NCBI RefSeq assembly: GCF_000737515.1 | Contig: NZ_CP006587.1 | Span: 1 to 64,000 of the forward strand | Reading direction: 5' to 3' | Source: Hymenobacter sp. APR13 | GTDB taxonomy: Bacteria; Bacteroidota; Bacteroidia; Cytophagales; Hymenobacteraceae | Length of the DNA: 64,000 nt | In this document: piece by piece, positions 1-64,000 of the stretch | Layout of the letters: every line of letters starts with the position of its first letter | Position numbering within the stretch: position 1 is the first letter of the stretch | The notes under the pieces: generated by a model | What the model saw: only the letters and a program-made list of their open reading frames with translations | What the model was told of the DNA's origin: nothing | Databases searched by the model: none | Program-made: the position numbers and the translations under genes

Positions 1-11
1 CGCTTTCTGTT

Positions 12-731
12 ATGCGTTACCGCTACTTTTTACTGCCGGCGTTGCTGGTGCAGCTTGCCTGCACGGCCCAGGCCCAGCGCGCCAATGAAGGCGGCAAGCT
101 CAACAACTACGATTATGTCAACCGGGAGCTGGGCCGCAAGCGCGACGGCCAGGCCACTACTGGCAGCCCCTACCTGCTGCCGGACTGGGCGCTGGGCACG
201 GTAGCCATGCGCACCGGCAACGTGCAGCGCCAGCAGTGGCTGAAGTACGATCTGTCGGCAGCGCGCCTGCTGTGGCGCCGGCCCCAGGGCGACTCGGTGG
301 AGCTGTTCACGACGATGGTGCGCGAGTTTACGCTCCGCGACTCTGCCACCCACCAGACGCACGTGTTCCGGCTCTACCCCGAGGCCCGCACCGAGCTGCC
401 GGTGCTGCGCGCCACCTTTCTCGACGTGCGCTACGATGCGGGCCGCACGGCGCTGCTGCGCCACCTCACGCGGCAAAGCCAGACCCAGACCTCCAGCGGC
501 GCCCTGACGACCATCAAGAAGTCGGCGTGGAGCAACAAAACCGCTTACTACCTGAAGCTGCCCGACCAAACGCTGTTGCCCGTGCGCCTGAGCACCCGGA
601 GCGTACTGGATGCTCTGGCGCCACAATACCGGGAGCAGGCCGGCGCTTACGTTTCGCAGCAGCAGCTCAATCTGAGCAAGGAGGCCGATGTGGTGCGGCT
701 GCTGACTTACTACGACAGCCTGCAGCCTTAG
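12..731 (+). CDS. Secreted hypothetical protein
   Basis: This 239-residue protein begins with a clear signal peptide: a basic MRYR start, a hydrophobic stretch, then an Ala-rich AQAQ cleavage region near residue 22. It is therefore probably exported to the periplasm or beyond. The rest is soluble and rich in charged residues and Leu, with no motif I recognise and no T9SS tail. The frame is open back to the window edge, but the signal peptide supports the ATG at 12. High GC and codon use match the host flank. The function is unknown. Confidence 0.8.
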   Translation: MRYRYFLLPALLVQLACTAQAQRANEGGKLNNYDYVNRELGRKRDGQATTGSPYLLPDWALGTVAMRTGNVQRQQWLKYDLSAARLLWRRPQGDSVELFTTMVREFTLRDSATHQTHVFRLYPEARTELPVLRATFLDVRYDAGRTALLRHLTRQSQTQTSSGALTTIKKSAWSNKTAYYLKLPDQTLLPVRLSTRSVLDALAPQYREQAGAYVSQQQLNLSKEADVVRLLTYYDSLQP

Positions 732-762
732 CCGGCGGGCCCTGTATCTTTCCCGGGCGGGC

Positions 763-770
763 TACGTTTG
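763..770 (+). promoter_or_regulatory. Bacteroidota -7 promoter box
   Basis: TACGTTTG fits the Bacteroidota sigma-A -7 consensus TAnnTTTG and lies 28 nt upstream of the ATG at 799, in the short gap after the preceding gene. I see no convincing -33 element. Confidence 0.5.
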
Positions 771-798
771 CAAAAACTCAACCCTGATCCTCTCCTCC

Positions 799-1185
799 AT
801 GTCCACCAACCTCGACTACCTCGACCCCAACCTGCTGCCGCTGGAAGACAAGCTGAACGCTTACCTGGCGGCTGAAAAGGCCCTGCGGGCGGCCAACACC
901 GACAGCGCCAGCCTGCCGCAGCAGCAACAGCAGCAGGCCCTAGCGGCCGACGAATTTGAGCAGCGCTCCGTTGCCGGCAGCTTTCCGCAGCACGCCGAAG
1001 AAGTACGCGACCAACTCCAGAATCTGCAGCAAGACCTAGAGCGACTGCGCCACGAAATCCTGGCGCTGCTTCCCGTGCGCAACGAATGGGTGAAGGTCAA
1101 CCTGGGCTATGGCCCCAGCCGCGTTGGCGCTTTCGACCTTCCCGGCCAGCCGGCAGGCACTTATGAGCTGCGGGTAGTGCATTAG
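799..1185 (+). CDS. Small coiled-coil hypothetical protein
   Basis: This 128-residue soluble protein has a Gln-rich stretch at about residues 40-48. A strongly predicted amphipathic helix or coiled coil follows at about 65-95 (heptad-like Leu pattern, RDQLQNLQQDLERLRHEI). It ends in a short conserved-looking tail (VNLGYGPSRVGAFDLPGQP). No signal peptide or membrane segment is seen. It has its own -7 box upstream and a strong terminator downstream, so it is probably monocistronic. I do not recognise the family. Confidence 0.75.
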   Translation: MSTNLDYLDPNLLPLEDKLNAYLAAEKALRAANTDSASLPQQQQQQALAADEFEQRSVAGSFPQHAEEVRDQLQNLQQDLERLRHEILALLPVRNEWVKVNLGYGPSRVGAFDLPGQPAGTYELRVVH

Positions 1186-1209
1186 GCCGATTGCCTTCTT
1201 TGCCTGGGC

Positions 1210-1250
1210 AGCGCCCGGTAGCCACATGGGCTGCCGGGCGCTTTTGCTTT
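1210..1250 (+). terminator. Intrinsic terminator
   Basis: A 14-bp GC-rich stem (1210-1223 paired with 1229-1242, one G-T wobble) with a 5-nt loop is followed by a T-rich tract. It ends the host gene at 799-1185 and marks the last clearly host sequence before the prophage. Confidence 0.85.
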
Positions 1251-1280
1251 ATAAACACTTCATCATGTGGTCATTGGACA

Positions 1281-1326
1281 ACAAAAAAAGGACGACTAAT
1301 AGTCGTCCTCTTTCCCACAACCAAAA
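1281..1326. other. Candidate attL core
   Basis: This is the left copy of the 46-bp repeat. It contains a 19-nt hairpin (GGACGACT, AAT loop, AGTCGTCC) and then the 13-bp block CCCACAACCAAAA, which is identical in the right copy. Arm-type sites and the integrase gene follow inside the prophage, as expected for attL. The identical 13-mer is the most likely crossover region. Confidence 0.6.
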
Positions 1327-1389
1327 AGGGTAAAACTTTAAAAACCCCTCTAAATACACTTTAGAGGCACTTATTATTTTTAGTTTTGA

Positions 1390-1426
1390 GTTATATGGAA
1401 CACAAATTTGGGTTTTATGGAACACG
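1390..1426 (+). promoter_or_regulatory. Integrase arm-type binding repeats
   Basis: Two direct copies of GTT(A/T)TATGGAACAC lie at 1390-1403 and 1412-1426. Inverted copies of the same sequence occur near the right end (39161-39173, 39183-39195), plus a variant at 39212-39224. Repeats just inside both att sites are the usual arrangement for tyrosine-integrase arm sites. The left pair overlaps the int promoter, which suggests that integrase represses its own gene. Confidence 0.6.
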
Positions 1427-1438
1427 CGGTTACCTTTA
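1407..1438 (+). promoter_or_regulatory. Promoter of the integrase gene
   Basis: TTTG at 1407-1410 is separated by 20 nt from TACCTTTA at 1431-1438, close to the Bacteroidota -33/-7 consensus (TTTG, TAnnTTTG). It lies about 43 nt upstream of the integrase ATG and overlaps the arm-type repeats. Confidence 0.55.
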
Positions 1439-1480
1439 AAGTAGAATAGTAATCTTCTCACTTCATCCGGCTTATCCGAT

Positions 1481-3052
1481 ATGGCACGTCCTAAAGCAGA
1501 GTTTCCAACCATCACCACCATTCTTCGCGCTGATGGTAAGTATGCCACCCTGAAAAACAAGCCTATCCAGATTCGTTGGAGCTTTGGTACGGCGGGTAGC
1601 TTTAAGATTCCGACGCTGCATGATGCACATGATAAAGAGCTAGACAAATCCGGCTACCTGAAGCCTTCCAATCGTGTGGATAGGGAAACCATCAACCGCT
1701 ATCTTCAGGATATCAGAGACAGGCTAACAACCGCTTATAACCTGGTTGTAGCCGATGGTGTAATGGTTACTGATAAGCTGGTGAAAGAACGGTTTGAACA
1801 GCTCACCACCCTTGCGCAACAGCAGCAGGAAGAAGCAACCCGACTAGCTATCAAACGGGAGAAGTTTGAGCAGAAGCTAGCCGGTATGATAACCACGTTG
1901 CATGAAGAAGGCGCGGTTGAAGCGGTTGATGTGGTGATTCCCCGGCATGAATCCGCTATTGAGAAGTTGAAAGCGCAGATAGCTCACCATGAAGCAGAGC
2001 TATACAAAACCAAGCGCGAATACGACCTACTACCAGAGCCTGTAGAAGCTGAGGATGCGAAGCTTACCACATGGTTGATGAACTATGCACAACGGCAAGG
2101 GAAGAATACGCTAGCAGCCACTACCCTACGCACCTACACCAGCTTTGTAAGCACAGTTGCTAGGTTCCGACCTAACGTGTTGATCAATGAGGTTGATGAT
2201 AGCTACCTGATTGCGTTTCAGGACTGGTTAACGGATACACCTTCTATGATCCCCAAGTACTCTTATGTAAAAAAGCAGAAGGTAGAACAAGTTGGTTGGA
2301 CAGAAGGCAAAACCCGAACCAACGAAACAGTAGAGAATTATATCACTAAGATCAAATCCTGTTTAAAGTATTATCTAATACATGATGATAAGTTACCGGC
2401 TGGCATTAAAGTAAACACCAAATACCAGCGCTATGAATTTCTATTAGCAAAGAACAATGATGAAGTTATCACATTAGAAGAGGAAGAAATCTTAGCGCTG
2501 AAAGATCTACAGGTAACAAAGAATGACAGAAAGGCTCAGTTGCTACTACTGTTTCTGTGTGCTACTGGTTTACGTTGGTCTGATGCTATTACCATCACAT
2601 CAGCTAACATTAGCAACGGCTACATCAGAAAGAGTGTTAAAAAGACTGAGAAGAAAAGCACCGTAGTTCACATCAAACTGAATCCGATATCAGAATACGT
2701 TCTAGAACAATGTGAGTACGATATCAGCAAGATTGCAATGGAAGATTATTATGCAGTAGAACTAATGCGCGAACTGTGTAAACTAATTCCTAGTATGCAT
2801 GATAAGATAGAGTTGAAACGGATATCAGGAAGGAAAACAGACATAGTACAGGTTCCCCGTTGGTTTCGGGTAGGCACTCACACAGGCAGAAGAACACATT
2901 TGAACATACTGTTAGATTACAACGTCCCTGTTCACGCGGTAATGAGTATAGCTGGACACACCAACTTGGCTACGTTGGAAGGATACTTACAGGAACGTAG
3001 GACACTGAAAGAACACACGTTGAACATCTTCAACATCCCTAAGCAGAACTAA
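1481..3052 (+). CDS. Tyrosine-type phage integrase
   Basis: A 523-residue site-specific recombinase that would insert and excise the prophage. It has the Bacteroidota layout: an N-terminal arm-binding region, a long coiled-coil insert (about 110-190), a SAM-like core-binding domain (about 195-300) and a C-terminal catalytic domain. The catalytic residues are visible: Arg365 in TGLRWSD, His467 and Arg470 in HTGRR, His493 in AGHTN, and the nucleophile Tyr502. It lies directly inside attL, transcribed into the prophage, with arm-type repeats over its promoter. It appears intact. A strong terminator separates it from the convergent accessory gene. Confidence 0.95.
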   Translation: MARPKAEFPTITTILRADGKYATLKNKPIQIRWSFGTAGSFKIPTLHDAHDKELDKSGYLKPSNRVDRETINRYLQDIRDRLTTAYNLVVADGVMVTDKLVKERFEQLTTLAQQQQEEATRLAIKREKFEQKLAGMITTLHEEGAVEAVDVVIPRHESAIEKLKAQIAHHEAELYKTKREYDLLPEPVEAEDAKLTTWLMNYAQRQGKNTLAATTLRTYTSFVSTVARFRPNVLINEVDDSYLIAFQDWLTDTPSMIPKYSYVKKQKVEQVGWTEGKTRTNETVENYITKIKSCLKYYLIHDDKLPAGIKVNTKYQRYEFLLAKNNDEVITLEEEEILALKDLQVTKNDRKAQLLLLFLCATGLRWSDAITITSANISNGYIRKSVKKTEKKSTVVHIKLNPISEYVLEQCEYDISKIAMEDYYAVELMRELCKLIPSMHDKIELKRISGRKTDIVQVPRWFRVGTHTGRRTHLNILLDYNVPVHAVMSIAGHTNLATLEGYLQERRTLKEHTLNIFNIPKQN

Positions 3053-3077
3053 GCTACTACAGCCTTTCCAGATATAG

Positions 3078-3112
3078 AAAGAACCTCGCAGAACTATTCT
3101 GCGAGGTTCTTT
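3078..3112. terminator. Bidirectional terminator after integrase
   Basis: A perfect 16-bp stem with a CTA loop (3078-3093, 3097-3112) is flanked by A and T tracts. It lies between the convergent integrase and the leftward SIR2-like locus, so it can serve both. Confidence 0.85.
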
Positions 3113-3161
3113 CTTTTACTTAGCAGGACATAGAGCCTTGAAAATCCAGATTATCATCAAA

Positions 3162-3620
3162 TCAAACAATAAACTTGAAATACATTCTTGTTAATTTATC
3201 AATATTTTTCTTTTTTTCTTTTTCATCAATGTATGTTTTAATGTATTTCATTATGTACTCACCAAGATTATGAGCTTCATTAATTTTCTTTATTATGCCT
3301 TCATCATATATCACCAGCAGCCACTCAGGATCAAATTTATTATAATCAAAAGACTCAGGATCTATCAACATTAGTTGAAAATCAGAATATTCAACAGGCT
3401 CATTTAGCAACCTTTTTACATCTGCATTTACCCCATCCATAAAATTGATAATATTTGGGAAAAACACCGCTCTACCACGATCTATAAGCCCATTCTTAAC
3501 AATATTCTGAGGACTGCCTTTTACAGAATTTTTAATTGCTATATCTAAGAAATCTTGATAATCAATTATCTTATATCCACTTGCGTTGTAATAGAGAAAT
3601 TCATCAAAATTTTCCTTCAA
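3162..3620 (-). CDS. Probable C-terminal fragment of the SIR2-like gene
   Basis: A 152-residue frame with only a TTG start, low GC and no motif I recognise. Upstream it stays open back to 3644 and overlaps the end of the 665-residue frame. Removing one A from the A7 run at 3636-3644 joins the two in frame. The most likely reading is that this is the last ~160 residues of one large SIR2-like protein, split by a homopolymer indel, not an independent gene. A free-standing small partner protein remains possible. Confidence 0.5.
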   Translation of the reverse strand: MKENFDEFLYYNASGYKIIDYQDFLDIAIKNSVKGSPQNIVKNGLIDRGRAVFFPNIINFMDGVNADVKRLLNEPVEYSDFQLMLIDPESFDYNKFDPEWLLVIYDEGIIKKINEAHNLGEYIMKYIKTYIDEKEKKKNIDKLTRMYFKFIV

Positions 3621-3633
3621 GCTCTCAATAATT

Positions 3634-5631
3634 TTATTTTTTTAAACTTACCTTGATAGAATCACCACCCATATTCCATAAATACACTAAATACATTTTA
3701 TCAGAACGATTTACCTTCTGATGATTCATTATATTTAAAACAACAACTTCATCAGTAATTTTCTCAGGCATGTTGTTCTTAACATATACCCTATGTATAG
3801 ATCTAAAAAAATTTTCACTTCTCATTTCACTCATTTCTGAACCAACCCTCAATAAATTATACAAAATCTCCCAATTCAAGTGCTCCCCTTGTTTATCAAC
3901 AAATCCAGCTAACCCTGTAGTGAGCCTAAGCCTTTTGTTAGCACTGATATTTTCCAGAAATGTTATAATATTATTTGCAATATCAATTGCATCATCCTTC
4001 TCAATATCTATATAAGACAGTACAAATAAGCAATTATTAAAAACCGAACTATAAATACTTGTAAAATACAGATTATTTAGCTGCGAGTCTGTTACCCGAT
4101 TTGCAAATACATAACTAAATGTTTTTGAAACAGTATGATTAGAAAGCAAGAAATTTTTTACAGTAGCTACTGTCCACTTAGCTGTTTTATTATTAACAGG
4201 CAATGAATTAATATTAAGCTGATTCATCTTTTTCACTAAATTATCACTATTACAATAATGAATTATGGTTAGAATTATAAACGATGAAAACTCATTCATC
4301 TTCTGAACATATGATGTAGTCATTGACAAACTGAGCAACAAGGCTTCTACTGACCTCTGGCTTAATCTCTTATATTCATTATATGCATCATATATGATAC
4401 AGTTAGTATTCAGATAGACAAAGTACTTCATCATACGGGCTTCTAGTTCTACATGATGGAGTGCTCCACTAACTACGCCACCCCCCCCATGATATAACCA
4501 AAAAACATTATTTATTTGCTCAATTATCTCATCAATGTTATTTTCAAATATTCTGTTAAAATATTTATCCCGAATTTTTATAATAAAATCTCTTTGTTCA
4601 TCATCAATCTTAGTCAGCTTATTAACAAGATCATCAAGTTGGAATGATTTGATTTTGTTAATCAACTCGTATTTGTGTTTATAGTCCTCATCAATATTAT
4701 ATTTTACCAAATTACGCATAGTTTTAATATTACTCTTTGCCAAAAAGTAAGAAATATACTTCTCAGATTGCCAAGCTTTATTAGCTACTTCATCTAACAT
4801 TAATATACATTGGTGAAAATTACCCAACTTATAATGCATGTAACATAGCTCCATATCGTCATCAATTTTAGAAGCTGGCGAAACAGACATTAGAGATATG
4901 GAAGCAATACATTTGTCAAACTTAAGTGCAACGTAATCCGAAAGAGGATTTTCTATAGCTTCTTCTTTCTTCAACTCAATAGACAACTTCGGATATCCGT
5001 TAGGATATTGCAAATTGTGTCCATCACCTATCACACTTGTAATCATACTTGCATTAAGCTTTTTAATAATCCATTTTATCTTATACAACATATCAGCCTG
5101 CTTCTTTTTCGCAATAGTTGTCTCAGCCTTAAACTCAATAACCCCATCCCTAATATCTATCTCATCATAGAACAATCTGCTAATTGCTGGGTTTTTTATA
5201 CTATAAGTATAATCCAATACATAACCGTGTACATTTTCTTCATCTTTAACCCTGAATGGATAAAGTGAAATTAATTCTTTATAAGGCACACATGTAATAT
5301 CAGCAAATCTGTTCAGCGAGATAAACATTTGATCAACAATTGACTCTTTATGCAATCTTTCTTTAAAGAAATTATATTTATACAAAAATATTAAAAAGTC
5401 ATACAACGCTTTGCCTCTTTCAGAAAGCCTAGCAACTTCATCATCATATGAAATTAGATCAGATTTAATACTTGATACATATTCAGAAAAATAATTTACT
5501 GACTTATCATTAACATCTTTTTCATTTACTTCAAATCCGTCACTGTAAGATATAACATTTATACCTTTCCTCTTAAGATATTCCCTTTCCGATTCGTGCA
5601 TACTATCAGAAGCAGAAAATAGGTAAGCCAT
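3634..5631 (-). CDS. Middle fragment of the SIR2-like protein, large helical domain
   Basis: A 665-residue low-GC frame. Its first ~45 residues (YLFSASDS, EREYLKRKGINVISY) match the usual end of a SIR2-like domain, and the frame stays open upstream of its first ATG through ILGKNFQ and DPNLKAIVQTVRN. That is exactly the sequence missing from the truncated SIR2 frame upstream. The remaining ~600 residues are helix-rich without a motif I know, like the C-terminal sensor regions of large SIR2 antiphage proteins such as DSR1/DSR2. It therefore looks like the body of one gene broken by a frameshift near 5690-5700. Confidence 0.65.
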   Translation of the reverse strand: MAYLFSASDSMHESEREYLKRKGINVISYSDGFEVNEKDVNDKSVNYFSEYVSSIKSDLISYDDEVARLSERGKALYDFLIFLYKYNFFKERLHKESIVDQMFISLNRFADITCVPYKELISLYPFRVKDEENVHGYVLDYTYSIKNPAISRLFYDEIDIRDGVIEFKAETTIAKKKQADMLYKIKWIIKKLNASMITSVIGDGHNLQYPNGYPKLSIELKKEEAIENPLSDYVALKFDKCIASISLMSVSPASKIDDDMELCYMHYKLGNFHQCILMLDEVANKAWQSEKYISYFLAKSNIKTMRNLVKYNIDEDYKHKYELINKIKSFQLDDLVNKLTKIDDEQRDFIIKIRDKYFNRIFENNIDEIIEQINNVFWLYHGGGGVVSGALHHVELEARMMKYFVYLNTNCIIYDAYNEYKRLSQRSVEALLLSLSMTTSYVQKMNEFSSFIILTIIHYCNSDNLVKKMNQLNINSLPVNNKTAKWTVATVKNFLLSNHTVSKTFSYVFANRVTDSQLNNLYFTSIYSSVFNNCLFVLSYIDIEKDDAIDIANNIITFLENISANKRLRLTTGLAGFVDKQGEHLNWEILYNLLRVGSEMSEMRSENFFRSIHRVYVKNNMPEKITDEVVVLNIMNHQKVNRSDKMYLVYLWNMGGDSIKVSLKK

Positions 5632-5657
5632 TTGAAAATTCTTGCCTAATATATTTC

Positions 5658-6269
5658 TTACGGTTTGAACAATAGCCTTAAGATTAGGATCAAGAAGAAG
5701 CTGTACCCTATAAACAAAACAACCTTTGATGCGAATACTGATTTGATGAAGCTTTCCATAAGCGGATGACTAATACTATATTCCAAATAATCATCTTCTT
5801 TAAGAACCATATTTACATTGTCAATATCTCCATGCATCTTAATAAGCAAATTAGTGCCTGATGAATATGGAAAGTCTTTATCCTCTTTAATGATAGAGTA
5901 TGGTAGTGCCTCTGCACTTACAACTTGTTCTAGCAAATTGTCATAGTTGGTAGTAATTACATGCTCTGGCTTTAAGTCAAATATCCCTTTATGTATTCCA
6001 TTAGCAACAGAATTGTTAACACCTAGCACACTCCTTATTTTATCAATATATTCCTTTTCTTGTCTCTCATTGTAATACATCTGAGCAACTTTCAGATAGT
6101 CACCTTCACTATCTGGAACAGATATATCTTTTTTGAACTCATCAATCAACTTACCCCAAGCTGGTATGCCAGCATCTACAGAAATTCCAGCACCAGCGAA
6201 GACAACTAACTTTCTATTACTGATTGCATCCTTAAGCACTTTAATGTCAGCTAAAACACGGTTTTGCAT
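5658..6269 (-). CDS. SIR2-like NADase domain, truncated by frameshift
   Basis: A 203-residue N-terminal SIR2 domain. It shows the NAD-binding GAGIS (residues 26-30), ITTNYDNLLE (about 106-115), the catalytic His in KMHGDID (about 145) and GYSF near the end. After GYSF the frame runs into a non-homologous FLILILRLLFKP tail and stops, while the expected DPNLKAIVQ continues in another frame at a TTCTTCTT tract. In the known antiphage SIR2 proteins this domain depletes NAD+ to abort infection. It lies after the head genes, next to integrase, with its own host-type promoter, as expected of a prophage moron. As sequenced the product would be truncated. Confidence 0.8.
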   Translation of the reverse strand: MQNRVLADIKVLKDAISNRKLVVFAGAGISVDAGIPAWGKLIDEFKKDISVPDSEGDYLKVAQMYYNERQEKEYIDKIRSVLGVNNSVANGIHKGIFDLKPEHVITTNYDNLLEQVVSAEALPYSIIKEDKDFPYSSGTNLLIKMHGDIDNVNMVLKEDDYLEYSISHPLMESFIKSVFASKVVLFIGYSFFLILILRLLFKP

Positions 6270-6300
6270 TTGTATGAATCTAGTAGTGAATGATACGGTC

Positions 6301-6308
6301 CGAAGATA
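6301..6308 (-). promoter_or_regulatory. Host-type -7 box for the SIR2-like gene
   Basis: On the minus strand TATCTTCG resembles the host -7 consensus TAnnTTTG and ends about 32 nt before the ATG at 6269. It is unlike the GATATATAGG boxes of the late genes, which suggests expression in the lysogen independent of the lytic programme. Confidence 0.45.
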
Positions 6309-6331
6309 CCTACTCCTACTCTACTACCCTA

Positions 6332-7102
6332 CTAAAAGTCTAGCACACCCTGTGTAAACGTTGGTTTAGGTCGGTAGATCTGAGTGCATCTACAGTTGCA
6401 CCTTTCCGCACCAGACAAATCAGGATCACCGGGGAACTGGCATGTTTCACCACCGACAATGAAGGGTGCATTGATATCAACCCGTTGCCCACCGGCTTGT
6501 ATATGGCTGAATCTGGTACGCTTGTCAGTAGTAGTTAACCAGACCTTATCCAGCTTCAACCCACTGGTAGCAGCTCCACAGTAGCTACCGTAGTTCTGTG
6601 CGCCTATCAGCTCAGTACGGCTGATCACCTTCGCTCTACTCCTACTGAAGCTGGTAACCCTGTTGCGCAAGTTCTTAGCTGTTTCAGCAATACCAGCACC
6701 TGTATCCAGTGAAGTGGATAACACTTGCCTTACCTGCTTCCTGGTAGTGTTGGTGATAGCTACGATAGCCTTACTAGACTTAACCGCTATGAAGTTCTTA
6801 GCCAACCGCAACCACTCGTTTACTGGTAGAATCGGAAACGCTTTCTGAGTGCTGAGCTGATACAGATATTCAATCTTCGCTTCCTGTTGGATAACGGTTA
6901 GATATAGACTCTCCAAAGCTATTTTAAGGCTATTGGTTGATAGCACAGCAGCAGATAGAGTAACGCTACCAGTTAGTTCAAAGGATTCAATACACGGCTG
7001 CAAATCACGCAATAAAGCCTTCACTAGTTTCTTCTCATAACCAGCGGTTAATCTATCCAGTCGGGCTAATCGTTCGGCTATGTGTTGCTGTTCATTATTC
7101 AC
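6332..7102 (-). CDS. MuF-like minor head protein
   Basis: A 256-residue phage head morphogenesis protein of the Mu gpF/SPP1 gp7 type. The diagnostic C-terminal half is present: RTELIGAQNYG (about 160-170), W-x-T-T-T-D-K-R-T-R-x-SH (about 185-197), GQRVDINAPF, GGE, PGDP and the terminal NCRC. It normally binds the portal and helps assemble the procapsid. It lies downstream of the portal gene in the same orientation, separated by one copy of the 52-nt palindrome. The start is GTG at 7102. It is the last structural gene before the accessory and integration region. Confidence 0.88.
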   Translation of the reverse strand: MNNEQQHIAERLARLDRLTAGYEKKLVKALLRDLQPCIESFELTGSVTLSAAVLSTNSLKIALESLYLTVIQQEAKIEYLYQLSTQKAFPILPVNEWLRLAKNFIAVKSSKAIVAITNTTRKQVRQVLSTSLDTGAGIAETAKNLRNRVTSFSRSRAKVISRTELIGAQNYGSYCGAATSGLKLDKVWLTTTDKRTRFSHIQAGGQRVDINAPFIVGGETCQFPGDPDLSGAERCNCRCTQIYRPKPTFTQGVLDF

Positions 7103-7126
7103 TACTGCTTATATAATTTGATTACT

Positions 7127-7178
7127 GGACATCAACTTTGACTACTTTTATTAGAAAAACTATGCAAAGTTGATGTCC
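7127..7178. repeat. 52-nt palindromic repeat, copy 1
   Basis: Arms GGACATCAACTTTG and CAAAGTTGATGTCC enclose a conserved 24-nt centre. The copy lies between the portal stop and the MuF start on the minus strand. Near-identical copies are at 15240, 18886 and 38328. Confidence 0.9.
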
Positions 7179-7186
7179 AAGCCTAC

Positions 7187-8476
7187 TTAATCGGCTACTT
7201 CAGCATCACCAGCATCATAGGTATCTACTGGTTCAACCGGATTATCATCAATGGTTGCTGAGTAGGATAAACCAGCCGATCTAACGAAACCATCACCACC
7301 GGCAACCGCACTCAATCCAACCATCTTACGCTTTTCATTTTCCGTCATGAAAGTAGCGCTGTTAGCCGACGTGATAAGTTCTGATAGATTAGGTTTCAAT
7401 ACTTCAATACCACTGGTATCCAAATCAATGTATACTTCATCTTTGAAGAAGGGACCAACCAGATAATTCAACCCATCACGCAGTTCATGTAAGGTGCTGA
7501 TAACCGATTTGTATAACGCTTTGTGCGCTTCCGTAACGTTGTTGTAGGTGTTCTGCTTCGTGCCACTCAGCAGAATAGATGGGTAGCCCAACAGATCCGC
7601 AATCCTACCAGCATCGGCATTGATGCTATCCAGTAGCTGTAGCTCTACAGATGATAGCCCTAGCTGTACCTTACCTAGCTTCGTGTTAACGAAGGTGAAA
7701 TCCTTGTTGCGGGTAAATTCCTGCTTCAGATTTTCCTTCTGATCACTGGTGTAGCCTTCTGTGTCTGGTTCATCCTTGTATACAGCCGTTTTGGGACCAC
7801 CCTGCGCCAACTGTTCAATCTGTTGACGTAACGCGTAGTTATGACTTGTTAGAGGCAGTGTAGCGGCTACCAGGGGCGACAACCCATAGGTGCTATCATT
7901 CAGGTTGAATTTCTTCAGGTGCAGTACATCTGATGGCGCAAAAGATTCCCGGCTACCAGTGGCACTGATGAAACTGTAGCCTTCTACCCTACCCATCCAG
8001 CCAGACGCAACAGATACGCTGGTTGATTGCGGCATTACATGGAACTCCATAGGCTTGCCGGTATTCAACCCTTGCTGCACACGCAACACATACACAAACA
8101 GGTTACCTGTATGCAGATACGTTCCTAGCGCTTGCGTTACAAACTCACTCCAACTTTGGCGCGGGTTAGGTCGGTAAAGGATTTTAGACAACGGATGGTT
8201 AACTGCTTTCTTCGCGTTCTCATCTTTGGCATCCAAGTAGTAAACGTTCCAAGGAATAGATTTAGCCGTTTGCTGAATACTATTAACAATGGTGTAGAAT
8301 ACGCTATTGTATTCATCATTCTTAACTGAGTTATAATAACGAATCGGAACATTGTTGCTTACCTGATAAAGCGGTGCGGCTGGTTGTGGATACGATACAA
8401 CCGCTTTAGTTTCAGGTTCACCAGTTGCTTTTGATTCACCAGCAAAGACGCTTAATAGTTTGTCATAAAAATTCAT
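7187..8476 (-). CDS. Phage portal protein (HK97 type)
   Basis: A 429-residue portal protein forming the dodecameric DNA-entry vertex of the head. Recognisable features are NSVFYTIVNSIQQTAKSIPW near the N-terminus (about 55-75), HPLSKILYRPNP followed by YLHTGNLFVYVLR, the H-x-MP block, LHLKKFN and YGLSPL at mid-protein, and DSINADAGRIADLLGYPSILL toward the C-terminus. Length and motif order fit the HK97 portal family. The start codon overlaps the end of the terminase large subunit gene, so TerS, TerL and portal are translationally linked. Confidence 0.93.
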   Translation of the reverse strand: MNFYDKLLSVFAGESKATGEPETKAVVSYPQPAAPLYQVSNNVPIRYYNSVKNDEYNSVFYTIVNSIQQTAKSIPWNVYYLDAKDENAKKAVNHPLSKILYRPNPRQSWSEFVTQALGTYLHTGNLFVYVLRVQQGLNTGKPMEFHVMPQSTSVSVASGWMGRVEGYSFISATGSRESFAPSDVLHLKKFNLNDSTYGLSPLVAATLPLTSHNYALRQQIEQLAQGGPKTAVYKDEPDTEGYTSDQKENLKQEFTRNKDFTFVNTKLGKVQLGLSSVELQLLDSINADAGRIADLLGYPSILLSGTKQNTYNNVTEAHKALYKSVISTLHELRDGLNYLVGPFFKDEVYIDLDTSGIEVLKPNLSELITSANSATFMTENEKRKMVGLSAVAGGDGFVRSAGLSYSATIDDNPVEPVDTYDAGDAEVAD

Positions 8477-9930
8477 TAATATATTATTGGTTTTTTCTTC
8501 GCTGGCACTGTTAATCTAGCTAAACACTGTGTTAGCGTATCTACTCTATCATCATGTTTACCATTTGGAAACGCTGTTAATTCCTGAAGAAAGGCTACAA
8601 TCCAGTGTCCATCAATTAACTTGACATTGTATTTATTAATTTCCGGCAACACATTATGTAAACGTTGTACTTTATCCGATGTAGGATTGGGAGCCTCTTC
8701 AACTAATATATTTCCACTTCTACTAAGCGTATTAACTATTGGCTTACCATTCGCTTTCGGTTCTACATATAATGTTGAAGTAGTGGTAGCCCCGTTACGC
8801 TTCAGGAACTCAGGTAGGAACGCTACTAAATCATCTTGTTCCATCCAACACGAATACGACTCTCTGATATAGGTGGTACCCTTCACCACACAGCTAGCCA
8901 GTAGCGCGGTTGGGTCGTTGGCTCTGTTGGCGGTTAGCGCGGTATCAGCATCAAAATTCCACACCACATTACTACCTGCGGTAACTGCCAGGAATTGTTG
9001 CCAGTTGATGATTTCAAAATCATCCTTCTTTATCAATCCGGTACTATCATCCGCCGGATTCTGCATCACCTGAGCAGCATAGGCGAAGTGTGATAACTCC
9101 CCTTTGTATTCCGCAATCTTGGCTTCCCCGAATCGTACTGGATTCAAGTACCCATCATGGGCATCATAGTAGCTCAGAGCCACTACCGGCTTCACTAAGC
9201 TTCGGTTGTGGGCATCAACCCGCGCTGGTAGGTTGATGTGATTAAGCTGCTTCTTTGCTAGCAGCATACCAGCCGGGTCTTCTAGGTGAAGACGCTGCAT
9301 TACCGTAACGGTAACGGTGTATTCCTCTGTTTTGCGGCTGCTGAGCGTGTTACTGATGAAATCATTCACCGTATCACGTTTCTTCTCACTGTTGGCTTGT
9401 TTGGCGCTTAGTGGATCATCATTGAAGATGAAATCACTATGCATACCAGTAGCCGCCGAATCAGTGGAGCTGGTGTAGTAGATACCCTTTGCTTCAGTAC
9501 CAAACTGTGTTTTACCGTCTATCTCTTTGTTGAAAATGACAACGCCTGGATACCAGCTTTGAAACTTAGGCGACTTCAGACATTCGCGAACCTTACCACT
9601 GTTCTTCGCACTGATCCTACCAGCGTAGCTGGTACCTAGAATCTTCACCGATGGGTTACGTAGGGTAATCCATGCCTGTAGTAGCTGTAGTACTGTGGAT
9701 TTAGACAGACCGAACGGGAGATTGATCAGTACATCTAACTGCTTTTCTTTCCGCTCCCAACACAACACCACTTTCTGTAGCTCAGCACACAGAAATTCTA
9801 TGTGCCAACTCATCACCAGTTGACCGGCTTCAATAGTCTCCCAAAAGTGAATAAAGAAGCTGGTGAAGTTGCGTTTACATTTAATAGCTATAGCTGCATC
9901 TAATTCAGTAACGGGTATTATTCTAATCAC
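8476..9930 (-). CDS. Terminase large subunit
   Basis: A 484-residue packaging ATPase and nuclease. The N-terminal ATPase has a Walker A-like LPFGLSKST (about 72-80) and Walker B FIFNDD (about 168-173). A C-terminal RNase H-like nuclease is marked by NFDADTALT (about 322-330) and HDDRVD (about 460). It pumps DNA into the prohead through the portal and cuts concatemers. The ATG at 9930 overlaps the TerS stop by 8 nt and the gene end overlaps the portal start. Length is typical of the family. Confidence 0.93.
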   Translation of the reverse strand: MIRIIPVTELDAAIAIKCKRNFTSFFIHFWETIEAGQLVMSWHIEFLCAELQKVVLCWERKEKQLDVLINLPFGLSKSTVLQLLQAWITLRNPSVKILGTSYAGRISAKNSGKVRECLKSPKFQSWYPGVVIFNKEIDGKTQFGTEAKGIYYTSSTDSAATGMHSDFIFNDDPLSAKQANSEKKRDTVNDFISNTLSSRKTEEYTVTVTVMQRLHLEDPAGMLLAKKQLNHINLPARVDAHNRSLVKPVVALSYYDAHDGYLNPVRFGEAKIAEYKGELSHFAYAAQVMQNPADDSTGLIKKDDFEIINWQQFLAVTAGSNVVWNFDADTALTANRANDPTALLASCVVKGTTYIRESYSCWMEQDDLVAFLPEFLKRNGATTTSTLYVEPKANGKPIVNTLSRSGNILVEEAPNPTSDKVQRLHNVLPEINKYNVKLIDGHWIVAFLQELTAFPNGKHDDRVDTLTQCLARLTVPAKKKPIIY

Positions 9931-10372
9931 TATCCTTTTTCATTTTCTTCAATAGCATAATGTATTGATCTAACTCTTCATCACTCAGCTTATTCTTATC
10001 TAAAGCTGTATCAGTAATAACTTCAACTTCTGGTTTATCACCATACTTGCTGGGGATCAACTTAGATAGCAACCACTTTCGGTTATCAGCTTTCAGCCTA
10101 TCTCTATTAATAGCAACCATTGTATCAGCAGAAGCAGCACCATCAGATATACTAATGATCTGATCTGCCCATCCATACGCTTGCATCTTTCGTGCTTGTG
10201 TGTACCTGTTAAGAAATTCCTTTTTAGAATCATCAAATAACCATGCATAAACGGTAACTGTAGAAGGCATGTGTTTATCATTACATATCTTGTGTAGAGC
10301 ATCACCAGCCGCTAAACGCCAACATATTTCAGATGCTAATTGATCATTGTATTTACAAGGTCTACCAATCAT
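9923..10372 (-). CDS. Terminase small subunit (Sf6-like)
   Basis: A 149-residue DNA-recognition subunit. An N-terminal helix-turn-helix region (GRPCKYNDQLASEICWRLAAG, then a MPSTVTVYAWL helix) precedes the ADQIISISD and DRLKADNRKWLLSKL segments typical of the Sf6 gp1-type family. It should bind the packaging site and hand DNA to TerL, whose gene overlaps it. It is the first gene of the left late unit: a terminator and a GATATATAG-type box lie just upstream. Confidence 0.82.
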   Translation of the reverse strand: MIGRPCKYNDQLASEICWRLAAGDALHKICNDKHMPSTVTVYAWLFDDSKKEFLNRYTQARKMQAYGWADQIISISDGAASADTMVAINRDRLKADNRKWLLSKLIPSKYGDKPEVEVITDTALDKNKLSDEELDQYIMLLKKMKKDSD

Positions 10373-10396
10373 TAACTCATTATTGTTTTCATACCT

Positions 10397-10405
10397 CTAT
10401 ATATT
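10397..10405 (-). promoter_or_regulatory. Candidate late promoter box, terminase unit
   Basis: On the minus strand this reads AATATATAG followed by AGGTATGAAAA, about 25 nt before the TerS ATG and just after a terminator hairpin. It belongs to the GATATATAGG family found upstream of six other late units. Confidence 0.55.
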
Positions 10406-10420
10406 CGTTTTAAGGTACTA

Positions 10421-10451
10421 AAAAGGCTACACATACACAGTGCAGCCTTTT
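10421..10451. terminator. Terminator between the 66-residue gene and TerS
   Basis: AAAAGGCT pairs with AGCCTTTT, extended by CAC/GTG after one mismatch. On the minus strand it is followed by a T tract. It separates the small gene at 10466 from the terminase promoter. Confidence 0.65.
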
Positions 10452-10465
10452 CTCTTTATGTAGCG

Positions 10466-10666
10466 CTATGCCACCTCAGAATCACTAGAATCATCTGCTG
10501 TAAGCTTATCAACCTTACCAATCCGCTCTATTGATCTTAGTTCGGTTAACAGGTCTGCTTCAGACAGCTTACCTGCTACAGCATTCTTCAATAGGTGCTG
10601 TACTGCTTCATCAAAGTAGTTTACCTGAATACCAGCATCGTTAATTGTCTCGTATAAATCACTCAT
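10466..10666 (-). CDS. Small phage protein of unknown function
   Basis: A 66-residue acidic, helix-rich protein (residues about 15-55) with an Asp/Ser-rich tail. It has no known motif. It precedes the terminase unit in the same orientation but is separated from it by a terminator. A GATATATAC box lies about 80 nt upstream (10747-10755), so it may be a late gene of its own. The position before TerS is common for small packaging accessories; that role is only a guess. Confidence 0.6.
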   Translation of the reverse strand: MSDLYETINDAGIQVNYFDEAVQHLLKNAVAGKLSEADLLTELRSIERIGKVDKLTADDSSDSEVA

Positions 10667-10746
10667 TAACTACATTGTCATTTTATTTTCAATAAGCAAG
10701 CCTCATTGTGATACACTGACATCAGATGTTTCAGCACGTTCACATA

Positions 10747-10755
10747 GTATATATC
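10747..10755 (-). promoter_or_regulatory. Possible late promoter box, 66-residue gene
   Basis: GATATATAC on the minus strand is identical to the core at 33866-33874. It would give an unusually long (~75 nt) leader before the gene at 10666, so confidence is low. Confidence 0.3.
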
Positions 10756-10824
10756 CCAAGGTGACCATATCAATAGATGCACATCGTTATATTGCACCTA
10801 CTTTACTCTCACTGTATCTACACA

Positions 10825-11160
10825 ATGTTAAAGTCAACAGCAACTTACATCACATTTCTGTTCTTCATCTCAGTCCTATACTACCTGCTTTATTGGGGAG
10901 CATTTGACATTGACATATTTCAATTTATCACAATTCAAGACATTGTGAAAGGCATAGCATTTCCACTTAGATACGCAGTATTGGCATTAATCATAAACTT
11001 TGTACTTCACCTAGTATTAGAAGCATTTGCAGAGCGACTAATTCCCGAATCTTCAAGACAAGCAGCTTCATGGAAAAGCAAAATTAAATTCATCAAAAAA
11101 ACAAAGAAACCGACTTCCAGAAACTACACGCAGACCTTGAGGCTATTCAGTTGGAAGTAG
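10825..11160 (+). CDS. Membrane protein, N-terminal part of a split gene
   Basis: A low-GC frame with two hydrophobic segments (about 8-25 and 48-68 from the ATG at 10825) and then a basic stretch. An in-frame ATG at 10777 would add 16 residues. After KIKFIKK at an A7 run (11095-11101) the frame becomes nonsense-like and stops. In the adjacent frame it continues as NKETDFQKLHADLEAIQLEVDK, a coiled coil leading straight into the next ORF. I read this as the first third of one ~300-residue membrane protein, split by a homopolymer indel. Confidence 0.55.
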   Translation: MLKSTATYITFLFFISVLYYLLYWGAFDIDIFQFITIQDIVKGIAFPLRYAVLALIINFVLHLVLEAFAERLIPESSRQAASWKSKIKFIKKTKKPTSRNYTQTLRLFSWK

Positions 11161-11729
11161 ATAAACTTGACTCAAAGTCAGAAGAGATTAGGAATAATTT
11201 AAAATACACAATCAAATATGTAACTATTATCTATATTGTCATTCTGTTTGCGCTTTCGTTATTCTATTATATAAATGTCACCTCACTACAAAATGCAAGT
11301 TTTTCAGCGTCTGTAGCTAGTACAATTATTGGATCATTATTGGTTTTCAATAAGTTGATACCTGACAAACTAATAACCCTTGACGATAGTAGCAGCAAGT
11401 TCGCTAGCTTCATCAACGGGATTTTTGTATTTGCTATAATATTCTTACCCATTAATGCAACACTAGCCGGCATTAGCGAGTCTCAAGCAATAAAAAGACA
11501 TGTTAAATTCAACTACGTATCCAGTATTAATTATTCTGAAAATAAGTTCTTTAATACCAATAAGGTTCTGATATTCTTAGGCAAAGCAGGCAGTAAATAC
11601 ATTTTCATCAACAGTCGGCATACACAACACATCATTGTTGATGAAAACCAGATCCCTACACTTAATTATGAAACATATGACATAAGTGATGCAATTTCAA
11701 AAAAAACGTTTGAAAATCACAACAAGTAA
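11151..11729 (+). CDS. Membrane protein, C-terminal part of a split gene
   Basis: This frame is called from a TTG at 11151 but is open back to about 11090, where it encodes the coiled coil expected to follow the upstream frame. It has hydrophobic segments at about 25-45, 58-75 and 88-108, and a soluble C-terminal half. Together the two frames suggest a protein with paired membrane helices, a cytoplasmic coiled coil, more membrane helices and a terminal soluble domain. The family is unknown. Membrane proteins in prophage accessory regions often act in superinfection exclusion, but nothing here proves that. Confidence 0.6.
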   Translation: MEVDKLDSKSEEIRNNLKYTIKYVTIIYIVILFALSLFYYINVTSLQNASFSASVASTIIGSLLVFNKLIPDKLITLDDSSSKFASFINGIFVFAIIFLPINATLAGISESQAIKRHVKFNYVSSINYSENKFFNTNKVLIFLGKAGSKYIFINSRHTQHIIVDENQIPTLNYETYDISDAISKKTFENHNK

Positions 11730-11735
11730 ACCATC

Positions 11736-11743
11736 TAACTTCG
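11736..11743 (+). promoter_or_regulatory. Host-type -7 box before the 11766 gene
   Basis: TAACTTCG resembles TAnnTTTG, with TTTG at 11709-11712 upstream (23-nt gap, slightly long). It lies 22 nt before the ATG at 11766. Confidence 0.4.
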
Positions 11744-11765
11744 GCAACCAATTCACACTCATTGC

Positions 11766-12353
11766 ATGGAAACATCCGCGATTATAGCTTACACATCTTT
11801 ACTTGTCTCCATTGTCACAGTCACAATAACGAGTTTAGTCACGATAGCGTCTAAATATATTGATTCCCAGCAAAAAATCAACGAACACAAGCTATTAATC
11901 AGAGGGACGTATATAAATAGAAAAATACAAGCAGCAGAGGATGTAATAATTGAAAACAGCATGTTTATAGAGATGTATAGCTCTACTCTTCAACTTTACG
12001 AAGACTTTAAAAACACAAAGAAAAAGAATAAATTTTTGGAAAGCAAAGCAACAAATACCAGTGATGCATTAGCAAAGCTTTTAATTGAAAAACAAAATCA
12101 CAGTGTTCTTTATTTTGATTTTAAAGATGCAGTTAAAGACAACGATATAAACAACAACCTGAATAACGCCAACAGGCTCATTAACGAACTGAACATTCTC
12201 ATTGCCACTTACAATACTAGCGAGGAAAAAGATTTTTCAGAAATAGACACAAAAATTACTGAGTTTAAGACTCACATCATTTCACTAATGAATTATTATC
12301 GTTCCATAAATTCATTTTTACGAACTAAATTAACAGAATACGACATATTATAG
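11766..12353 (+). CDS. Membrane-anchored helical protein, unknown
   Basis: A 195-residue low-GC protein with one N-terminal transmembrane helix (about 6-28), followed by a long helical, coiled-coil-like soluble region to the C-terminus. No catalytic motif is visible. It follows the split membrane protein in the same orientation and has its own host-type -7 box, so the cassette is probably expressed in the lysogen. A structural or sensor role at the membrane is inferred only from topology. Confidence 0.65.
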   Translation: METSAIIAYTSLLVSIVTVTITSLVTIASKYIDSQQKINEHKLLIRGTYINRKIQAAEDVIIENSMFIEMYSSTLQLYEDFKNTKKKNKFLESKATNTSDALAKLLIEKQNHSVLYFDFKDAVKDNDINNNLNNANRLINELNILIATYNTSEEKDFSEIDTKITEFKTHIISLMNYYRSINSFLRTKLTEYDIL

Positions 12354-12373
12354 AATCATCAAAACTCTCAACT

Positions 12374-12631
12374 ATGCCTTATTCACTGCAAACCTTCCAG
12401 TCCATCCCCTTTGAGCAGCAGGTTACCGTTGTCTGGAACGAGGGTAAATACATCGCCACCCGCTATGAGGAAGAGGACACCGTAGGACTCTATCATATGG
12501 ATGGTGGGTTCTTTGTGGAGCTATACTATGACTCGTACCAGAACAAGATGGTAGAGCGAACCAACAGCTTCTCAGACCCCGAAGGATTGGAGGACTACAC
12601 CCCCTATGTGAAGCTAAATGACCTTATGTAA
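12374..12631 (+). CDS. Small phage protein, unknown
   Basis: An 85-residue acidic protein rich in Tyr and beta-strand-like segments (VTVVWNEGKYIATRY, GGFFVELYYD). GC and codon use are higher than its low-GC neighbours and closer to the phage core genes. The tail ...KLNDLM loosely recalls the KI[DE]xLL tails of the early small proteins. It follows the membrane gene after 20 nt. No function can be assigned. Confidence 0.6.
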   Translation: MPYSLQTFQSIPFEQQVTVVWNEGKYIATRYEEEDTVGLYHMDGGFFVELYYDSYQNKMVERTNSFSDPEGLEDYTPYVKLNDLM

Positions 12632-12696
12632 TACCTGGTACTGAAGCATTACTATATTTTCAAAATTTAACCGCACTTTAATATTGTAACTGAATC

Positions 12697-13908
12697 ATGA
12701 ACTTCTTAGGCAAGGATCTACTAGCAGATTGGAAAGAACGAGTTGGAGTAAAGAAATTTAAACTAGCAAAACCATTAGATTCACCTTACAAGCATTCTAT
12801 TGATATTGAAAAAAGTCTTCGCAATTTTTTCAATATTTCTGATTACACTATAGGGACAAAGAGGTTTGATGATGAAAATTATCTCGTCTACTTGTTGTCC
12901 AGCACCGAAGATCATGACATTTATCAACTAAAAGAGTTGGCTGAATTAATTGAATATGCTAAAGTTAACGCACCTCACATACCGTTAAAATCTAAAAAGG
13001 GGCTCATATCACATGTTCGTTTAAGTCAGTTTCTATTTGAAGTGTATATGGATAAATTTTTAAAGCAAAATTCCATAGATGCAAATAATACTATGAGTTA
13101 TGTTGACAGCAAAGGCAACATTAGACCGATGGATAATTATTTTGAATTTTTAGGCAGCAAATATCTTGTTGAATGCTGTAGGGTTGATGAACCAATCAAT
13201 AAAAGCATTCTTCAGCTAAGCGAATACTTAGTAACTTCTCTAGCTAAAAACAAGATTCATGATTATAAAATGTATCGTGGGCACATTGGATTTAAAACCG
13301 AAAAGTCACTATCAAAGTCCATTGATAGGGCAAAGGGTGTTGTCATAGATCTGTACAAGAAATATATGCACAGTTTTAACACTAAAGGATTAACAATATT
13401 TATTCCTAAGAAATACGAATGCGATGATTTTGATATTGACATCATGCCATATTATCTCGGAACAAGTCATGAACAAGAAGTCAAAAAATCATCATATAGA
13501 ACACTAATCTCATTCCACGCTGAAGCTAATTCATTTGACTTAAGCAGAGGTCAAATTATAATATCGGGAATGAAAACACAAAATGTTAGTGAGATCAATC
13601 AAAAATTATTCAACAAAGTACAAGGCAAAATCAATCAACATAGTGATGCACCCTCTGACTATAACAGAATAATATTTATTGAAATTGATATAACCAAAGG
13701 GCATAGCCCTAATACCCCCATGTTTTCTCCAATTGACAAAGAAAATATTAATTACGACTTATTTGATCCATTAATAAACAATAAAACAGGAATTATTTTT
13801 ATTTTTAAAGAAGCTAATGAAACCGGCATTCACAGAGTAATGAATACAGTATGCCCGCCCAATTACAAACCACTTATAGATTATCTATCAAAACGAAATA
13901 ACAAGTAG
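12697..13908 (+). CDS. Uncharacterised protein, possible nuclease-like core
   Basis: A 403-residue soluble low-GC protein with no family I can name. Residues about 143-160 (MDNYFEFLGSKYLVECC) recall the beta-hairpin of PD-(D/E)xK nucleases (D, then E-x-x), but the catalytic Lys is absent and Cys takes its place, so the resemblance is tentative. A TAATATTG box at 12679-12686 resembles the host -7 element. It closes the rightward accessory cassette. A defence or counter-defence role is plausible from position only. Confidence 0.7.
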   Translation: MNFLGKDLLADWKERVGVKKFKLAKPLDSPYKHSIDIEKSLRNFFNISDYTIGTKRFDDENYLVYLLSSTEDHDIYQLKELAELIEYAKVNAPHIPLKSKKGLISHVRLSQFLFEVYMDKFLKQNSIDANNTMSYVDSKGNIRPMDNYFEFLGSKYLVECCRVDEPINKSILQLSEYLVTSLAKNKIHDYKMYRGHIGFKTEKSLSKSIDRAKGVVIDLYKKYMHSFNTKGLTIFIPKKYECDDFDIDIMPYYLGTSHEQEVKKSSYRTLISFHAEANSFDLSRGQIIISGMKTQNVSEINQKLFNKVQGKINQHSDAPSDYNRIIFIEIDITKGHSPNTPMFSPIDKENINYDLFDPLINNKTGIIFIFKEANETGIHRVMNTVCPPNYKPLIDYLSKRNNK

Positions 13909-14044
13909 GGTAACAGTTACATTATCAACAAAATATTCTATAACAAGATGTTTCAATAAACATCCTGACACCTCATGCCTTTCCTTATTAAGAATAGAGG
14001 GACGAAGTTGGAGCGCTTAGAGATACTGGATTAGCCCACCCAAC

Positions 14045-14053
14045 TTATATAGG
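14045..14053 (+). promoter_or_regulatory. Possible late-type box before the GIY-YIG gene
   Basis: TTATATAGG 18 nt before the ATG at 14072 resembles the late box ATATATAGG at the same spacing, but on the plus strand. It is a single weak match. Confidence 0.3.
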
Positions 14054-14071
14054 AGCCTATGTATAAGCAGT

Positions 14072-14602
14072 ATGAATCACTTCCATGCTGCTACCGACAT
14101 CCTACGCGTACACCTACTCAGTCAACGCCGCACCAGTCGCACTGGTATCCGTATCTACCGTGCCTGGATAGACCGCTTCACCGCTCACTTCATCCGGTAT
14201 CAATGCTGTAACTACAGTGGCGTATACAGCCTCTCTACTGGTACTACTCCCTTCTATGTAGGCAAGACAAGCCAACGGGTTAAAAGCCGCGTGAAGGGAC
14301 ATGTACGGCTGTTTCTGAAGAGCTTGGTTAGTTACATCAGTACCGGCATCATTTACATGAACGCGTACCATTTCGTGAAGTGGTGCAACCTGTTAGCTGA
14401 CAACCGAAAAATCACAGTGCGCATCCTGAGCAATGATGTGGATGATGAAGCAGCGTGTATCAGAGCTACCAGCGTGAAGCATCGGTTAACCAACATGGAA
14501 GAGCTAAGCAGCAGCTACCACCATGATTCAGAACTAGTGTTGTCGGAACGGGTACGGGAATTGGTTACGCGTTCTCGGATAACCATGAACCTAGCCGGTT
14601 AG
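14072..14602 (+). CDS. GIY-YIG family nuclease
   Basis: A 176-residue protein with a GIY-YIG core: GVYSLSTGTTPFYVGKTSQRVKSR at about residues 50-73 (the GVY and YVG signature and the following Arg), a conserved His soon after, and a Glu in DDEAACIRA (about 130). Such single-domain nucleases in phages act as homing endonucleases or DNA-processing enzymes. No DNA-binding add-on domain is recognisable, and the first ~45 residues are basic. The 3' end overlaps the convergent gene 14565-15062 by 38 nt. Confidence 0.75.
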   Translation: MNHFHAATDILRVHLLSQRRTSRTGIRIYRAWIDRFTAHFIRYQCCNYSGVYSLSTGTTPFYVGKTSQRVKSRVKGHVRLFLKSLVSYISTGIIYMNAYHFVKWCNLLADNRKITVRILSNDVDDEAACIRATSVKHRLTNMEELSSSYHHDSELVLSERVRELVTRSRITMNLAG

Positions 14603-15062
14603 CGCGGTTCACTACGCGGTATATCTTGTTCACCTCTTCCATCAACTCATTATAGCTATAGTCAGCACCCTTATCTACATGCGGAACATAGGCTTCATAC
14701 GCCGCCTTATCAATCTCACAGTGGAAACTATACTCATGGTGTTTAACACTAATGGCAATATTAAAATAATATTGTGTGATAACGGTTACTTGTGTTGCGG
14801 GTTGGAATATATCAGACGCATACGCATAATCTAAGGTAGCATTATTCACGACCCACCATGAATAGTTTCTTTCGTTAGTTTGAGGAATATTCTGTAACAC
14901 CTCTTCTATGGTTTCATACTCATTGCTACTGTATTTGTTGTCATAGTAGTATTCAACTTCAAGTTGATTTCTAAGCTCGTTCACGGCTTCAAAGTAGTCC
15001 ATATAGTACTGTTCAACTTCAAGTTCGGTTATATGGTCACATAGCGCTTCCCTGTAGCCCAT
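14565..15062 (-). CDS. Uncharacterised acidic phage protein
   Basis: A 165-residue acidic, Tyr-rich protein with an internal near-repeat (LEVEQYYMDYF and LEVEYYYDNKY, about residues 14-45) and a C-terminal helical part. No known motif. It is the only leftward gene driven by the early-type promoter cassette (inverted copy at 15151-15215), directly opposite the early replication operon. That is the position of lysogeny regulators in many phages, but no helix-turn-helix is recognisable. Confidence 0.65.
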   Translation of the reverse strand: MGYREALCDHITELEVEQYYMDYFEAVNELRNQLEVEYYYDNKYSSNEYETIEEVLQNIPQTNERNYSWWVVNNATLDYAYASDIFQPATQVTVITQYYFNIAISVKHHEYSFHCEIDKAAYEAYVPHVDKGADYSYNELMEEVNKIYRVVNRANRLGSWLSENA

Positions 15063-15150
15063 GTTGAATACATCATCATCACATATAGTAGGCGCGGGTT
15101 GGTTGGGTGGTGGTTGGGTACATCATCGTAGTAGTTGTTTGTTTTTCTAG

Positions 15151-15215
15151 TTACTGTATACATTATATAGTAAAAGCTGGTAATGGTTTACCGTTTGGAG
15201 AAAATATTTTCAATA
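15151..15215 (-). promoter_or_regulatory. Early promoter cassette, inverted copy
   Basis: On the minus strand it has the same order as the other two copies: TATTGAAAATATTTT, AAACGGTAAACCATT, then CTTTTACTATATAAT and GTATACAGTAA. It points into the gene at 14565-15062. Confidence 0.6.
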
Positions 15216-15239
15216 TTTCTTCGGAGCTGCTACAGGCTT

Positions 15240-15290
15240 GGACATCAACTTTGCATAGTTTTCTAATAAAAGTAGTCAAAGTTGATGTCC
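15240..15290. repeat. 52-nt palindromic repeat, copy 2 (51 nt)
   Basis: Same 14-nt arms, with the centre in reverse orientation relative to the other copies and one base shorter. It sits exactly between two divergent early promoter cassettes. Here the arms extend to 20 perfect base pairs (AGGCTT on the outside). Confidence 0.9.
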
Positions 15291-15334
15291 AAGCCTCTTA
15301 GCCCACGAGGTCAGCGGGTAGCAGTCTGAAAAAA

Positions 15335-15401
15335 GATTGAAAATATTTTTCCCAAACGGTAAACCATTTTCAACTTTTACTATATAATATGTACAGTAAG
15401 C
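15335..15401 (+). promoter_or_regulatory. Early promoter cassette, rightward copy
   Basis: GATTGAAAATATTTT (15335-15349), AAACGGTAAACCATTTTC, then CTTTTACTATATAAT (15374-15388) and TACAGTAA, ending about 20 nt before the ATG at 15421. It is nearly identical to the cassette at 18963-19028. The -10-like TATAAT core differs from the host TAnnTTTG box. Confidence 0.6.
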
Positions 15402-15420
15402 AGTAAAACAAAACATAACT

Positions 15421-15636
15421 ATGAACAACATAACCTTTACGCACGATGGTATTGAGTATACCACCCGTTCCCGAATCATCAGAGAAACGAATATTTCAGC
15501 TTCAACGCTTCAATGGTTGCTAGACGCGCACCCCGATATTCCAAAGATTATTGAGGAACACAAACACTACTATCATAAGCAACAGATTAAAGCAATGGTA
15601 GAACACTTTCATCAAAATAGAAAACAAAAGAAATAA
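15421..15636 (+). CDS. Small early phage protein, possible DNA-binding
   Basis: A 71-residue basic protein and the first gene of the rightward early operon. Residues about 16-40 (RSRIIRETNISASTLQWLLDAHPDI) look like a short helix-turn-helix, followed by a His/Lys-rich helix. It could be a small regulator of the divergent promoter region; the HTH reading is by eye only. The next gene starts 3 nt after its stop. Confidence 0.6.
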   Translation: MNNITFTHDGIEYTTRSRIIRETNISASTLQWLLDAHPDIPKIIEEHKHYYHKQQIKAMVEHFHQNRKQKK

Positions 15637-15639
15637 GCT

Positions 15640-15987
15640 ATGAATATCCTACAGAGAAACAACTTAAAATCACTGAATACCTTACTGGTAACATGTGAGA
15701 ATAAACAAACAACGGTTGATGCAAACTTCACCGTGTACAATGACAATACCTATTGCCTGAATGTATGGTATATGGATGGATACAGCAGCGAAGTTGAAAG
15801 CTACGAAAGCCTACCAGATAATCTGGTACTTCACATAACAGAAGCTTACAAAGCTCAGCATTGGAAGAATGATATGGAAGGCACTTCAGGTTGCTATTAC
15901 GACCTTAAGCGCAATCAGATATTCATCTTAAAGGCGAAGATTGATGAACTACTGAACCACTACTATACTCAGCTAAGAGTAAAATAA
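15640..15987 (+). CDS. Early phage protein, unknown
   Basis: A 115-residue protein with beta-strand-like segments and a helical end containing KAKIDELLN 20 to 12 residues from the C-terminus. This is the same KI[DE]xLL element that closes four other early proteins of this prophage. It lies between the possible regulator and the primase-helicase in one operon. The function is unknown; the shared element suggests a common partner. Confidence 0.65.
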   Translation: MNILQRNNLKSLNTLLVTCENKQTTVDANFTVYNDNTYCLNVWYMDGYSSEVESYESLPDNLVLHITEAYKAQHWKNDMEGTSGCYYDLKRNQIFILKAKIDELLNHYYTQLRVK

Positions 15988-16003
15988 AAAATAAATTACC
16001 AGC

Positions 16004-18877
16004 ATGTACGATAAGAAGATAAGTATTTACAAAGATGAATTTTACTTTGACTATAACAGTCCCAAAGCATCTTATAAGCAATCCCATCAGCTAACCTTAG
16101 CTGAAATCGGGGGAATCATCAAAAAAGGTGGTGATGAACAACATCACATATTCACCTACAAGGACCGGATAGCCTACATCCGTAGAAAAACGAAAGCGGA
16201 AGCTGAGCGCACGAAAGGCAGCCTACCTAGCTTCACACCATCGGCGCACTTTCTAGGCGAGAAGAAAGGCATCAATGAACCCATGAAACATAGTGGTTTC
16301 ATGGTAATTGATATTGACAAGCTGAATAACAATCAAATCAGAACCATACAAAACGATGTGACTGATGCCAACATTGCTACCATGATGTTTATCAGTCCTT
16401 CTGGTAATGGGTTGAAGATTATCCTGAAAGTAACCGGACTACACCAGCAGAACCACACCAGAGTATTTGAAGCCTTGCGCTACAAATTCCATACTGAGTT
16501 TAATATACCGTTAGAAAACCTGGATAAGAGTGGAAAGGACGTAAGTAGATTATGCTATTTCAGCTATGATCCACATATCTACACGAATACATCACCAGTA
16601 GAGCTACGGCAATCAGATCTACTCGTCAGCTATAAGCAGAACAAGCTAGCACAGAAAGAAGGGTTTGAGCTACAGGATATTGATGAATCACGCATTGATA
16701 ACACGTCGGCTACCACCATCTTCTACAGTGTGGTTGAACAGTTGAAATCGGGTGCTGATCCACTGGATTATGTAGAGGGGCAAGCCTACAACTGGTTGGT
16801 AGCTATCACGCGACTGAAGAAGAAGCAGCTCACGTTGTCACAGGTGCTACCGCTGGTGTTGGAGTATGTTCAGACAAAGGAAAAGCCGCACACAGTAGAC
16901 GATATCACACAGAAGCTAACGAAGCTCTATAAGGAACTCTATGTAGGGTATGATAGCCGCTACACAAAGCAACCCGCCGGAACCAACACCCCTACCAACA
17001 TCATCAACCAGTACCTCACTGAGAAGCTGGATTACATAGAGCAGAAGCTACGGTCGGAAAAGACCCTCTATGTAAACGCACCGACGGGAGCCGGTAAAAC
17101 TACCATGTGCTACGCCCTGGTAAAGCGCTTAGGGCTGCAAGCTGATTTCCTGATGCCTACCAGAGCCTTAGTACAGCAGCAGAAGGATTCAACCGCCGCT
17201 ACAGCCGCTGGTGTTACCCTGGCTACCATCATCAATGATACTCCCCTATCGGATGTACACACCACCGTTGATATGCTGGTTGCCTGTTACCCTGCTATCC
17301 AAAAGTTGGAACCTAGAAAGGCGCAAATCCTGATCATTGATGAAGCGCACAGTCTGGTTAGTGACTATGGTTGGAAGTATGATGTATCCCAACTCATAGA
17401 CCGTCTTAAAGCCCGCTATGAGTATGTTATCTACCTAAGTGGTAGCATGTTTCCATTGAAGGGATTGTACACCGATGCTAACTATTTAGAATTTACTATC
17501 ACCAATCGTTTTCACTACCAATACGATCTAATCCAGTTGGGTGAAAGTGTGAGTGATACCGAATACTATGTTAACAACCTGAAAGATGATTGTTTGAACG
17601 TGTTCTACCTGAACAACAAACGCACACTAAAGAACATAGCTGAGTTGTTGCGTAGTTCTGGAAAGAAAGTATTCCTACTTACTAAAGATGAAGTTGATAA
17701 GAACAGTCAGAATGAGTTTACTGAAACCTACACGAAGCTGATCAATGAGTCTGAATTAGCCGATGTTGATGTATTCTTAACTACCTGTTATGTACAAGCA
17801 GGTGTGAATATCAACAATAAGAATAAGGCTATACACATCACATTTGGCAGAGGCTCCACACTGATTGACCTTATTCAGTTCACGGCAAGGTTTCGCAAAA
17901 TGAAACCATCCATCAGCATCATTCATTCGTGCCAAATCGGCAACACCAGCTTTTTCAACGAATGTTTTGCAAGGGAGCGCATACAGCTACTAATTAATAT
18001 CTATAAGAATATTGACAAGCAACAGATGTTTTATAATCATACCCATGACTCCGAAAATCAGGAAAGACTAAAGTTTCATATGACGGGTGTTGTCAGATCA
18101 GATAGTGGGCGTTATGCTGTTGATGAATACTACTTAGCATTTGAACATTACATCCATGCTAACAGAAGTTCCTTTCAGAATAAACCATTGCTGGAAAGGA
18201 TACTAGCGCTTCACCATTTCACATTCAACCAACAGATCACCTACAACACCCGGTTTGATGAAGCTACGAATGATGAATATGTGAGTATAGCAAAACAGAA
18301 TAAGCAGGAAATTGAAGAATATAAGAAACAGATAATCAGCGAAATGCTAAGTGGTGAGTATAAATACAGATGGAATCTACAGGATACCACCCGTACCACG
18401 TTGGAAAAGAAGTTTGAAGAACTTAGTGCCTATGTGAATGAGAAGGTGATTCAGGATGAGAACCTTTTCAAAACATCGGCTTTCCTGAACTTCAAAACCA
18501 GAGTAGCTTACATCATGCAGGACAAGTACACTACCAGTAAGCTAAAGATGAAGCCGGAAACAGTGACACAGTTTAATCTATTCAAACAACTCAAAGCGCA
18601 TTTCACGGTTGGAACCACCTATCAGGCTAGCTACATCAATGCCCACGTTCTAAGCGCTGGGTTAGGTTATTCAAATCACAACTTCCTGAAAGCGCTGGAA
18701 GTTATGTTCCACATTAAAAAAGAACGTGAGAATATCACCACTACCACAACCGATGGTAAGGAAGTTACGAAGAAAGTAACCACCGGCTACACCATTGTAA
18801 AGGAAGTTGAGCTAACCGATTACACTAAGATTAAAGGCTTGGATTTGGTGAGCTTGCTCAACATCATACAGCTATAA
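16004..18877 (+). CDS. Primase-helicase replication protein
   Basis: A 957-residue fusion that would start and drive phage DNA replication. Residues about 20-215 resemble the BT4734-like/VirE N-terminal domain linked to primase-type proteins (FMVIDIDKLNN, MMFISPSGNGLKIILKV, LDKSGKDVSRLCYFSYDP). From about 345 a superfamily 2 helicase follows: Walker A PTGAGKTT (360-367), DEAH (446-449), the SGS motif III (about 480) and QFTARFRK motif VI (625-632). The C-terminal ~300 residues are unassigned. It is the only replication enzyme seen, so polymerase would come from the host. A palindrome copy follows 8 nt after the stop. Confidence 0.82.
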   Translation: MYDKKISIYKDEFYFDYNSPKASYKQSHQLTLAEIGGIIKKGGDEQHHIFTYKDRIAYIRRKTKAEAERTKGSLPSFTPSAHFLGEKKGINEPMKHSGFMVIDIDKLNNNQIRTIQNDVTDANIATMMFISPSGNGLKIILKVTGLHQQNHTRVFEALRYKFHTEFNIPLENLDKSGKDVSRLCYFSYDPHIYTNTSPVELRQSDLLVSYKQNKLAQKEGFELQDIDESRIDNTSATTIFYSVVEQLKSGADPLDYVEGQAYNWLVAITRLKKKQLTLSQVLPLVLEYVQTKEKPHTVDDITQKLTKLYKELYVGYDSRYTKQPAGTNTPTNIINQYLTEKLDYIEQKLRSEKTLYVNAPTGAGKTTMCYALVKRLGLQADFLMPTRALVQQQKDSTAATAAGVTLATIINDTPLSDVHTTVDMLVACYPAIQKLEPRKAQILIIDEAHSLVSDYGWKYDVSQLIDRLKARYEYVIYLSGSMFPLKGLYTDANYLEFTITNRFHYQYDLIQLGESVSDTEYYVNNLKDDCLNVFYLNNKRTLKNIAELLRSSGKKVFLLTKDEVDKNSQNEFTETYTKLINESELADVDVFLTTCYVQAGVNINNKNKAIHITFGRGSTLIDLIQFTARFRKMKPSISIIHSCQIGNTSFFNECFARERIQLLINIYKNIDKQQMFYNHTHDSENQERLKFHMTGVVRSDSGRYAVDEYYLAFEHYIHANRSSFQNKPLLERILALHHFTFNQQITYNTRFDEATNDEYVSIAKQNKQEIEEYKKQIISEMLSGEYKYRWNLQDTTRTTLEKKFEELSAYVNEKVIQDENLFKTSAFLNFKTRVAYIMQDKYTTSKLKMKPETVTQFNLFKQLKAHFTVGTTYQASYINAHVLSAGLGYSNHNFLKALEVMFHIKKERENITTTTTDGKEVTKKVTTGYTIVKEVELTDYTKIKGLDLVSLLNIIQL

Positions 18878-18885
18878 TGGTTGTT

Positions 18886-18937
18886 GGACATCAACTTTGA
18901 CTACTTTTATAAGGAAAACTATGCAAAGTTGATGTCC
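18886..18937. repeat. 52-nt palindromic repeat, copy 3
   Basis: Same arms and centre as copy 1 with two centre substitutions. It lies between the primase-helicase stop and the next early promoter cassette, where it could terminate the upstream transcript. Confidence 0.9.
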
Positions 18938-18962
18938 AAGCCTGTAGCAGCCTGGAAAAAAA

Positions 18963-19028
18963 GATTGAAAATATTTTCTGAAATCGGTAAAACCATTTTC
19001 AACTTTTACTATATAATGTATACAGTAA
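18963..19028 (+). promoter_or_regulatory. Early promoter cassette, second rightward copy
   Basis: GATTGAAAATATTTT (18963-18977), CGGTAAAACCATTTTCAA, then CTTTTACTATATAAT (19003-19017) and GTATACAGTAA, 16 nt before the ATG at 19045. Confidence 0.6.
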
Positions 19029-19044
19029 ACAAAAAATCACCACA

Positions 19045-19359
19045 ATGAAAACAGAACTAGAAACACTAGATGATCTTAACTTCCTTGAAAGCAAATCAAC
19101 TTATATCAAAGTACACATGAACAAGGTACATTCATTGATGTTGGAAGATGTGCGAATGATACCACACAAAATCAGTCGTGAACTTTTCAACCTATTGTGT
19201 ACGATAACGGAGAGCGACAACATCTTATATCAGATTGAAACTGGTGATATCAGACCCTTGAAGATTTATCAAAACACTGGTATACCCTTGCTACATGTTT
19301 CGTATGCAGAGTTTTTATCAGCTATGCGTAAATACAAAATAGACAACCTACTACTATGA
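19045..19359 (+). CDS. Early small protein, KIDxLL family member
   Basis: A 104-residue protein ending in KYKIDNLLL. Its layout (a helix ISRELFNLL, a variable loop, then a C-terminal helix AEFLSAMRKYKIDNLL) matches the proteins at 20434 and 20752, and it is a probable distant paralogue. It is first in the operon from the second early cassette; its end overlaps the next start by 4 nt (ATGA). The function is unknown. Confidence 0.65.
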   Translation: MKTELETLDDLNFLESKSTYIKVHMNKVHSLMLEDVRMIPHKISRELFNLLCTITESDNILYQIETGDIRPLKIYQNTGIPLLHVSYAEFLSAMRKYKIDNLLL

Positions 19360-19652
19360 ATGATTCGGTATCTCACATCAGCAGTATGGATGAAGTAATG
19401 AGCGCTATGAATGCGTTAACGTACTTCAACTTCGGGTTAGCGCAAGATTCCACCGGGCACATGCTCACTGGTTATGAAGAGCATACACATAGCGTTGATG
19501 AACTAACCTATTACCTCACTCCCGACCTACACCAGCTTATCAACCCTTTGTTCACAGAGGATGTATACGACTTTTGGGATACGGATACCCGCGCTACCCT
19601 TTACGATGCACTACAGAAGCTCCAAACCATTGAAAACCGCAAACAAAAATAA
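19356..19652 (+). CDS. Early small protein, paralogue family
   Basis: A 98-residue acidic protein. It shares with the genes at 20434 and 20752 the pattern x-LTGYEE/D..., LT-x-x-x-x-x-L(L/I)-x-P-x-F, then an Arg-containing C-terminal helix: MLTGYEEHTHS, YLTPDLHQLINPLF, DALQKLQTIENRK. The terminal KIDxLL element is replaced by IENRKQK. It is translationally coupled to the upstream gene. Confidence 0.65.
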   Translation: MNDSVSHISSMDEVMSAMNALTYFNFGLAQDSTGHMLTGYEEHTHSVDELTYYLTPDLHQLINPLFTEDVYDFWDTDTRATLYDALQKLQTIENRKQK

Positions 19653-19665
19653 ACAACCTATTAGT

Positions 19666-19746
19666 ATGAATACAAAAGAGAAACTTCGCGAACTGAGAAA
19701 AAAGATTCAGGACAAACTAAACTTAATCCGAAAACTGGATATATAA
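19666..19746 (+). CDS. Possible 26-residue basic peptide
   Basis: ATG at 19666 opens a short frame (MNTKEKLRELRKKIQDKL...) predicted to be one amphipathic basic helix. It follows the upstream stop by 13 nt, with the same TTAGTATGA context as a nearby gene start, and ends before the terminator at 19799. It is too short for certainty. Confidence 0.4.
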   Translation: MNTKEKLRELRKKIQDKLNLIRKLDI

Positions 19747-19798
19747 TGATGTGGTAGGCTTCGTACTCCTATCGTACATGTAGGTTATTTTTTGAAAG

Positions 19799-19840
19799 AG
19801 TCCAGTCAGAGTTTCGCCGCTCTCGCTGGACTTTTTTTTA
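19799..19840 (+). terminator. Intrinsic terminator, end of early operon 2
   Basis: AGTCCAG pairs with CTGGACT, with an inner GAG/CTC stem, followed by a run of eight T. It lies between the small peptide frame and the iteron region. Confidence 0.85.
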
Positions 19841-19903
19841 TTCTCACACTTTCAAAACTTATTCTCACACTTTTAAAAATCTATTCTCACACTTTTCAAA
19901 TTT
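19840..19903 (+). repeat. Three tandem iterons
   Basis: ATTCTCACACTTTTnAAA occurs three times (starts at 19840, 19861 and 19883; spacing 21 and 22 nt, about two helical turns), in an AT-rich stretch just upstream of a promoter. In-phase spacing suggests cooperative binding of a replication initiator or a repressor. Confidence 0.75.
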
Positions 19904-19941
19904 ATTTTTAAAAGTTGATAACTTTTTATTCAGCAAGATAG

Positions 19942-19949
19942 TATCTTTG
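19942..19949 (+). promoter_or_regulatory. Host-type -7 box of the third early operon
   Basis: TATCTTTG matches TAnnTTTG exactly and lies 45 nt before the ATG at 19995, downstream of the iterons. Unlike the other early units this operon has a host-consensus -7 box, so host polymerase could read it immediately, with the iterons as operator. Confidence 0.6.
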
Positions 19950-19994
19950 CACTCCAACTTACCAGAATAAACAAACTAACAACATATCAGCAGT

Positions 19995-20429
19995 ATGAAA
20001 CCGAATCACATTAAAGCCCACACCACCGCCGTACGCGCCGCTATTTTGAAGCTAATCCAAGAAAAAGGGTTTAGCCCCGATTCGTTTATGATTATGGACA
20101 ATGGATACAAATCGTATGATATCATTGCTTTAAAGGGCGACCCCTTGACCGATCAAAAGCGCTTCAAAATCACCCTGCACAGCACTACCAGCCGCAAATA
20201 CAAAGAAATGGTTCGTTCTAGTTGGAGAGCTAGGCAAATAGACTCCGGTGAGGTCGTTGGGTTGCCCCTAGCATTCATCAACCAGTTGCCCGCCTACTTC
20301 AATCAGTTCGGCATTATTCCCCGCGAAACGCTTAAAGAACCCTACCAAGAACCAACAGTGGCGGCTACGATGTACGATGCGTTCCCACACCCCCGCGCTA
20401 GCAAGATTGACAACTTACTAAACGAGTAG
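19995..20429 (+). CDS. Early phage protein, unknown
   Basis: A 144-residue protein, basic at the N-terminus (KPNHIKAHTTAVRAAILKLIQEKGF), with beta-like segments in the middle (YDIIALKG, KRFKITLHS). It ends in SKIDNLLNE, the early-protein C-terminal element. It is first in the operon that carries the late sigma gene. It is not clearly a paralogue of the ~100-residue family apart from the tail. The function is unknown. Confidence 0.65.
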   Translation: MKPNHIKAHTTAVRAAILKLIQEKGFSPDSFMIMDNGYKSYDIIALKGDPLTDQKRFKITLHSTTSRKYKEMVRSSWRARQIDSGEVVGLPLAFINQLPAYFNQFGIIPRETLKEPYQEPTVAATMYDAFPHPRASKIDNLLNE

Positions 20430-20433
20430 AGCA

Positions 20434-20718
20434 ATGACAGACGAAGAATGGTTACCCGACAATGAGCGCATCAAGCGCATACTTGCCAGCTTTGATGATG
20501 ATGGGGTAGTAGACTGGCTTACCCTGGTTGATTTCGGGGATGCCCGGTACTTGGTCGGTACCCGCGAAGACCGCGAAGTAAATACCCTGCAACTAACGAT
20601 TCCCGCGCTAGAATTGCTTAGACCACACTTCAGCGGCGATGCCTACAGAAATGGTAGAAGCATCACCTACTTCACCAGCCTCTTCCGGCGATGGAAGATT
20701 GAGAAACTACTAGGCTAG
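20434..20718 (+). CDS. Early small protein, KIDxLL family
   Basis: A 94-residue acidic protein built as a beta-rich N-terminal half (VDWLTLVDFGDARYLVGT), then LTIPALELLRPHFSGDAY, and a basic C-terminal helix ending WKIEKLLG. It aligns by eye with the proteins at 19356 and 20752. It starts 4 nt after the previous stop. The function is unknown. Confidence 0.68.
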   Translation: MTDEEWLPDNERIKRILASFDDDGVVDWLTLVDFGDARYLVGTREDREVNTLQLTIPALELLRPHFSGDAYRNGRSITYFTSLFRRWKIEKLLG

Positions 20719-20751
20719 TAGCAGCCTTGGGTTGAACGCAAAAGGATTAGT

Positions 20752-21054
20752 ATGAACGTGAAAGAGCAACTTACCGAGCAACAGCAGCAACTAGTACACA
20801 CATTGGTAAAGCGTATAGGGCTATACTCAGTACGCTATCAACTTGTATGGTTGGATGGCGTAACTGGCTGGTTAACCGGATATGAAGCAGACAGAAGCCC
20901 TGAAGCTAGCTGCATGTTAACGCGTGAAGAGTTTGAGTTACTAGCCAAAGCATTCGCCTTAGCTAATCCCATTGATCTTATTGAATACAACTTCACAGTT
21001 ACACAGGTTAACAATGTGGTACGGGGCTGGAAAATAGATAAGCTCTTAGTGTAA
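20752..21054 (+). CDS. Early small protein, KIDxLL family
   Basis: A 100-residue paralogue: YQLVWLDGVTGWLTGYEAD, LTREEFELLAKAF, then a C-terminal segment ending GWKIDKLLV. The order of elements is the same as in the 20434 and 19356 products. It is followed after 29 nt by the late sigma gene in the same operon. The function is unknown. Confidence 0.68.
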   Translation: MNVKEQLTEQQQQLVHTLVKRIGLYSVRYQLVWLDGVTGWLTGYEADRSPEASCMLTREEFELLAKAFALANPIDLIEYNFTVTQVNNVVRGWKIDKLLV

Positions 21055-21083
21055 ACTTTTGCCCATTCTACGCTATAAGTAGC

Positions 21084-21473
21084 ATGGTAAAGAAAAAGAA
21101 AGATGCGCACTACTTAAAGAATACCGATTTACTAGCTGAAATTGTAGCATGTAAGAAAACGGGTGTTTTATCTAATAAGGCTGCTAACATGTTTATACTG
21201 TTAGCCAACAAAACCATCAAAAAAATGCGTTACAGCAATCCTGATGATAGGGATGATTGCTACCAGACCGGGATAATGCAGATGCTGTTGAACTGGCATC
21301 ACTTTGATGAAACCAAAAGCACCAACAGCTTCAGCTACTTCACCGAGATTTTCAAACGGGGGATTGCTAAAGGTTATGGGGAGCTATTCTACCACAAAGG
21401 GGATAAGGAACGTACCACGCGTACCATTAGCCTTAGCTCCGGTAATGACGGGGAAAGTTTATTCAACCTGTAA
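21084..21473 (+). CDS. T4 gp55-like sigma factor for late transcription
   Basis: A 129-residue protein resembling sigma region 2 in the compact form seen in phage late sigma factors of the T4 gp55 type: NPDDRDDCYQTGI (52-64), NWHHFDETKSTNSF (70-83) and YFTEIFKRGIAKGYGELF (85-102). It lacks regions 3 and 4, so it should recognise a -10-type element only. It is the last gene of the early operon and runs into the convergent late operon with 1 nt between stops. The AT-rich late boxes found in this prophage are its likely targets. Sigma region 2 similarity is strong by eye; the gp55 assignment is less certain. Confidence 0.72.
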   Translation: MVKKKKDAHYLKNTDLLAEIVACKKTGVLSNKAANMFILLANKTIKKMRYSNPDDRDDCYQTGIMQMLLNWHHFDETKSTNSFSYFTEIFKRGIAKGYGELFYHKGDKERTTRTISLSSGNDGESLFNL

Positions 21474-21474
21474 G

Positions 21475-21906
21475 CTACTTGTAAAACAAAGCGCTTTCAC
21501 GTTGCCGACGCTTCAACAGAATAGGCTTACCACCGGCATTTCGCCACATACAGAAGCATTCTGTGATCCGCTCTACATCATCCTTATTCCCCGCGTTGAT
21601 TTCGCGTAGCAGGCTGGATTTAGCGAACCCGTTGATCCCGATGTTGAAAGCCAACGATACTAACGCGTTGGTTTGATTCTGTGTCAGCTCTACAGTAACC
21701 AGTGTAGCAACAGCCTCTTCAAAGCGCTTCAGGTCGTGTGTTAGTAGCGCTTCAGCCTGTTGCATGGTAATCTTCACTCCTGGCTTCACATGCCTACCTG
21801 TGCTGCCGGCTCCTATAGTCCACACACCAGCCGCACACTTGTACGCTTTCAGTACTACGCCTTCCTCACGTATCAGGAAGTCCCTACCAACCTTATCTAC
21901 TTTCAT
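21475..21906 (-). CDS. Endolysin, GH24 phage lysozyme
   Basis: A 143-residue muramidase that cuts peptidoglycan at lysis. The catalytic Glu lies in FLIREEG (about 10-16), followed by AYKCAAGVWTIGAGST. The usual Asp of the E-D-T triad is replaced by Cys, as in a known subset of lambdoid endolysins. The C-terminal part (ALVSLAFNIGINGFAKSSLLREIN, then CMWRNAGGKPILLKRRQRE) is typical. I choose the ATG at 21906, which overlaps the upstream spanin stop as ATGA; an upstream GTG-type extension inside the spanin gene is unlikely. There is no signal peptide, so holin-dependent release is expected. Confidence 0.88.
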   Translation of the reverse strand: MKVDKVGRDFLIREEGVVLKAYKCAAGVWTIGAGSTGRHVKPGVKITMQQAEALLTHDLKRFEEAVATLVTVELTQNQTNALVSLAFNIGINGFAKSSLLREINAGNKDDVERITECFCMWRNAGGKPILLKRRQRESALFYK

Positions 21907-22436
21907 ATCCCTATATATTTTGTTATCACAACGTAACCAGCGGCTAGGAACGCTACTACACCTAGCAGGATGAACCACCAATTACCAGCCGTTTTCTTAC
22001 TGGTAGTTATCGTGTCACTTGCTGCATTCCCGGTACCTTGCTGTTGGCGGTTTTCCTTGCCTTTATAAGCACTTTGGTTACCCTCCCCTACGCTACCCTG
22101 GTTTCTCTCTACAGTCGCCGTAACGGCGCTATTCATGCTTCCTGTAGCAGCACCAGGTACACCAGTTCTACTGGTAGCGGATTGGTTGGTAATCGTGATC
22201 GGGCTGTTCTTCAGCTTCACCTTCTTGCCACTCAGCAACCGCTTCACCACTGCCTGTGATACACCCTGAATTTGGCTTGTATCCGCCCCTGTAGCACCCG
22301 CAACAGCCGTTGTAGTGTCTAGTGTTGCCGTTGGCGCTATTGTTCCTTGTGGAGCCTCTGGAGCCTTTCTATTGATAGTACAGTTGCTGAGTAGTAGTAG
22401 CAGGATGATAATGAAACTAGTTCGGATCTGATTCAT
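21903..22436 (-). CDS. Probable unimolecular spanin
   Basis: A 177-residue protein with an N-terminal lipoprotein signal (lipobox LSNC, Cys at about 19), a long Ala/Thr/Gln/Asn-rich periplasmic region, and a C-terminal transmembrane helix (about 153-173). Lipid at the outer membrane plus a helix in the inner membrane is the hallmark of u-spanins such as T1 gp11, which fuse the two membranes in the last step of lysis. It overlaps the endolysin gene, which supports this role. Sequence similarity to known spanins is not visible; the call rests on topology and context. Confidence 0.7.
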   Translation of the reverse strand: MNQIRTSFIIILLLLLSNCTINRKAPEAPQGTIAPTATLDTTTAVAGATGADTSQIQGVSQAVVKRLLSGKKVKLKNSPITITNQSATSRTGVPGAATGSMNSAVTATVERNQGSVGEGNQSAYKGKENRQQQGTGNAASDTITTSKKTAGNWWFILLGVVAFLAAGYVVITKYIGI

Positions 22437-22746
22437 TAATTGGTTCTATAATTTCTTCGGCTGCTGCTTCCGTATTCATGTTAACTGTAGCTTCATCAAC
22501 ATTAACGGTTGAAGGCATTTTATTTAAGTAGATAGCTAACATATAATCTGACAAGGCACTGATGCAGTAGATAAGTGTTAACGTGGTTAATTCTTCCTTA
22601 CTGAGTGGTTGCCAACTAGCTAACCTACATACAAGTGGTGATGTAACCAGCGTAATACCGCTTAGCAATGCAATACAGGTAAAGATGTTGAAGGTGCCTT
22701 TTGCGTCCTGTAGAAACTCTCTTAATCTACTCCTACCCTGTTTCAT
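22417..22746 (-). CDS. Candidate holin
   Basis: A 109-residue membrane protein with two hydrophobic helices (about 20-42 and 55-74), a basic N-terminus (MKQGRSRLREF) and an acidic C-terminal tail. It is in the lysis cassette, overlapping the spanin start by 20 nt and the upstream stop by 1 nt. Size and two-helix topology fit a class II-like holin; no family motif is recognised. Confidence 0.6.
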   Translation of the reverse strand: MKQGRSRLREFLQDAKGTFNIFTCIALLSGITLVTSPLVCRLASWQPLSKEELTTLTLIYCISALSDYMLAIYLNKMPSTVNVDEATVNMNTEAAAEEIIEPINESDPN

Positions 22747-23219
22747 TATTTAGCTTGCATTTTCATTAATATATCAAATATCTTATCAACCTTAGCACTC
22801 ATTACTTCGGCATTCTTATCTATTTTAGTTTCCAGATCATCTAGCTTACAAGATATATTATCCATTGTCTTTTCATTAACGCTGAAACGTAAATCATAAT
22901 TATCTCTAAGCCTCTCAATATCCGACACAATACCCCTAAACCTAAGTTCATGTGCATTATTTACGGTATCGTTTATATGCTTAACATCAGATATCAGGTC
23001 AAAAAATTTGGGAATGTTCTTATCCTGGCTTTTTTCTATTTCCAAAAGCCTAGCCTCAGTACGCTTCTTTTCATCATCTAACTTACTTTCCAACTCCTTA
23101 CTATTACTTTTCTTCATCGTGTATAAGAACACACCAGCAGAAATAAAGATAGGAAGCCACATTCTTGCAGCTTCTATCATTTCAATATGCGTAAATAATA
23201 AGATGGTTAAGGTTAGCAT
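22746..23219 (-). CDS. Membrane-anchored coiled-coil protein, lysis region
   Basis: A 157-residue protein with an N-terminal hydrophobic segment (about 1-35, possibly two short helices) followed by a coiled coil to the C-terminus (KELESKLDDEKKRTEARLLEIEK and later heptads). It lies between the tail fibre and the candidate holin and overlaps the latter by 1 nt. It may assist holin or anchor a periplasmic partner. GC is lower than in its neighbours. No specific family is assigned. Confidence 0.6.
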   Translation of the reverse strand: MLTLTILLFTHIEMIEAARMWLPIFISAGVFLYTMKKSNSKELESKLDDEKKRTEARLLEIEKSQDKNIPKFFDLISDVKHINDTVNNAHELRFRGIVSDIERLRDNYDLRFSVNEKTMDNISCKLDDLETKIDKNAEVMSAKVDKIFDILMKMQAK

Positions 23220-23244
23220 GATGGAAATGTAAATGATTTATAAA

Positions 23245-25623
23245 TTAATTGGGTATGATTTGAATCCAGTCTACAGTACCGACAAATCCACCTTGACCAC
23301 CTATATGTATCGTATCATTCCCACCACCAAATGTGATAGAGAATGTATGAAGTCCAGCGGTGTTCGGATATACATCAAAACCCGTATTAGTTACTAATCG
23401 CAATGGTGCGGTACCAGTAATTTCCCCTATCATAACTTTCACTACACCTGTACCGGAAGCAGTGAAATTACGTAGGTAATAGCCCATCCCACCGTTCGCA
23501 CGAATTTGATTAGGCTCTATTATCCAACCACCAATGTTACCCCACCCCCCTTGTATATTGAAGTTTGCTTCATCAGATGGGATCAGTCCATCAGGTGCGC
23601 CAGCAGCTTTTGTATAGACTGCTGTATTCCATAACACGCTACTAGCGGGATTTGCCCCTATTGACCTAGTTCTTACCCCTACACCATTTACAGGCACATC
23701 TATATTACCTACTTGTATAGGCTTCGCTGCCTGTATCCATGTAGCGCCACCATCCAATGTCTGTTGAATATCACTAAGTATATACCCACTCGGTAGTGTA
23801 TAATCAAATGTATCTAGAACATCATTTTGTATTGGATTTGTAGGAGCTGGTGTTACTGCCGGACCAGATGGGGTTGTACTACCAGATTCAATTGTTACCG
23901 TAGTTCCCGCTTCAATAGTTGCTCCGGTTGGTATAGAGCTACTCCCCTTTAGATAAACAGTACCACCACCTTTGAACAGTACGAAACCACTATTGCAGTT
24001 AAAATCACAGTCTACAAAAGTAACAACTTTACCTACTGGAATTTCAATATACACATTAGACAAGAAGCAGTTATTGTAATAAGTGCCACCTAGACCATTC
24101 ACACTCAAACCACCACTTTGTACAATTAGATTTGACACTCTACTATATTCCCTAGTGAACATCTTATAATCATTCAAACTTGTAATGAAGTTATTTCCCA
24201 CTACGTGCGTACCTGCTGCGAGAACGGCGTTCTGAGTCAAAGAAAATGGATAAAATAATAATATGTTTCCAAATATGCCTGTAAACTGAAATGCATTAGC
24301 CAAGTCACTACCTTGATACACGCTTCCACTTAATGATGTAGCATACACCTTGGGCAAAGGATTATTTCTAATATTTGTTATTTGATTCTGCAAATTTATA
24401 TCAACCGCATTAACCTCAGATATTTTATCATCAACATATGATTGTGTTACATCACCTGCTGAATTGACCTTTGCAGTTAGCTCAGCATCCAACATTACTT
24501 CTGTAATACTACCGTTGTCAATAGCTGCTGATCCATTGATCTGCAACCAGCTCACGTTAGTTGACGTGGGCGCTACAGTACTATTCTGAATATTGTTCTT
24601 CGCAATGAATACCCCTACACCGTTGCGCACGAATTGACCTTTGGTGTAGCTACCGGCTACCCAATCATTCGCAGTGCTAACAATGGCATTGATACGACTG
24701 GTGAGGCTTAGATTGGTACTGTTAAGATCACTCTCCAACCCTTCTACTGTGGTTTCTACCGCACTGATACGAGCTTTGATTACGGTATCATCATACACGT
24801 AGTAATCACCACCACCGGAACCACCACCACCGATAAACTCCCAATCCAGGTCGGCTGGTGCATCATCAGCAGCCTGATCACCAGTGGATATCAGAGAGCC
24901 GGACAGATCCCGTTTCGCTCTGATGAATTGGTTGTTATAGATTACAATGGTGTTTTTCTTATAGTCTCCCGGCAACCAGTTTTCAATTTTGGTTAGTCCG
25001 GCTGGATTCAGTTCTCTCCAATAGGGATCATTGCTGTTCCCCGATGGTGTAGGCATGAAGTAGTTCGGCAGTTGCCCACGATCCATAGCCACTTTTGCAG
25101 AGAATAAGCGGTATTCCCCGTTGATCAGGAACTTCACCGTTTGCCCCTCAGCATAGGTATCTTCAAACGGGTTGAAATCGGCAATGCTGTTTACCTTCTC
25201 TTCAATAGAATCACGCTCTACCCATTTCGCCGGTACTTTTGGCTCTGTGAAATCACCGTCTACATATACCTGTAGCGTACTACCAGCATCATATACTAGA
25301 ATATATTCCTCATTGGGAAATTCACATTTACAGGTAGTGCCTAAGCAAAGAAAATCAGGATTCAACTCAGTAAGGGTTGATGATCCTTCATACCATTGTG
25401 GTGATGCATTGGAATAACAACGCACCATCTTATAACCGGACTTCGTGTTATTTGCGCCGGGAAGGTTATTCGCTACGGTCTGAATAATGGTAGGAATAGA
25501 AACCTTAAAGTTCTGATCAGTACCAGCACTTGTTTCAACTTCAATAACCTTATCCAGCAATTGATTCTGCTGTGTGATACTATTTAAATCTTTGATCCTT
25601 GTTTTCTCTACTCCGATTGGCAT
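23245..25623 (-). CDS. Tail fibre / receptor-binding protein with glycan-binding-like modules
   Basis: A 792-residue late protein. The N-terminal ~110 residues probably attach to the tail. Three modules of the form G-x-x-(V/I)-x-x-x-N-x-x-(F/Y)-x-AK...W follow at about 153-212, 213-265 and 316-363, resembling chitin-binding (CBM5/12-like) domains. A coiled coil (ISAVETTVEGLESDL) lies between the second and third. Next come a beta-helix-like region (about 430-590), a Pro/Thr-rich linker and a C-terminal beta-sandwich-like domain. It probably binds host surface polysaccharide. Its start lies 22 nt after a late promoter box. Confidence 0.75.
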   Translation of the reverse strand: MPIGVEKTRIKDLNSITQQNQLLDKVIEVETSAGTDQNFKVSIPTIIQTVANNLPGANNTKSGYKMVRCYSNASPQWYEGSSTLTELNPDFLCLGTTCKCEFPNEEYILVYDAGSTLQVYVDGDFTEPKVPAKWVERDSIEEKVNSIADFNPFEDTYAEGQTVKFLINGEYRLFSAKVAMDRGQLPNYFMPTPSGNSNDPYWRELNPAGLTKIENWLPGDYKKNTIVIYNNQFIRAKRDLSGSLISTGDQAADDAPADLDWEFIGGGGSGGGDYYVYDDTVIKARISAVETTVEGLESDLNSTNLSLTSRINAIVSTANDWVAGSYTKGQFVRNGVGVFIAKNNIQNSTVAPTSTNVSWLQINGSAAIDNGSITEVMLDAELTAKVNSAGDVTQSYVDDKISEVNAVDINLQNQITNIRNNPLPKVYATSLSGSVYQGSDLANAFQFTGIFGNILLFYPFSLTQNAVLAAGTHVVGNNFITSLNDYKMFTREYSRVSNLIVQSGGLSVNGLGGTYYNNCFLSNVYIEIPVGKVVTFVDCDFNCNSGFVLFKGGGTVYLKGSSSIPTGATIEAGTTVTIESGSTTPSGPAVTPAPTNPIQNDVLDTFDYTLPSGYILSDIQQTLDGGATWIQAAKPIQVGNIDVPVNGVGVRTRSIGANPASSVLWNTAVYTKAAGAPDGLIPSDEANFNIQGGWGNIGGWIIEPNQIRANGGMGYYLRNFTASGTGVVKVMIGEITGTAPLRLVTNTGFDVYPNTAGLHTFSITFGGGNDTIHIGGQGGFVGTVDWIQIIPN

Positions 25624-25644
25624 ATAGTGTTATGATATTATAAC

Positions 25645-25653
25645 CTATATATC
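25645..25653 (-). promoter_or_regulatory. Late promoter box, fibre-lysis unit
   Basis: GATATATAGG followed by TTATAATATC on the minus strand, about 22 nt before the fibre ATG. It lies inside the 34-bp gap between the fibre gene and a divergent accessory gene. Confidence 0.6.
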
Positions 25654-25657
25654 CTTA

Positions 25658-26308
25658 ATGCGAAATAGAAACATCACTGATTATACACGCCTAAAAAAAT
25701 TAACATATAATGAATTAACAATCAATGACATACTTGTTTTAACCTATCACAGAATCGGTAAGCATGACGGTATAACAAGAAAAAACCTCATCTTAAACTT
25801 TACATTGACACTGGACTCACACCCCCATTCAATTCCCCTTCACATGTCTGAAATCATTTTTTACGCATTAAATAAGGATATAGAGGTTAGCAAGTATACT
25901 TCGCTGGATTTTGCCAAAAAGACTAAACCTGAGTGGATTATTCAAGAAAGCACTTCTGTTGAGATCAATGGCAATTACAAGAACATCATGCTTGACTATA
26001 TTTTTTACAATGCAAATGGCGTAGTCGTAAATGAAATAACAGATGGAAGATGGAAGTTGATTAAACTCATATGCTATAGAAATGAGTTTTTTCAAAAAGT
26101 TGTGATAAGCTGCAAGGCGGTTGACCCTAATGGCAGAATTTGCGGAGTAGAATTGAATAACACAGGTATAGAAGGTGTAATTCAAGCTTTCAAAAAACTG
26201 AGAAAGTTCTCCAAGTTTGAAAACCTAGAGAACCTACTACTTTCAAATGAAAACGAGAAGCTTAAGAAAGAAATAGAAAAGCTTAAGATTAAATTAGGAA
26301 TCAAATAA
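25658..26308 (+). CDS. Accessory gene (moron) in the tail module, unknown
   Basis: A 216-residue low-GC protein on the strand opposite to all its neighbours, inserted between the tail tip and fibre genes. Orientation, base composition and compact fit (34 nt and 9 nt to its neighbours) mark it as an accessory insertion. It is predicted mostly beta in the middle (NIMLDYIFYNANGVVVNE, KVVISCKAVDPNGRI), with a C-terminal coiled coil (ENEKLKKEIEKLKIKLG). I do not recognise the family. Confidence 0.7.
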   Translation: MRNRNITDYTRLKKLTYNELTINDILVLTYHRIGKHDGITRKNLILNFTLTLDSHPHSIPLHMSEIIFYALNKDIEVSKYTSLDFAKKTKPEWIIQESTSVEINGNYKNIMLDYIFYNANGVVVNEITDGRWKLIKLICYRNEFFQKVVISCKAVDPNGRICGVELNNTGIEGVIQAFKKLRKFSKFENLENLLLSNENEKLKKEIEKLKIKLGIK

Positions 26309-26317
26309 CTTCAACTA

Positions 26318-29300
26318 TTACACTTCCCCTCTCTCGGATATTCTAAATAATTCATCACCATTACTCTTCACTATACGATAAGTAACCCGACCGTTTTTAG
26401 TAGCTATTCTTACTTTGTTGGGTAGATCAGGTTCCACACCACCGAAACTACCATCCGCTAAACGCTGGCAGCTAATTTTAGCTATTCCTTTCCGTTCGTT
26501 TTTAAAGCAGGAAACGATCAGGAATCTACCATCGGTATCCTGTGGCATATCCAACATCATCCCTACTCGCAGTGCTGAGAAGCCCGGTCCGGCAACTTCA
26601 CCTGATACTACAGCTACTGGTGAAGCTCTGAGTGATAATCTATCCTGCGCTGCATTATCCAACAACGCGGTATAGGAAGGGTAGCTAGGACGTTTCCACC
26701 CTGTAGTAGCCGTGAAGTCAGCTAGGCTGATAGCGTGTCTCCATGCGTACACATCCATCTTCACAGGTGGTAACGGATTGCCCGTTGCTGATGGTAGCAA
26801 GGGTAGATCAGCATGTACCAGTTCCACCGGCTTTAGCTCAAGATTGGTGGTTACCGGATTGGTAGCATAGAAGTAATCAGTTGTTTGCTCACTCCAATCA
26901 ACCGCCCCTGGTTGAATGCTTAGCGCTACATGGTTGAAACGCACTTGAGCCGGACTACTGCCCACTATAACCGGCTCCAACAGCTTCACCCGCACCTTTG
27001 CCCCTGGCATACCCAATGATAGGTTAACCGTGTAGGTTTTCCACTTGTCTTTGCTGTTCATTTCAACGGCTAGGTTCTGTCCGAACGGAACACCATCACA
27101 GAGAATCTGGAAATACTGTGTTACTAGGATATCGGCTGGATTCGCTGTTAGAGGGTCTACAATGGCTCTAAACTCTAATTGCATTGCATCTTCATCCTGT
27201 CCGGTTAAGTGCGGTACAGGTGGTGATAAGAGGAAATTAGCGGTGCTGGTAGCCGTTACGGGTACTACTCTAACTGCAAACTCTTTTGCCTTCTCCCCCT
27301 TTGCGCGGCTGCTGACAATACTTCCTTCCTTGCTCCAATACAACGGGCGCGAGTTATCAGAACTCCATTCCACAAAGTCACCATTGCGGAATAGGTTGCT
27401 TTCTAGCTGTAGCTCAACTACTGCCTTCACACTGTCGGCGGCGGCTACAGTGGTTCTATTCTGTACAGCGTTAATCCAGAACACTTCATTGCTAGCTGTT
27501 GCAAAGCGGCTTTCCAGTACGCGTAAGGTCGGCGCGGTTGAATCTTCACTTACCAGCAACGTACCGGCTGGTGAGAAGGTACGCGTAGCAAAGCTGGTGT
27601 AGACTTCATTCAAGCTGATGATTCTCCAATACCCATCTGATTGAAATAAGAAGGCATTGAAACAGCGTAGGATGTTATCTAATACAGTGCGGGCATCAAC
27701 AATATCTTCATCCGTTATAACCTTACCATCTTTCTTATTGGAAGCGTTACGGTGTACATAGGCTTCTGCTAGTGGATCACCTGTAGCACTCATCAACCGA
27801 TCACGTAGGTTGATCCCTACCATAAGCGGTAAGTTCACGTCACAATAGCTCAGACACTTCAGAATGATGGATAACATGGAAGTTCTGCCTTCCTGACGTT
27901 CGCGTAAGTGATTGATGAATTTGGTACTCTTCAGTTTGCCTAATCCATCCGTTGCCAGTATCGTTACCTTCTGTCCAGCTCCTAGCATTCGCTCAGAGTA
28001 GGTAGTAGCATCAATGTAGCCGCGAAACTGTAGCACACCCGCTCTGTAGTAATCAACCCGATGGTTACGATCATCCGCTAGCACCGTATCTACAAACTGT
28101 TGGGCAACGCTGGTGTACACGTTAAATTCAAGGTTGGCACCGACGGATTCCGGCAAGTATCCAGCCGGATCACCACCCGTATCCCAACTCAGGATAACGG
28201 GTTCATCCGTACCACACACATTGGTAACCGGACCGTTCCAATCACGCTGGTAAATGCGTAGTTCGGTAGCTACACTACTACGATCATCAAAGCTGAGTTT
28301 CCAGCGTTCTCTATAGCGGTTTTCAATTCTAAATTCAGCCGTTACATACCGATCATTCGCGTCATAAATATCAACGATATAATCACCAGCATATAGATTT
28401 TCAAAAATACCCGTTTCATTATCTTGAATATAACCGGCTCTAACACCGGCTCTCATATGATAACGGATAGGCATAGAGGGACTAATAGCATTAATCCACA
28501 CGCTACCGTTTTCAGATGATTGATCATCAACATCTGTTTTAATAATATCTACTACTCTCAAATCACCTAATGCAGCTTCAATAACAGGTGTGGTATCATC
28601 AAAGATGATCCGATCACTATCATTCGGAATGGTAGGATTCGCTATATGGAAGCGTACACGTCGGTTGATGGTACCAATCTGATACTGATCAATTACTTCT
28701 GCTTCAGGAATAGCATAATAGAAATACCCGTAACCAGCTACCTTTTCCCAATACTGGTTATCAGCACCGATGGTAGGCGCTGGAATCAACCCGTTCGGGA
28801 AGTTATTGGACTGAAGTTTCATCTTAGCCTTATAGAATCCATTCCAATCATAGCGCATTACATCCCCGGCATTATAGTACCAGTAGCCGCCGGAAATCGG
28901 GGCTGGTGAGCTATAGAAGGGAGAAAAGTTCTGTGGTGGATTTGGGTAAGGTTCTCTACTTGCCGTTACAAAAAACTTCACATAGCCTACTTGATCCTGT
29001 GGACCATGCGTTAGCTGCTCCCAAAAGCCCTGGGCTACCCCGTTTGCGTCGGGATAGGGTCTTTTGGTGTCACTGGTACCGATCATATCCACTTTAGCGC
29101 GGTAATACTGTCTAGCGCTATCCCCGTTGCGGATGTAGCTCACAATACTTCCTGTCAAGTACTGTGGTGTGTACTGGTAGAAGTCAGCATAGGTGAGGTT
29201 GATCGGATTCACCGTAATCACCTGCTTCGTTGTCTTATCCCATGCTAAGCCTTGAATCTGTCCGATGTTGCGCCCGTTGTAGATGTATTCATACTTCAAC

Positions 29301-29890
29301 CAATCATAAACCGGCACACCAGTACCACCGGCACCAGGAGCCGCCCCCCTACCTACTACTAGGGTTGGGGTATTGAGTCTACAGTTACCAAAATCAATTA
29401 GCTGAGCTACGTAGCTACCGGCTGGCACATTCTCGTAGCGAAACTGTGTGATACCGGATGCAGCTTGTGTAGTGCTGGTAGGGATACCTAGATTGGTGAT
29501 GTAGCAGCTAATAGGGGTTTTAGAGCTATCCGCTTCAATGAAGATCATCCCATCCGTACTGGTGTTGGTGGTGGTGTTAGCAGTACCCGTATAATTCAAG
29601 TACAGATCACATTGTCCAGCACAGGTGATATCCGCTAGATCATCCCAACGATACGTTCCAGGTATACTATCCGCTTTCACTACGCGCATGTTACCAAAGG
29701 CACAATAGCGTTCTAATTCGGTATTGTTGGCTATCTGATAAGGTGAGCATGTAAAGGTTGTAGCGGTAACTGAAATAGTAGCCGGATACGTACCTGCTTC
29801 ACGTGAAGCAGTATCATAAAACACTTCGGTTTGTTGTGAGCTGTTATCAGGGTTTAATACACAGTATCTTTGTAGTAATATTCTAGGCAT
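26318..29890 (-). CDS. Central tail tip / tail hub protein
   Basis: A 1190-residue protein directly after the tape measure gene, the usual place of the distal tail/tip protein that closes the tail tube. Two modules at about 240-295 (GSIVSYIRNGDSARQYYRAKV...FWEQL) and 335-385 (AGDVMRYDWNGFYKAKM...YWEKV) belong to the same glycan-binding-like type as those of the fibre. The centre (about 545-780) contains GxLxFRGYIDATTYSERM and ILRCFNAFLFQSDGYWRI, reminiscent of baseplate hub proteins. The C-terminal ~150 residues are beta-rich. A late box and a terminator lie upstream. Confidence 0.75.
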   Translation of the reverse strand: MPRILLQRYCVLNPDNSSQQTEVFYDTASREAGTYPATISVTATTFTCSPYQIANNTELERYCAFGNMRVVKADSIPGTYRWDDLADITCAGQCDLYLNYTGTANTTTNTSTDGMIFIEADSSKTPISCYITNLGIPTSTTQAASGITQFRYENVPAGSYVAQLIDFGNCRLNTPTLVVGRGAAPGAGGTGVPVYDWLKYEYIYNGRNIGQIQGLAWDKTTKQVITVNPINLTYADFYQYTPQYLTGSIVSYIRNGDSARQYYRAKVDMIGTSDTKRPYPDANGVAQGFWEQLTHGPQDQVGYVKFFVTASREPYPNPPQNFSPFYSSPAPISGGYWYYNAGDVMRYDWNGFYKAKMKLQSNNFPNGLIPAPTIGADNQYWEKVAGYGYFYYAIPEAEVIDQYQIGTINRRVRFHIANPTIPNDSDRIIFDDTTPVIEAALGDLRVVDIIKTDVDDQSSENGSVWINAISPSMPIRYHMRAGVRAGYIQDNETGIFENLYAGDYIVDIYDANDRYVTAEFRIENRYRERWKLSFDDRSSVATELRIYQRDWNGPVTNVCGTDEPVILSWDTGGDPAGYLPESVGANLEFNVYTSVAQQFVDTVLADDRNHRVDYYRAGVLQFRGYIDATTYSERMLGAGQKVTILATDGLGKLKSTKFINHLRERQEGRTSMLSIILKCLSYCDVNLPLMVGINLRDRLMSATGDPLAEAYVHRNASNKKDGKVITDEDIVDARTVLDNILRCFNAFLFQSDGYWRIISLNEVYTSFATRTFSPAGTLLVSEDSTAPTLRVLESRFATASNEVFWINAVQNRTTVAAADSVKAVVELQLESNLFRNGDFVEWSSDNSRPLYWSKEGSIVSSRAKGEKAKEFAVRVVPVTATSTANFLLSPPVPHLTGQDEDAMQLEFRAIVDPLTANPADILVTQYFQILCDGVPFGQNLAVEMNSKDKWKTYTVNLSLGMPGAKVRVKLLEPVIVGSSPAQVRFNHVALSIQPGAVDWSEQTTDYFYATNPVTTNLELKPVELVHADLPLLPSATGNPLPPVKMDVYAWRHAISLADFTATTGWKRPSYPSYTALLDNAAQDRLSLRASPVAVVSGEVAGPGFSALRVGMMLDMPQDTDGRFLIVSCFKNERKGIAKISCQRLADGSFGGVEPDLPNKVRIATKNGRVTYRIVKSNGDELFRISERGEV

Positions 29891-29909
29891 AAATACATTC
29901 GTTTATAGC

Positions 29910-29918
29910 CTATATATC
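29910..29918 (-). promoter_or_regulatory. Late promoter box, tail tip unit
   Basis: GATATATAGG followed by CTATAAACGAA on the minus strand, about 20 nt before the ATG at 29890 and directly downstream of the terminator at 29939-29967. Confidence 0.6.
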
Positions 29919-29938
29919 TGATATTAGACTATAAAGAA

Positions 29939-29967
29939 AAAGGCTCCGTACTTAATACAGAGCCTTT
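29939..29967 (-). terminator. Terminator after the tape measure gene
   Basis: AAAGGCTC pairs with GAGCCTTT; on the minus strand a T-rich tract follows. It lies 7 nt after the tape measure stop and before the next late promoter box. Confidence 0.75.
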
Positions 29968-29973
29968 CACCGT

Positions 29974-32900
29974 TTATCGTTTTGTTCCTAATCGGTACTC
30001 ATCTACACTCATTGATGAACGCAACGTGGGACCATCTGCACGTAGCTCTACTGGTTGGAACTTCACTTCTAGTGTCAGGTTCTGCTTCTGCTGAGCTGAT
30101 ACATTACCAGCTCCACTACCGACACTGCTACCAACGTTGGCTACAGCACCCGTACCAGAGCTACCACCACCACTGAGAATACTGGTAGCCGCACCTTTCA
30201 CTAAGGTACCCAACGCAATAGCCGCCACACCAGCCGCTACAGCCGTGAATGGGTTGGTAAAGGCAGATTTGATAGCCTTCACCGTAACACCAGTGGTAAT
30301 GGCTAGCTTCCCTAGCTGAATCAGGATATCCCCAACAGCACCTAGTAGAATGCCACCCAATGAACTGATTGGTGCGGCACCTGAAATCACGTTTGCAATA
30401 CCAGCCGACATATTACCAGCCGCCGTAGCTAAACCGGATTCAATAGCGCTGTTCATGTCGGCTAACCCTTGCTGAGCTTTCACCCCGAACTGAGCATTAT
30501 CAAAATCCGCTTGTGCCTGGATAAAGGCTTCAGACAACGGACTTACCCCTTCCGCTTTCAGGATAGAAAGGCGCTGGTAGGCATTTTCCGCTTGTCTGCT
30601 GACAGTATCCAGACTCACACCATATGCTTCCCCTTCAACCTTTGCTTCAGCGTAGGCGGTTGCTGCTTCGCGTAGGGCTTTGGCTTGCTCTCTGGTACCG
30701 GCTGAAAGATCTTCACCAGTGGCGCTGGTTGTTTTGATCACAGGATCAGGAACACCAACCGGACCGGATAGCTTCACATCATAGCGTACCTCTACATCCT
30801 TGCGTCTATCAACTTCTGCATTATTCGCTTTTAATTGATTCGTTAGGTTGGTTACTTCATCGGATTGTAACCCAAACAACTCAGTAGCTTTCTTAATACC
30901 AGACTCCAACAAGGAACCACGTTCACGTAGAATATCATAACGTGATCCTAATACAGCATATTCCTGATTAGTGCGTTCTAAGTTATCGGCTATATCCTTT
31001 AAGAAATCCGCTTGTTTGGTTTTCAGATTCTCAGCATCCTTCTGCTTCTTTAGTTCTTCCTGATATTGCTTACTTAATTCAATATTGGTTTTATAGCTAA
31101 CACCAGCCGCAATGAATGATTTGTTATTCTGATTACCACCGGCATCAATAAAACTATCACGAAATGCCTCAAACGCTTTAGCACGTTCACCGGCTGCATC
31201 ATATTCAAACTTTGGTTTAATCTTTACATCAGCATTAATTTTGCTGAGTGATTTAGCTAATGTGTCGTAGGCTTGCTTTATATCATCAGCAGCCTTAGAA
31301 CCAGCCGAACCAACCTGTTTGAATTGCTTTATCTGTTCTCTCAGTGATTCAATAACAGCATCTTCAGCCGCAAACTTGGAAGCATCCTTTTCATTAAAAC
31401 GAACTTCCAACGCTTTCTTCAATGCGTCCTGTAGCTGCTTTAACGTGGTAATCTTCGCTTTCTTCTTAGATGTATCAGCATCATCAGCAGCACCAGCCGC
31501 TTTAGTAGCTCCCGTATTTGCGTTCTGAACACCAGTTAAGTTATTCAACTGCAAAGTCAGACCTCTAACGGCTTCATGTGCAGCACCAGCACGTTTAATA
31601 AAGTCAGAATATTCTTTCGTGTTCTTCCCGTATTTAATCAGCTCACCACCTTGCCCACTAGCATCACCCAATGTTGCTACAGCTACAAACCCTTGCTTTT
31701 CAATCTGCTTACGTTGGTCATAAAAGTTACGGTACACTTCAGCAGCTTCCGAAAGCTTCTTACGCGTTTCAGCAATTTCAGCAGCATTCACCGTTTTCAG
31801 CAGTGCTTTATTATCTTCTGTAAAGGCTCTAACCCTTGCGCTATTAATCGTTAATATGTTACCGTAGCTATCCCATGAATCAGCAGCGCCAGGAACGGTT
31901 TCATTTAACCGCTCCATCACCTTGTTCAATTCAGCTTGCTCTTCTTTCGTCTTATTGGTTTTGCTCTTCAGCGCTTCATACTGCTTCAACAGGGACTCAG
32001 CAGCAGCATTCACCCCGTTTAGCTGTTCACGCTGTAGTTTAAACTCGTTCGCACTGTCACCACTGGTAGCCGCCAAATACGCAATACCAGCCGCTAAGGC
32101 AGCAACACCAGCAATAGCTAAAGTGATTGGACCACCCAACACAGCGAGTCCCGTAGACACCACCGAAACAGCCGAACCAACCGCACCCAATGCTAGCAGC
32201 AAGGGACCGGCAGCGGCAGCCAAACCAGCTACTACAAAGATTGCCTTTTGGGTAACCGGATCTAAGTTCTCAAATGCCGTTGCCAGCTCTTCTAATTTAG
32301 CGCCTAAACGACCCGCTACAGCCTCCAAATCCAATACCTTGTTCGCGGTGTTGCCTAGCTTAGAAAGTGCCAACACGCCCGTATCAGACAGGTTTTCAAG
32401 GGTGTTCTTCAACCCGCTGGTTACCTGTGGCAACTTGCCAAACTCACTGGTGAGCGTGGCAATAAATTCTTTGCTGGTAATACCTAGTTGGCGCAACCCC
32501 TCCGCACTGGTAGTACCAAATGCTTTCTGTAGCACCTCTCCCACCTGTGGCAAGGCTTGCTTGAGCTGGTTCAAATCTTGACCCATCACATTGGATGTGT
32601 TGTTGATTTGAGTGAGTGCTAGCGTTACCCGGTCTAATTCGGCTTTGCCTTTACCAACGGTAGCCAGGGCATTACCAAAGCTGAGTAGAATCTTCCTAGA
32701 CTCTTCAGCCGCAAATCCAGCCGCTTGTAAAGCAGTGGCACCCTGAAGCGCTTCCTTTAAGCCTAAACCAGGGAGCTTGGCTATTTCCAGCGTTTTCTTT
32801 AGCTCTTCCCCTACATCCTTGGAGCCTTTGTATACGGCGCGGAAACCCATTTCCAACGCTTGCATATCAGCGCCCGTTTTAATAGCCGCACCACCTAACA

Positions 32901-33054
32901 GCAGTAAGGGAGCTGTTATGAAAGTGGATAGCGCGGTACCGGATTGCTTCGCGTAATCAGTTAATCTACCTAAGCCTTTTTCCGCTTGTTTTATTCCATA
33001 TTCAAATTCATCAATCTTACAATCAATGACTACCCGTAAATTTTCTAATTCCAC
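29974..33054 (-). CDS. Tail tape measure protein
   Basis: A 1026-residue tape measure protein that sets tail length. The N-terminal domain (about 70-230) has the recognisable tape-measure motif block (ALQGATALQAAGFAAEESRKILLSF..., DLNQLKQALPQVGEVLQKAFGT). Hydrophobic segments follow (about 265-330), then long coiled coils (about 340-800) and a Gly/Ala-rich hydrophobic C-terminal part (about 880-970). Assuming about 1.5 A per residue, the tail would be roughly 150 nm. It follows the tail chaperone frameshift pair, the standard siphovirus order. Confidence 0.92.
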   Translation of the reverse strand: MELENLRVVIDCKIDEFEYGIKQAEKGLGRLTDYAKQSGTALSTFITAPLLLLGGAAIKTGADMQALEMGFRAVYKGSKDVGEELKKTLEIAKLPGLGLKEALQGATALQAAGFAAEESRKILLSFGNALATVGKGKAELDRVTLALTQINNTSNVMGQDLNQLKQALPQVGEVLQKAFGTTSAEGLRQLGITSKEFIATLTSEFGKLPQVTSGLKNTLENLSDTGVLALSKLGNTANKVLDLEAVAGRLGAKLEELATAFENLDPVTQKAIFVVAGLAAAAGPLLLALGAVGSAVSVVSTGLAVLGGPITLAIAGVAALAAGIAYLAATSGDSANEFKLQREQLNGVNAAAESLLKQYEALKSKTNKTKEEQAELNKVMERLNETVPGAADSWDSYGNILTINSARVRAFTEDNKALLKTVNAAEIAETRKKLSEAAEVYRNFYDQRKQIEKQGFVAVATLGDASGQGGELIKYGKNTKEYSDFIKRAGAAHEAVRGLTLQLNNLTGVQNANTGATKAAGAADDADTSKKKAKITTLKQLQDALKKALEVRFNEKDASKFAAEDAVIESLREQIKQFKQVGSAGSKAADDIKQAYDTLAKSLSKINADVKIKPKFEYDAAGERAKAFEAFRDSFIDAGGNQNNKSFIAAGVSYKTNIELSKQYQEELKKQKDAENLKTKQADFLKDIADNLERTNQEYAVLGSRYDILRERGSLLESGIKKATELFGLQSDEVTNLTNQLKANNAEVDRRKDVEVRYDVKLSGPVGVPDPVIKTTSATGEDLSAGTREQAKALREAATAYAEAKVEGEAYGVSLDTVSRQAENAYQRLSILKAEGVSPLSEAFIQAQADFDNAQFGVKAQQGLADMNSAIESGLATAAGNMSAGIANVISGAAPISSLGGILLGAVGDILIQLGKLAITTGVTVKAIKSAFTNPFTAVAAGVAAIALGTLVKGAATSILSGGGSSGTGAVANVGSSVGSGAGNVSAQQKQNLTLEVKFQPVELRADGPTLRSSMSVDEYRLGTKR

Positions 33055-33070
33055 TATTCATAACTTATTT

Positions 33071-33400
33071 TTATAACAACCCGCGTTCCTTCATACTATT
33101 CCAATAGGCAGTATCCGCTTCATAAGAAGATGCTGTATCATTAGCTAGATCATCTAACAATTGAAAAATCTTTGATTCCGGTATAAACTTATCGGCTACT
33201 AGATTTACCATTTGCCAGCAGATACGACGGGTACGCTTCCATTCGTTTAATTCACGTACTCTATGCCCATACCTAGCGTATTCGTATTCTTGCCATGTTA
33301 AATTCCAGAAATCTTCGGGTAACATTCCTAACTCACCTAATGCAAAACATTCTATATCACTAAACACTGTTACATCTTCTATTTCAACATGTTCTGACAC
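33071..33400 (-). CDS. Tail assembly chaperone, T-like part (made by -1 frameshift)
   Basis: This frame is called as 109 residues from a GTG, but it is open upstream to the slippery GGGAAAC at 33439-33445 inside the preceding gene. It is therefore best read as the C-terminal extension of a 254-residue fusion joined after MQKRMGN by a -1 shift (continuing RRRVTFPAEAIQDVSEHV). It resembles the T part of lambda gpG/gpGT-type chaperones (ELGMLPEDFWNLTWQEYEYA). The fusion bridges tail tube subunits and the tape measure. Free expression from the GTG is less likely. Confidence 0.72.
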   Translation of the reverse strand: MSEHVEIEDVTVFSDIECFALGELGMLPEDFWNLTWQEYEYARYGHRVRELNEWKRTRRICWQMVNLVADKFIPESKIFQLLDDLANDTASSYEADTAYWNSMKERGLL

Positions 33401-33426
33401 ATCCTGTATTGCTTCAGCGGGGAATG

Positions 33427-33834
33427 TTACCCTACGGCGTTTCCCATTCGTTTCTGCATACAGTCTAGCAATACCGTTAGCGGTTGAATCAAATCCTGTT
33501 TCATTTCATCCGTACCAGATTCATTTACATATTCCACCCAATCAATCACATCATCCATCGTTAATTGCACCTCCATTCGCTTCAACTTCGTACCAGCGTA
33601 GATACCACTGTAAATAAGCGCTACCAATGTGCGCAAATATGTTAGTTCATCGGGCTGCTGAAGTTTCGCTAGTTCGTGCATCAACTTGTTATACTCAATA
33701 CCTAGAATATCACAGAACGCGTTGGTTTGGCGTGTACCATCCATGTGAAATGGTAGCTTCTGCACCGTTAGCTTACCGTTGGCATCCCATGTACCAATAT
33801 CCATAGTACCGAATCCTTTTCTTTCGTTGATCAT
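33427..33834 (-). CDS. Tail assembly chaperone, G-like part
   Basis: A 135-residue helical protein between the tail tube and tape measure genes, with the segment order of G-type tail chaperones (LRTLVALIYSGIYAGTKLK, then a D-V-I-D-W-V helix). It ends MQKRMGNAVG. The slippery heptamer overlaps codons GGA AAC just before its stop, so most ribosomes make this short form and a fraction make the longer fusion. It is first in its late unit, 32 nt after a GATATATAC box. Confidence 0.75.
   Translation of the reverse strand: MINERKGFGTMDIGTWDANGKLTVQKLPFHMDGTRQTNAFCDILGIEYNKLMHELAKLQQPDELTYLRTLVALIYSGIYAGTKLKRMEVQLTMDDVIDWVEYVNESGTDEMKQDLIQPLTVLLDCMQKRMGNAVG
33439..33445 (-). other. Programmed -1 frameshift heptamer
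   Basis: On the minus strand the in-frame reading is AT[G GGA AAC] GCC, a canonical X-XXY-YYZ slippery site differing from lambda's G-GGA-AAG by one base. A -1 shift leads into the 33071-33400 frame with no intervening stop. Confidence 0.8.
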
Positions 33835-33865
33835 TTAATAGGGGTTTGTTTTTGTTATCGTTACC

Positions 33866-33874
33866 GTATATATC
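33866..33874 (-). promoter_or_regulatory. Late promoter box, tail chaperone unit
   Basis: GATATATACGG on the minus strand, 32 nt before the ATG at 33834 and directly after a terminator stem. Confidence 0.55.
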
Positions 33875-33880
33875 AAAAAA

Positions 33881-33908
33881 AGAGGGAATGAAATGAATCA
33901 TCCCCTCT
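33881..33908 (-). terminator. Terminator after the tail tube gene
   Basis: On the minus strand AGAGGGGA pairs with TTCCCTCT (one wobble) and is followed by seven T. It separates the tail tube gene from the chaperone unit. Confidence 0.7.
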
Positions 33909-33930
33909 CCTACTCTGTGTAATCCGTTAA

Positions 33931-34350
33931 TTAAGCTGTGATTTTAACAAATTCACCGTTACCAGTAAAGTTTGCATTCCACGTTACATTACCCTTATCA
34001 GGTTGCGAATACTTAATTTCAGAAACATAGGCTTCACCCGAATAACGAGTACCACCAGTTACCACCTTACCAAATTCCAGGGTTACTGCTACACCATCAT
34101 CCAACTTATCAAATAGTTCATCAAAGCTTACCTGAGTTGCATCTTCAGCAACGGTGAAAGAACGGTACAAGGCAGCGAAGCTAGCACTCCATGATTTTTG
34201 ACCGGGGCTTACCTGTTTCCAACCACCTGAAGCAGCACAAGATGCTTCATCCATTTCACGCGACATAGTAAATTCTGCTGACTGTGCGCAACCTACTACT
34301 ACATCATCAACTTTGATTACAACATCAACTGCATTTATAATTGTTGCCAT
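33931..34350 (-). CDS. Major tail (tube) protein
   Basis: A 139-residue protein of the phage tail tube type: an N-terminal strand (VVIKVDDVVVG), the conserved AEFTMSREMDEASC segment, WSASFAALYR, and a C-terminal GEAYVSEIKYSQPDKGNVTWNANFTGNGEF typical of tail tube proteins, which stack as rings around the tape measure. Position between the tail terminator and the chaperones confirms it. It has its own late promoter, fitting its high copy number, and a terminator right after it. Confidence 0.88.
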   Translation of the reverse strand: MATIINAVDVVIKVDDVVVGCAQSAEFTMSREMDEASCAASGGWKQVSPGQKSWSASFAALYRSFTVAEDATQVSFDELFDKLDDGVAVTLEFGKVVTGGTRYSGEAYVSEIKYSQPDKGNVTWNANFTGNGEFVKITA

Positions 34351-34380
34351 TAATTCATATAATTATTTTTATTCTATAGC

Positions 34381-34389
34381 CTATATATC
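34381..34389 (-). promoter_or_regulatory. Late promoter box, tail tube unit
   Basis: GATATATAGG followed by CTATAGAATAAAAAT on the minus strand, 31 nt before the tail tube ATG. Confidence 0.6.
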
Positions 34390-34393
34390 TTCG

Positions 34394-34813
34394 TTAATAA
34401 ACTGAAAACTTCAACCGGATATAACGCAATACATCAACCGTAGTATCATTATGTTCCTGAAGCGTACTGGTTAACCCAATTTCAATAGGAGACATTTGCA
34501 AGCCATTTTCCAACACTAATCGTTTACCGGCTACACGCTGAAATATTTGATCTGATATAACATAAGCTGGTACTTCAGACACTCTGTTTACTTCATTCTC
34601 CATTGCAACCGTAACCAGTAGCGTACAATCGTATTGTTTACAGCTACCAGTACCGGTTTCAGCCTGTGTCAACTGAGAAAGCAATACGTAGTGTTTTTCT
34701 GCCTTTGGTACGCTTGTAAACACTTTCACAATAGAACTATCCACTTGTAATACAGGTGTGCTTAGAGCCGCCAGGAATGCCTTTAAAATGGATAGTTGTG
34801 GATCATGTTGCAT
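34394..34813 (-). CDS. Tail completion / terminator protein (DUF3168-like)
   Basis: A 139-residue protein with the features of DUF3168 tail terminators: N-terminal helix LSILKAFLAAL, YVLLSQLTQAETG, a central CTLLVTVAMEN strand, and a C-terminal strand RYIRLKFSVY. It caps the tail tube and joins it to the head. It follows the HK97 gp10-like gene after 3 nt, the conserved gene order. Confidence 0.8.
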   Translation of the reverse strand: MQHDPQLSILKAFLAALSTPVLQVDSSIVKVFTSVPKAEKHYVLLSQLTQAETGTGSCKQYDCTLLVTVAMENEVNRVSEVPAYVISDQIFQRVAGKRLVLENGLQMSPIEIGLTSTLQEHNDTTVDVLRYIRLKFSVY

Positions 34814-34816
34814 ACC

Positions 34817-35167
34817 TTATATCTTGAATTTTACTGCTTGCTTCAGATTCGCTAAGAATGCGGCTCTATGCTGTTGCACGGCTGGATTCAGAAACGGATA
34901 AGCGGGCATTTTACGGGTACCAAATTCTATGTACTTCGCATAAGCAGCATTCACCGTTACTTCACCTTTAAATGACCCGTCACGCTGGTAACTAATAGAG
35001 GAACGTAGTAAACCTGTATCCACTCGCACTAATTGCTTAGCGGTTGATTCTACTTCGTAACCGTAGGTATCTACTGCTATTTGCACTCGTTTAGGTGTGG
35101 AAATCAAATACGCTTGTAACTTCGTTTTTAGATTATCAGCACCTTGTAATTTTACACTTATACCCAT
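34817..35167 (-). CDS. HK97 gp10-like head-tail joining protein
   Basis: A 116-residue neck protein of the HK97 gp10 family. The motif block VRVDTGLLRSSISY (about 48-61) followed by YAKYIEFGTRKMPAYPFLNPAV is characteristic. It overlaps the previous gene by 10 nt and lies between the head closure and tail terminator proteins, as expected. Confidence 0.88.
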   Translation of the reverse strand: MGISVKLQGADNLKTKLQAYLISTPKRVQIAVDTYGYEVESTAKQLVRVDTGLLRSSISYQRDGSFKGEVTVNAAYAKYIEFGTRKMPAYPFLNPAVQQHRAAFLANLKQAVKFKI

Positions 35168-35472
35168 CCGAAAATAACTAATTCTGTTTTTCGCTCAGAG
35201 GGTACCACTGATACCACCGTAACACGTTTACCTTGCCATTCTAGTGGCGTATCACTCGTGATAGCTTCCATGTAGCGAATCGTGATACGGATAGGCTGCT
35301 TATCATTCAGTTGATTATTTAGAAACTGCTCCACCGCTTTCAATACCGTAACCTGTGCGGGTAAGGTGTAGAGAGCAATTGTATCAGTAGCCAACACCCC
35401 GCCTATACCATCATCAACAAAGGATGCTTCCTTTACTACTATCATATCCCTGAACTTACCGGCTATACTCAC
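35158..35472 (-). CDS. Head closure (head-tail adaptor) protein
   Basis: A 104-residue protein similar to SPP1 gp16-type head-tail joining proteins: AGKFRDMIVVKE at the start, a GIGG loop, RITIRYMEAITSDTPLEWQGKRVTVVSVVPSERK, and a terminal strand. It plugs the connector until the tail attaches. It lies 1 nt from the connector gene. Confidence 0.82.
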   Translation of the reverse strand: MSIAGKFRDMIVVKEASFVDDGIGGVLATDTIALYTLPAQVTVLKAVEQFLNNQLNDKQPIRITIRYMEAITSDTPLEWQGKRVTVVSVVPSERKTELVIFGWV

Positions 35473-35473
35473 T

Positions 35474-35992
35474 TTAGTTATTTAATTTATACGGGGCTAA
35501 AAGTGCCTTATATTTAATAGCTACATCATGTTGCTTAATTACCGTACTAGCACCTCTGTTATCATAGAAATCACTACCCAGCATCATAATAACTGTTTTA
35601 ATAGTAGCTGGTACATCCGTTGGTTCAACCGTAACACTATACGTTATGGTGTAGGTCGGCAACATGTTGTAATCAATCGGATAATCACGATTGTTATTAA
35701 TGGTGACACCCTTTGCATACTCCACAAAATACGTATAGGCGTTGTACACGTCATCCAAATCCGTATAGTATCCAGTTACACCAGTAACTAACGAACGTTC
35801 AACAGTGGGCACCGTATTAGCCTTAAACGTAGCTTGCTTAACCTTACTGATATAATCACGTTCGGTTTCCGCTTCTACTTTCTCTCGTGCTGTTTGCAGA
35901 AACAAACCAATCAACGTATCATCAGCATTCGTGGTAATACGTGTGTACTCTTTAAATTCTATGATACTTACTGGTTCATTATCTGAATACAT
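35474..35992 (-). CDS. Head-tail connector protein (gp6-like)
   Basis: A 172-residue helical protein of the HK97 gp6/SPP1 gp15 type. The opening SIIEFKEYTRITTNADDTLIGLFLQTAREKVEAET with two helices is typical, and the C-terminal VPATIKTVIMMLGSDFYDNRGA helix is the usual end. It docks under the portal to form the neck. Confidence 0.82.
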   Translation of the reverse strand: MYSDNEPVSIIEFKEYTRITTNADDTLIGLFLQTAREKVEAETERDYISKVKQATFKANTVPTVERSLVTGVTGYYTDLDDVYNAYTYFVEYAKGVTINNNRDYPIDYNMLPTYTITYSVTVEPTDVPATIKTVIMMLGSDFYDNRGASTVIKQHDVAIKYKALLAPYKLNN

Positions 35993-35996
35993 CGGG

Positions 35997-36230
35997 TTAC
36001 TTCACTTCTTTTTTCTTCTTGCTGATAGCTGGTTTGGTTTCGCGTTTAGCAGGATCATTAGGCAAGGTTGGGGAAACCTCCACCGCCGTAGCAGATTCAG
36101 TTTCCCCTTTCTTACTTACCAATCCAGCAGCTACTAACTGTTCCAAGTAGATTTCATCTACTGCAATTTCATCCCCTTCTTTATACCGTTGTGAACGGAA
36201 TGAGAAGGTTTGTTTCGCTGTATGTTTCAT
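35997..36230 (-). CDS. Small capsid-proximal protein
   Basis: A 77-residue protein between capsid and connector. The N-terminal half (FSFRSQRYKEGDEIAVDEIYLEQLVAAGLVSK) resembles the short helical domains often encoded right after major capsid genes, possibly a packaging or maturation accessory. The C-terminal half is Lys-rich and disordered. No firm family assignment. Confidence 0.6.
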   Translation of the reverse strand: MKHTAKQTFSFRSQRYKEGDEIAVDEIYLEQLVAAGLVSKKGETESATAVEVSPTLPNDPAKRETKPAISKKKKEVK

Positions 36231-36249
36231 GGTATCTGATTAATTTAAA

Positions 36250-37350
36250 TTAAGCAGCCATCAAAGCAGCAGTAGCCGTAGCAAACGAACCTTTCACCAA
36301 AGCAGCAGGACGAGTAATAGCCTGAAGCAAACGCTCTTCAATCAGCACGGTAACTTTGTTGGTGATGAAGTCGTCTTCGTTAGAACCCGACACTTCAACA
36401 TGCAAATCTTCTACAGAGAAGGTTTCAACAGCCAAATCCAACGCACCTACCAGGAACTCACCTTCGTTTACTGCATCAATACCAGCGATGGTAACACCAG
36501 CAATGGTTGAAGCAGAGTTAGACAAGATGTTGGGTAGCAAGTAGCGACCATCAGCATCTTTGGTTAGGTTCATCTTCGCGATATCCGTAGGATTCATGAA
36601 GATTGCGTTAGCGCGGAACATGCTCTTACGAACCTGGGTAATAGCGGCATACAAGACATCAATTACTTGCGCATTCTCTACACGTAGGCTACCAGCGTTG
36701 AAAGCAGTAGCCGCCGTGAACAAGCCTAGAGCCTCTTCACCAACACCAGTACCGTAAAGCAACTGATCATCCTCTTCCTGAAGAACCAGCTCAATACCGC
36801 GACCCTGTAGGCTGTAGGTAAAAGCAGGTGCATCCTGTACGGTTTCAGTAGACAGCTTGTAGTACAAGGCAATCTTAGCAGCGTTAGCTACTACGGGAGT
36901 CATTTTGAAGCTCACTTTAGGCTTCTTAGCACCCTCGGCAACTACAGCAGCCGAACCTTCAACAGCCGTTTCACGGTCATACTTATAGGTAGGCTTGCTT
37001 AGCTTACCAATGCGCATAAAGTCGCGAACGTGGGTAAGCTGGTTGGGAGTGTTGATAGGTGAACCAGCCGCAATAAGGGATTGTGAATCACCTACTGAGT
37101 TAGCGCGAAGCATATCAATAGGAGCTTTCACTTCTACTTTAGCATCACCCTTACGGAAGGTCTTTAGCTCACTCTTCGCTTCTAGTACATCTACTAGATT
37201 CTTCTTAGCTTCTACAGTTGAACCAGAAGCAATACGCTGCATTTCAACCGAAAGCTGATCTACGGCATCTTGTACCGGCTTAATTTGGTTTGCTACATCA
37301 TTCTTTAGTTCAATAGCAATATCTTTTGGAGACTTAACTTCATTTTCCAA
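36250..37350 (-). CDS. Major capsid protein, HK97 fold
   Basis: A 366-residue capsid protein. The first ~105 residues form a helical, charged scaffolding-like delta region (DAVDQLSVEMQRIASGSTVEAKKNL). The body (about 110-366) shows HK97-type features: VRDFMRIGKLSKPTYKYDRET, the spine segment YKLSTETVQDAPAFTYSL, EDDQLLYGTG, IFMNPTDIAKMNLTKD and the C-terminal VTVLIEERLLQAITRPAALVKGSF. The start is TTG at 37350, with a late box 28 nt upstream. The preceding protease gene would remove the delta region during maturation. Confidence 0.9.
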   Translation of the reverse strand: MENEVKSPKDIAIELKNDVANQIKPVQDAVDQLSVEMQRIASGSTVEAKKNLVDVLEAKSELKTFRKGDAKVEVKAPIDMLRANSVGDSQSLIAAGSPINTPNQLTHVRDFMRIGKLSKPTYKYDRETAVEGSAAVVAEGAKKPKVSFKMTPVVANAAKIALYYKLSTETVQDAPAFTYSLQGRGIELVLQEEDDQLLYGTGVGEEALGLFTAATAFNAGSLRVENAQVIDVLYAAITQVRKSMFRANAIFMNPTDIAKMNLTKDADGRYLLPNILSNSASTIAGVTIAGIDAVNEGEFLVGALDLAVETFSVEDLHVEVSGSNEDDFITNKVTVLIEERLLQAITRPAALVKGSFATATAALMAA

Positions 37351-37354
37351 TTTG

Positions 37355-38104
37355 TTAATAATTATTTTTATTATAACCTATATATGCCGAATAGAAATCA
37401 GCAATTTCATCCCTATCTGATTTGACTTCAACCGGCTGTTCGCTTTGCAAAGTGGATACTTCCGGCTCTGTAATTACGGTTAGTGATTGTTCCAGCATTT
37501 CAGCAATGGATGATTTAATCTGAGCAACCTGAATTACTAGCAACTCACACATTTCATCGGATAGATTACCCTGTCGTAGATGCTTTTCCAGTAGACTCAT
37601 TTTCTTTTCCAACTCATTGCTTTGTTCAGCAACGGTTAGTGATTTCAACCCTATGTTCTGTGCCTGATCATTTGATCCCCATGTCACAGAAGAATATTCA
37701 AATAGCTGTACTTCGTGGATATTACGGATACCTTTGGCTTCGTCCTTACTAGCTTTAATGGTATAGAATCCAATACTGTTCTCATTCATTACACCATCTT
37801 CTACCAGGATCATCAGGTCTTTACCTAATTGCGTTTTGCTGATCTTAGAGTTCACCAGCAATCCGTTCTGATCTTCAATAATGGATTCAGGTTTACCTAC
37901 CGGCTTATTCGTATCGTGTTGCCATAGGTGTTTCAACCGGCTCTGTGATTCGGTAATAGTTTTCTTAAACGCGCCGGGATGGATGATATCACTGTGGCTA
38001 TCCACATTACCGAAACGGGCTGCATAGAGAATGATACGGTTACCAGTAGTATCAACATCTTCTACCTGATTTAGACCAACGTTTTTAGTTTCATACAACT
38101 TCAT
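37355..38104 (-). CDS. Prohead serine protease (S78 family)
   Basis: A 249-residue maturation protease that cleaves the scaffold region of the capsid protein. Motifs: AARFGNVDSHSDIIHPGAF (about 29-47), the catalytic His in LKHLWQHD (about 60), the catalytic Ser in NENSIGF (about 110) and LFEYSSVTWGSN. The C-terminal part carries a coiled coil. The ATG at 38104 gives the natural MKLYETK start; a GTG two codons upstream is possible. The next late box overlaps its last codons. Confidence 0.85.
   Translation of the reverse strand: MKLYETKNVGLNQVEDVDTTGNRIILYAARFGNVDSHSDIIHPGAFKKTITESQSRLKHLWQHDTNKPVGKPESIIEDQNGLLVNSKISKTQLGKDLMILVEDGVMNENSIGFYTIKASKDEAKGIRNIHEVQLFEYSSVTWGSNDQAQNIGLKSLTVAEQSNELEKKMSLLEKHLRQGNLSDEMCELLVIQVAQIKSSIAEMLEQSLTVITEPEVSTLQSEQPVEVKSDRDEIADFYSAYIGYNKNNY
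37378..37386 (-). promoter_or_regulatory. Late promoter box, capsid unit
   Basis: CATATATAGG followed by TTATAATAAAAAT on the minus strand, 28 nt before the capsid TTG start. It is embedded in the 3' end of the protease gene. Confidence 0.55.
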
Positions 38105-38127
38105 TAACACTCTTAGTATTTGTTACA

Positions 38128-38136
38128 CTATATATC
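38128..38136 (-). promoter_or_regulatory. Late promoter box, protease unit
   Basis: GATATATAGTGTAACAAAT on the minus strand, 24 nt before the protease ATG and just after the terminator at 38159-38186. Confidence 0.55.
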
Positions 38137-38150
38137 TACTTCTAATGCGC

Positions 38151-38229
38151 AAAAAAAATAGCCTCTACTCGTTAAAGCAGAGGCTACCAAAAAAATAAGA
38201 TAACTACCAGACGGACACCACCCCAACTA
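38151..38229 (-). ncRNA. Candidate short late RNA
   Basis: On the minus strand a GATATATAG late box (38235-38243) is followed about 50 nt later by a strong intrinsic terminator (38159-38186). The predicted transcript is about 75-80 nt. The interval contains no ATG-initiated frame. Boundaries are inferred from the flanking signals only. Confidence 0.35.
38159..38186 (-). terminator. Terminator upstream of the head operon
   Basis: TAGCCTCT pairs with AGAGGCTA; on the minus strand it is followed by eight T. No protein-coding gene ends here, so it would end a short transcript from the box at 38235-38243. Confidence 0.7.
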
Positions 38230-38234
38230 GTACA

Positions 38235-38243
38235 CTATATATC
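38235..38243 (-). promoter_or_regulatory. Orphan late promoter box
   Basis: GATATATAG followed by TGTACTAG on the minus strand, with no gene before the next terminator. Confidence 0.45.
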
Positions 38244-38327
38244 CGGCTTTATTCTTACATTTTCCGAAGGCGTTGATGATGGTGGTGGTTGATGGTGATA
38301 GCGTAATTACTGCTTAACTTCTGCTTT

Positions 38328-38379
38328 GGACATCAACTTTGACTACTTTTATTAGGAAAACTATGCAAAGTTGATGTCC
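38328..38379. repeat. 52-nt palindromic repeat, copy 4
   Basis: Same arms and centre as copy 1 with one substitution. It lies about 80 nt upstream of the rightward gene at 38459, near the right end of the prophage. The rest of 38110-38459 holds the late boxes and terminator described, and no gene. Confidence 0.9.
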
Positions 38380-38458
38380 AAGCTGGTTGGAAGCTCAAAC
38401 TTAACCGCTATGTTTACGTTATCATTTAATCAATTTAACTCATTAACCGATTACCAGG

Positions 38459-38935
38459 ATGGATCAGAACCAAACCAGCGTAGGCGCTAACATTGCTCAG
38501 CTTTACGATTCAATAGCGAAACTGAAGCAGCAAAAGCTAGACATTGATACAGAGATTACATCCGCTCAGAATAAGCTAGTAGATTACCTGAAGCAGATCG
38601 GGGTATACAACATGCTTCAGCCCGACACCGACAAAGCAGAAGGTTTCCAGCTCACTTCACCAGAAGGTAAAACCAAACGCACCCGCCAAACCAAGACTGC
38701 TGATCAGAAAGCGGATGAAGCGAAGCAGGTAGAGTTGAATAAGCTGGTGTATAAAGGCAAGTATCCAAACGGGATCAACGCTACCACCGGCTTACCAGTG
38801 AAGTACAAAGGTCGGGATGCTCGCAACGAAGAGATCCTAGCTATGATGAAGGATGATGAACGTGAGTATGCATCATCCCAATCCGGCGAAGCACCAGCCG
38901 CACCAGCCGCTAAGAAATCGGCTGCTAAGAAGTAG
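38459..38935 (+). CDS. Coiled-coil phage protein with Lys/Ala-rich tail
   Basis: A 158-residue protein with an N-terminal coiled coil (about 9-48: IAQLYDSIAKLKQQKLDIDTEITSAQNKLVDYLKQ), a basic linker (KTKRTRQTK), a middle segment (YKGKYPNGINATTGLPVKYKGRDARNEEI) and a disordered Ala/Lys-rich end (PAAKKSAAKK) like histone H1-type tails. It could bind DNA. It stands alone between the palindrome and attR with its own terminator. The family is unknown. Confidence 0.7.
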   Translation: MDQNQTSVGANIAQLYDSIAKLKQQKLDIDTEITSAQNKLVDYLKQIGVYNMLQPDTDKAEGFQLTSPEGKTKRTRQTKTADQKADEAKQVELNKLVYKGKYPNGINATTGLPVKYKGRDARNEEILAMMKDDEREYASSQSGEAPAAPAAKKSAAKK

Positions 38936-38958
38936 GTCGGTGTAGGAATAGAAATCAG

Positions 38959-38995
38959 AAAGAGAGCTGCTGTCTAGTGGCTCTCTTTTTTTGCG
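38959..38995 (+). terminator. Intrinsic terminator after the 38459 gene
   Basis: AAAGAGAGC pairs with GCTCTCTTT, continuing into a T run. It closes the last prophage gene. Confidence 0.8.
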
Positions 38996-39160
38996 CCTAC
39001 CTGAAGCGGATAAAAGCGCTGTAGCAGCAGCAGTAGCGCCGGGAAGGCAATCACCAGCACCGTTCCCAATCGTGACATAGAAGGCAGCTATACAGCGTAG
39101 AGGCATAGAAACACCTAAGAGTAGGCTAGTAGGCTGTATTGTACATTCTAGTTGGGGCAA

Positions 39161-39226
39161 TGTTCCATATAACTCCCGTTTCTGTTCCATATAACCCCTG
39201 TTTTGGCTCATTATACGGAACACAAC
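39161..39226. promoter_or_regulatory. Integrase arm-type repeats, right arm
   Basis: TGTTCCATATAAC occurs at 39161-39173 and 39183-39195, the reverse complement of the left-arm repeat, and a forward variant TTATACGGAACACAAC lies at 39211-39226. The rest of 38996-39618 contains no convincing gene. Confidence 0.6.
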
Positions 39227-39273
39227 CATAGCATAACTTCTATTCTTTAGGCATAAGTATCTGACAACCAGAA

Positions 39274-39319
39274 ACAAAGAAGGAGCAGCTAATAGCCGCT
39301 CCCTCTCCCACAACCAAAA
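39274..39319. other. Candidate attR core
   Basis: Right copy of the 46-bp repeat: hairpin GGAGCAGCT, AAT loop, AGCCGCTCC, then CCCACAACCAAAA identical to attL. On minus-strand RNA the one mismatched pair becomes G-U. It lies outside the right arm-type sites, as expected for attR. Confidence 0.6.
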
Positions 39320-39617
39320 CACCTAAATATTATTTAGATGATTGTTCCATTGTCAATTATCGGGCCAAAATTTATTTAACCCAGTCATTATTCATTGAGA
39401 GTGGCCATGCATTCCAATTATGCACTATACCTATCCCCCATCTTTGTAAACTCATCAAATAACATCGTCTACTATAGTACTTGACAATAAAATATATTTA
39501 TAATTGTGCTTAAATAACACTAACAGTTTAATTATTCCAATAAATCCATATAAACAATCACCACGGTTTATAATTGAATTATAATAAGAATCGCTTCCAC
39601 TTCTAACCTTTCCATAG

Positions 39618-42600
39618 ATGAAAACACTATTTACCAAGGTACCTGGAGCAACAACCTTTAGGCGAAGTATTGGTGGTCGTCTGCTCCTAGGCTCACTACT
39701 GAGCGCCATGCTGGGCAGTGCATCGGATGTTCAGGCTCAGTTTCCGCGTGTTGAATCGTTCAAGAACAATTCGGCCACTGGATTTACGGTGGGGGGCAGC
39801 GCCACACTTACCGGTGGTGTGGGCGACCCGAATGGCCAAGGATATTTACAGCTCACTTCTATAGCGCTCAACCAGGCTGGCTTTGCAGTCGACCAGACGG
39901 CTTTTGCGGCACCGCAGGGCTTTGGCATATCGTTCGAGTTCTTTGCTTATGGCGGTACTGGCGCCGATGGTTTTTCGTGCTTTCTGTTTGATGGCAGCAC
40001 AGTTACGTTTACGCCAGGCGCTTCGGGCGGCTCCTTGGGGTACGCCCAAAAAACCGCTGATCCTATCAGCAATGGCGTGCCAAATGGCTACATCGGCATT
40101 GGGATTGATGAGTTTGGCAACTATGCCAACGCTACGGAAGGACGTATAGGGGGGCCTGGCTTCACGCCAGACGCGGTATCCATCAGGGGAGCCGGCAATG
40201 GACGTAGCGCCACCGATTACCCATATCTGGATGGCAGCGGCACGTTGCCATTTAGCCTAGATGTACTCACGACAAGGGCCCAGGTTGGCAGCGCGGACTA
40301 CCGCCGTGCTTATATTGACCTGGTGCCCACCAATGGCACTTATCAGGTTACGGTTCGTATTCAGCATGGCAATGAGGTAACTACGGCCATTCGCAGTGTT
40401 CCGGTCCCGACGCCACCGCCGACCCTCCGCATTGGTTTCTCCGGCTCAACCGGCGGGAGTACCAACGTGCACGAAATTCGTAACCTGGCCATCGTTCGGG
40501 CGCCGTTTGCCAACGACGATCTGGCCGGCACTTCCTTCAACCAGGCCGTTACGCTGAATATCCTGGCCAATGATGTGGCGCCGGGCAGCAATTTCGACCC
40601 GGCTACGGTGGATCTGGACATCAACGCCAGTGGCATCCAGCAAACGCTGCTGGTGCCGGGCCGGGGTACCTTCTCGGTCACGGCACAGGGGGAAGTGGTT
40701 TTCACGCCTTCGGGCACGTTTTCGGGCGTAGTCACGACTCCGTACACGGTTAGCAGTGTGCTCGGCGACCAGTCCAGCCCGGCAAATATTACCATCATTG
40801 TGCAGGGAGCCGATGTGGCCACTACTGTGAGCGGCCCGAGCACCGCCAATCCAGGGGCACGTATCACGTATACCCTCAACACCACCAACCTGGGCACCGA
40901 GCCGGCTACCAACGTAGTACCCACCATCCAACTGGCACCTGCCCTACCCGCCGGCAGCATAACGCTACCGGCCGGCGCTACCTACACAGCGGGCACGGGG
41001 GTGGTTACATTTGCGACGATTCCCAACATTGAGGCCGGTGCCAGTCCGTTCACCAACTCCGTAACCTTCACAGTGCCCACAACCGGCACGACAGTCATCA
41101 CCGGTACTGGCAATGCAACGGCGGCCACACCTGACCCCGTATCTGCAAACAATACGTCGAGTATTACCACGCAGGTAACGGGTTTGGCCAATATTGATCA
41201 AGTCTGCTCCGAACCAGGCAAAGACGGACCGGGCACGCTTACCGGCTCCTCCGTGCCCAACACTTACTACCAGATTGCCAACGGAACGGTCGTTGACGCA
41301 AGCAATACCAGCATTCCACTACAGTCGGCCCCTATTGGCAGCACGCCTATCAGCGCCGGCGACATTGTGCTCATCATGCAGATGCAGGGGGCGGACATCA
41401 ATACCACCAACACTATTGCTTATGGGACCAACACCGGCAACTACATCGCCGGCCAGTATGAGTATGGCATTGCGCTGAATAGCGTACCGACGACGGGTGG
41501 CACGCTCACGCTGGTGAAAGGCGTAACGAACAGCTACGTAAACCAGGACTACAACGGCACGCTTACGGGCCAGCGCCGTTTTCAGGTGATTCGGGTACCG
41601 CAGTACTCCAGCCTGAGTGTAAGCGGCACCGTAACGGGGGCGGCCTGGAATGGGCGTGTGGGCGGTGTGTTAGCTCTCGATGTAACCGGCAAAACCACTT
41701 TTGCTACCGGCGCTTCTCTGAACATGGATGCCAAAGGCTTCCGAGGCGGTGGTGGGCGTAACCTGGCTGGTAGTACAGCATACAACAGCTCTGTTTTTCT
41801 AGCACCTGCTGCTAATGCTGCTCACGCCTCCAAAGGCGAAGGATACGCTGGCACGCCGCAATACACCTACGACGGCACCGCACTGACTAACAACGCGGTA
41901 GAAGGTTACCTTGGAGGCAGCCAGGGCCAGGGAGCTCCTGGCAATGGCGGCGGCGGAGCTACCGACTTCACGCCTGGCAGCAACTCCGGCAATGCCGGCG
42001 GCGGCGGCGGCGGCAACGGCGGCAGCGGGGGTACCGGCGGGTTTGGCTTCGGCTCAGACGCTACCGGCGAAATAGCGGATGGCGGCCGGGCCTCAGCCAG
42101 CACTTCGGCCAGCCGCTTACTGCTGGGCGGTGGCGGCGGAGCCGGCTCTTCCAACGATGCTACTGCCCTGCGCGCCAGCGGCGGCACTGGCGGCGGCATC
42201 ATTGTATTGCGCACAGGCGCTATTGCGGGCACCGCTACGTTGAGCGCGAATGGCGGCAACGCCCCGGCTACCCCCAGCGACGACCAGGGTGGCGGCGGCG
42301 GCGGCGCAGGGGGCTCTATCGTGGTACTTGCCATTCCGCCCAGCGGTGTGGCAGATGGCCTGAGTGGACTCACTATCAATGCTATTGGAGGCACTGGTGG
42401 CAGCGCTAATACTGACGAAAACAACAACAACCAGCGCACTGGCCCTGGCGGCGGCGGCGGCGGCGGGCTTATCTACAGCAATGGTGCGTTTGCCAACTCC
42501 GGCGCCACCGGCAATACCTCGCCGGTCCGGTCCGGCGCAAACGGCATTACCGATGGCAACAACTCGGTTGCTTTTGGCGCTGCCGCTGGCACAGCCGGCA

Positions 42601-43763
42601 TTATTACGCCCAATGTTGCTCCCACCACTACACCCATTGTAGCTGGGGCTGGGGCCTGTGAGCCGGTGCTGAATGCGGCCTTAAGCACAAGCACTCCTAA
42701 CATCACGCGTACTGGCGGTGCGGGCAGCGCGGTGAATCCTGCTACCTACATTCTGGCCGTATCGAACACCGGCGGCGCAGTTTCCAACGTTACGGCCACA
42801 GCCTCACTAGCCGCCAACGTGGTGGGCTACGACGCCTCGTTTACGCCAATTGTGACGCTGACGCTGGCCAACGGTACTACCTCCGTCCTCGGCAGTGGCA
42901 GTTATACCCTCCCTACAGCCGATGGCACCAGCACGCCGGCTTTCGGCGGCCTCAGAATTCCGGCTGGCGCCACCATTACCGTCACTTTCCGCGCTAAGTT
43001 GGTGGCCACAGCCCAGGACAATTTTGCGTACCAGGCCAGCGTGCTGCTACAGTACCTCGACCCAACGCGCCTGACTACCACCAAAACCGTGCAGCCTGGC
43101 CTGACCTACGACAGCTACACCGGGGCCGGGGCTGGCGTAGCTGCCGCGCCAGGCAGTGGCTACTCTGGCGGCTCCAGCACAGCCGAGGATGTAACCATCG
43201 CGCGGCCGCTGCCAGTAGAGTTGAAAGCTTTTGAAGCCAACGCCGTGCAGCTGGATGCTGTGCTGACTTGGACTACAGCCAGTGAAGTGAACAACGACCG
43301 GTTTGAAGTGGAGCGCTCCTTCGATGCGCGCAGCTTCGAGCGGGTGGGCACCGTACGCGGCCAGGGCACTACCAGCCGCAGCACCGACTACGATTTCACG
43401 GATGCCGGGGCCGGCCGCCGCGGCAACCAGATAGCCTACTACCGCCTGCGCCAGGTTGACGTTGACGGCAAAGAGTCTATCAGCCCGGTGCGGGTGGTGC
43501 GGTTCTCCGGTCCTGGCAAAGCCGCCATCAGCCTCTACCCCAACCCGGCCCCAGGCCGCACAACACTCGACCTGACCGGGCTACCCGCCGGCACTTACCA
43601 GGTACAGATACTGGATCTGGCAGGCCGAGCAGTTGGGCGTTTCACGCTGGAAGGTGCCAGCAAGCATCCCCTGAATCTGCTCACCCTGCCCCAGGGTTCC
43701 TACGTGGTGCGGGTTGTAGGCCAGGGTGTGAGTGTGGCATTGCCGCTGACTCGCCACGACTAA
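39618..43763 (+). CDS. Large secreted T9SS protein, adhesin-like
   Basis: A 1381-residue protein with a signal peptide (about 1-40, ending VQAQ). An L-type lectin-like beta domain comes first (about 45-290: GFGISFEFFAYGGTGADGFSCFLFD). DUF11-type repeats follow (about 390-520 and again about 1025-1145), then a long domain with a very Gly-rich stretch (about 760-1010, GGGGG runs). The end is a type A T9SS sorting domain (about 1300-1381: ISLYPNPAPGRTTLDL, QGSYVVRV). It should be secreted through the type IX system and held at the cell surface, probably for adhesion. It is the first host gene right of the prophage. A CATCTTTG box at 39439 is a possible -7 element. Confidence 0.85.
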   Translation: MKTLFTKVPGATTFRRSIGGRLLLGSLLSAMLGSASDVQAQFPRVESFKNNSATGFTVGGSATLTGGVGDPNGQGYLQLTSIALNQAGFAVDQTAFAAPQGFGISFEFFAYGGTGADGFSCFLFDGSTVTFTPGASGGSLGYAQKTADPISNGVPNGYIGIGIDEFGNYANATEGRIGGPGFTPDAVSIRGAGNGRSATDYPYLDGSGTLPFSLDVLTTRAQVGSADYRRAYIDLVPTNGTYQVTVRIQHGNEVTTAIRSVPVPTPPPTLRIGFSGSTGGSTNVHEIRNLAIVRAPFANDDLAGTSFNQAVTLNILANDVAPGSNFDPATVDLDINASGIQQTLLVPGRGTFSVTAQGEVVFTPSGTFSGVVTTPYTVSSVLGDQSSPANITIIVQGADVATTVSGPSTANPGARITYTLNTTNLGTEPATNVVPTIQLAPALPAGSITLPAGATYTAGTGVVTFATIPNIEAGASPFTNSVTFTVPTTGTTVITGTGNATAATPDPVSANNTSSITTQVTGLANIDQVCSEPGKDGPGTLTGSSVPNTYYQIANGTVVDASNTSIPLQSAPIGSTPISAGDIVLIMQMQGADINTTNTIAYGTNTGNYIAGQYEYGIALNSVPTTGGTLTLVKGVTNSYVNQDYNGTLTGQRRFQVIRVPQYSSLSVSGTVTGAAWNGRVGGVLALDVTGKTTFATGASLNMDAKGFRGGGGRNLAGSTAYNSSVFLAPAANAAHASKGEGYAGTPQYTYDGTALTNNAVEGYLGGSQGQGAPGNGGGGATDFTPGSNSGNAGGGGGGNGGSGGTGGFGFGSDATGEIADGGRASASTSASRLLLGGGGGAGSSNDATALRASGGTGGGIIVLRTGAIAGTATLSANGGNAPATPSDDQGGGGGGAGGSIVVLAIPPSGVADGLSGLTINAIGGTGGSANTDENNNNQRTGPGGGGGGGLIYSNGAFANSGATGNTSPVRSGANGITDGNNSVAFGAAAGTAGIITPNVAPTTTPIVAGAGACEPVLNAALSTSTPNITRTGGAGSAVNPATYILAVSNTGGAVSNVTATASLAANVVGYDASFTPIVTLTLANGTTSVLGSGSYTLPTADGTSTPAFGGLRIPAGATITVTFRAKLVATAQDNFAYQASVLLQYLDPTRLTTTKTVQPGLTYDSYTGAGAGVAAAPGSGYSGGSSTAEDVTIARPLPVELKAFEANAVQLDAVLTWTTASEVNNDRFEVERSFDARSFERVGTVRGQGTTSRSTDYDFTDAGAGRRGNQIAYYRLRQVDVDGKESISPVRVVRFSGPGKAAISLYPNPAPGRTTLDLTGLPAGTYQVQILDLAGRAVGRFTLEGASKHPLNLLTLPQGSYVVRVVGQGVSVALPLTRHD

Positions 43764-43780
43764 TATTTTCCTGATCTATT

Positions 43781-43826
43781 AATAAAGAAGGGCCCGGCAG
43801 ATGCATCTGCCGGGCCCTTCTTTATT
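43781..43826. terminator. Bidirectional terminator, perfect 46-bp palindrome
   Basis: AATAAAGAAGGGCCCGG... forms a perfect inverted repeat with 23-nt arms (43781-43803, 43804-43826), with A-rich and T-rich ends. It serves the convergent genes on both sides. Confidence 0.9.
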
Positions 43827-43840
43827 GCCTGTCAGTTGAT

Positions 43841-45724
43841 CTACTCTTTCACAAACCGGCGTACCACCCGGCTTCCCTCCGACTCCACCGTGAGCAGATA
43901 CACACCGGGCGCTACCCCGGGAAGTAGCAGCGTCTGGCGGTTGGCGCCTGCCCGCACGGCTATGGCCTGCGTGGCCACGGTGCGGCCCAGCAAATCCTGC
44001 ACCTGCAGGGTACCAGCATTGGCCCGGCGCGCCTCGAAAGCTACCGTCAGGGCGTCGCGGACGGGGTTAGGGTAGGCGGCGAAGCTCTCGGCTACCAGCG
44101 CGGCGGGCTGCGTAGCCAGCACAATGGCCAGATCTTTGGCGCCACGGAACACCTGGCCGCGGATTTCGCCGCCGGGGTTGGCCGCCGTGTGGATGTTTAC
44201 ATAGATACTGTCGCGGCGGAACTGCAGGGCGCGACGCGCCGTGAAGGGCCGGGTGGCGTTGGGGCCGGCATTGCCAGTGGGCTGCCAGAAACCCTCAGCC
44301 GAAATGGCGGCTCCGCCGCTGGGCCCGAAGAATGGCGCCAGATCAAATACCACCGGGCCCGCCTGCGTGCGCAGCGCCGAATGGAAGTGCCCTACCGTGA
44401 CGGGGCCGCTCAGGCTGCCCCAGGCCATGCTGAAGTGCACGTTGCTCTGGTCGCGGTCCATGCTCACGAAGCCCGAGCCGTAGCCGCCGGTGGCCACCGG
44501 GTTAGGCCGCTCCTGCGCCCCGTTGAGCGAGAATGTGTAGCCCTCCCGCGCCAGCCGGAATACCTGCCCCCGGATTTCGCCGCTCGGATTGGCAGCCGTG
44601 TTGAATACCAGGTTAGCGCCTCCCGTCAGAAACAGGTTGACCGCCGCCGTATTCAGGCCGGTCAGCGTTACCGCAAAGGCATTGGGCGTACCAGCCGGAA
44701 TCGTTACGGTAGTCAGCGGAGCAGCCGGGTTGGCCTGGTCGGCATCGGCCTGAAACACCGCCAGGCTGGTGGGCGCCCCACTCAGGCCGGTATGAGCCAC
44801 AAAGATGCGCAGGGTATCAAACGTGGAGTTGAGGCGCAGAAACGATACGGCCCGGGCCGTGGTAGTCACGGCAGGCACCATCTGGGCGCCGTCGAAGCGG
44901 GCATCGTGGCTGAGGTAGCGCGCCTCCCGGATCAGCTGGCCCCGGATTTCGCCGCCGGGATTGGCCGCCGTGTGTACGTTGATGTAGATCTGCCCGGCCA
45001 GCATGGCCGTCACGATGGCCGCAGTGGGCGCCACTTCCCCTTCGATTACGTTGCCGTTCACAAATGACTGCAGGTCCAGCACCACCGGCCCGGCCACGCC
45101 CGTGGCACCCTGGTGGAAGTGGCAGGCGGTAATCGGGCCACTCAACCCGCCTACCACCACCCGAAACTTCAGCTTGTCCTGGCTCTGCGCCAGATTGAAC
45201 GTGCCGATACCTACGCCATTGGTCGTGACGGGCGGTACTTCCTGCGCCCCCGACAGCGACGCCACAAACTCTTCGTCTTTCTCAATTTCAACCTGCCCAC
45301 GGATTTCGCCGCCGGGGTTGGCTGCAGTATGCACATTGAGGTAGTAGCCGCCCCGCAGGTAGCGGTCCAGCTTACCCCGGTCGATGTCGGCCCCCGTCAG
45401 GAAGCCCTGGATGCGGTTGCCGCGGATGAACCGGAACAGGTCGGTGACTACTGGCCCGGATACACCGCGGAAACCGTTGTGGGTATGGGCGGCCGTGATG
45501 GGGCCGCTCAGCCCACTAAAGGAGCCGGAAATAAACAGCGTGTCGCGGGTAGGATTGAGCGTGAAGCTAACGGCCCCGCGGGCGTTGGTAGTCACGGCGG
45601 GCACTTCCTGCGCCCCGGTCAACGAAGCGCCCAGCAGCAGATGGGCCCGCAGGTGGTCGGCAAAGGCAGAGCTGCTGCCGAGCAAGGCACATAGCAGCAA
45701 CAAACGCGTAAGAAGTTGTTTCAT
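43841..45724 (-). CDS. Four-CHRD-domain T9SS protein
   Basis: A 627-residue secreted protein with a signal peptide (about 1-22). Four CHRD domains follow, at about 30-148, 151-275, 280-395 and 398-530. Three carry the full signature L(S/T)GAQEVP or similar, (F)SGLSGPIT-A-H-H, GPVV-DL and Y-(L/I)NVHTAANPGGEIRGQ; the third is diverged (FDGAQMVPAV, LVFNTAANPSGEIRGQ). A type A T9SS sorting domain closes it (about 545-627: AYPNPVRDALTV, PGVYLLTV). CHRD domains are of uncertain function. It is probably surface-attached. Confidence 0.88.
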   Translation of the reverse strand: MKQLLTRLLLLCALLGSSSAFADHLRAHLLLGASLTGAQEVPAVTTNARGAVSFTLNPTRDTLFISGSFSGLSGPITAAHTHNGFRGVSGPVVTDLFRFIRGNRIQGFLTGADIDRGKLDRYLRGGYYLNVHTAANPGGEIRGQVEIEKDEEFVASLSGAQEVPPVTTNGVGIGTFNLAQSQDKLKFRVVVGGLSGPITACHFHQGATGVAGPVVLDLQSFVNGNVIEGEVAPTAAIVTAMLAGQIYINVHTAANPGGEIRGQLIREARYLSHDARFDGAQMVPAVTTTARAVSFLRLNSTFDTLRIFVAHTGLSGAPTSLAVFQADADQANPAAPLTTVTIPAGTPNAFAVTLTGLNTAAVNLFLTGGANLVFNTAANPSGEIRGQVFRLAREGYTFSLNGAQERPNPVATGGYGSGFVSMDRDQSNVHFSMAWGSLSGPVTVGHFHSALRTQAGPVVFDLAPFFGPSGGAAISAEGFWQPTGNAGPNATRPFTARRALQFRRDSIYVNIHTAANPGGEIRGQVFRGAKDLAIVLATQPAALVAESFAAYPNPVRDALTVAFEARRANAGTLQVQDLLGRTVATQAIAVRAGANRQTLLLPGVAPGVYLLTVESEGSRVVRRFVKE

Positions 45725-45840
45725 GGGAACAGGGAGTAAAAATGAACAGAATGCCAGATGGTTAACCTACCAACTCGTAACTAACTACCGTTTCGTTGCC
45801 TGCAGGTTATGTATAAAATTGCGTCCTTGCGGGCTTGCCC

Positions 45841-45861
45841 GCCGCTGGCCCGGCCAGCGGC
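45841..45861 (+). other. GC-rich hairpin in the guaD leader
   Basis: GCCGCTGGCC and GGCCAGCGGC form a perfect 10-bp stem about 40 nt before the guaD ATG, in a stretch with no gene. It may shape the mRNA leader. There is no immediate T run, so it is not a clear terminator. Confidence 0.45.
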
Positions 45862-45900
45862 GACAGCCAACAGCTTTTTTGTTCTCTACTCTACATTTTT

Positions 45901-46377
45901 ATGGAAGCTCCCAACTCCGAATTCATGCGCGAAGCCATTCGCCTGTCCGTTGAAAAGATGCAGGCCGGCCACGGCGGGCCGTTTGGCTGCGTCATCGTGA
46001 AAGACGGCCAGATCATTGCCCGCGGCTTCAACCAGGTCACCAGCACCCACGACCCCACCTGCCACGCCGAGGTGGATGCCATCCGCAAGGCCTGCGCTAC
46101 GCTGGGCACCTTCCAGCTCGACGGCTGCGACCTGTACACCAGCTGTGAGCCCTGCCCCATGTGCCTGGGCGCCATCTATTGGGCCCGTCCGCGCCGGGTG
46201 TTCTACGGCAACACCAAGGCCGATGCCGCCGCCATCGGCTTCGACGACCAGTTCATCTACGACGAAATCGAGAAGCCCCTCTCCGACCGGCAGATTCCGA
46301 TGACCGAGCTGCTCCGCGACGAGGCCGCCGCCGGCTTCCGGGCCTGGGAGCAACACGAAAGCCGCACCGACTACTAG
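45901..46377 (+). CDS. guaD: Guanine deaminase
   Basis: A 158-residue cytosolic enzyme of the cytidine-deaminase fold that converts guanine to xanthine. Residue by residue it resembles the B. subtilis GuaD type: GGPFGCVIVKDGQIIARG (about 26-43), Zn ligands in PTCHAEVDAIRKAC (about 53-66) with catalytic Glu, SCEPCPMCLGAIYWARP (about 83-99), and the GuaD-specific end AAAIGFDDQFIYDEIEKP. The ATG at 45901 gives the family start; the in-frame ATG 22 codons upstream reads through the leader hairpin and is not supported. Confidence 0.9.
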   Translation: MEAPNSEFMREAIRLSVEKMQAGHGGPFGCVIVKDGQIIARGFNQVTSTHDPTCHAEVDAIRKACATLGTFQLDGCDLYTSCEPCPMCLGAIYWARPRRVFYGNTKADAAAIGFDDQFIYDEIEKPLSDRQIPMTELLRDEAAAGFRAWEQHESRTDY

Positions 46378-46553
46378 GCGCTGTTATTATACATTTCCGC
46401 CAACGCATATCACCCGGCCTGCTGAACATTCGCAGGCCGGATATTTTTTTTCATATTCCACCAGCTATGAAACCCATTTCACAGTCTAGAAATGACACAC
46501 CTTATCCAGAAAATATAAAACACGCTTTACTCCCGTCCGGCATTTTTGGCCTT

Positions 46554-46561
46554 TAACTTTG
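46554..46561 (+). promoter_or_regulatory. Bacteroidota -7 box
   Basis: TAACTTTG fits TAnnTTTG and lies 32 nt before the TTG start of the heparinase-like gene. Confidence 0.5.
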
Positions 46562-46593
46562 CACTTTAAATATAATTAAACCCATATAAGCAT

Positions 46594-49524
46594 TTGAAAC
46601 AATTAGTTTTTCTGCTCGCGGCTGTATGTTGGTCTTTGGGCCTGACCTGCCACGCGCAAACCGGGGCCTGGCTGCCGGCAGGCGCCAACACCTCGTATCC
46701 GCGCACCCTGCTACAGGCCGCTGATATTCCGGCCGTACAGGCCACCTTAGCTGGCAGCTCCAGCGCCCGCACGCTCTACGCCGGCCTATATGCGGGCACC
46801 GGCACCACCCCACCCACCGACAACGCCTCGTCCGGCGGCCGCCGGGCACGGGCCACGTTCGCCAAAAACACCGCCTTCGTGCTGTTGCTGAACCGCCGGC
46901 CTGACGGCGCGGCGCTGGCGCCCCTCACCGAAGCCGAGCAAACGGCGCTGCTGAGTGGGGCGCAGTCGGCCCTGGAAACGCTGAACCCGGCGGTGGAGGG
47001 GGTTATAAACTACACGGAGTGGCAGTGGCGCTCCAAGGAGCTGATTGACTACCTGGTTGCCTACGACCTGCTGCGGGGCGCGGGCGTACCGGAAGCCTCG
47101 CTGGCCCCGGCCAAAGCCCGCCTGCAGACGTTTGCCGGCAACCTGTACCAGCAAAGCAACCAGCCGTTTTTCGGGGTGAGCTTCTACGCCTTCGTCAAAA
47201 ACAACCATACCCTAATGACGGCCGCCGCGCTGGGCATGGCGGCCGTGGTGCTCAACGATGCCACCAGCCTCAGCCCCCAGCAGCAGCCCCAGAACTGGAT
47301 CAACGCGGGCATGTACCACCTCGACAACGTGCTGTGGCAGGACGCGCAGCGGCAGTCGGACCCGGCGGCGGTGGCGGGCTACGCCGAGGGGCCGTATTAT
47401 TTTAAGTACGCTTTCCTCAACTGCCTGCCTTTCTTCCGGGCCATGGGCCACTTTCTGCCGGCCGGCCCGCTGCCCTACACCGTGGGCACCCGCACCCGCG
47501 ACATCCCCAACCCCTACTACGACCCGCGCTACGCCCGCCTCTACGACTGGATTACGGCCATTCTGCTGCCCGACGGCCGGCTGCCGGCTCTGGAAGACTC
47601 CTACGTGGACATGGGCATGCCCGAGCTGGCCCTCACCGGCCAGCGCCGCTACGTGCGCCCCCTGGCGCTTGGCAACCTGGCGCCCCAGCAGCTCAACACC
47701 CTCAGCAGTCAGCTGCGCGACATCACCGTGGACATGCGCGCCGCCTACCTGGCCGCCAACCTCCAGCCGCTGGCTGCCCCCGCCGATTCGGGCCTGACGG
47801 TGCTGCCCGCCAGCGGCAACCTGGTGTTCCGGAGCGGCCCCGATACGCTGGCTACCTACCTGCACCTGTACGGCAAAAACGGCGCGGCCCAGACCAACTC
47901 CGGCGGCCACAGCCAGGCCGATGCCGGAAGCTTCCTGCTGCACGCCTACGGCCAGCTGCTGGCCCTCGATGCCGGCTACCTCAGCTACGGCCGCCGCGCC
48001 GAAGTCGGCAACGCCACCAACCACAACATGGTACTGGTGGACGGGGCCGGGCCGGCCATCGGCACCACGGGCGCCGCCAACGATGCCGCAGCTTTCATTC
48101 AGAACACCTTCCAGACCAGCGGGCTGCGCTACGGCGAGGTGCAGACCAGCTACCAGCAGGCAGGCATCACGCGGAAGGCGCTGTTTGTGCGCGGCACCTA
48201 CTTTATTCTGGCTGATGCATTGGCCGCGCCCGTAGCGCACACCTACACCTGGCAGCTGCACGGCTACGGCCTAGCCGGTGGCACGCCCGCCACCGGCACC
48301 TTCACCGACAGCCTGACGGTGGGCGCCGGCATCTGGCACAAAAACGGCGCGCAGCTCCGGACCCAGGTGGTAGCTACGGGCGGCGCCACCTACACGGCCG
48401 CCACCGGCAGCCATGAGCTCACCTACAACACCCCGGAGCAGCATACTACGCTGCTGGCGCACGCCACCGGCACCAGCCCCCAGTTTCTGGCGGCTCTGTA
48501 TCCGTACACGTCGGCCGCGCCGCGCCTGCTGGCCGCCAGTACCGCCGGAACCGCCACGCTCAGCAGCCGCGGCGCCTTCCTCGATGCTGCCTTCGCCCAA
48601 GCCGACACGGTGCTGAGCATGGTGGCCTCGGCGCTGCCCAAGCCGCTGGCCGCCGACGGCCGCCTGAACTTCTATTCCACCGATTCGCTGGGCAACTTCG
48701 CCCAGCTGTTTGTGCAGGACGGGCGGGTGCTGCAGTATGGCACCCAGCCCATGCTGCAGGCCAGCCGCCGCGCTACCCTGAGCTGGCAGCAGCTCAGCGG
48801 CACCCAGTTTGAAGGCTACGCCAGCCGCGCCACCGAGCTGGTGCTGGCGCTGGACTTCGTACCCGGCACCGTCACGGGGGTTGGGGTGCAGCGCTATTCC
48901 TACAATGCCGCGGCCCGGCAGCTGACGGTTATGCTCACGCAGGCGGGCCGCTTCTTCGTATCGTCGGTGGCGCGGCCGCTGCCGGTGGAGCTGGTGCGCT
49001 TCGGGGCCCGCCGCCAGCCCGATGGCACCGTGCACCTCAGCTGGCAGACAGCCTCCGAGCTGCGCAATGCCGGCTTCACGGTGGAGCGCCGCACCGACGC
49101 CGGCGCCTTCCGGGCAGTGGGCAGCCGGCCCGGCCGCGGCACCAGCGTCACCCCCACCAGCTACACCCTCGACGACCTCACGCCCCCCGCCGAGCAGACC
49201 TACTACCGCCTGGTGCAAACCGACCACGACAACACCACCACGTACTCAATGGTGGCAACGGTGCCCGCCCTGGCCCGGCAGCCCCGCGTGCTGGTGCAGC
49301 CCGTGCCGGCCAGCCAGGAGCTTACCGTCAAGTTTGCGGGCACGGTAGCCGGCCAGCAGGTGCAGATTTTCAACCAGCTGGGGCAACTGGTAGTACGCGT
49401 GCCCTACCAGCCGCAAGCCCGCCTGGGCATCAGCCACCTGCCGCCCGGCCTGTACCAGCTGCGGCTGGTTGATGCCCACGGCCAGCCATTGGCCCCCACC
49501 GAGAAAGTGCTGATTGCCCGGTAA
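46594..49524 (+). CDS. Heparinase II/III-like secreted T9SS protein
   Basis: A 976-residue protein with a signal peptide (about 1-22, CHAQ) from a TTG start supported by the -7 box. An all-alpha toroid-like region (about 60-390) contains NYTEWQWRSKELIDYLVAYDLL, FYAFVKNNHTLMTAAALG and GYAEGPYYFKY. A heparinase II/III-type beta-sandwich follows (about 415-640: QTNSGGHSQADAGSFLLHAYGQ, NHNMVLVDG). The end is a type A T9SS sorting domain (about 895-976). It is a likely polysaccharide lyase acting on uronate-containing polymers outside the cell; the substrate is unknown. Confidence 0.82.
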   Translation: MKQLVFLLAAVCWSLGLTCHAQTGAWLPAGANTSYPRTLLQAADIPAVQATLAGSSSARTLYAGLYAGTGTTPPTDNASSGGRRARATFAKNTAFVLLLNRRPDGAALAPLTEAEQTALLSGAQSALETLNPAVEGVINYTEWQWRSKELIDYLVAYDLLRGAGVPEASLAPAKARLQTFAGNLYQQSNQPFFGVSFYAFVKNNHTLMTAAALGMAAVVLNDATSLSPQQQPQNWINAGMYHLDNVLWQDAQRQSDPAAVAGYAEGPYYFKYAFLNCLPFFRAMGHFLPAGPLPYTVGTRTRDIPNPYYDPRYARLYDWITAILLPDGRLPALEDSYVDMGMPELALTGQRRYVRPLALGNLAPQQLNTLSSQLRDITVDMRAAYLAANLQPLAAPADSGLTVLPASGNLVFRSGPDTLATYLHLYGKNGAAQTNSGGHSQADAGSFLLHAYGQLLALDAGYLSYGRRAEVGNATNHNMVLVDGAGPAIGTTGAANDAAAFIQNTFQTSGLRYGEVQTSYQQAGITRKALFVRGTYFILADALAAPVAHTYTWQLHGYGLAGGTPATGTFTDSLTVGAGIWHKNGAQLRTQVVATGGATYTAATGSHELTYNTPEQHTTLLAHATGTSPQFLAALYPYTSAAPRLLAASTAGTATLSSRGAFLDAAFAQADTVLSMVASALPKPLAADGRLNFYSTDSLGNFAQLFVQDGRVLQYGTQPMLQASRRATLSWQQLSGTQFEGYASRATELVLALDFVPGTVTGVGVQRYSYNAAARQLTVMLTQAGRFFVSSVARPLPVELVRFGARRQPDGTVHLSWQTASELRNAGFTVERRTDAGAFRAVGSRPGRGTSVTPTSYTLDDLTPPAEQTYYRLVQTDHDNTTTYSMVATVPALARQPRVLVQPVPASQELTVKFAGTVAGQQVQIFNQLGQLVVRVPYQPQARLGISHLPPGLYQLRLVDAHGQPLAPTEKVLIAR

Positions 49525-49544
49525 GCTCCCCAGTGGCGCTTACC

Positions 49545-49586
49545 AACACAAAGCCCCTGCTGCAGCTGCAACAGGGGCTTTGTGTT
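49545..49586. terminator. Bidirectional terminator
   Basis: AACACAAAGCCCCTG pairs perfectly with CAGGGGCTTTGTGTT around a 12-nt loop, between the convergent heparinase-like and ffh genes. Confidence 0.88.
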
Positions 49587-49621
49587 GAGGCTAATGCTGC
49601 CGAAGCAGCCGAGAAGCCGGT

Positions 49622-50971
49622 TTAGCGGAGCGGGCCTTTCATGCCCATCATGCGGGCCATCTGCTGCATGCCGCCTTTGGTCTGGCTCATCTTGTTCATG
49701 GTGCGCATCATTTTGCGCATGTCCTCGAACTGCTTCATCAGGTTATTTACCTGCTGGATGTCGGTGCCGGAGCCTTTGGCGAGGCGGCGGCGGCGCGAGC
49801 CGTTCAGCAGCTCGGGCTGGGCGCGCTCCATCGGCGTCATGCTCTGGATGATGGCCTCAATCGGCTTGAAGGCATCGTCGTCGATGTCCACGTCCTTGAT
49901 GGCCTTGCTCATGCCGGGAATCATGCCCACCAGATCCTTCAGGTTGCCCATCTTCTTGATCTGCTCCAGCTGGGAGAGGAAGTCGTCGAAGTTGAATTGG
50001 TTTTTGCGGATCTTCTGGTTGATGCGCTTGGCCTCGTCCTCGTCGAACTGCTGCTGGGCACGCTCTACCAGGCTGATAACGTCGCCCATGCCCAGGATCC
50101 GCTGCGCCATCCGGTCGGGATAGAACATGTCCAGGGCCTCCATCTTCTCACCCGTCGAGATGAACTTGATGGGCTTTTCTACTACAGCACGGATGCTCAG
50201 GGCCGCGCCACCGCGCGAGTCGCCGTCGAGCTTGGTGAGCACCACGCCGTCGAAATTCAGCCGGTCGTTGAAGGTTTTGGCGGTGTTCACGGCGTCCTGG
50301 CCGGTCATGGAGTCCACCACGAACAGCGTTTCCGACGGATTGATGGCGCGCTTCACGGCCTCAATCTCGCTCATCATCTGCTCGTCCACGGCCAGGCGGC
50401 CGGCGGTGTCGATGATGACGACCTTTTTGTTGTTTTTGCGAGCGTACTCAATGGCGTTGCGCGAAATCTCCACCGGGTTCTTGTTCTCGGGCTCCGAGTA
50501 CACCTCCACATCCACCTGCGTGCCCAGCACTTTCAGCTGATCGATGGCGGCGGGACGGTACACGTCGCAGGCCACGAGCAGCACCGTGCGGTTCTGCTTC
50601 TTGAGGTAAGCGGCCAGCTTACCGGCAAACGTGGTTTTGCCCGAGCCCTGCAGACCCGACAGCAACACCACAGCCGGCTCGCCTTTGATGACGATATCCT
50701 GCTTTTCGCCGCCCATGAGCTGGGTGAGCTCATCGTAGACGATCTTGGTCATGAGCTGGCCTGGCGACACGCTGATGAGCACGTCGCGGCCCATGGCCTC
50801 GTCCTTGATCTTGTCGGTTACTTCCTTGGCTACCTTGTAGTTGACGTCGGCATCGACGAGGGCGCGGCGGATTTCCTTAACGGTCGCGGCGACGTTAATT
50901 TCGGTGATGCTGCCCTGGCCCTTGAGGGTTTTAAAGGCTTTATCGAGCTTGGTACTGAGGTTATCGAACAT
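49622..50971 (-). CDS. ffh: Signal recognition particle protein Ffh
   Basis: A 449-residue SRP54 GTPase that binds signal peptides and delivers ribosomes to the membrane with SRP RNA and FtsY. An N domain (1-100) precedes the G domain with P-loop GLQGSGKTT (about 106-114), the DTAGRL box (about 190), TKLDGDSRGGAAL (about 247-259) and the SRP insertion. The M domain is Met-rich (about 330-449) with a GSRRRRLAKGSG RNA-binding segment and Met-rich end. Length is normal. It is a housekeeping gene and a firm host marker. Confidence 0.97.
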   Translation of the reverse strand: MFDNLSTKLDKAFKTLKGQGSITEINVAATVKEIRRALVDADVNYKVAKEVTDKIKDEAMGRDVLISVSPGQLMTKIVYDELTQLMGGEKQDIVIKGEPAVVLLSGLQGSGKTTFAGKLAAYLKKQNRTVLLVACDVYRPAAIDQLKVLGTQVDVEVYSEPENKNPVEISRNAIEYARKNNKKVVIIDTAGRLAVDEQMMSEIEAVKRAINPSETLFVVDSMTGQDAVNTAKTFNDRLNFDGVVLTKLDGDSRGGAALSIRAVVEKPIKFISTGEKMEALDMFYPDRMAQRILGMGDVISLVERAQQQFDEDEAKRINQKIRKNQFNFDDFLSQLEQIKKMGNLKDLVGMIPGMSKAIKDVDIDDDAFKPIEAIIQSMTPMERAQPELLNGSRRRRLAKGSGTDIQQVNNLMKQFEDMRKMMRTMNKMSQTKGGMQQMARMMGMKGPLR

Positions 50972-51202
50972 TTAATCGCAGATTTTGCGCTGATTTACTT
51001 GATTTCGCTACTGCTGAACGGCTTCCACTGCCTCAGGGAACATGATGCCATTCAACATTTCCAACCGGGGAGCCTAGCGCCCTGCGCGTTCCATCCTGGA
51101 GGTGCAGGCCGGCGTAATCGGCAGCCGTAGAGAAGTGTGCGAAGCCGATACAGGCTTCAGCCTTCAAAAGTAACCAGAAAACCCCGAAAGGCCGCATCTG
51201 TG

Positions 51203-51210
51203 TACCTTCG
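51203..51210 (+). promoter_or_regulatory. Bacteroidota -7 box
   Basis: TACCTTCG (TAnnTTTG-like) lies 22 nt before the GTG at 51233 and would be inside the coding region if the more upstream start at 51137 were used. It thus favours the GTG. Confidence 0.5.
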
Positions 51211-51232
51211 CGCTTTGCTTAGCCTTTTGCCT

Positions 51233-52570
51233 GTGTCTGCTGCCCGCCCGCTTCGTTTGCTTGTCATCACCTACTACTGGCCGCCGTCGGGCGGGGCGGG
51301 CGTGCAGCGCAGCCTCAAGTTCGTTAAGCACCTGCCGGCGCTGGGCGTCGAGCCCACGGTCATCACCGTCGACCCCGAAAAAGGAGCTTATCCGGTGCTG
51401 GACCACTCGCTGGCGGCTGAGGTGCCGGCAGGCGTGCGCGTGATTCGTACGGGCACTTCCGAGCCTTTTGGCTCCTACAAGAAGCTCACCGGGCGTCAGC
51501 AGATTCCGTACGGCGGCTTCGTGGGCGAAAGCAAAACCAGTGTGGCACAGCGCTTTTTCAAGTTCGTGCGCGGCAACCTGTTTATTCCGGACGCCCGCCG
51601 CGGCTGGAACCGCCACGCCCTGCGGGCCGTGGCCGAGCTGATAGCGCAGGGCGAGCAGTTCGACGCCGTGCTCACCAGCTCGCCCCCGCACTCCACCCAG
51701 CTTATCGGGCTGGCCCTGAAGCAGCGCTACGGTTTGCGCTGGCTGGCCGACCTGCGCGACCCCTGGACCGACATCTACTACCACCAGGAGCTCAACCAGA
51801 CACCCCTGGCCCGCTGGCTGGATGCGCGCTACGAGCGCCAAGTGCTAGAGCAGGCCGATATCGTGCTGACCACCAGCGCCGACACGCGCCGGCTGTTTCT
51901 GGGCAAGGCGGCGGGCCTGGCGCCCGGCAAGTTCCACGTGCTGCCCAACGGCTACGACGAAAGCGACTTTCAGCTCCCGTCGGAGCCGCCGACCAACCAG
52001 TTGCTTATCACCCACACCGGTACCATCTCCGAAACCTACCACATCGAGCTGTGGCTGAGTGCCGTGGCCGAGTGCGTGCGCCGCCACCCGGCGGTGCCGT
52101 TGCGGCTGCGCTTCGTGGGCAAGGTGTCGGACGGCGTGCAGCGCCAGCTGGCCGACAACGGGCTGCTGCCTGTCACGGAGCTGGTGCCGTTTGTGCCGCA
52201 CGACGAGTCGGTGGGCTACCTGCGCCGGGCCACAGTGCTGCTGATGGCCATTCCGGACGTGCCGCACAACCTGGGCATTCTGCCGGGCAAGGTGTTCGAG
52301 TACCTGGCGGCCAACAAGCCCGTCATCTGCATCGGCCCGGCCAGCTCCGACGCCGACCTGCTGCTGCGGGAATGCGGCGCGGGCCAGGCGTTTGCGTACG
52401 GCGCCTACGAGGCTATGCTGGCGCACCTGGAAGAGCTGGTGGCGCAGTGGCAGATCAACCCCAACCTGGATTTGCCCTCGCTCGGCCACGCCCGCTACTC
52501 GCGCCGCGCCCTCACGGAGCAGCTAGTGGCGCTGGTGCGGGGTGGTGATGAGGTGGCCCGTAACAGGTGA
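51233..52570 (+). CDS. Glycosyltransferase, GT4-like
   Basis: A retaining GT-B glycosyltransferase of about 445 residues. The N-terminal Rossmann half begins RLLVITYYWPPSGGAGVQRSLKF with the typical acceptor-side loop. The C-terminal half has HVLPNGYDESDF (about 245), ITHTGTISETY, RFVGKVSD, and the donor-binding E-x7-E-like region PGKVFEYLAANKPVICIG (about 360-377). It probably adds a sugar during surface polysaccharide or glycan assembly, next to the pse genes. The GTG start is chosen because a -7 box lies just upstream; 51137 would add 32 atypical residues. Confidence 0.82.
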   Translation: MSAARPLRLLVITYYWPPSGGAGVQRSLKFVKHLPALGVEPTVITVDPEKGAYPVLDHSLAAEVPAGVRVIRTGTSEPFGSYKKLTGRQQIPYGGFVGESKTSVAQRFFKFVRGNLFIPDARRGWNRHALRAVAELIAQGEQFDAVLTSSPPHSTQLIGLALKQRYGLRWLADLRDPWTDIYYHQELNQTPLARWLDARYERQVLEQADIVLTTSADTRRLFLGKAAGLAPGKFHVLPNGYDESDFQLPSEPPTNQLLITHTGTISETYHIELWLSAVAECVRRHPAVPLRLRFVGKVSDGVQRQLADNGLLPVTELVPFVPHDESVGYLRRATVLLMAIPDVPHNLGILPGKVFEYLAANKPVICIGPASSDADLLLRECGAGQAFAYGAYEAMLAHLEELVAQWQINPNLDLPSLGHARYSRRALTEQLVALVRGGDEVARNR

Positions 52571-52653
52571 CAGGCAACAAGTACGTTCTACCGGAATACC
52601 TGAACAAGCTGGCTGTAGTTGGTCAGAGCCTTTCCGGGCTGCGCGCAGACCCC

Positions 52654-52661
52654 TACCTTTG
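52654..52661 (+). promoter_or_regulatory. Bacteroidota -7 box of pseB
   Basis: TACCTTTG matches TAnnTTTG, with TTTCC 19 nt upstream as a possible -33 element. It lies 72 nt before the pseB ATG. Confidence 0.5.
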
Positions 52662-52733
52662 CCCTTCTCCCCACCGCTTGGTAACCTGTCACGTGTGACG
52701 TGTCACCACTTACCTCTTCCCCCAATCACCTGA

Positions 52734-53753
52734 ATGGCCCTCGACCTCAACCATAAATCCATCCTAGTAACCGGCGGCACTGGCTCCTTCGGCAAGCAGT
52801 TTGTGCAGACTGTATTCGAGCAGTTTCCGCAGGTGAAACGCCTGGTGGTGTACTCGCGCGACGAGCTGAAGCAGTTTGAGATGTCGCAGACGTTTCCGCA
52901 GGCCAAGTACCCCGCCATCCGCTACTTTATTGGGGATGTGCGCGACGGCGAACGGCTGAAACGAGCCTGCGAGGGCATCGACATCATTGTGCACGCCGCC
53001 GCCCTTAAGCAGGTGCCCGCCGCCGAGTACAACCCGATGGAATGCATCAAAACCAACATCTTCGGGGCCGAAAACGTGATTAACGCCGCCCTCGACTGCG
53101 GCGTGAAGGAAGTAGTGGCCCTGAGCACCGACAAGGCCGCCGCCCCCATCAACCTCTACGGCGCCACCAAGCTCTGCTCCGACAAGCTGTTTGTGGCCGC
53201 CAACAACATGAAAGGTGCCCGCGACCTGCGCTTCTCGGTGGTGCGCTACGGCAACGTCATCGGCTCGCGCGGCTCAGTGGTGCCGTTCTTCATGCAGCGC
53301 CGCGAAACCGGCGTGCTGCCTATCACCCACCCCGACATGACGCGCTTCCACATCTCGCTGGAGCAGGGCGTGGACTTAGTGCTGTACGCGCTGGAAAACA
53401 GCTGGGGCGGCGAAATCTTCGTGCCCAAGATTCCGAGCTACGTCATCACGGAAGTGGCTAAGGCCATCGGCCCCGACTGCCGGCAGGAAATCGTGGGCAT
53501 CCGGCCCGGCGAAAAGCTGCACGAGGAAATGATTACCGCAACTGACGCCCTGAGCACGGTAGAGCTGCCAAAGTACTACGTCATCCTGCCCTTCACGCCG
53601 CAGTGGGACGTGGAGCAGTTCATCCAGCACTTCAACGGCAAGCGCGTGCCCGAAGGTTTCCACTACGACTCGGCCAACAACGACGAGTGGCTGGACGCCG
53701 AGCAGATCAGGGAGGAAATCCGCCTGCACGTGGACGCGGATTTTGCGGTGTAG
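52734..53753 (+). CDS. pseB: UDP-GlcNAc 4,6-dehydratase (inverting)
   Basis: A 339-residue cytosolic short-chain dehydrogenase, first enzyme of pseudaminic acid synthesis: UDP-GlcNAc to the 4-keto-6-deoxy-L-arabino sugar. Visible are the NAD(P)-binding TGGTGSFG (about 14-21), VYSRDELKQFEM typical of PseB, HAAALKQVPAAEYNP (the Lys-containing active-site block), STDKAAAPINLYGATKL (STDKA plus the Y-x-x-x-K pair), and GSRGSVVPFF. Length and motif order match PseB rather than the larger membrane-bound dehydratases. Confidence 0.93.
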   Translation: MALDLNHKSILVTGGTGSFGKQFVQTVFEQFPQVKRLVVYSRDELKQFEMSQTFPQAKYPAIRYFIGDVRDGERLKRACEGIDIIVHAAALKQVPAAEYNPMECIKTNIFGAENVINAALDCGVKEVVALSTDKAAAPINLYGATKLCSDKLFVAANNMKGARDLRFSVVRYGNVIGSRGSVVPFFMQRRETGVLPITHPDMTRFHISLEQGVDLVLYALENSWGGEIFVPKIPSYVITEVAKAIGPDCRQEIVGIRPGEKLHEEMITATDALSTVELPKYYVILPFTPQWDVEQFIQHFNGKRVPEGFHYDSANNDEWLDAEQIREEIRLHVDADFAV

Positions 53754-53767
53754 CTGGCGCGTCTATC

Positions 53768-55651
53768 TCAGCGCATAACCTCCACAGTTCCCTTTACTAC
53801 CTGGCCGGTGCGTGTGCTGGTCAGATAGTAATAGTAGATGCCGTCTGCCTGCCCGGCTGCACTCCAATCGTCCTGGTAGGCTTCTGACTTATAGATAAGC
53901 CGTCCCCAGCGGTTGAAGATGCAGCAGCGCCATTCCGACGCCACTAAGCCCTTGAGCACGAAGGTTTCGTTCCGCCCATCCTGGTTGGGAGTAATAATAT
54001 TAGGAATCGTTACCTGGCAGGCCCGTTCCTGCACCAGTGTCGAGTCCTGACTTATACACCCCCCCGAAGTTGTTACCTGTACGCGGTAGCGTCCGGCGGC
54101 ATTGACGGTTATTGAAGAGGCCGTAGAGCCGTTTTGCCACCGGTAGGTAGCCCCCGGCACTTCCGGCACCGATAGTACCAACGGGCGCGCACTGAGTGGG
54201 TCGGTGCAGAGAATGGGGTCGGGCGGGGAGATACGCACGGACGGAGGCACCTGCACCTCAATGGTTTCCGTGGCCATGTACTCGATGCCTGCTGCGTTGC
54301 GGGCTGACAGCACCACCTGGTAGGTGCCGGGCTGCTGGTAGGTGTGCTGCACCTCAAGACCGACAGCACTGTTGGCAGGCCCAGCAGCCGGGTTTCCGAA
54401 AGTCCAGATGGCAGACGCCACCGCCTCGCCTGAACTCAGCCGCGCCTGGAACTCAACCCGCGCACCGACACAAACCTGCCGACGCGCCACAATACGCAAT
54501 GATGCCGCGAAGGCGTTCGGGAAATTTGGCAGGCCAAGGCGCGTAAAGCCCGGTGCCACGTCCAAGCCTTGCTTTTGAAACCGACAGGCCAGCCCGGGCA
54601 GGTTGGGTTCGTGAATAATGCCCAAGGCATCACGTGGAACGCCCAGATATATTTTCTGGTCAGGGCCTAGCGCCAGCGCTTTAGGATTGGTAGAAGCAAA
54701 CTCCGTAACTATTTGCGTGGCCAAATCTATCTGGCGAAGACTACCAAATTCGTCCGTAACGTAAAGCTTGGAATTATCCGGAGAGAACTCCAGACCGGAA
54801 TATCCTAAAAAGGGAATCACGGGTAGAGCGGCCACATTGCTGACGCGGCCGGTGGCCGGGTTGAAAGTACCACAGTCGACTCCCAGGCCACTGATTGCGG
54901 CCGCAATGCGAAGCCCGTTGGGGGAGACCCGCAGATAGCCAAGGGCTGATTGGAAATTGGTAGCACCATTCGGGTCTATATGTGGCCGGCCGGCACGGCT
55001 CATCACTGGGGCACTGGCCAGGCCCGCCGGGCTTAGCAAATACGCATAGAATGCATCATCGTTCCAGCCGTGTACCAGCACCCAGTAATCACGCCCGTTG
55101 GCATGGCGCACGGCTGTCAGCTTTTCAGCAAGCAGCTGTGTGGTGGCCGGAGTCGGTACCGCCTGATCTAACGTGGAGGTTAGCCCCCCCAGCCCATTAT
55201 TTAGCCGCAGATCAATAATAGAGTAGTGCAGTCCACCCTGCAAGCTGTTTTCAGCCTGATCTACGGTAAACAGGTAGCAGCGGTTGGCATCACCAGGTGC
55301 CCGCAGGAGCAGTGCCCCCTGTGTGCTTGAGGCCCGACTTCCGCGTGGCAGTACAACCCCCATCAATTGCTCCTGCCGGTTGTATACCCGCTCCCCATCG
55401 GAGTAACATTGCAGATTACCTTCTTCGTCGGAAAGCACAGCACAGCCTTCGTTGGCATAAAAAACGGATGCGGGAGTAAGGGTTGGTAAGGTAACGGGGC
55501 GAGGACTACCAACCGGGCCAAAGCGCAGCCCGGCTCCGCTCCCAAACCGCCAGTTGTAGGCCTCGCGCTGCGCCCATGCTCTTGGGTGGGCCAATAGAAG
55601 CATTAATAAGATGAATACACTATTACGACGTAGCAAGCACATAATCAACAT
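53768..55651 (-). CDS. T9SS type B (gliding-motility C-terminal domain) protein
   Basis: A 627-residue secreted protein with a signal peptide (about 1-28, AWAQ). A beta-propeller-like region follows (about 30-390, repeated short strands such as YLRVSPNGLRIAAAISG and GLEFSPDNSKLYVTDE). A PKD domain lies at about 395-470 (SAIWTFGNPAAG, HTYQQPGTYQVVLSARN), then an Ig-like segment. The end is a type B T9SS/CHU_C domain (about 540-627: IPNIITPNQDGRNETF, IFNRWGRLIYKS, DGIYYYYL). It lies antisense between pseB and pseC, breaking up the pathway genes. Confidence 0.88.
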   Translation of the reverse strand: MLIMCLLRRNSVFILLMLLLAHPRAWAQREAYNWRFGSGAGLRFGPVGSPRPVTLPTLTPASVFYANEGCAVLSDEEGNLQCYSDGERVYNRQEQLMGVVLPRGSRASSTQGALLLRAPGDANRCYLFTVDQAENSLQGGLHYSIIDLRLNNGLGGLTSTLDQAVPTPATTQLLAEKLTAVRHANGRDYWVLVHGWNDDAFYAYLLSPAGLASAPVMSRAGRPHIDPNGATNFQSALGYLRVSPNGLRIAAAISGLGVDCGTFNPATGRVSNVAALPVIPFLGYSGLEFSPDNSKLYVTDEFGSLRQIDLATQIVTEFASTNPKALALGPDQKIYLGVPRDALGIIHEPNLPGLACRFQKQGLDVAPGFTRLGLPNFPNAFAASLRIVARRQVCVGARVEFQARLSSGEAVASAIWTFGNPAAGPANSAVGLEVQHTYQQPGTYQVVLSARNAAGIEYMATETIEVQVPPSVRISPPDPILCTDPLSARPLVLSVPEVPGATYRWQNGSTASSITVNAAGRYRVQVTTSGGCISQDSTLVQERACQVTIPNIITPNQDGRNETFVLKGLVASEWRCCIFNRWGRLIYKSEAYQDDWSAAGQADGIYYYYLTSTRTGQVVKGTVEVMR

Positions 55652-55721
55652 ATAGCGGACTCTACTAAAGTGTGTTGCTAAACTAGTGAATCACACTATG
55701 CAAAGCACCACGCACAGTACG

Positions 55722-55729
55722 TACTTTTG
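55722..55729 (+). promoter_or_regulatory. Bacteroidota -7 box of pseC
   Basis: TACTTTTG fits TAnnTTTG and ends only 5 nt before the first pseC ATG (55735). Either the transcript is leaderless or translation starts at the second ATG (55753). Confidence 0.5.
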
Positions 55730-55734
55730 CCTTT

Positions 55735-56910
55735 ATGCCCGATGTTCCCCCAATGCCTACCCGCCCTATCGCCTACGGCCGCCAGCACATCACCGACGAG
55801 GACGTGCGGGCCGTGGTGGAAACCCTGCACTCCGACTACCTGACGCAGGGCCCGAAAGTGGCGGAGTTCGAGGAGAAGTTTGCCGCCTACGTGGGGGCCC
55901 GGTACGCGGTGGCCGTGAGCAACGGCACGGCGGCGCTGCACCTGTGCGCGCTGGCGCTGGGCGTGCAGCCCGGCCAGCGGGTCATTACCACGCCCATTAC
56001 CTTCGCGGCGTCGGCCAACTGCGTGCGCTACTGCGGCGGCGAGGTGCACTTCGCCGACATTGACCCAGCCACGGCCCTGATAGATCTGCAGCAGGTGCGC
56101 CAACTGCTGGAAAGCCACCCCCGGGGCCACTTCCACGGCCTGATTCCGGTGGACTTCGCCGGCCTGCCCGTGAACCTGGAAGCTGCCCGCCAACTCTGTG
56201 ACGAGTTCGGTTTGTGGCTGATTGAGGACTCCTGCCACGCGCCGGGCGGCTTTTTCCTGGACTCGCAGGGCCGGGAGCAGCGTTGCGGCAACGGGCAGTT
56301 TGCCGATCTGGCCATCTTCAGCTTCCACCCCGTCAAGCACATTGCTACCGGCGAGGGCGGCATGATTACCACCAACCGCGAAGACCTGTACCGGGAGTTG
56401 CTGAAGCTGCGCACCCACGGCATCACCAAAGACCCCGCCCAGATGCAGCGCAACGACGGCGGCTGGTACATGGAAATGCAGGAGCTGGGCTACAACTACC
56501 GCATGCCCGACATGCTCTGCGCGCTGGGCATAAGCCAGCTGACCCGTGCCGACGAGGGCCTGGCCCGCCGCCGCCAGCTGGCCGCCCGCTACGATGCCGC
56601 TTTTGCGGAAATGCCCGCCGTGCGGCCGCTGGCCGGCGCGCCCGGCCACGCCTACCACCTCTACGTGATTCAGGTGCCCGACCGCAAAGGGCTTTACGAC
56701 GCGTTGCGGACCCGGGAAATCTTTGCGCAGGTGCACTACATTCCGGTGCACACCATGCCGTACTACCAGGGCCTGGGCTGGCAGCCTGGCGACTTCCCGC
56801 TGGCCGAAGCCTACTATGCCCACTGCCTCAGCATCCCGCTGTTCCCGAGCCTCACCGACGACGAGCAGCAGTACGTCATCGACTGCATCCGGGAATTTGT
56901 GGCGGGGTAA
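55735..56910 (+). CDS. pseC: PseC aminotransferase
   Basis: A 391-residue PLP-dependent transaminase of the DegT/DnrJ/EryC1 family, second step of pseudaminic acid synthesis. Motifs: YGRQHITDEDVRAVVETLHSDYLTQGP at the start, the SNGTAALHL cofactor loop (about 62-70), ITFAASANCVRYCGG, the Asp of LIEDSCHAPGG, and the PLP Lys in FSFHPVKHIATGEGG (about 195-210). The C-terminal AYHLYVIQV and VHYIPVHTMPYY are as in PseC. The true start may be the second ATG (55753), since the -7 box is so close. Confidence 0.92.
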   Translation: MPDVPPMPTRPIAYGRQHITDEDVRAVVETLHSDYLTQGPKVAEFEEKFAAYVGARYAVAVSNGTAALHLCALALGVQPGQRVITTPITFAASANCVRYCGGEVHFADIDPATALIDLQQVRQLLESHPRGHFHGLIPVDFAGLPVNLEAARQLCDEFGLWLIEDSCHAPGGFFLDSQGREQRCGNGQFADLAIFSFHPVKHIATGEGGMITTNREDLYRELLKLRTHGITKDPAQMQRNDGGWYMEMQELGYNYRMPDMLCALGISQLTRADEGLARRRQLAARYDAAFAEMPAVRPLAGAPGHAYHLYVIQVPDRKGLYDALRTREIFAQVHYIPVHTMPYYQGLGWQPGDFPLAEAYYAHCLSIPLFPSLTDDEQQYVIDCIREFVAG

Positions 56911-56914
56911 CTCT

Positions 56915-57022
56915 TTGTCATCCTGAGCAGATCGAAGGACATTACCACCTTGAGCGTTTCAATGAACGGCTCATTGTCAATGGATTCAGCCTGACAAAGT
57001 CCTTTGCAAGCTCACGATGACA
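56915..57022. repeat. REP/MITE-like inverted repeat
   Basis: The arms TTGTCATCCTGAGC...AAGGAC (56915-56940) and AGTCCTTTGCAAGCTCACGATGACA (56998-57022) are near inverted copies around an inner TGAGCG/CGGCTCA palindrome. The opening TGTCATnCTGAGC recurs at 63921. Such non-coding elements are common in Hymenobacter-like genomes. It fills the pseC-pseF gap. Confidence 0.65.
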
Positions 57023-57066
57023 GACAAGCCTCGTTACCTGATTACCTCATCACTTCCTCACCGCTT

Positions 57067-57792
57067 TTGAAAAACGTCGGCATTATCTCGCAGGCCCGCA
57101 TGACCAGCACCCGGCTGCCGGGCAAGGTGCTACGGCCCGTGGCTGGCCAACCGCTGTTGCTGCACCACGTGCAGCGCCTGCAAGCCAGCAGCCTGCCGCT
57201 GTACCTGGCCACTACCACCAACGCAACCGACGACGTGCTGGCCGAATTCGGGGCCGCACACCAGCTGCCCTGCACCCGCGGCCCCGAGGACGACGTGCTG
57301 GCCCGCTACCAGCAGTGCGCCACCGCCCATAACCTGGATGTAATAGTGCGCGTGACGTCTGACTGCCCGCTGCTGGACGGGGCGCTGGTAGCCGACGCCG
57401 TGCGGGCGTACCTGGCCGCCGACAACCCGCGCCTGTACCTGTCGAATGTGCTGGAACGCACGTTTCCGCGCGGTTTCGACTTCGAGGTGTTTTCGCGGGA
57501 ACTGTTGGAAGAGGCCGCCGCGCAGGCCACGCTGCCCTCCGACCGCGAGCATGTGACGCCCTACATCCACCAGAACCGCTCGGGACGGGTGCAGTTCCAA
57601 CACGTGCGACGCGCCGAAGACCGTAGCGCCTACCGCCTGACCGTGGATACGGCCGATGACTTCGAGCTGATCCGGCAGCTGATTGAAGACTACGCCGCCG
57701 CCGCCATTTCTACCGATAGCCTGATTGCGCTGCTGGACGCGCACCCCGAGTTGGTAGCTCTTAATGCCCACATCGAACAGAAGAAGCTGTAA
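57067..57792 (+). CDS. pseF: SpsF/PseF-like cytidylyltransferase
   Basis: A 241-residue nucleotidyltransferase. The opening IISQARMTSTRLPGKVL (about 4-21) is the nucleotide-binding signature of SpsF/acylneuraminate cytidylyltransferases. DVIVRVTSDCPLLD (about 93-106), SDREHVTPYI (about 158-167) and YRLTVDTADDFELI follow. By position in the pse cluster it should activate pseudaminic acid as CMP-Pse; on sequence alone SpsF is equally good, and the symbol is inferred. I take the TTG at 57067 as start because it gives the family N-terminus. Confidence 0.75.
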   Translation: MKNVGIISQARMTSTRLPGKVLRPVAGQPLLLHHVQRLQASSLPLYLATTTNATDDVLAEFGAAHQLPCTRGPEDDVLARYQQCATAHNLDVIVRVTSDCPLLDGALVADAVRAYLAADNPRLYLSNVLERTFPRGFDFEVFSRELLEEAAAQATLPSDREHVTPYIHQNRSGRVQFQHVRRAEDRSAYRLTVDTADDFELIRQLIEDYAAAAISTDSLIALLDAHPELVALNAHIEQKKL

Positions 57793-57876
57793 CGCACTGG
57801 GCGGTAGTAGGCGGGCAAAAAACCGCCTCACGCAGGCCCAACCGCGGGTTTTCACTTTTTAATTCTCGATTTTTAA

Positions 57877-59367
57877 TTGACTCCTCCCCGCCTTGTGCTC
57901 CGCGCCGATGGCAACTCCCGCATCGGGCTGGGCCACGTGATGCGCCTGCTGGCGCTGGCTGAGATTCTGCGGCCGGACTTCACCGAGCAACTGTTTCTGA
58001 TTCGGGAGCCGGATGAGGCGCTGGGGCAGCAGCTGGCGGCCGCCGGCCTGCGCGTGGTGGCGCTGCCCGCCCAGCCACAGCCCGAGGAAGCGGCCCATCT
58101 GGTGCGCCACGTATTGCGCGCCACCGACGTGCTGGTGCTCGATGGATACGATTTCCGCTACGACTACCATAACACAGTGCGCGGGGCAGTGGCCCGGCTG
58201 GTGTATGTGGATGATCTGCACGGCTTTCCGCTGGCCGCCGACCTGGTGCTGAATCCCGCCGGCGGCGTGCAGCTCCGCCAGTACCAGATGCGCCAGCCCG
58301 GGGCCCGGCTGCTGGCCGGCCCGGCTTTTGCGCCGCTGCGTAGCGCCTTCCGCGAAGCCACCCGGCAGCCTGCCTCTGAGGCTCCCTGCACGTCGGTGCT
58401 GGTGTGCTTGGGCGGCGCCGACCCCACCCACCAGACCCGCCATGTGGCCGCCGCCCTGCTGGCGCTGCCCACCGTGGCGCAGGTGCACGCCGTGGTGGGC
58501 AGCGCCTACAGCGGCCGGGAAGCCCTGCAAGCCTGGGCTGATGAGCAGCCGCGCCTGACGCTGCACCACAGCCTGCCGGCCCCGGAGCTGGTGGCGCTGA
58601 TGCGCCGCTGCGGCGCGGCCGTGTGCTCGCCCAGCACCATCAGCTACGAGTACTGCGCGGCCGGGGGCGGCCTGCTGCTGCTGCTGCCCGTGGCCGACAA
58701 TCAGCACGACATCAACCACTTTCTGCTGGAAGCCGGCCTGGCCCTGCCCTACCCCAGCGCCCCCAACGTGCTGACCAGCCCCGAGGCCAACCGCCTGACC
58801 CGCCAGCTGCGCCAGACGCAGCGCCACGTATTTGATGGGCTGGCACCGGTACGGCTGCGCCAGGAGTTCCGGGCGCTGGGGCTGCCGGCGCCGCCGTTTC
58901 TGCTGCGCCCGGTAGTGGCCGCCGACTCTGCGCAGCTGCTGGCCTGGACCAACGACCCGACCGTGCGACAGTTTTCCTTCAACCCCGAACCAGTAGCCCG
59001 GCCCGCGCACGAGCAGTGGCTGGCCGCCCGCCTCCAGGACCCCGCCAGCCTGCTGCTATTGGCCGAAGACGCCGCCAGCGGCCAGCCCCTGGGCCTGATC
59101 CGGTTTCAGGTGGAAGAAGCCCGTGCCACGCTCAGCTACCTGCTCGATGCCCGATTTCGGGGCCAGGGGCTGGCGCCGCTGTTGCTGCTGGCCGGCACCC
59201 GGGTGCTGGCGCAGACGTTTGGCAGCGTCCGGCAGGTGGTGGGGCACGTGCAGGTGGCCAACGTAGCGTCGGTGAAGGCGTTTGAGCGGGCGGGGTTTCA
59301 GCTGAACACGGAGGCCGGCCCCGCGCCTGATTCGGTAACATTTAGTTGGGAAACTGCCGGGCTTTAG
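57877..59367 (+). CDS. pseG: PseG-PseH fusion: UDP-sugar hydrolase and N-acetyltransferase
   Basis: A 496-residue two-domain enzyme. Residues 1-330 are PseG (GT-B fold): RADGNSRIGLGHVMR (about 8-22), VLDGYDFRYDY, VYVDDLHG, and CLGGADPTHQTRHV (about 174-187), removing UDP from the 2,4-diacetamido sugar. Residues about 335-496 are a GNAT acetyltransferase (LLRPVVAADSAQLLAWTNDPTVRQFSF, GLIRFQV, FRGQGLAPLLL acetyl-CoA loop, VANVASVKAFERAGF), assigned as PseH, which acetylates the 4-amino group before PseG acts. Fusing the two steps would channel the intermediate. The start is a TTG. Confidence 0.88.
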   Translation: MTPPRLVLRADGNSRIGLGHVMRLLALAEILRPDFTEQLFLIREPDEALGQQLAAAGLRVVALPAQPQPEEAAHLVRHVLRATDVLVLDGYDFRYDYHNTVRGAVARLVYVDDLHGFPLAADLVLNPAGGVQLRQYQMRQPGARLLAGPAFAPLRSAFREATRQPASEAPCTSVLVCLGGADPTHQTRHVAAALLALPTVAQVHAVVGSAYSGREALQAWADEQPRLTLHHSLPAPELVALMRRCGAAVCSPSTISYEYCAAGGGLLLLLPVADNQHDINHFLLEAGLALPYPSAPNVLTSPEANRLTRQLRQTQRHVFDGLAPVRLRQEFRALGLPAPPFLLRPVVAADSAQLLAWTNDPTVRQFSFNPEPVARPAHEQWLAARLQDPASLLLLAEDAASGQPLGLIRFQVEEARATLSYLLDARFRGQGLAPLLLLAGTRVLAQTFGSVRQVVGHVQVANVASVKAFERAGFQLNTEAGPAPDSVTFSWETAGL

Positions 59368-59412
59368 GCTTCTTTGAGAAGTCAAATCCTACCGATTTAT
59401 TTCTCTTGCTTT

Positions 59413-60102
59413 ATGCTCCGCGACAATTCTGCCCGCAGTCAGCAGGCTTGGTACATTTTCCTTAGCCTGGGCATCGTACTGGCCGCCAGCGCTGCCGTGA
59501 GCCTGATTTATTGCTTTATGCTGGCCAGCAACGACGCCTACTCCACTATGGGCACCGCCTTCGCGAGCTTGCAAGGGCTGCTGAGTCTGGTGGTGCTGGG
59601 CCTGACGCTGGCGAGTGCCGTGGCCTTTATGCGGTGGATGCGGCGCGCCTACTACAATCTGGCGGCGCTGGGCATCGGGGTGGAATACGACGACAGCTGG
59701 GCCGTAAGCGGCTGGATTATCCCTGTCGTGAGTCTGTACCGGCCCTACACCATCATGCGCGAAATCTGGCAGCGCACCCAGCGCATGGGCTACGGCTACG
59801 TGACTTCGCACACGCTGCTACGGGTATGGTGGACGCTGTTTCTGCTGCGCAGCGCCACCGGTATCGTCACCAACCTAATTGCCAACCAGGTGAATACGCT
59901 GGAAGGCGTTCGGGCACAGCTCCTGTGGCTGGCCGGGTCGACGGTTTTCGATCTGGCAGCGCTTTTTGTCACAATGAAGGTAATTCGGCGAATTGCCGAT
60001 TTCGAGCAGCAGATGCAGCTGCAGGCGCAGGTGGCCACAATAGGCGGCCTGCCCCCAGAGCCGGCAGACCTGAGCCCTACGGCAGAGGAATCCTACGGCT
60101 GA
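59413..60102 (+). CDS. DUF4328-type membrane protein
   Basis: A 229-residue inner-membrane protein with hydrophobic segments at about 13-36, 48-72, 97-108, 140-162 and 170-190. The conserved DUF4328 core RWMRRAYYNLAALG...WAVSGWIIPVVSLYRPYTIMREIW is clear (about 75-120). Function unknown in the family. It sits inside the pse cluster but has no known link to the pathway. The ATG at 59413 is preferred over a TTG 13 codons upstream. Confidence 0.82.
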   Translation: MLRDNSARSQQAWYIFLSLGIVLAASAAVSLIYCFMLASNDAYSTMGTAFASLQGLLSLVVLGLTLASAVAFMRWMRRAYYNLAALGIGVEYDDSWAVSGWIIPVVSLYRPYTIMREIWQRTQRMGYGYVTSHTLLRVWWTLFLLRSATGIVTNLIANQVNTLEGVRAQLLWLAGSTVFDLAALFVTMKVIRRIADFEQQMQLQAQVATIGGLPPEPADLSPTAEESYG

Positions 60103-60122
60103 TATTCCTGCGCCCGGCTTCG

Positions 60123-60130
60123 TAGTTTTG
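60123..60130 (+). promoter_or_regulatory. Bacteroidota -7 box of pseI
   Basis: TAGTTTTG fits TAnnTTTG and ends 4 nt before the pseI ATG, which is the start supported by family length. The mRNA would be essentially leaderless. Confidence 0.5.
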
Positions 60131-60134
60131 CGGC

Positions 60135-61175
60135 ATGACGATTTCCTTTGGCTCCCGCCTCGTGGGCCCCGATCAGCCACCGCTCATCATTGCCGAGCTC
60201 AGCGGCAACCACAACCAGGACCTCAACCGCGGCTTGGCCATCGTGGATGCCATGGCGGCGGCCGGCGCCCACGCCATCAAGCTCCAGACCTACACCGCCG
60301 ATACCATGACGCTGCCCGGCGCCTACCGCATCGACGACCCCAACTCCCTGTGGTTTGGCCGCGAGCTGCACGAGCTGTACCAGGAAGCCCACACGCCCTG
60401 GGAGTGGCACAAGCCGCTCTTCGACCGCGCCCGGCAGCACGGCATGCTGGCTTTCAGCTCGCCTTTCGATGAAACCGCCGTCGACTTCCTGGAAACTCTC
60501 GACGTGCCGGCTTACAAGATTGCCTCGTTTGAGAACACCGACTGGCCGCTGCTGCGCCGGGTGGCCGCCACCGGTAAGCCCGTGATTATGAGCACCGGCG
60601 CCAGCACCCTGGCTGAGGTGGCCGAAGCCGTGCAGGTGCTGCGCGAGGCCGGCTGCCGCGAGCTGGTGCTGCTCAAGTGCACCAGCACCTACCCCGCCAC
60701 GCCTCAGAATACCAACCTGCGCACCCTGCCCCACTTCCAGCAGCTCTTCCCCGATGCCTTAGTGGGCCTCTCCGACCACACCATGGGCGTGGGCGCGGCC
60801 GTGGCGGCCGTGGCGCTGGGGGCCTGCGTGGTGGAAAAGCACGTAACCCTACGCCGCGCCGACGGCGGCGTGGACTCGGCTTTCTCGCTGGAGCCCGAGG
60901 AAGTGGCCCAACTGGTTACGGAAACCGAGCGCGCCTGGCAGGCCCTGGGCCAGATTCAGTACGGCGTGCAGCGCGCTGAGGAGAAGAGCCGCCTCTACAA
61001 GCGCAGCCTCTACGTGGCGCAGGATATCCGGGCCGGCGAGCTGTTCACAGCCGAAAACCTACGCGTAGTACGACCCGGCGACGGCCTGCCGCCCCGCTAC
61101 TACGACCAGCTGCTGGGCAAGCCGGCCCGCCAGGACCTGCGCGCCGGCACCCCGCTCACCTGGGACGCGCTGTAA
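60135..61175 (+). CDS. pseI: Pseudaminic acid synthase
   Basis: A 346-residue NeuB-family enzyme that condenses PEP with the 6-deoxy-AltdiNAc sugar to give pseudaminic acid. The TIM barrel shows LIIAELSGNHNQ (about 17-28), IKLQTYTADTMT (about 48-59), SSPFD, KIASFE and STGAS blocks, SDHT (about 211-214) and VEKHVTL (metal His). A SAF antifreeze-like domain lies at about 285-346 (SLYVAQDIRAGELFTAENLRVVRPGDGL). SGNHNQ and YTADTMT favour PseI over sialic acid synthase. Confidence 0.93.
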   Translation: MTISFGSRLVGPDQPPLIIAELSGNHNQDLNRGLAIVDAMAAAGAHAIKLQTYTADTMTLPGAYRIDDPNSLWFGRELHELYQEAHTPWEWHKPLFDRARQHGMLAFSSPFDETAVDFLETLDVPAYKIASFENTDWPLLRRVAATGKPVIMSTGASTLAEVAEAVQVLREAGCRELVLLKCTSTYPATPQNTNLRTLPHFQQLFPDALVGLSDHTMGVGAAVAAVALGACVVEKHVTLRRADGGVDSAFSLEPEEVAQLVTETERAWQALGQIQYGVQRAEEKSRLYKRSLYVAQDIRAGELFTAENLRVVRPGDGLPPRYYDQLLGKPARQDLRAGTPLTWDAL

Positions 61176-61183
61176 CGCCGGCC

Positions 61184-62488
61184 ATGCCTGATTCTGCTGT
61201 CCCGCCTACCTCCGCTGCCCGCCTGCGCGACATATTGCAGCTGCGGTTTACGCCGCTGTTTGCGGCGCTGCCGGCCCGCATGCTGGAGCCGATTTCCCCG
61301 GCCAGCCCGTGGAAGCGGCTACTGAAAGTTGCGGGCTATGCGGCCGTGCGGCTGGTGGGCAATGTGCTGCATAAGGTGCAAAACCCAGAGCAACTGCACG
61401 GCAAAGTGTGGCTGTACGTGGTGAGCCAGAACAACTACGACGCCCTGCATTTCCTGCGCGAAGCCCGGCCCGATGCCGTGCTGGTGGCCGGGCAGAGCAA
61501 GGAAATCGGGCGTTATAATGGGCAGGTGAACCGGCTTTCTCTTCGGCGCAAACTGCTGTATTATGGGCAGCTGCCGGGTGTGTACCGGGCGATGCGCCGC
61601 ACGGAGGGCCTGCAGGCCTGGCGGTTTTTTGATTTGATTTTCAACGCCATCGGCTACTACGAGGTGTACCGACGGGCCCTGCGCCACTACCGGCCACGGG
61701 CCGTGGTGTTTGCCAACGACCACAACGACGACGCCCGGGCCCTGCTGCTGGCCTGCCACGCCGAGGGCGTGCCCACGGCCTACGTGCAGCACGCCAGCGT
61801 AAGCACCAACTTCCCGCCCCTGGGCTTCGACCTGAGTTTGCTGGAAGGCCAGGATGCGCTGGACAAGTACCGGCAATGCGGCCCCGTACGCGGCCAGGTG
61901 GCGCTGGTGGGCATGCCCAAAGCCGACGCGTTTCTTGGTCAGAAAAACCAGCGCCCGGTCGTGCGGCGCGTGGGCGTGGCCTGCAACACCCTCGACACCA
62001 CCGAGGCCATTCGGGAAACGCTGGCCTACCTGCTGCGCGAGTTCCCGGCTCTCACCTTCACTTTCCGCCCCCACCCCGGAGACCCGCGCGACTTTTCGTT
62101 TCTGCGGCAGCAAAACCCGCAGCTGCTGCTTTCTGATGCGCGGCAGCAGAATGTGTTTGAGTTTCTGCAGCAGCAGGATGCGCTGATTGCCGCCGACACC
62201 AGCACCCACCTCGAAGCCACGCTGCTGAATCTGGCCAGCCTGTACTTCCGTTTCGGCACCCACGCCGTGGCCGACGACTACTACGGCTACGTGGCCCACG
62301 GCCTGGTGCCCCGCGCCGCCACCCTGCCGGAGCTGGCGGCGCTGCTGCGCGGCTACCAGCAGCACAAACCGCTGGATTTATACCAACGGGCAACTTACTA
62401 CAATGCCACCCTGGGCACCTCTGACGAGGGCCACAGCCGGCAGCATGCCGCCCGCCTCCTGCACACGTGGCTGGAAACTGTAGCATAA
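61184..62488 (+). CDS. Surface-glycan transferase-like protein
   Basis: A 434-residue soluble protein 8 nt after pseI, so probably cotranscribed. The C-terminal half (about 180-400) has the GT-B-like pattern of capsule/polysialyltransferase-type enzymes: YVQHASVSTNFPPLGFD, VGMPKADAFL, FTFRPHPGDPRDFSFL and LIAADTSTHLEATLLNLASLYFRFG. The R-x-H-P and ADTST...E motifs are the usual donor-site elements. It may transfer pseudaminic acid or another sugar to a surface acceptor; the acceptor is unknown and the assignment is by context plus motifs. Confidence 0.65.
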   Translation: MPDSAVPPTSAARLRDILQLRFTPLFAALPARMLEPISPASPWKRLLKVAGYAAVRLVGNVLHKVQNPEQLHGKVWLYVVSQNNYDALHFLREARPDAVLVAGQSKEIGRYNGQVNRLSLRRKLLYYGQLPGVYRAMRRTEGLQAWRFFDLIFNAIGYYEVYRRALRHYRPRAVVFANDHNDDARALLLACHAEGVPTAYVQHASVSTNFPPLGFDLSLLEGQDALDKYRQCGPVRGQVALVGMPKADAFLGQKNQRPVVRRVGVACNTLDTTEAIRETLAYLLREFPALTFTFRPHPGDPRDFSFLRQQNPQLLLSDARQQNVFEFLQQQDALIAADTSTHLEATLLNLASLYFRFGTHAVADDYYGYVAHGLVPRAATLPELAALLRGYQQHKPLDLYQRATYYNATLGTSDEGHSRQHAARLLHTWLETVA

Positions 62489-62563
62489 GCTTTAGCTTGT
62501 GCCGGCAAGCTTCTTTGGTTTCCAAAGCCCACTGCTTTACCGATTCAATTCTCTGCCGAAACC

Positions 62564-63919
62564 ATGCTGCCGCCGCTGCCTCCTGTTGTTGCTACCACGC
62601 CCGAAAGCCGGCTGGCGTACGTGCTGCACCACTTCTGGCAGGCTTACGACGGCCAGCCACAGGTAACCATCGGCTATGCCGCCACGCAGCCGCAGGTGGA
62701 AATTGCGGAGGCGGCCGGCTCCTTTTTCAGCGAAACTGGACCCTACCCTGCCCCGCCCAACTGGCGCGACTGGCACGGGCAGCAACTGCCGTTCTTCTTC
62801 GACCCGCACCCCGAAGCGCCGCTATTGGAGCTGCTGCCGGCCGGCCGAGCGCGCATCAACGCCGATATCATATCGGCGGCGTTTTACCTGCTTAGCGGCT
62901 GGCAGGAGTTCTTCTCTGATGAGCGGGACCGGCACGGGCGCTTTCCGTTTGCAGCCAGCGTGCAGCACCGCTATGGCTTCGTGGCCGTGCCCGTCGTCAA
63001 CTACTACTTTGAGGTGCTGAAAACGGCCGTGGAGCACGCCACGGGCCAGCCGCTGGCGGCGCGCCGCTGGGCGGGCGGCGCCCCCTTCGCCACCTTCGTC
63101 ACGCACGATATCGACAGCCTGCACGGCGCCTGGAAGGCGCCGGCGAAAGCCGCTCTTCGCAGTGGCCGGCTGCTGAACTTCGGCCGGCAACTATGGCGGC
63201 ATTTCACGCAGCCCGATGCCTGGGACAACTTGGAGCTGGTGCAGCGCACAGTGGCGGAGTTCGGGGCGAAGAGCACATTTTTCTTTCTGCCTGAGCACCG
63301 GAAAGCAGCCAACGGCACGCCGAATGCGGATTACGACCTCAAAATTGTTTGGCCACGCATCAAGCCACTAGTAGATAATGGGGCAGAAATCGGGCTACAT
63401 GCCAGCTTGTTAGCCATTAATCAGTTACGTCTTGATAATGAGGTCGAATTAATGAGTGGGTATTCCCCCATTTTGGGCTTACGCTTCCACTATTTGCGTT
63501 GGGAACCACGTTCAACTCCAAGCATCGTCAAAGCAACGGATTGTAACTATGAATCTACGCTAGGCTTTGCCGAGCACTATGGCTTCCGCAACTCCTACTG
63601 CCTGCCGTTCCAGCCATTCGACTTCCAAACCGGCAAGCGGTTCGACTTCCTGGAAATCCCGCTCAACGTCATGGATGCCACGCTGCACCACCCCAACTAC
63701 CTGCAGCTGGCCCCCGACGAAATCCTGCCGGCCCTGACGCCCATGTTCCGGGAAATCGAGCGATTCGGCGGCGTCTGCACGCTGCTCTGGCACAACGACC
63801 ACTTCGACCCGGCCAACACGGCCACCGGCCCACGCCAGTTCGCCGAGCTGATGCACTACCTTCGCAGCCGCAACACAGCCTTCGTCAACGGCACAGACAT
63901 ATGGCAGGCCGTGATGTAG
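62564..63919 (+). CDS. Polysaccharide deacetylase family protein
   Basis: A 451-residue protein. An N-terminal domain (about 1-165) of the type found fused to NodB-like deacetylases contains ADIISAAFYLLSGWQEF. It is followed by a NodB-like barrel: FVTHDIDSLHG (metal Asp pair, about 180-190), KSTFFFLPEHR (about 240-250), GAEIGLHASLLA (about 282-293), SYCLPFQPFDF and LLWHNDHF near the end. It should remove acetyl groups from a surface polysaccharide. A patch at about 63340-63560 is clearly more AT-rich than the rest of the gene. Confidence 0.85.
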   Translation: MLPPLPPVVATTPESRLAYVLHHFWQAYDGQPQVTIGYAATQPQVEIAEAAGSFFSETGPYPAPPNWRDWHGQQLPFFFDPHPEAPLLELLPAGRARINADIISAAFYLLSGWQEFFSDERDRHGRFPFAASVQHRYGFVAVPVVNYYFEVLKTAVEHATGQPLAARRWAGGAPFATFVTHDIDSLHGAWKAPAKAALRSGRLLNFGRQLWRHFTQPDAWDNLELVQRTVAEFGAKSTFFFLPEHRKAANGTPNADYDLKIVWPRIKPLVDNGAEIGLHASLLAINQLRLDNEVELMSGYSPILGLRFHYLRWEPRSTPSIVKATDCNYESTLGFAEHYGFRNSYCLPFQPFDFQTGKRFDFLEIPLNVMDATLHHPNYLQLAPDEILPALTPMFREIERFGGVCTLLWHNDHFDPANTATGPRQFAELMHYLRSRNTAFVNGTDIWQAVM

Positions 63920-63920
63920 C

Positions 63921-63999
63921 TGTCATGCTGAGCTCGCCGAAGCATCTCTACCGAAGCTATTCAATTCGCTTTGCAACGAAGCGGTAGAGATGCTTCGGC
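63921..63999. repeat. REP/MITE-like inverted repeat at the window edge
   Basis: Arms of about 18 nt (63936-63953 and 63982-63999; CCGAAGCATCTCTACCG and its complement) follow a TGTCATGCTGAGC start shared with the repeat at 56915. It lies immediately after the deacetylase stop and may continue beyond the window. Confidence 0.7.
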
Positions 64000-64000
64000 A

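Follow-up and report, generated by a model that had tools for sequence, protein, structure and literature searches.

The locus: an early operon and a set of late boxes

The window, as we call the whole 64,000-nt stretch analysed here, carries a dormant prophage of about 38 kb, a temperate siphovirus in a Hymenobacter-like bacterium. Its tyrosine integrase is recognised by Pfam Phage_integrase (5.3e-9), and a four-gene early operon, read from the ORF list, encodes proteins of 144, 94 and 100 aa, for which family searches gave no confident match, with a sigma-like protein in last place. A pattern scan based on the Bacteroidota promoter consensus revealed a possible host-type promoter before this operon; the relaxed pattern has four matches in the prophage, this one included, and is weak evidence when taken alone. 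Rfam gave no match in positions 1-40000.

1481..3052, plus strand: tyrosine integrase (temperate phage)
19915..19949, plus strand: possible host-type promoter TTG-N24-TATCTTTG, 45 nt before the operon
19995..21473, plus strand: four-gene operon, sigma gene last
21084..21473, plus strand: gp55-like late sigma factor, 129 aa, with sigma region 2 and a conserved C-terminal tail

The pattern VATATATAS matches at 10 places in the window; every one is a minus-strand site within the prophage, with mostly G or A in the first position and G or C in the last. The original prediction had placed such a box before seven leftward late starts and none before the early genes. Those seven boxes lie 24, 21, 19, 31, 30, 27 and 23 nt upstream of their starts (range 19-31, in order of coordinate), and the window scan found no match on the early (+) strand. 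The list of boxes held for these seven and had overlooked three more, at 10747-10755, 21911-21919 and 38235-38243, the second of them immediately before an endolysin gene (PHROG 7, 1.8e-46).

10397..10405, minus strand: late box AATATATAG before the small terminase (start 10372)
10747..10755, minus strand: late box GATATATAC, 80 nt before a 66-aa gene (10466-10666)
21911..21919, minus strand: late box AATATATAG of the leaderless class, ending 4 nt (its last A, 5 nt) ahead of the endolysin ATG (21906)
25645..25653, minus strand: late box GATATATAG before gene 23245-25623 (792 aa)
29910..29918, minus strand: late box GATATATAG before gene 26318-29890 (1190 aa, virion-type match)
29968-29938, minus strand: terminator-like hairpin just upstream of the preceding box
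33866..33874, minus strand: late box GATATATAC before gene 33427-33834
33911-33878, minus strand: terminator-like hairpin abutting the preceding box
34381..34389, minus strand: late box GATATATAG before the major tail protein (start 34350)
37378..37386, minus strand: late box CATATATAG before the major capsid protein (start 37350, TTG)
38128..38136, minus strand: late box GATATATAG before the prohead protease (start 38104)
38188-38157, minus strand: terminator-like hairpin between the boxes on either side
38235..38243, minus strand: second upstream box GATATATAG, 130 nt before the protease gene

The sigma-like protein and its relation to T4 gp55

The small protein at the end of the early operon had been likened to sigma region 2 of gp55, and profile, predicted fold and most of the pocket residues agree with that assignment. 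Profile search matched it to PHROG 234, "late sigma transcription factor" (3.7e-13), and a profile of nine sigma sequences found T4 gp55 (7d7c_F) at 1.3e-11, against only 0.056 for the lone sequence. The general sigma-70 model fared less well, with Pfam Sigma70_r2 giving 8e-4, under the family cut-off. A structure model predicts the gp55 fold, with four helices where T4 gp55 has five.

For T4 gp55, the available part of the structural study (PMC7892883) assigns N13, L54, R57, F86, H95, Y97 and T99 to the promoter pockets, and E70, D74 and E77 on helix 3 to binding of the beta' clamp helices. In alignments covering five of these seven pocket positions, the window protein keeps N13, F86 (F74 here), Y97 (Y85) and T99 (T87), and has F in place of H95. 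One of the three beta'-binding positions is acidic in the alignment to T4 gp55 (E70 becomes D58; D74 and E77 become T62 and M65). Despite this, homology and predicted fold place the protein in the gp55 family.

Its C-terminal tail is conserved as ISxxSSNDGxGLxxI and is similar to a segment of the host RpoD that we assign to region 3.2 (HVSVDAPFVQGEENRLLDVL); this short tail stands where T4 gp55 has its clamp-binding end. No homologue of gp33 or of a phage clamp was recognised in a PHROG scan of 17 non-structural proteins other than ORFs 15107 and 3162 (thresholds 0.01, 1 and 0.1), gp33 being a small, divergent protein.

The box in phages with and without the sigma

Motif discovery around the close sigma relatives in IMG/VR (the best 80 of 386 matches) recovered the box, as the original prediction had led one to expect. 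VATATATAV precedes 175 of 640 non-redundant starts, with 35 in antisense, and the gaps from box to ATG fall into two main classes, of 4-5 nt (n=48) and 16-34 nt (n=104), with few between (9-15 nt, n=7). Such a bimodal gap is as expected for a -10-only promoter starting 5-6 nt downstream and yielding mRNAs that would often be leaderless. An unsupervised strand-specific word search on the redundant loci returned TAATATATA as the top 9-mer upstream of ORFs (397 of 1481 windows, antisense 94) and AATATATA as the leading 8-mer; the first-ranked 7-mer was an A-rich word. The flanks of 168 boxes in these relatives are T-rich over the 8 nt before and A-rich after, a count confined to the immediate flanks.

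Individual genomes repeat the pattern. In the 636-kb phage LR756504 (sigma 56% identical), box spacing is likewise bimodal over the first 400 kb. In the 51%-GC contig L015 (sigma 54%), 13 of 15 VATATATAS matches are followed within 150 nt by the start codon of a frame of at least 50 codons, 12 of these 13 lying 18-31 nt before it, and in a Fulvivirgaceae prophage (L092) three of four boxes lie 21-23 nt before a start. Sigma and box occur together in this prophage and in a temperate myovirus contig, both with late genes unrelated to those of the window. The Fulvivirgaceae sigma is 64% identical to that of LR756504 and 46% to that of the window, figures that suggest transfer of the sigma from phage to phage. 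The tie to temperate siphoviruses made in the original prediction holds for the window phage, yet the pair is not confined to that phage type; most of the relatives, among the best 80 of the 386 matches, sit on other viral contigs, often much larger. No sigma relative was found on plasmids, and beyond the window's own sigma one of 395 genomes in a phylum sample had a weak partial match (3.3e-4).

Control phages with no sigma detected (P2559Y, P2559S, phi17:1 and PJN03 whole; crAss001 and phi14:2 over their first 50 kb) have 0-4 sense boxes each and no spacing pattern. LR756511, with 0 sense boxes at 67 ORFs in the 50 kb read, was left out of this set because it has a distant gp55-like frame (1.4e-7). 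Other gp55 clades go with other words: TATACATA in PAU (40 sense, 1 antisense) and ATAAATA in P-SSM2, whose gp55 homologue belongs to another clade (13 sense, 0 antisense). A-rich words outrank boxes in LR756504 and PTm1, and an upstream-word search in MA9V-1, which has a gp55 homologue, gave no clear box.

The nearest relatives of the late module are prophages in two genomes, G162 (capsid 58-60%) and G002 (capsid 53-55%), with five and three boxes, respectively, at homologous places; the G162 homologue of the 66-aa gene 10466-10666 is among the genes so preceded. Both prophages have head and tail modules. Neither genome yielded a gp55-like protein by profile search or PHROG 234, unfiltered HMMER reached a best E of 7.6, and HMM-HMM comparison of 130 early-region frames found none, with its controls (18 rows, 10 distinct gp55-like proteins) all at 97% or more; a hidden sigma in either was rejected on these four empty searches. 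The pairing of sigma and box is not exclusive, since two of three late-module prophages have the box without a detectable gp55-like sigma. Neither 120 genomes from the genus nor, at 1e-60, 390 sampled from the order contained another close member of the late module; viral contigs gave four loci with distant capsids, and in G018 (capsid 41%) the box is absent from the 60 kb read.

Among the early proteins common to G162 and G002, the largest (444-507 aa, 29% identity between the two) has motifs NSQP, K..F...Y and HDS, which we take to be reminiscent of polymerases of the A family or of T7-type RNA polymerases; nothing usable came from searching Pfam, PDB and PHROG with it, and a single-sequence structure model of the L091 protein was useless (pLDDT 36). 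It occurs in 48 of the 120 genus genomes and in six phage records, two of which look like one phage; five carry a close sigma, and the sixth is LR756511 with its distant gp55-like frame. As a candidate reader of the box this protein was set aside, because none of seven other loci that encode it shows a box array: each holds 0-2 boxes, although in both G024 and G017 one box does sit 14-23 nt upstream of a start.

Rival readings and a proposed late switch

It might be asked whether the boxes are simply chance A/T-rich words, ATATATA being common in A/T-rich phages. With both strands taken together, dinucleotide shuffles of 1401-39400 hold a mean of 3.8 boxes and 6 of 1000 reach 10. On the minus strand, where all 10 boxes lie, the mean is 1.8 and 0 of 1000 shuffles reach 10, which disposes of the equal random frequency that the original prediction had named as a hazard. 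Eight of the 10 boxes precede a minus-strand start by no more than 60 nt (in fact by no more than 31 nt), a zone that takes in 4.2% of positions at the 60-nt limit. Retention at homologous places in relatives, the array in a 51%-GC contig and the bimodal spacing tell against chance as well. Strand, position and spacing counts have already refuted this explanation, and we give it practically no weight.

The G162 and G002 prophages raise other alternatives. Boxes at homologous positions with no sigma detected would fit a genuine late promoter or activator site read by something else, a host or unrecognised phage protein, with the gp55-like sigma serving elsewhere or being one of several readers and the sigma-less relatives using another factor. 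We regard this as unlikely: sigma and box recur jointly in phages with unrelated late genes, preferred words differ among gp55 clades, and the polymerase-like protein offers no explanation. Alternatively, the two prophages may have lost the sigma, or never had it, and depend on that of a co-infecting phage in trans. Their intact boxes and the apparent mobility of the sigma speak for such supply, whereas nothing in two prophages equipped with head and tail modules shows dependence, and their shared polymerase-like early protein has diverged widely; we consider it improbable. Supply in trans concerns these relatives and is compatible with the explanation preferred for the window.

That explanation, to which we assign a probability of about 0.8, is that a gp55-type sigma and -10-only promoters drive the late genes of the window phage. 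It draws on homology, a predicted fold, the strand and spacing of the boxes, and the recurrence of sigma with box in unrelated phages; computationally, the T4-like late switch first proposed for this phage is supported by these and by the controls. The sigma would be made at the end of the early region, bind the host RNA polymerase core and, as the probable reader of the box, direct it to late promoters consisting of the 8-nt NATATATA, with transcription starting some 5-6 nt past the last A and a -35 element presumably unnecessary. Early would thereby give way to late expression. The late genes would form several leftward units, mostly headed by a box and in some cases shielded by a terminator immediately upstream, and endolysin would be translated from a leaderless mRNA.

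Both this system and that of T4 gp55, found in T4-type phages and cyanophages, combine a sigma of the same region-2 family with a short A/T box before late genes. The boxes differ in sequence, that of T4 being TATAAATA; aligned in this register, the window box has T at -9, the position at which T4 gp55 contacts A. A rule by which residue 95 sets the base at -9 was dropped, P-SSM2 having F at 95 yet A at -9. The carrier, a 38-kb temperate siphovirus, is unlike T4, as are the leaderless class of spacings and the failure to recognise gp33 or a phage clamp. Phage-coded sigma factors also turn the host polymerase to late genes in SPO1-type phages, where gp28 and gp34 serve as middle and late factors in the accessible portion of the account (PMC9429907). 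Group 2 jumbo phages, Prevotella LAK phages included, all have sigma factors, with gp33 orthologues; the available text of that survey (PMC7824862) treats jumbo phages only and gives no promoter sequence and no temperate carrier. The SPO1-type factors, as generally described, recognise promoters with both a -35 and a -10 element and fall in a different sigma branch.

Judged from sequence, the window holds what appears to be a new form of T4-type late transcription, common to 40-kb temperate and 600-kb phages. A bolder version, possible and rather doubtful, can be envisioned in which one sigma of 120-130 aa and an 8-nt box make up a portable cassette that passes between 600-kb and 40-kb temperate Bacteroidota phages and needs neither gp33 nor a phage clamp. 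The conserved tail of the sigma would replace the host sigma finger (region 3.2), late mRNAs would often be leaderless, and sigma-less temperate phages would borrow sigma from co-infecting phages or use a second reader.

The gp55 sigma has been known as a feature of large lytic phages of the T4 type; to find it with a matching promoter in small temperate phages suggests a portable switch that is open to study in a prophage. As a minimal sigma, for which neither gp33 nor a phage clamp has been recognised so far, it may serve as a probe of what promoter opening needs, and the relatives that keep their boxes but have no detected sigma raise a question open to direct test. With the box as a sequence rule, late promoters and late gene sets can be sought in many phages that lack annotation, very large genomes included.

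The prophage and its late boxes

The window is the start of a contig in a 5.0-Mb genome, and its GC content is 0.57-0.68 at both ends versus about 0.31-0.47 across roughly 2-39 kb. This low-GC stretch encodes an integrase, small and large terminase, portal, a Mu-F-like head protein, prohead protease, an HK97-type capsid protein, connectors, major tail protein, tape measure and endolysin. Given the integrase and this head and tail gene set, among which no tail sheath was recognised, it is a temperate siphovirus present as a prophage. Hymenobacter is very probably the genus of the host, since a polymerase-like gene occupies matching contig coordinates in the Hymenobacter actinosclerus locus L091 and in G108, a genome of the genus. 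A 216-aa gene of unknown function (25658-26308, plus) lies on the early strand within the late region, adjoining a late box, and looks like a moron. A 403-aa protein (12697-13908, plus) has no confident family match (best PHROG 0.022), and a search of 50,697 phage records did not find it; it has counterparts in the myovirus contig L015 (37%) and in a locus of genome G112 (40%).

Candidate late promoter boxes (VATATATAS) number ten, every one on the minus strand, that of the late genes. The late box of the original prediction is thus present, with ten copies rather than the seven named, and is better written NATATATA(G/C). Shuffled prophage sequences hold 3.8 on average; ten or more occur in 6 of 1000 shuffles over both strands and in 0 of 1000 on one strand only. 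Eight of the ten stand no more than 60 nt upstream of a start on the minus strand, as do 4.2% of all positions. The whole 5.0-Mb genome has 52 matches, and the 38-kb prophage accounts for 10, although GC differs between the two; the other 42 divide into 28 reverse and 14 forward.

Late boxes of the window prophage (all minus strand)
Within 60 nt of a start: before small terminase, endolysin, 792-aa gene, 1190-aa gene
Within 60 nt of a start, remainder: before gene 33427, major tail protein, capsid protein, protease
Farther upstream: 80 nt (66-aa gene 10466) and 130 nt (protease gene)

Three boxes, at 38128, 33866 and 29910, each have a strong T-tailed hairpin directly upstream, so it seems that late units stop and then restart there; these are three of the five longest stems in the scanned region, where terminator-like sites total 16 versus 13.8 in shuffles. 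At 38157-38243, tandem boxes flank a terminator-like hairpin, and the upstream one may be the source of a short RNA. The sigma operon is preceded by a host-type promoter pattern, which matches four times in the prophage.

Sigma relatives, word counts and spacing

Searches with a five-sequence alignment of the gp55-like sigma returned 386 relatives in IMG/VR and two among 84,980 prokaryote species (one genome each): L092, a Fulvivirgaceae prophage, and L091, a locus of Hymenobacter actinosclerus. The L091 gene (10001-10339) has an internal TAG stop, and no box array was seen in its surroundings, where late genes are unannotated; a polymerase-like gene lies less than 1 kb away.

In a redundant set of loci with sigma relatives, words upstream of ORFs were counted without a presupposed motif. 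The top 9-mer was TAATATATA, in 397 of 1481 windows sense and 94 antisense; the top 8-mer was AATATATA, and the top 7-mer an A-rich word. With near-duplicates removed from the loci of the best 80 of the 386 relatives, VATATATAV lies within 60 nt of the start in 175 of 640 cases sense versus 35 antisense. Distances from its last A to the ATG peak at 4-5 nt (n=48) and 16-34 nt (n=104), with a trough at 9-15 nt (n=7), as expected if transcription begins at a fixed point 5-6 nt downstream of the promoter, so that the mRNA is leaderless or a leader fits. With its 5 nt, the window endolysin agrees with the leaderless class. Phage LR756504 (636 kb) shows the two-peaked pattern by itself over its first 400 kb (62 sense, 21 antisense; 20 gaps of 4-5 nt, none of 10-16 nt), with A-rich words outranking the box. 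LR756500 has the box at 25 of 230 ORFs sense and 1 antisense, with broader spacing and no 4-5-nt peak.

The strongest independent case for the link is contig L015 (33.7 kb, 51% GC), which encodes integrase, sheath, terminase and portal and is a temperate myovirus, perhaps incomplete, with a sigma at 54% identity. Among its 7-mers ATATATA ranks first (9 sense, 0 antisense). Thirteen of its 15 VATATATAS have a downstream start codon of a frame of at least 50 codons, for 12 of these 13 boxes after 18-31 nt; two starts are GTG, and two boxes share one start. Its sigma gene (L124:11603-12021) has its own box 18 nt before the ATG, which suggests possible positive feedback. In the Fulvivirgaceae prophage L092, which encodes terminase, portal, tape measure and integrase, three of four boxes have a start 21-23 nt downstream. 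The L092 sigma shares 64% identity with that of LR756504 versus 46% with that of the window, so the gene seems, from these identities, to pass between small phages and huge ones. A PHROG 38413 gene of unknown function stands behind a box in both L015 (L124:10732-11526, minus) and the Fulvivirgaceae prophage (L175:2102-2905, minus).

Control phages and distant gp55 homologues

Sigma profiles gave nothing significant in control phages (best E 0.035, P2559S). P2559Y, P2559S, phi17:1 and PJN03, where no sigma was found, have 0-1 sense box matches each; the first 50 kb of crAss001 have the box at 4 of 41 ORFs, where its spacing shows no pattern, and those of phi14:2 at 0 of 49. Where the gp55 homologue is more distant, phages prefer words other than ATATATA: PAU has TATACATA as top 8-mer (40 sense to 1 antisense), Lak-B5 ATAAATAT (28 to 2), P-SSM2 a second-ranked ATAAATA (13 to 0) and PTm1 ATACATA (28 to 5), fifth after A-rich words, while the count for MA9V-1 gave no clear box. 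The huge phage LR756511 carries a distant gp55-like frame (L229 around 30570; 1.4e-7, profile A1), and the 50 kb examined hold no array of ATATATA.

Boxes without a detectable sigma, and the reach of the link

The nearest late-module relatives are prophages in genomes G162 (capsid identity 58-60%) and G002 (53-55%), whose boxes sit at positions homologous to some of those in the window.

Boxes in the related prophages (complete for each)
G162, five: before protease, major tail protein, 1190-aa-type, 792-aa-type and 10466-type genes
G002, three: before major tail protein, 1190-aa-type protein and small terminase (gap 4 nt)

Neither has a counterpart of the two window boxes that precede the capsid gene and gene 33427. 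A gp55-like protein was not detectable in either genome; when 130 early-region frames were compared HMM to HMM, none scored above 2.6% probability, every control row reaching at least 97%, down to P-SSM2 gp55 and PTm1. In two of the three members of this late module, then, the box is read by something else, or sigma comes from outside. A polymerase-like protein common to G162 and G002 was tested as the reader and set aside. Its family (444-565 aa, with polymerase-like motifs; L204:174-1508, L207:5947-7470 and L091:7636-9330, all minus) occurs in 48 of the 120 genus genomes searched, and six huge-phage records have it too, five of them together with the close gp55-like sigma.

Of the literature consulted, PMC7892883 and PMC2988020 deal with gp55 in T4-type phages, and PMC7824862 with the sigma factors of jumbo phages. 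Among the matches listed (titles and abstract openings, mostly from open-access journals, preprints excluded), none reports a temperate phage that carries a late sigma of the gp55 type together with its promoter. Strand, spacing and recurrence in other phages bear out the main point, a gp55-like late sigma paired with a late box. The pairing holds in the window phage, and the system extends far outside it. Judged by recurrence and spacing in the sequences, the predicted link between sigma and box is strong, and not exclusive.
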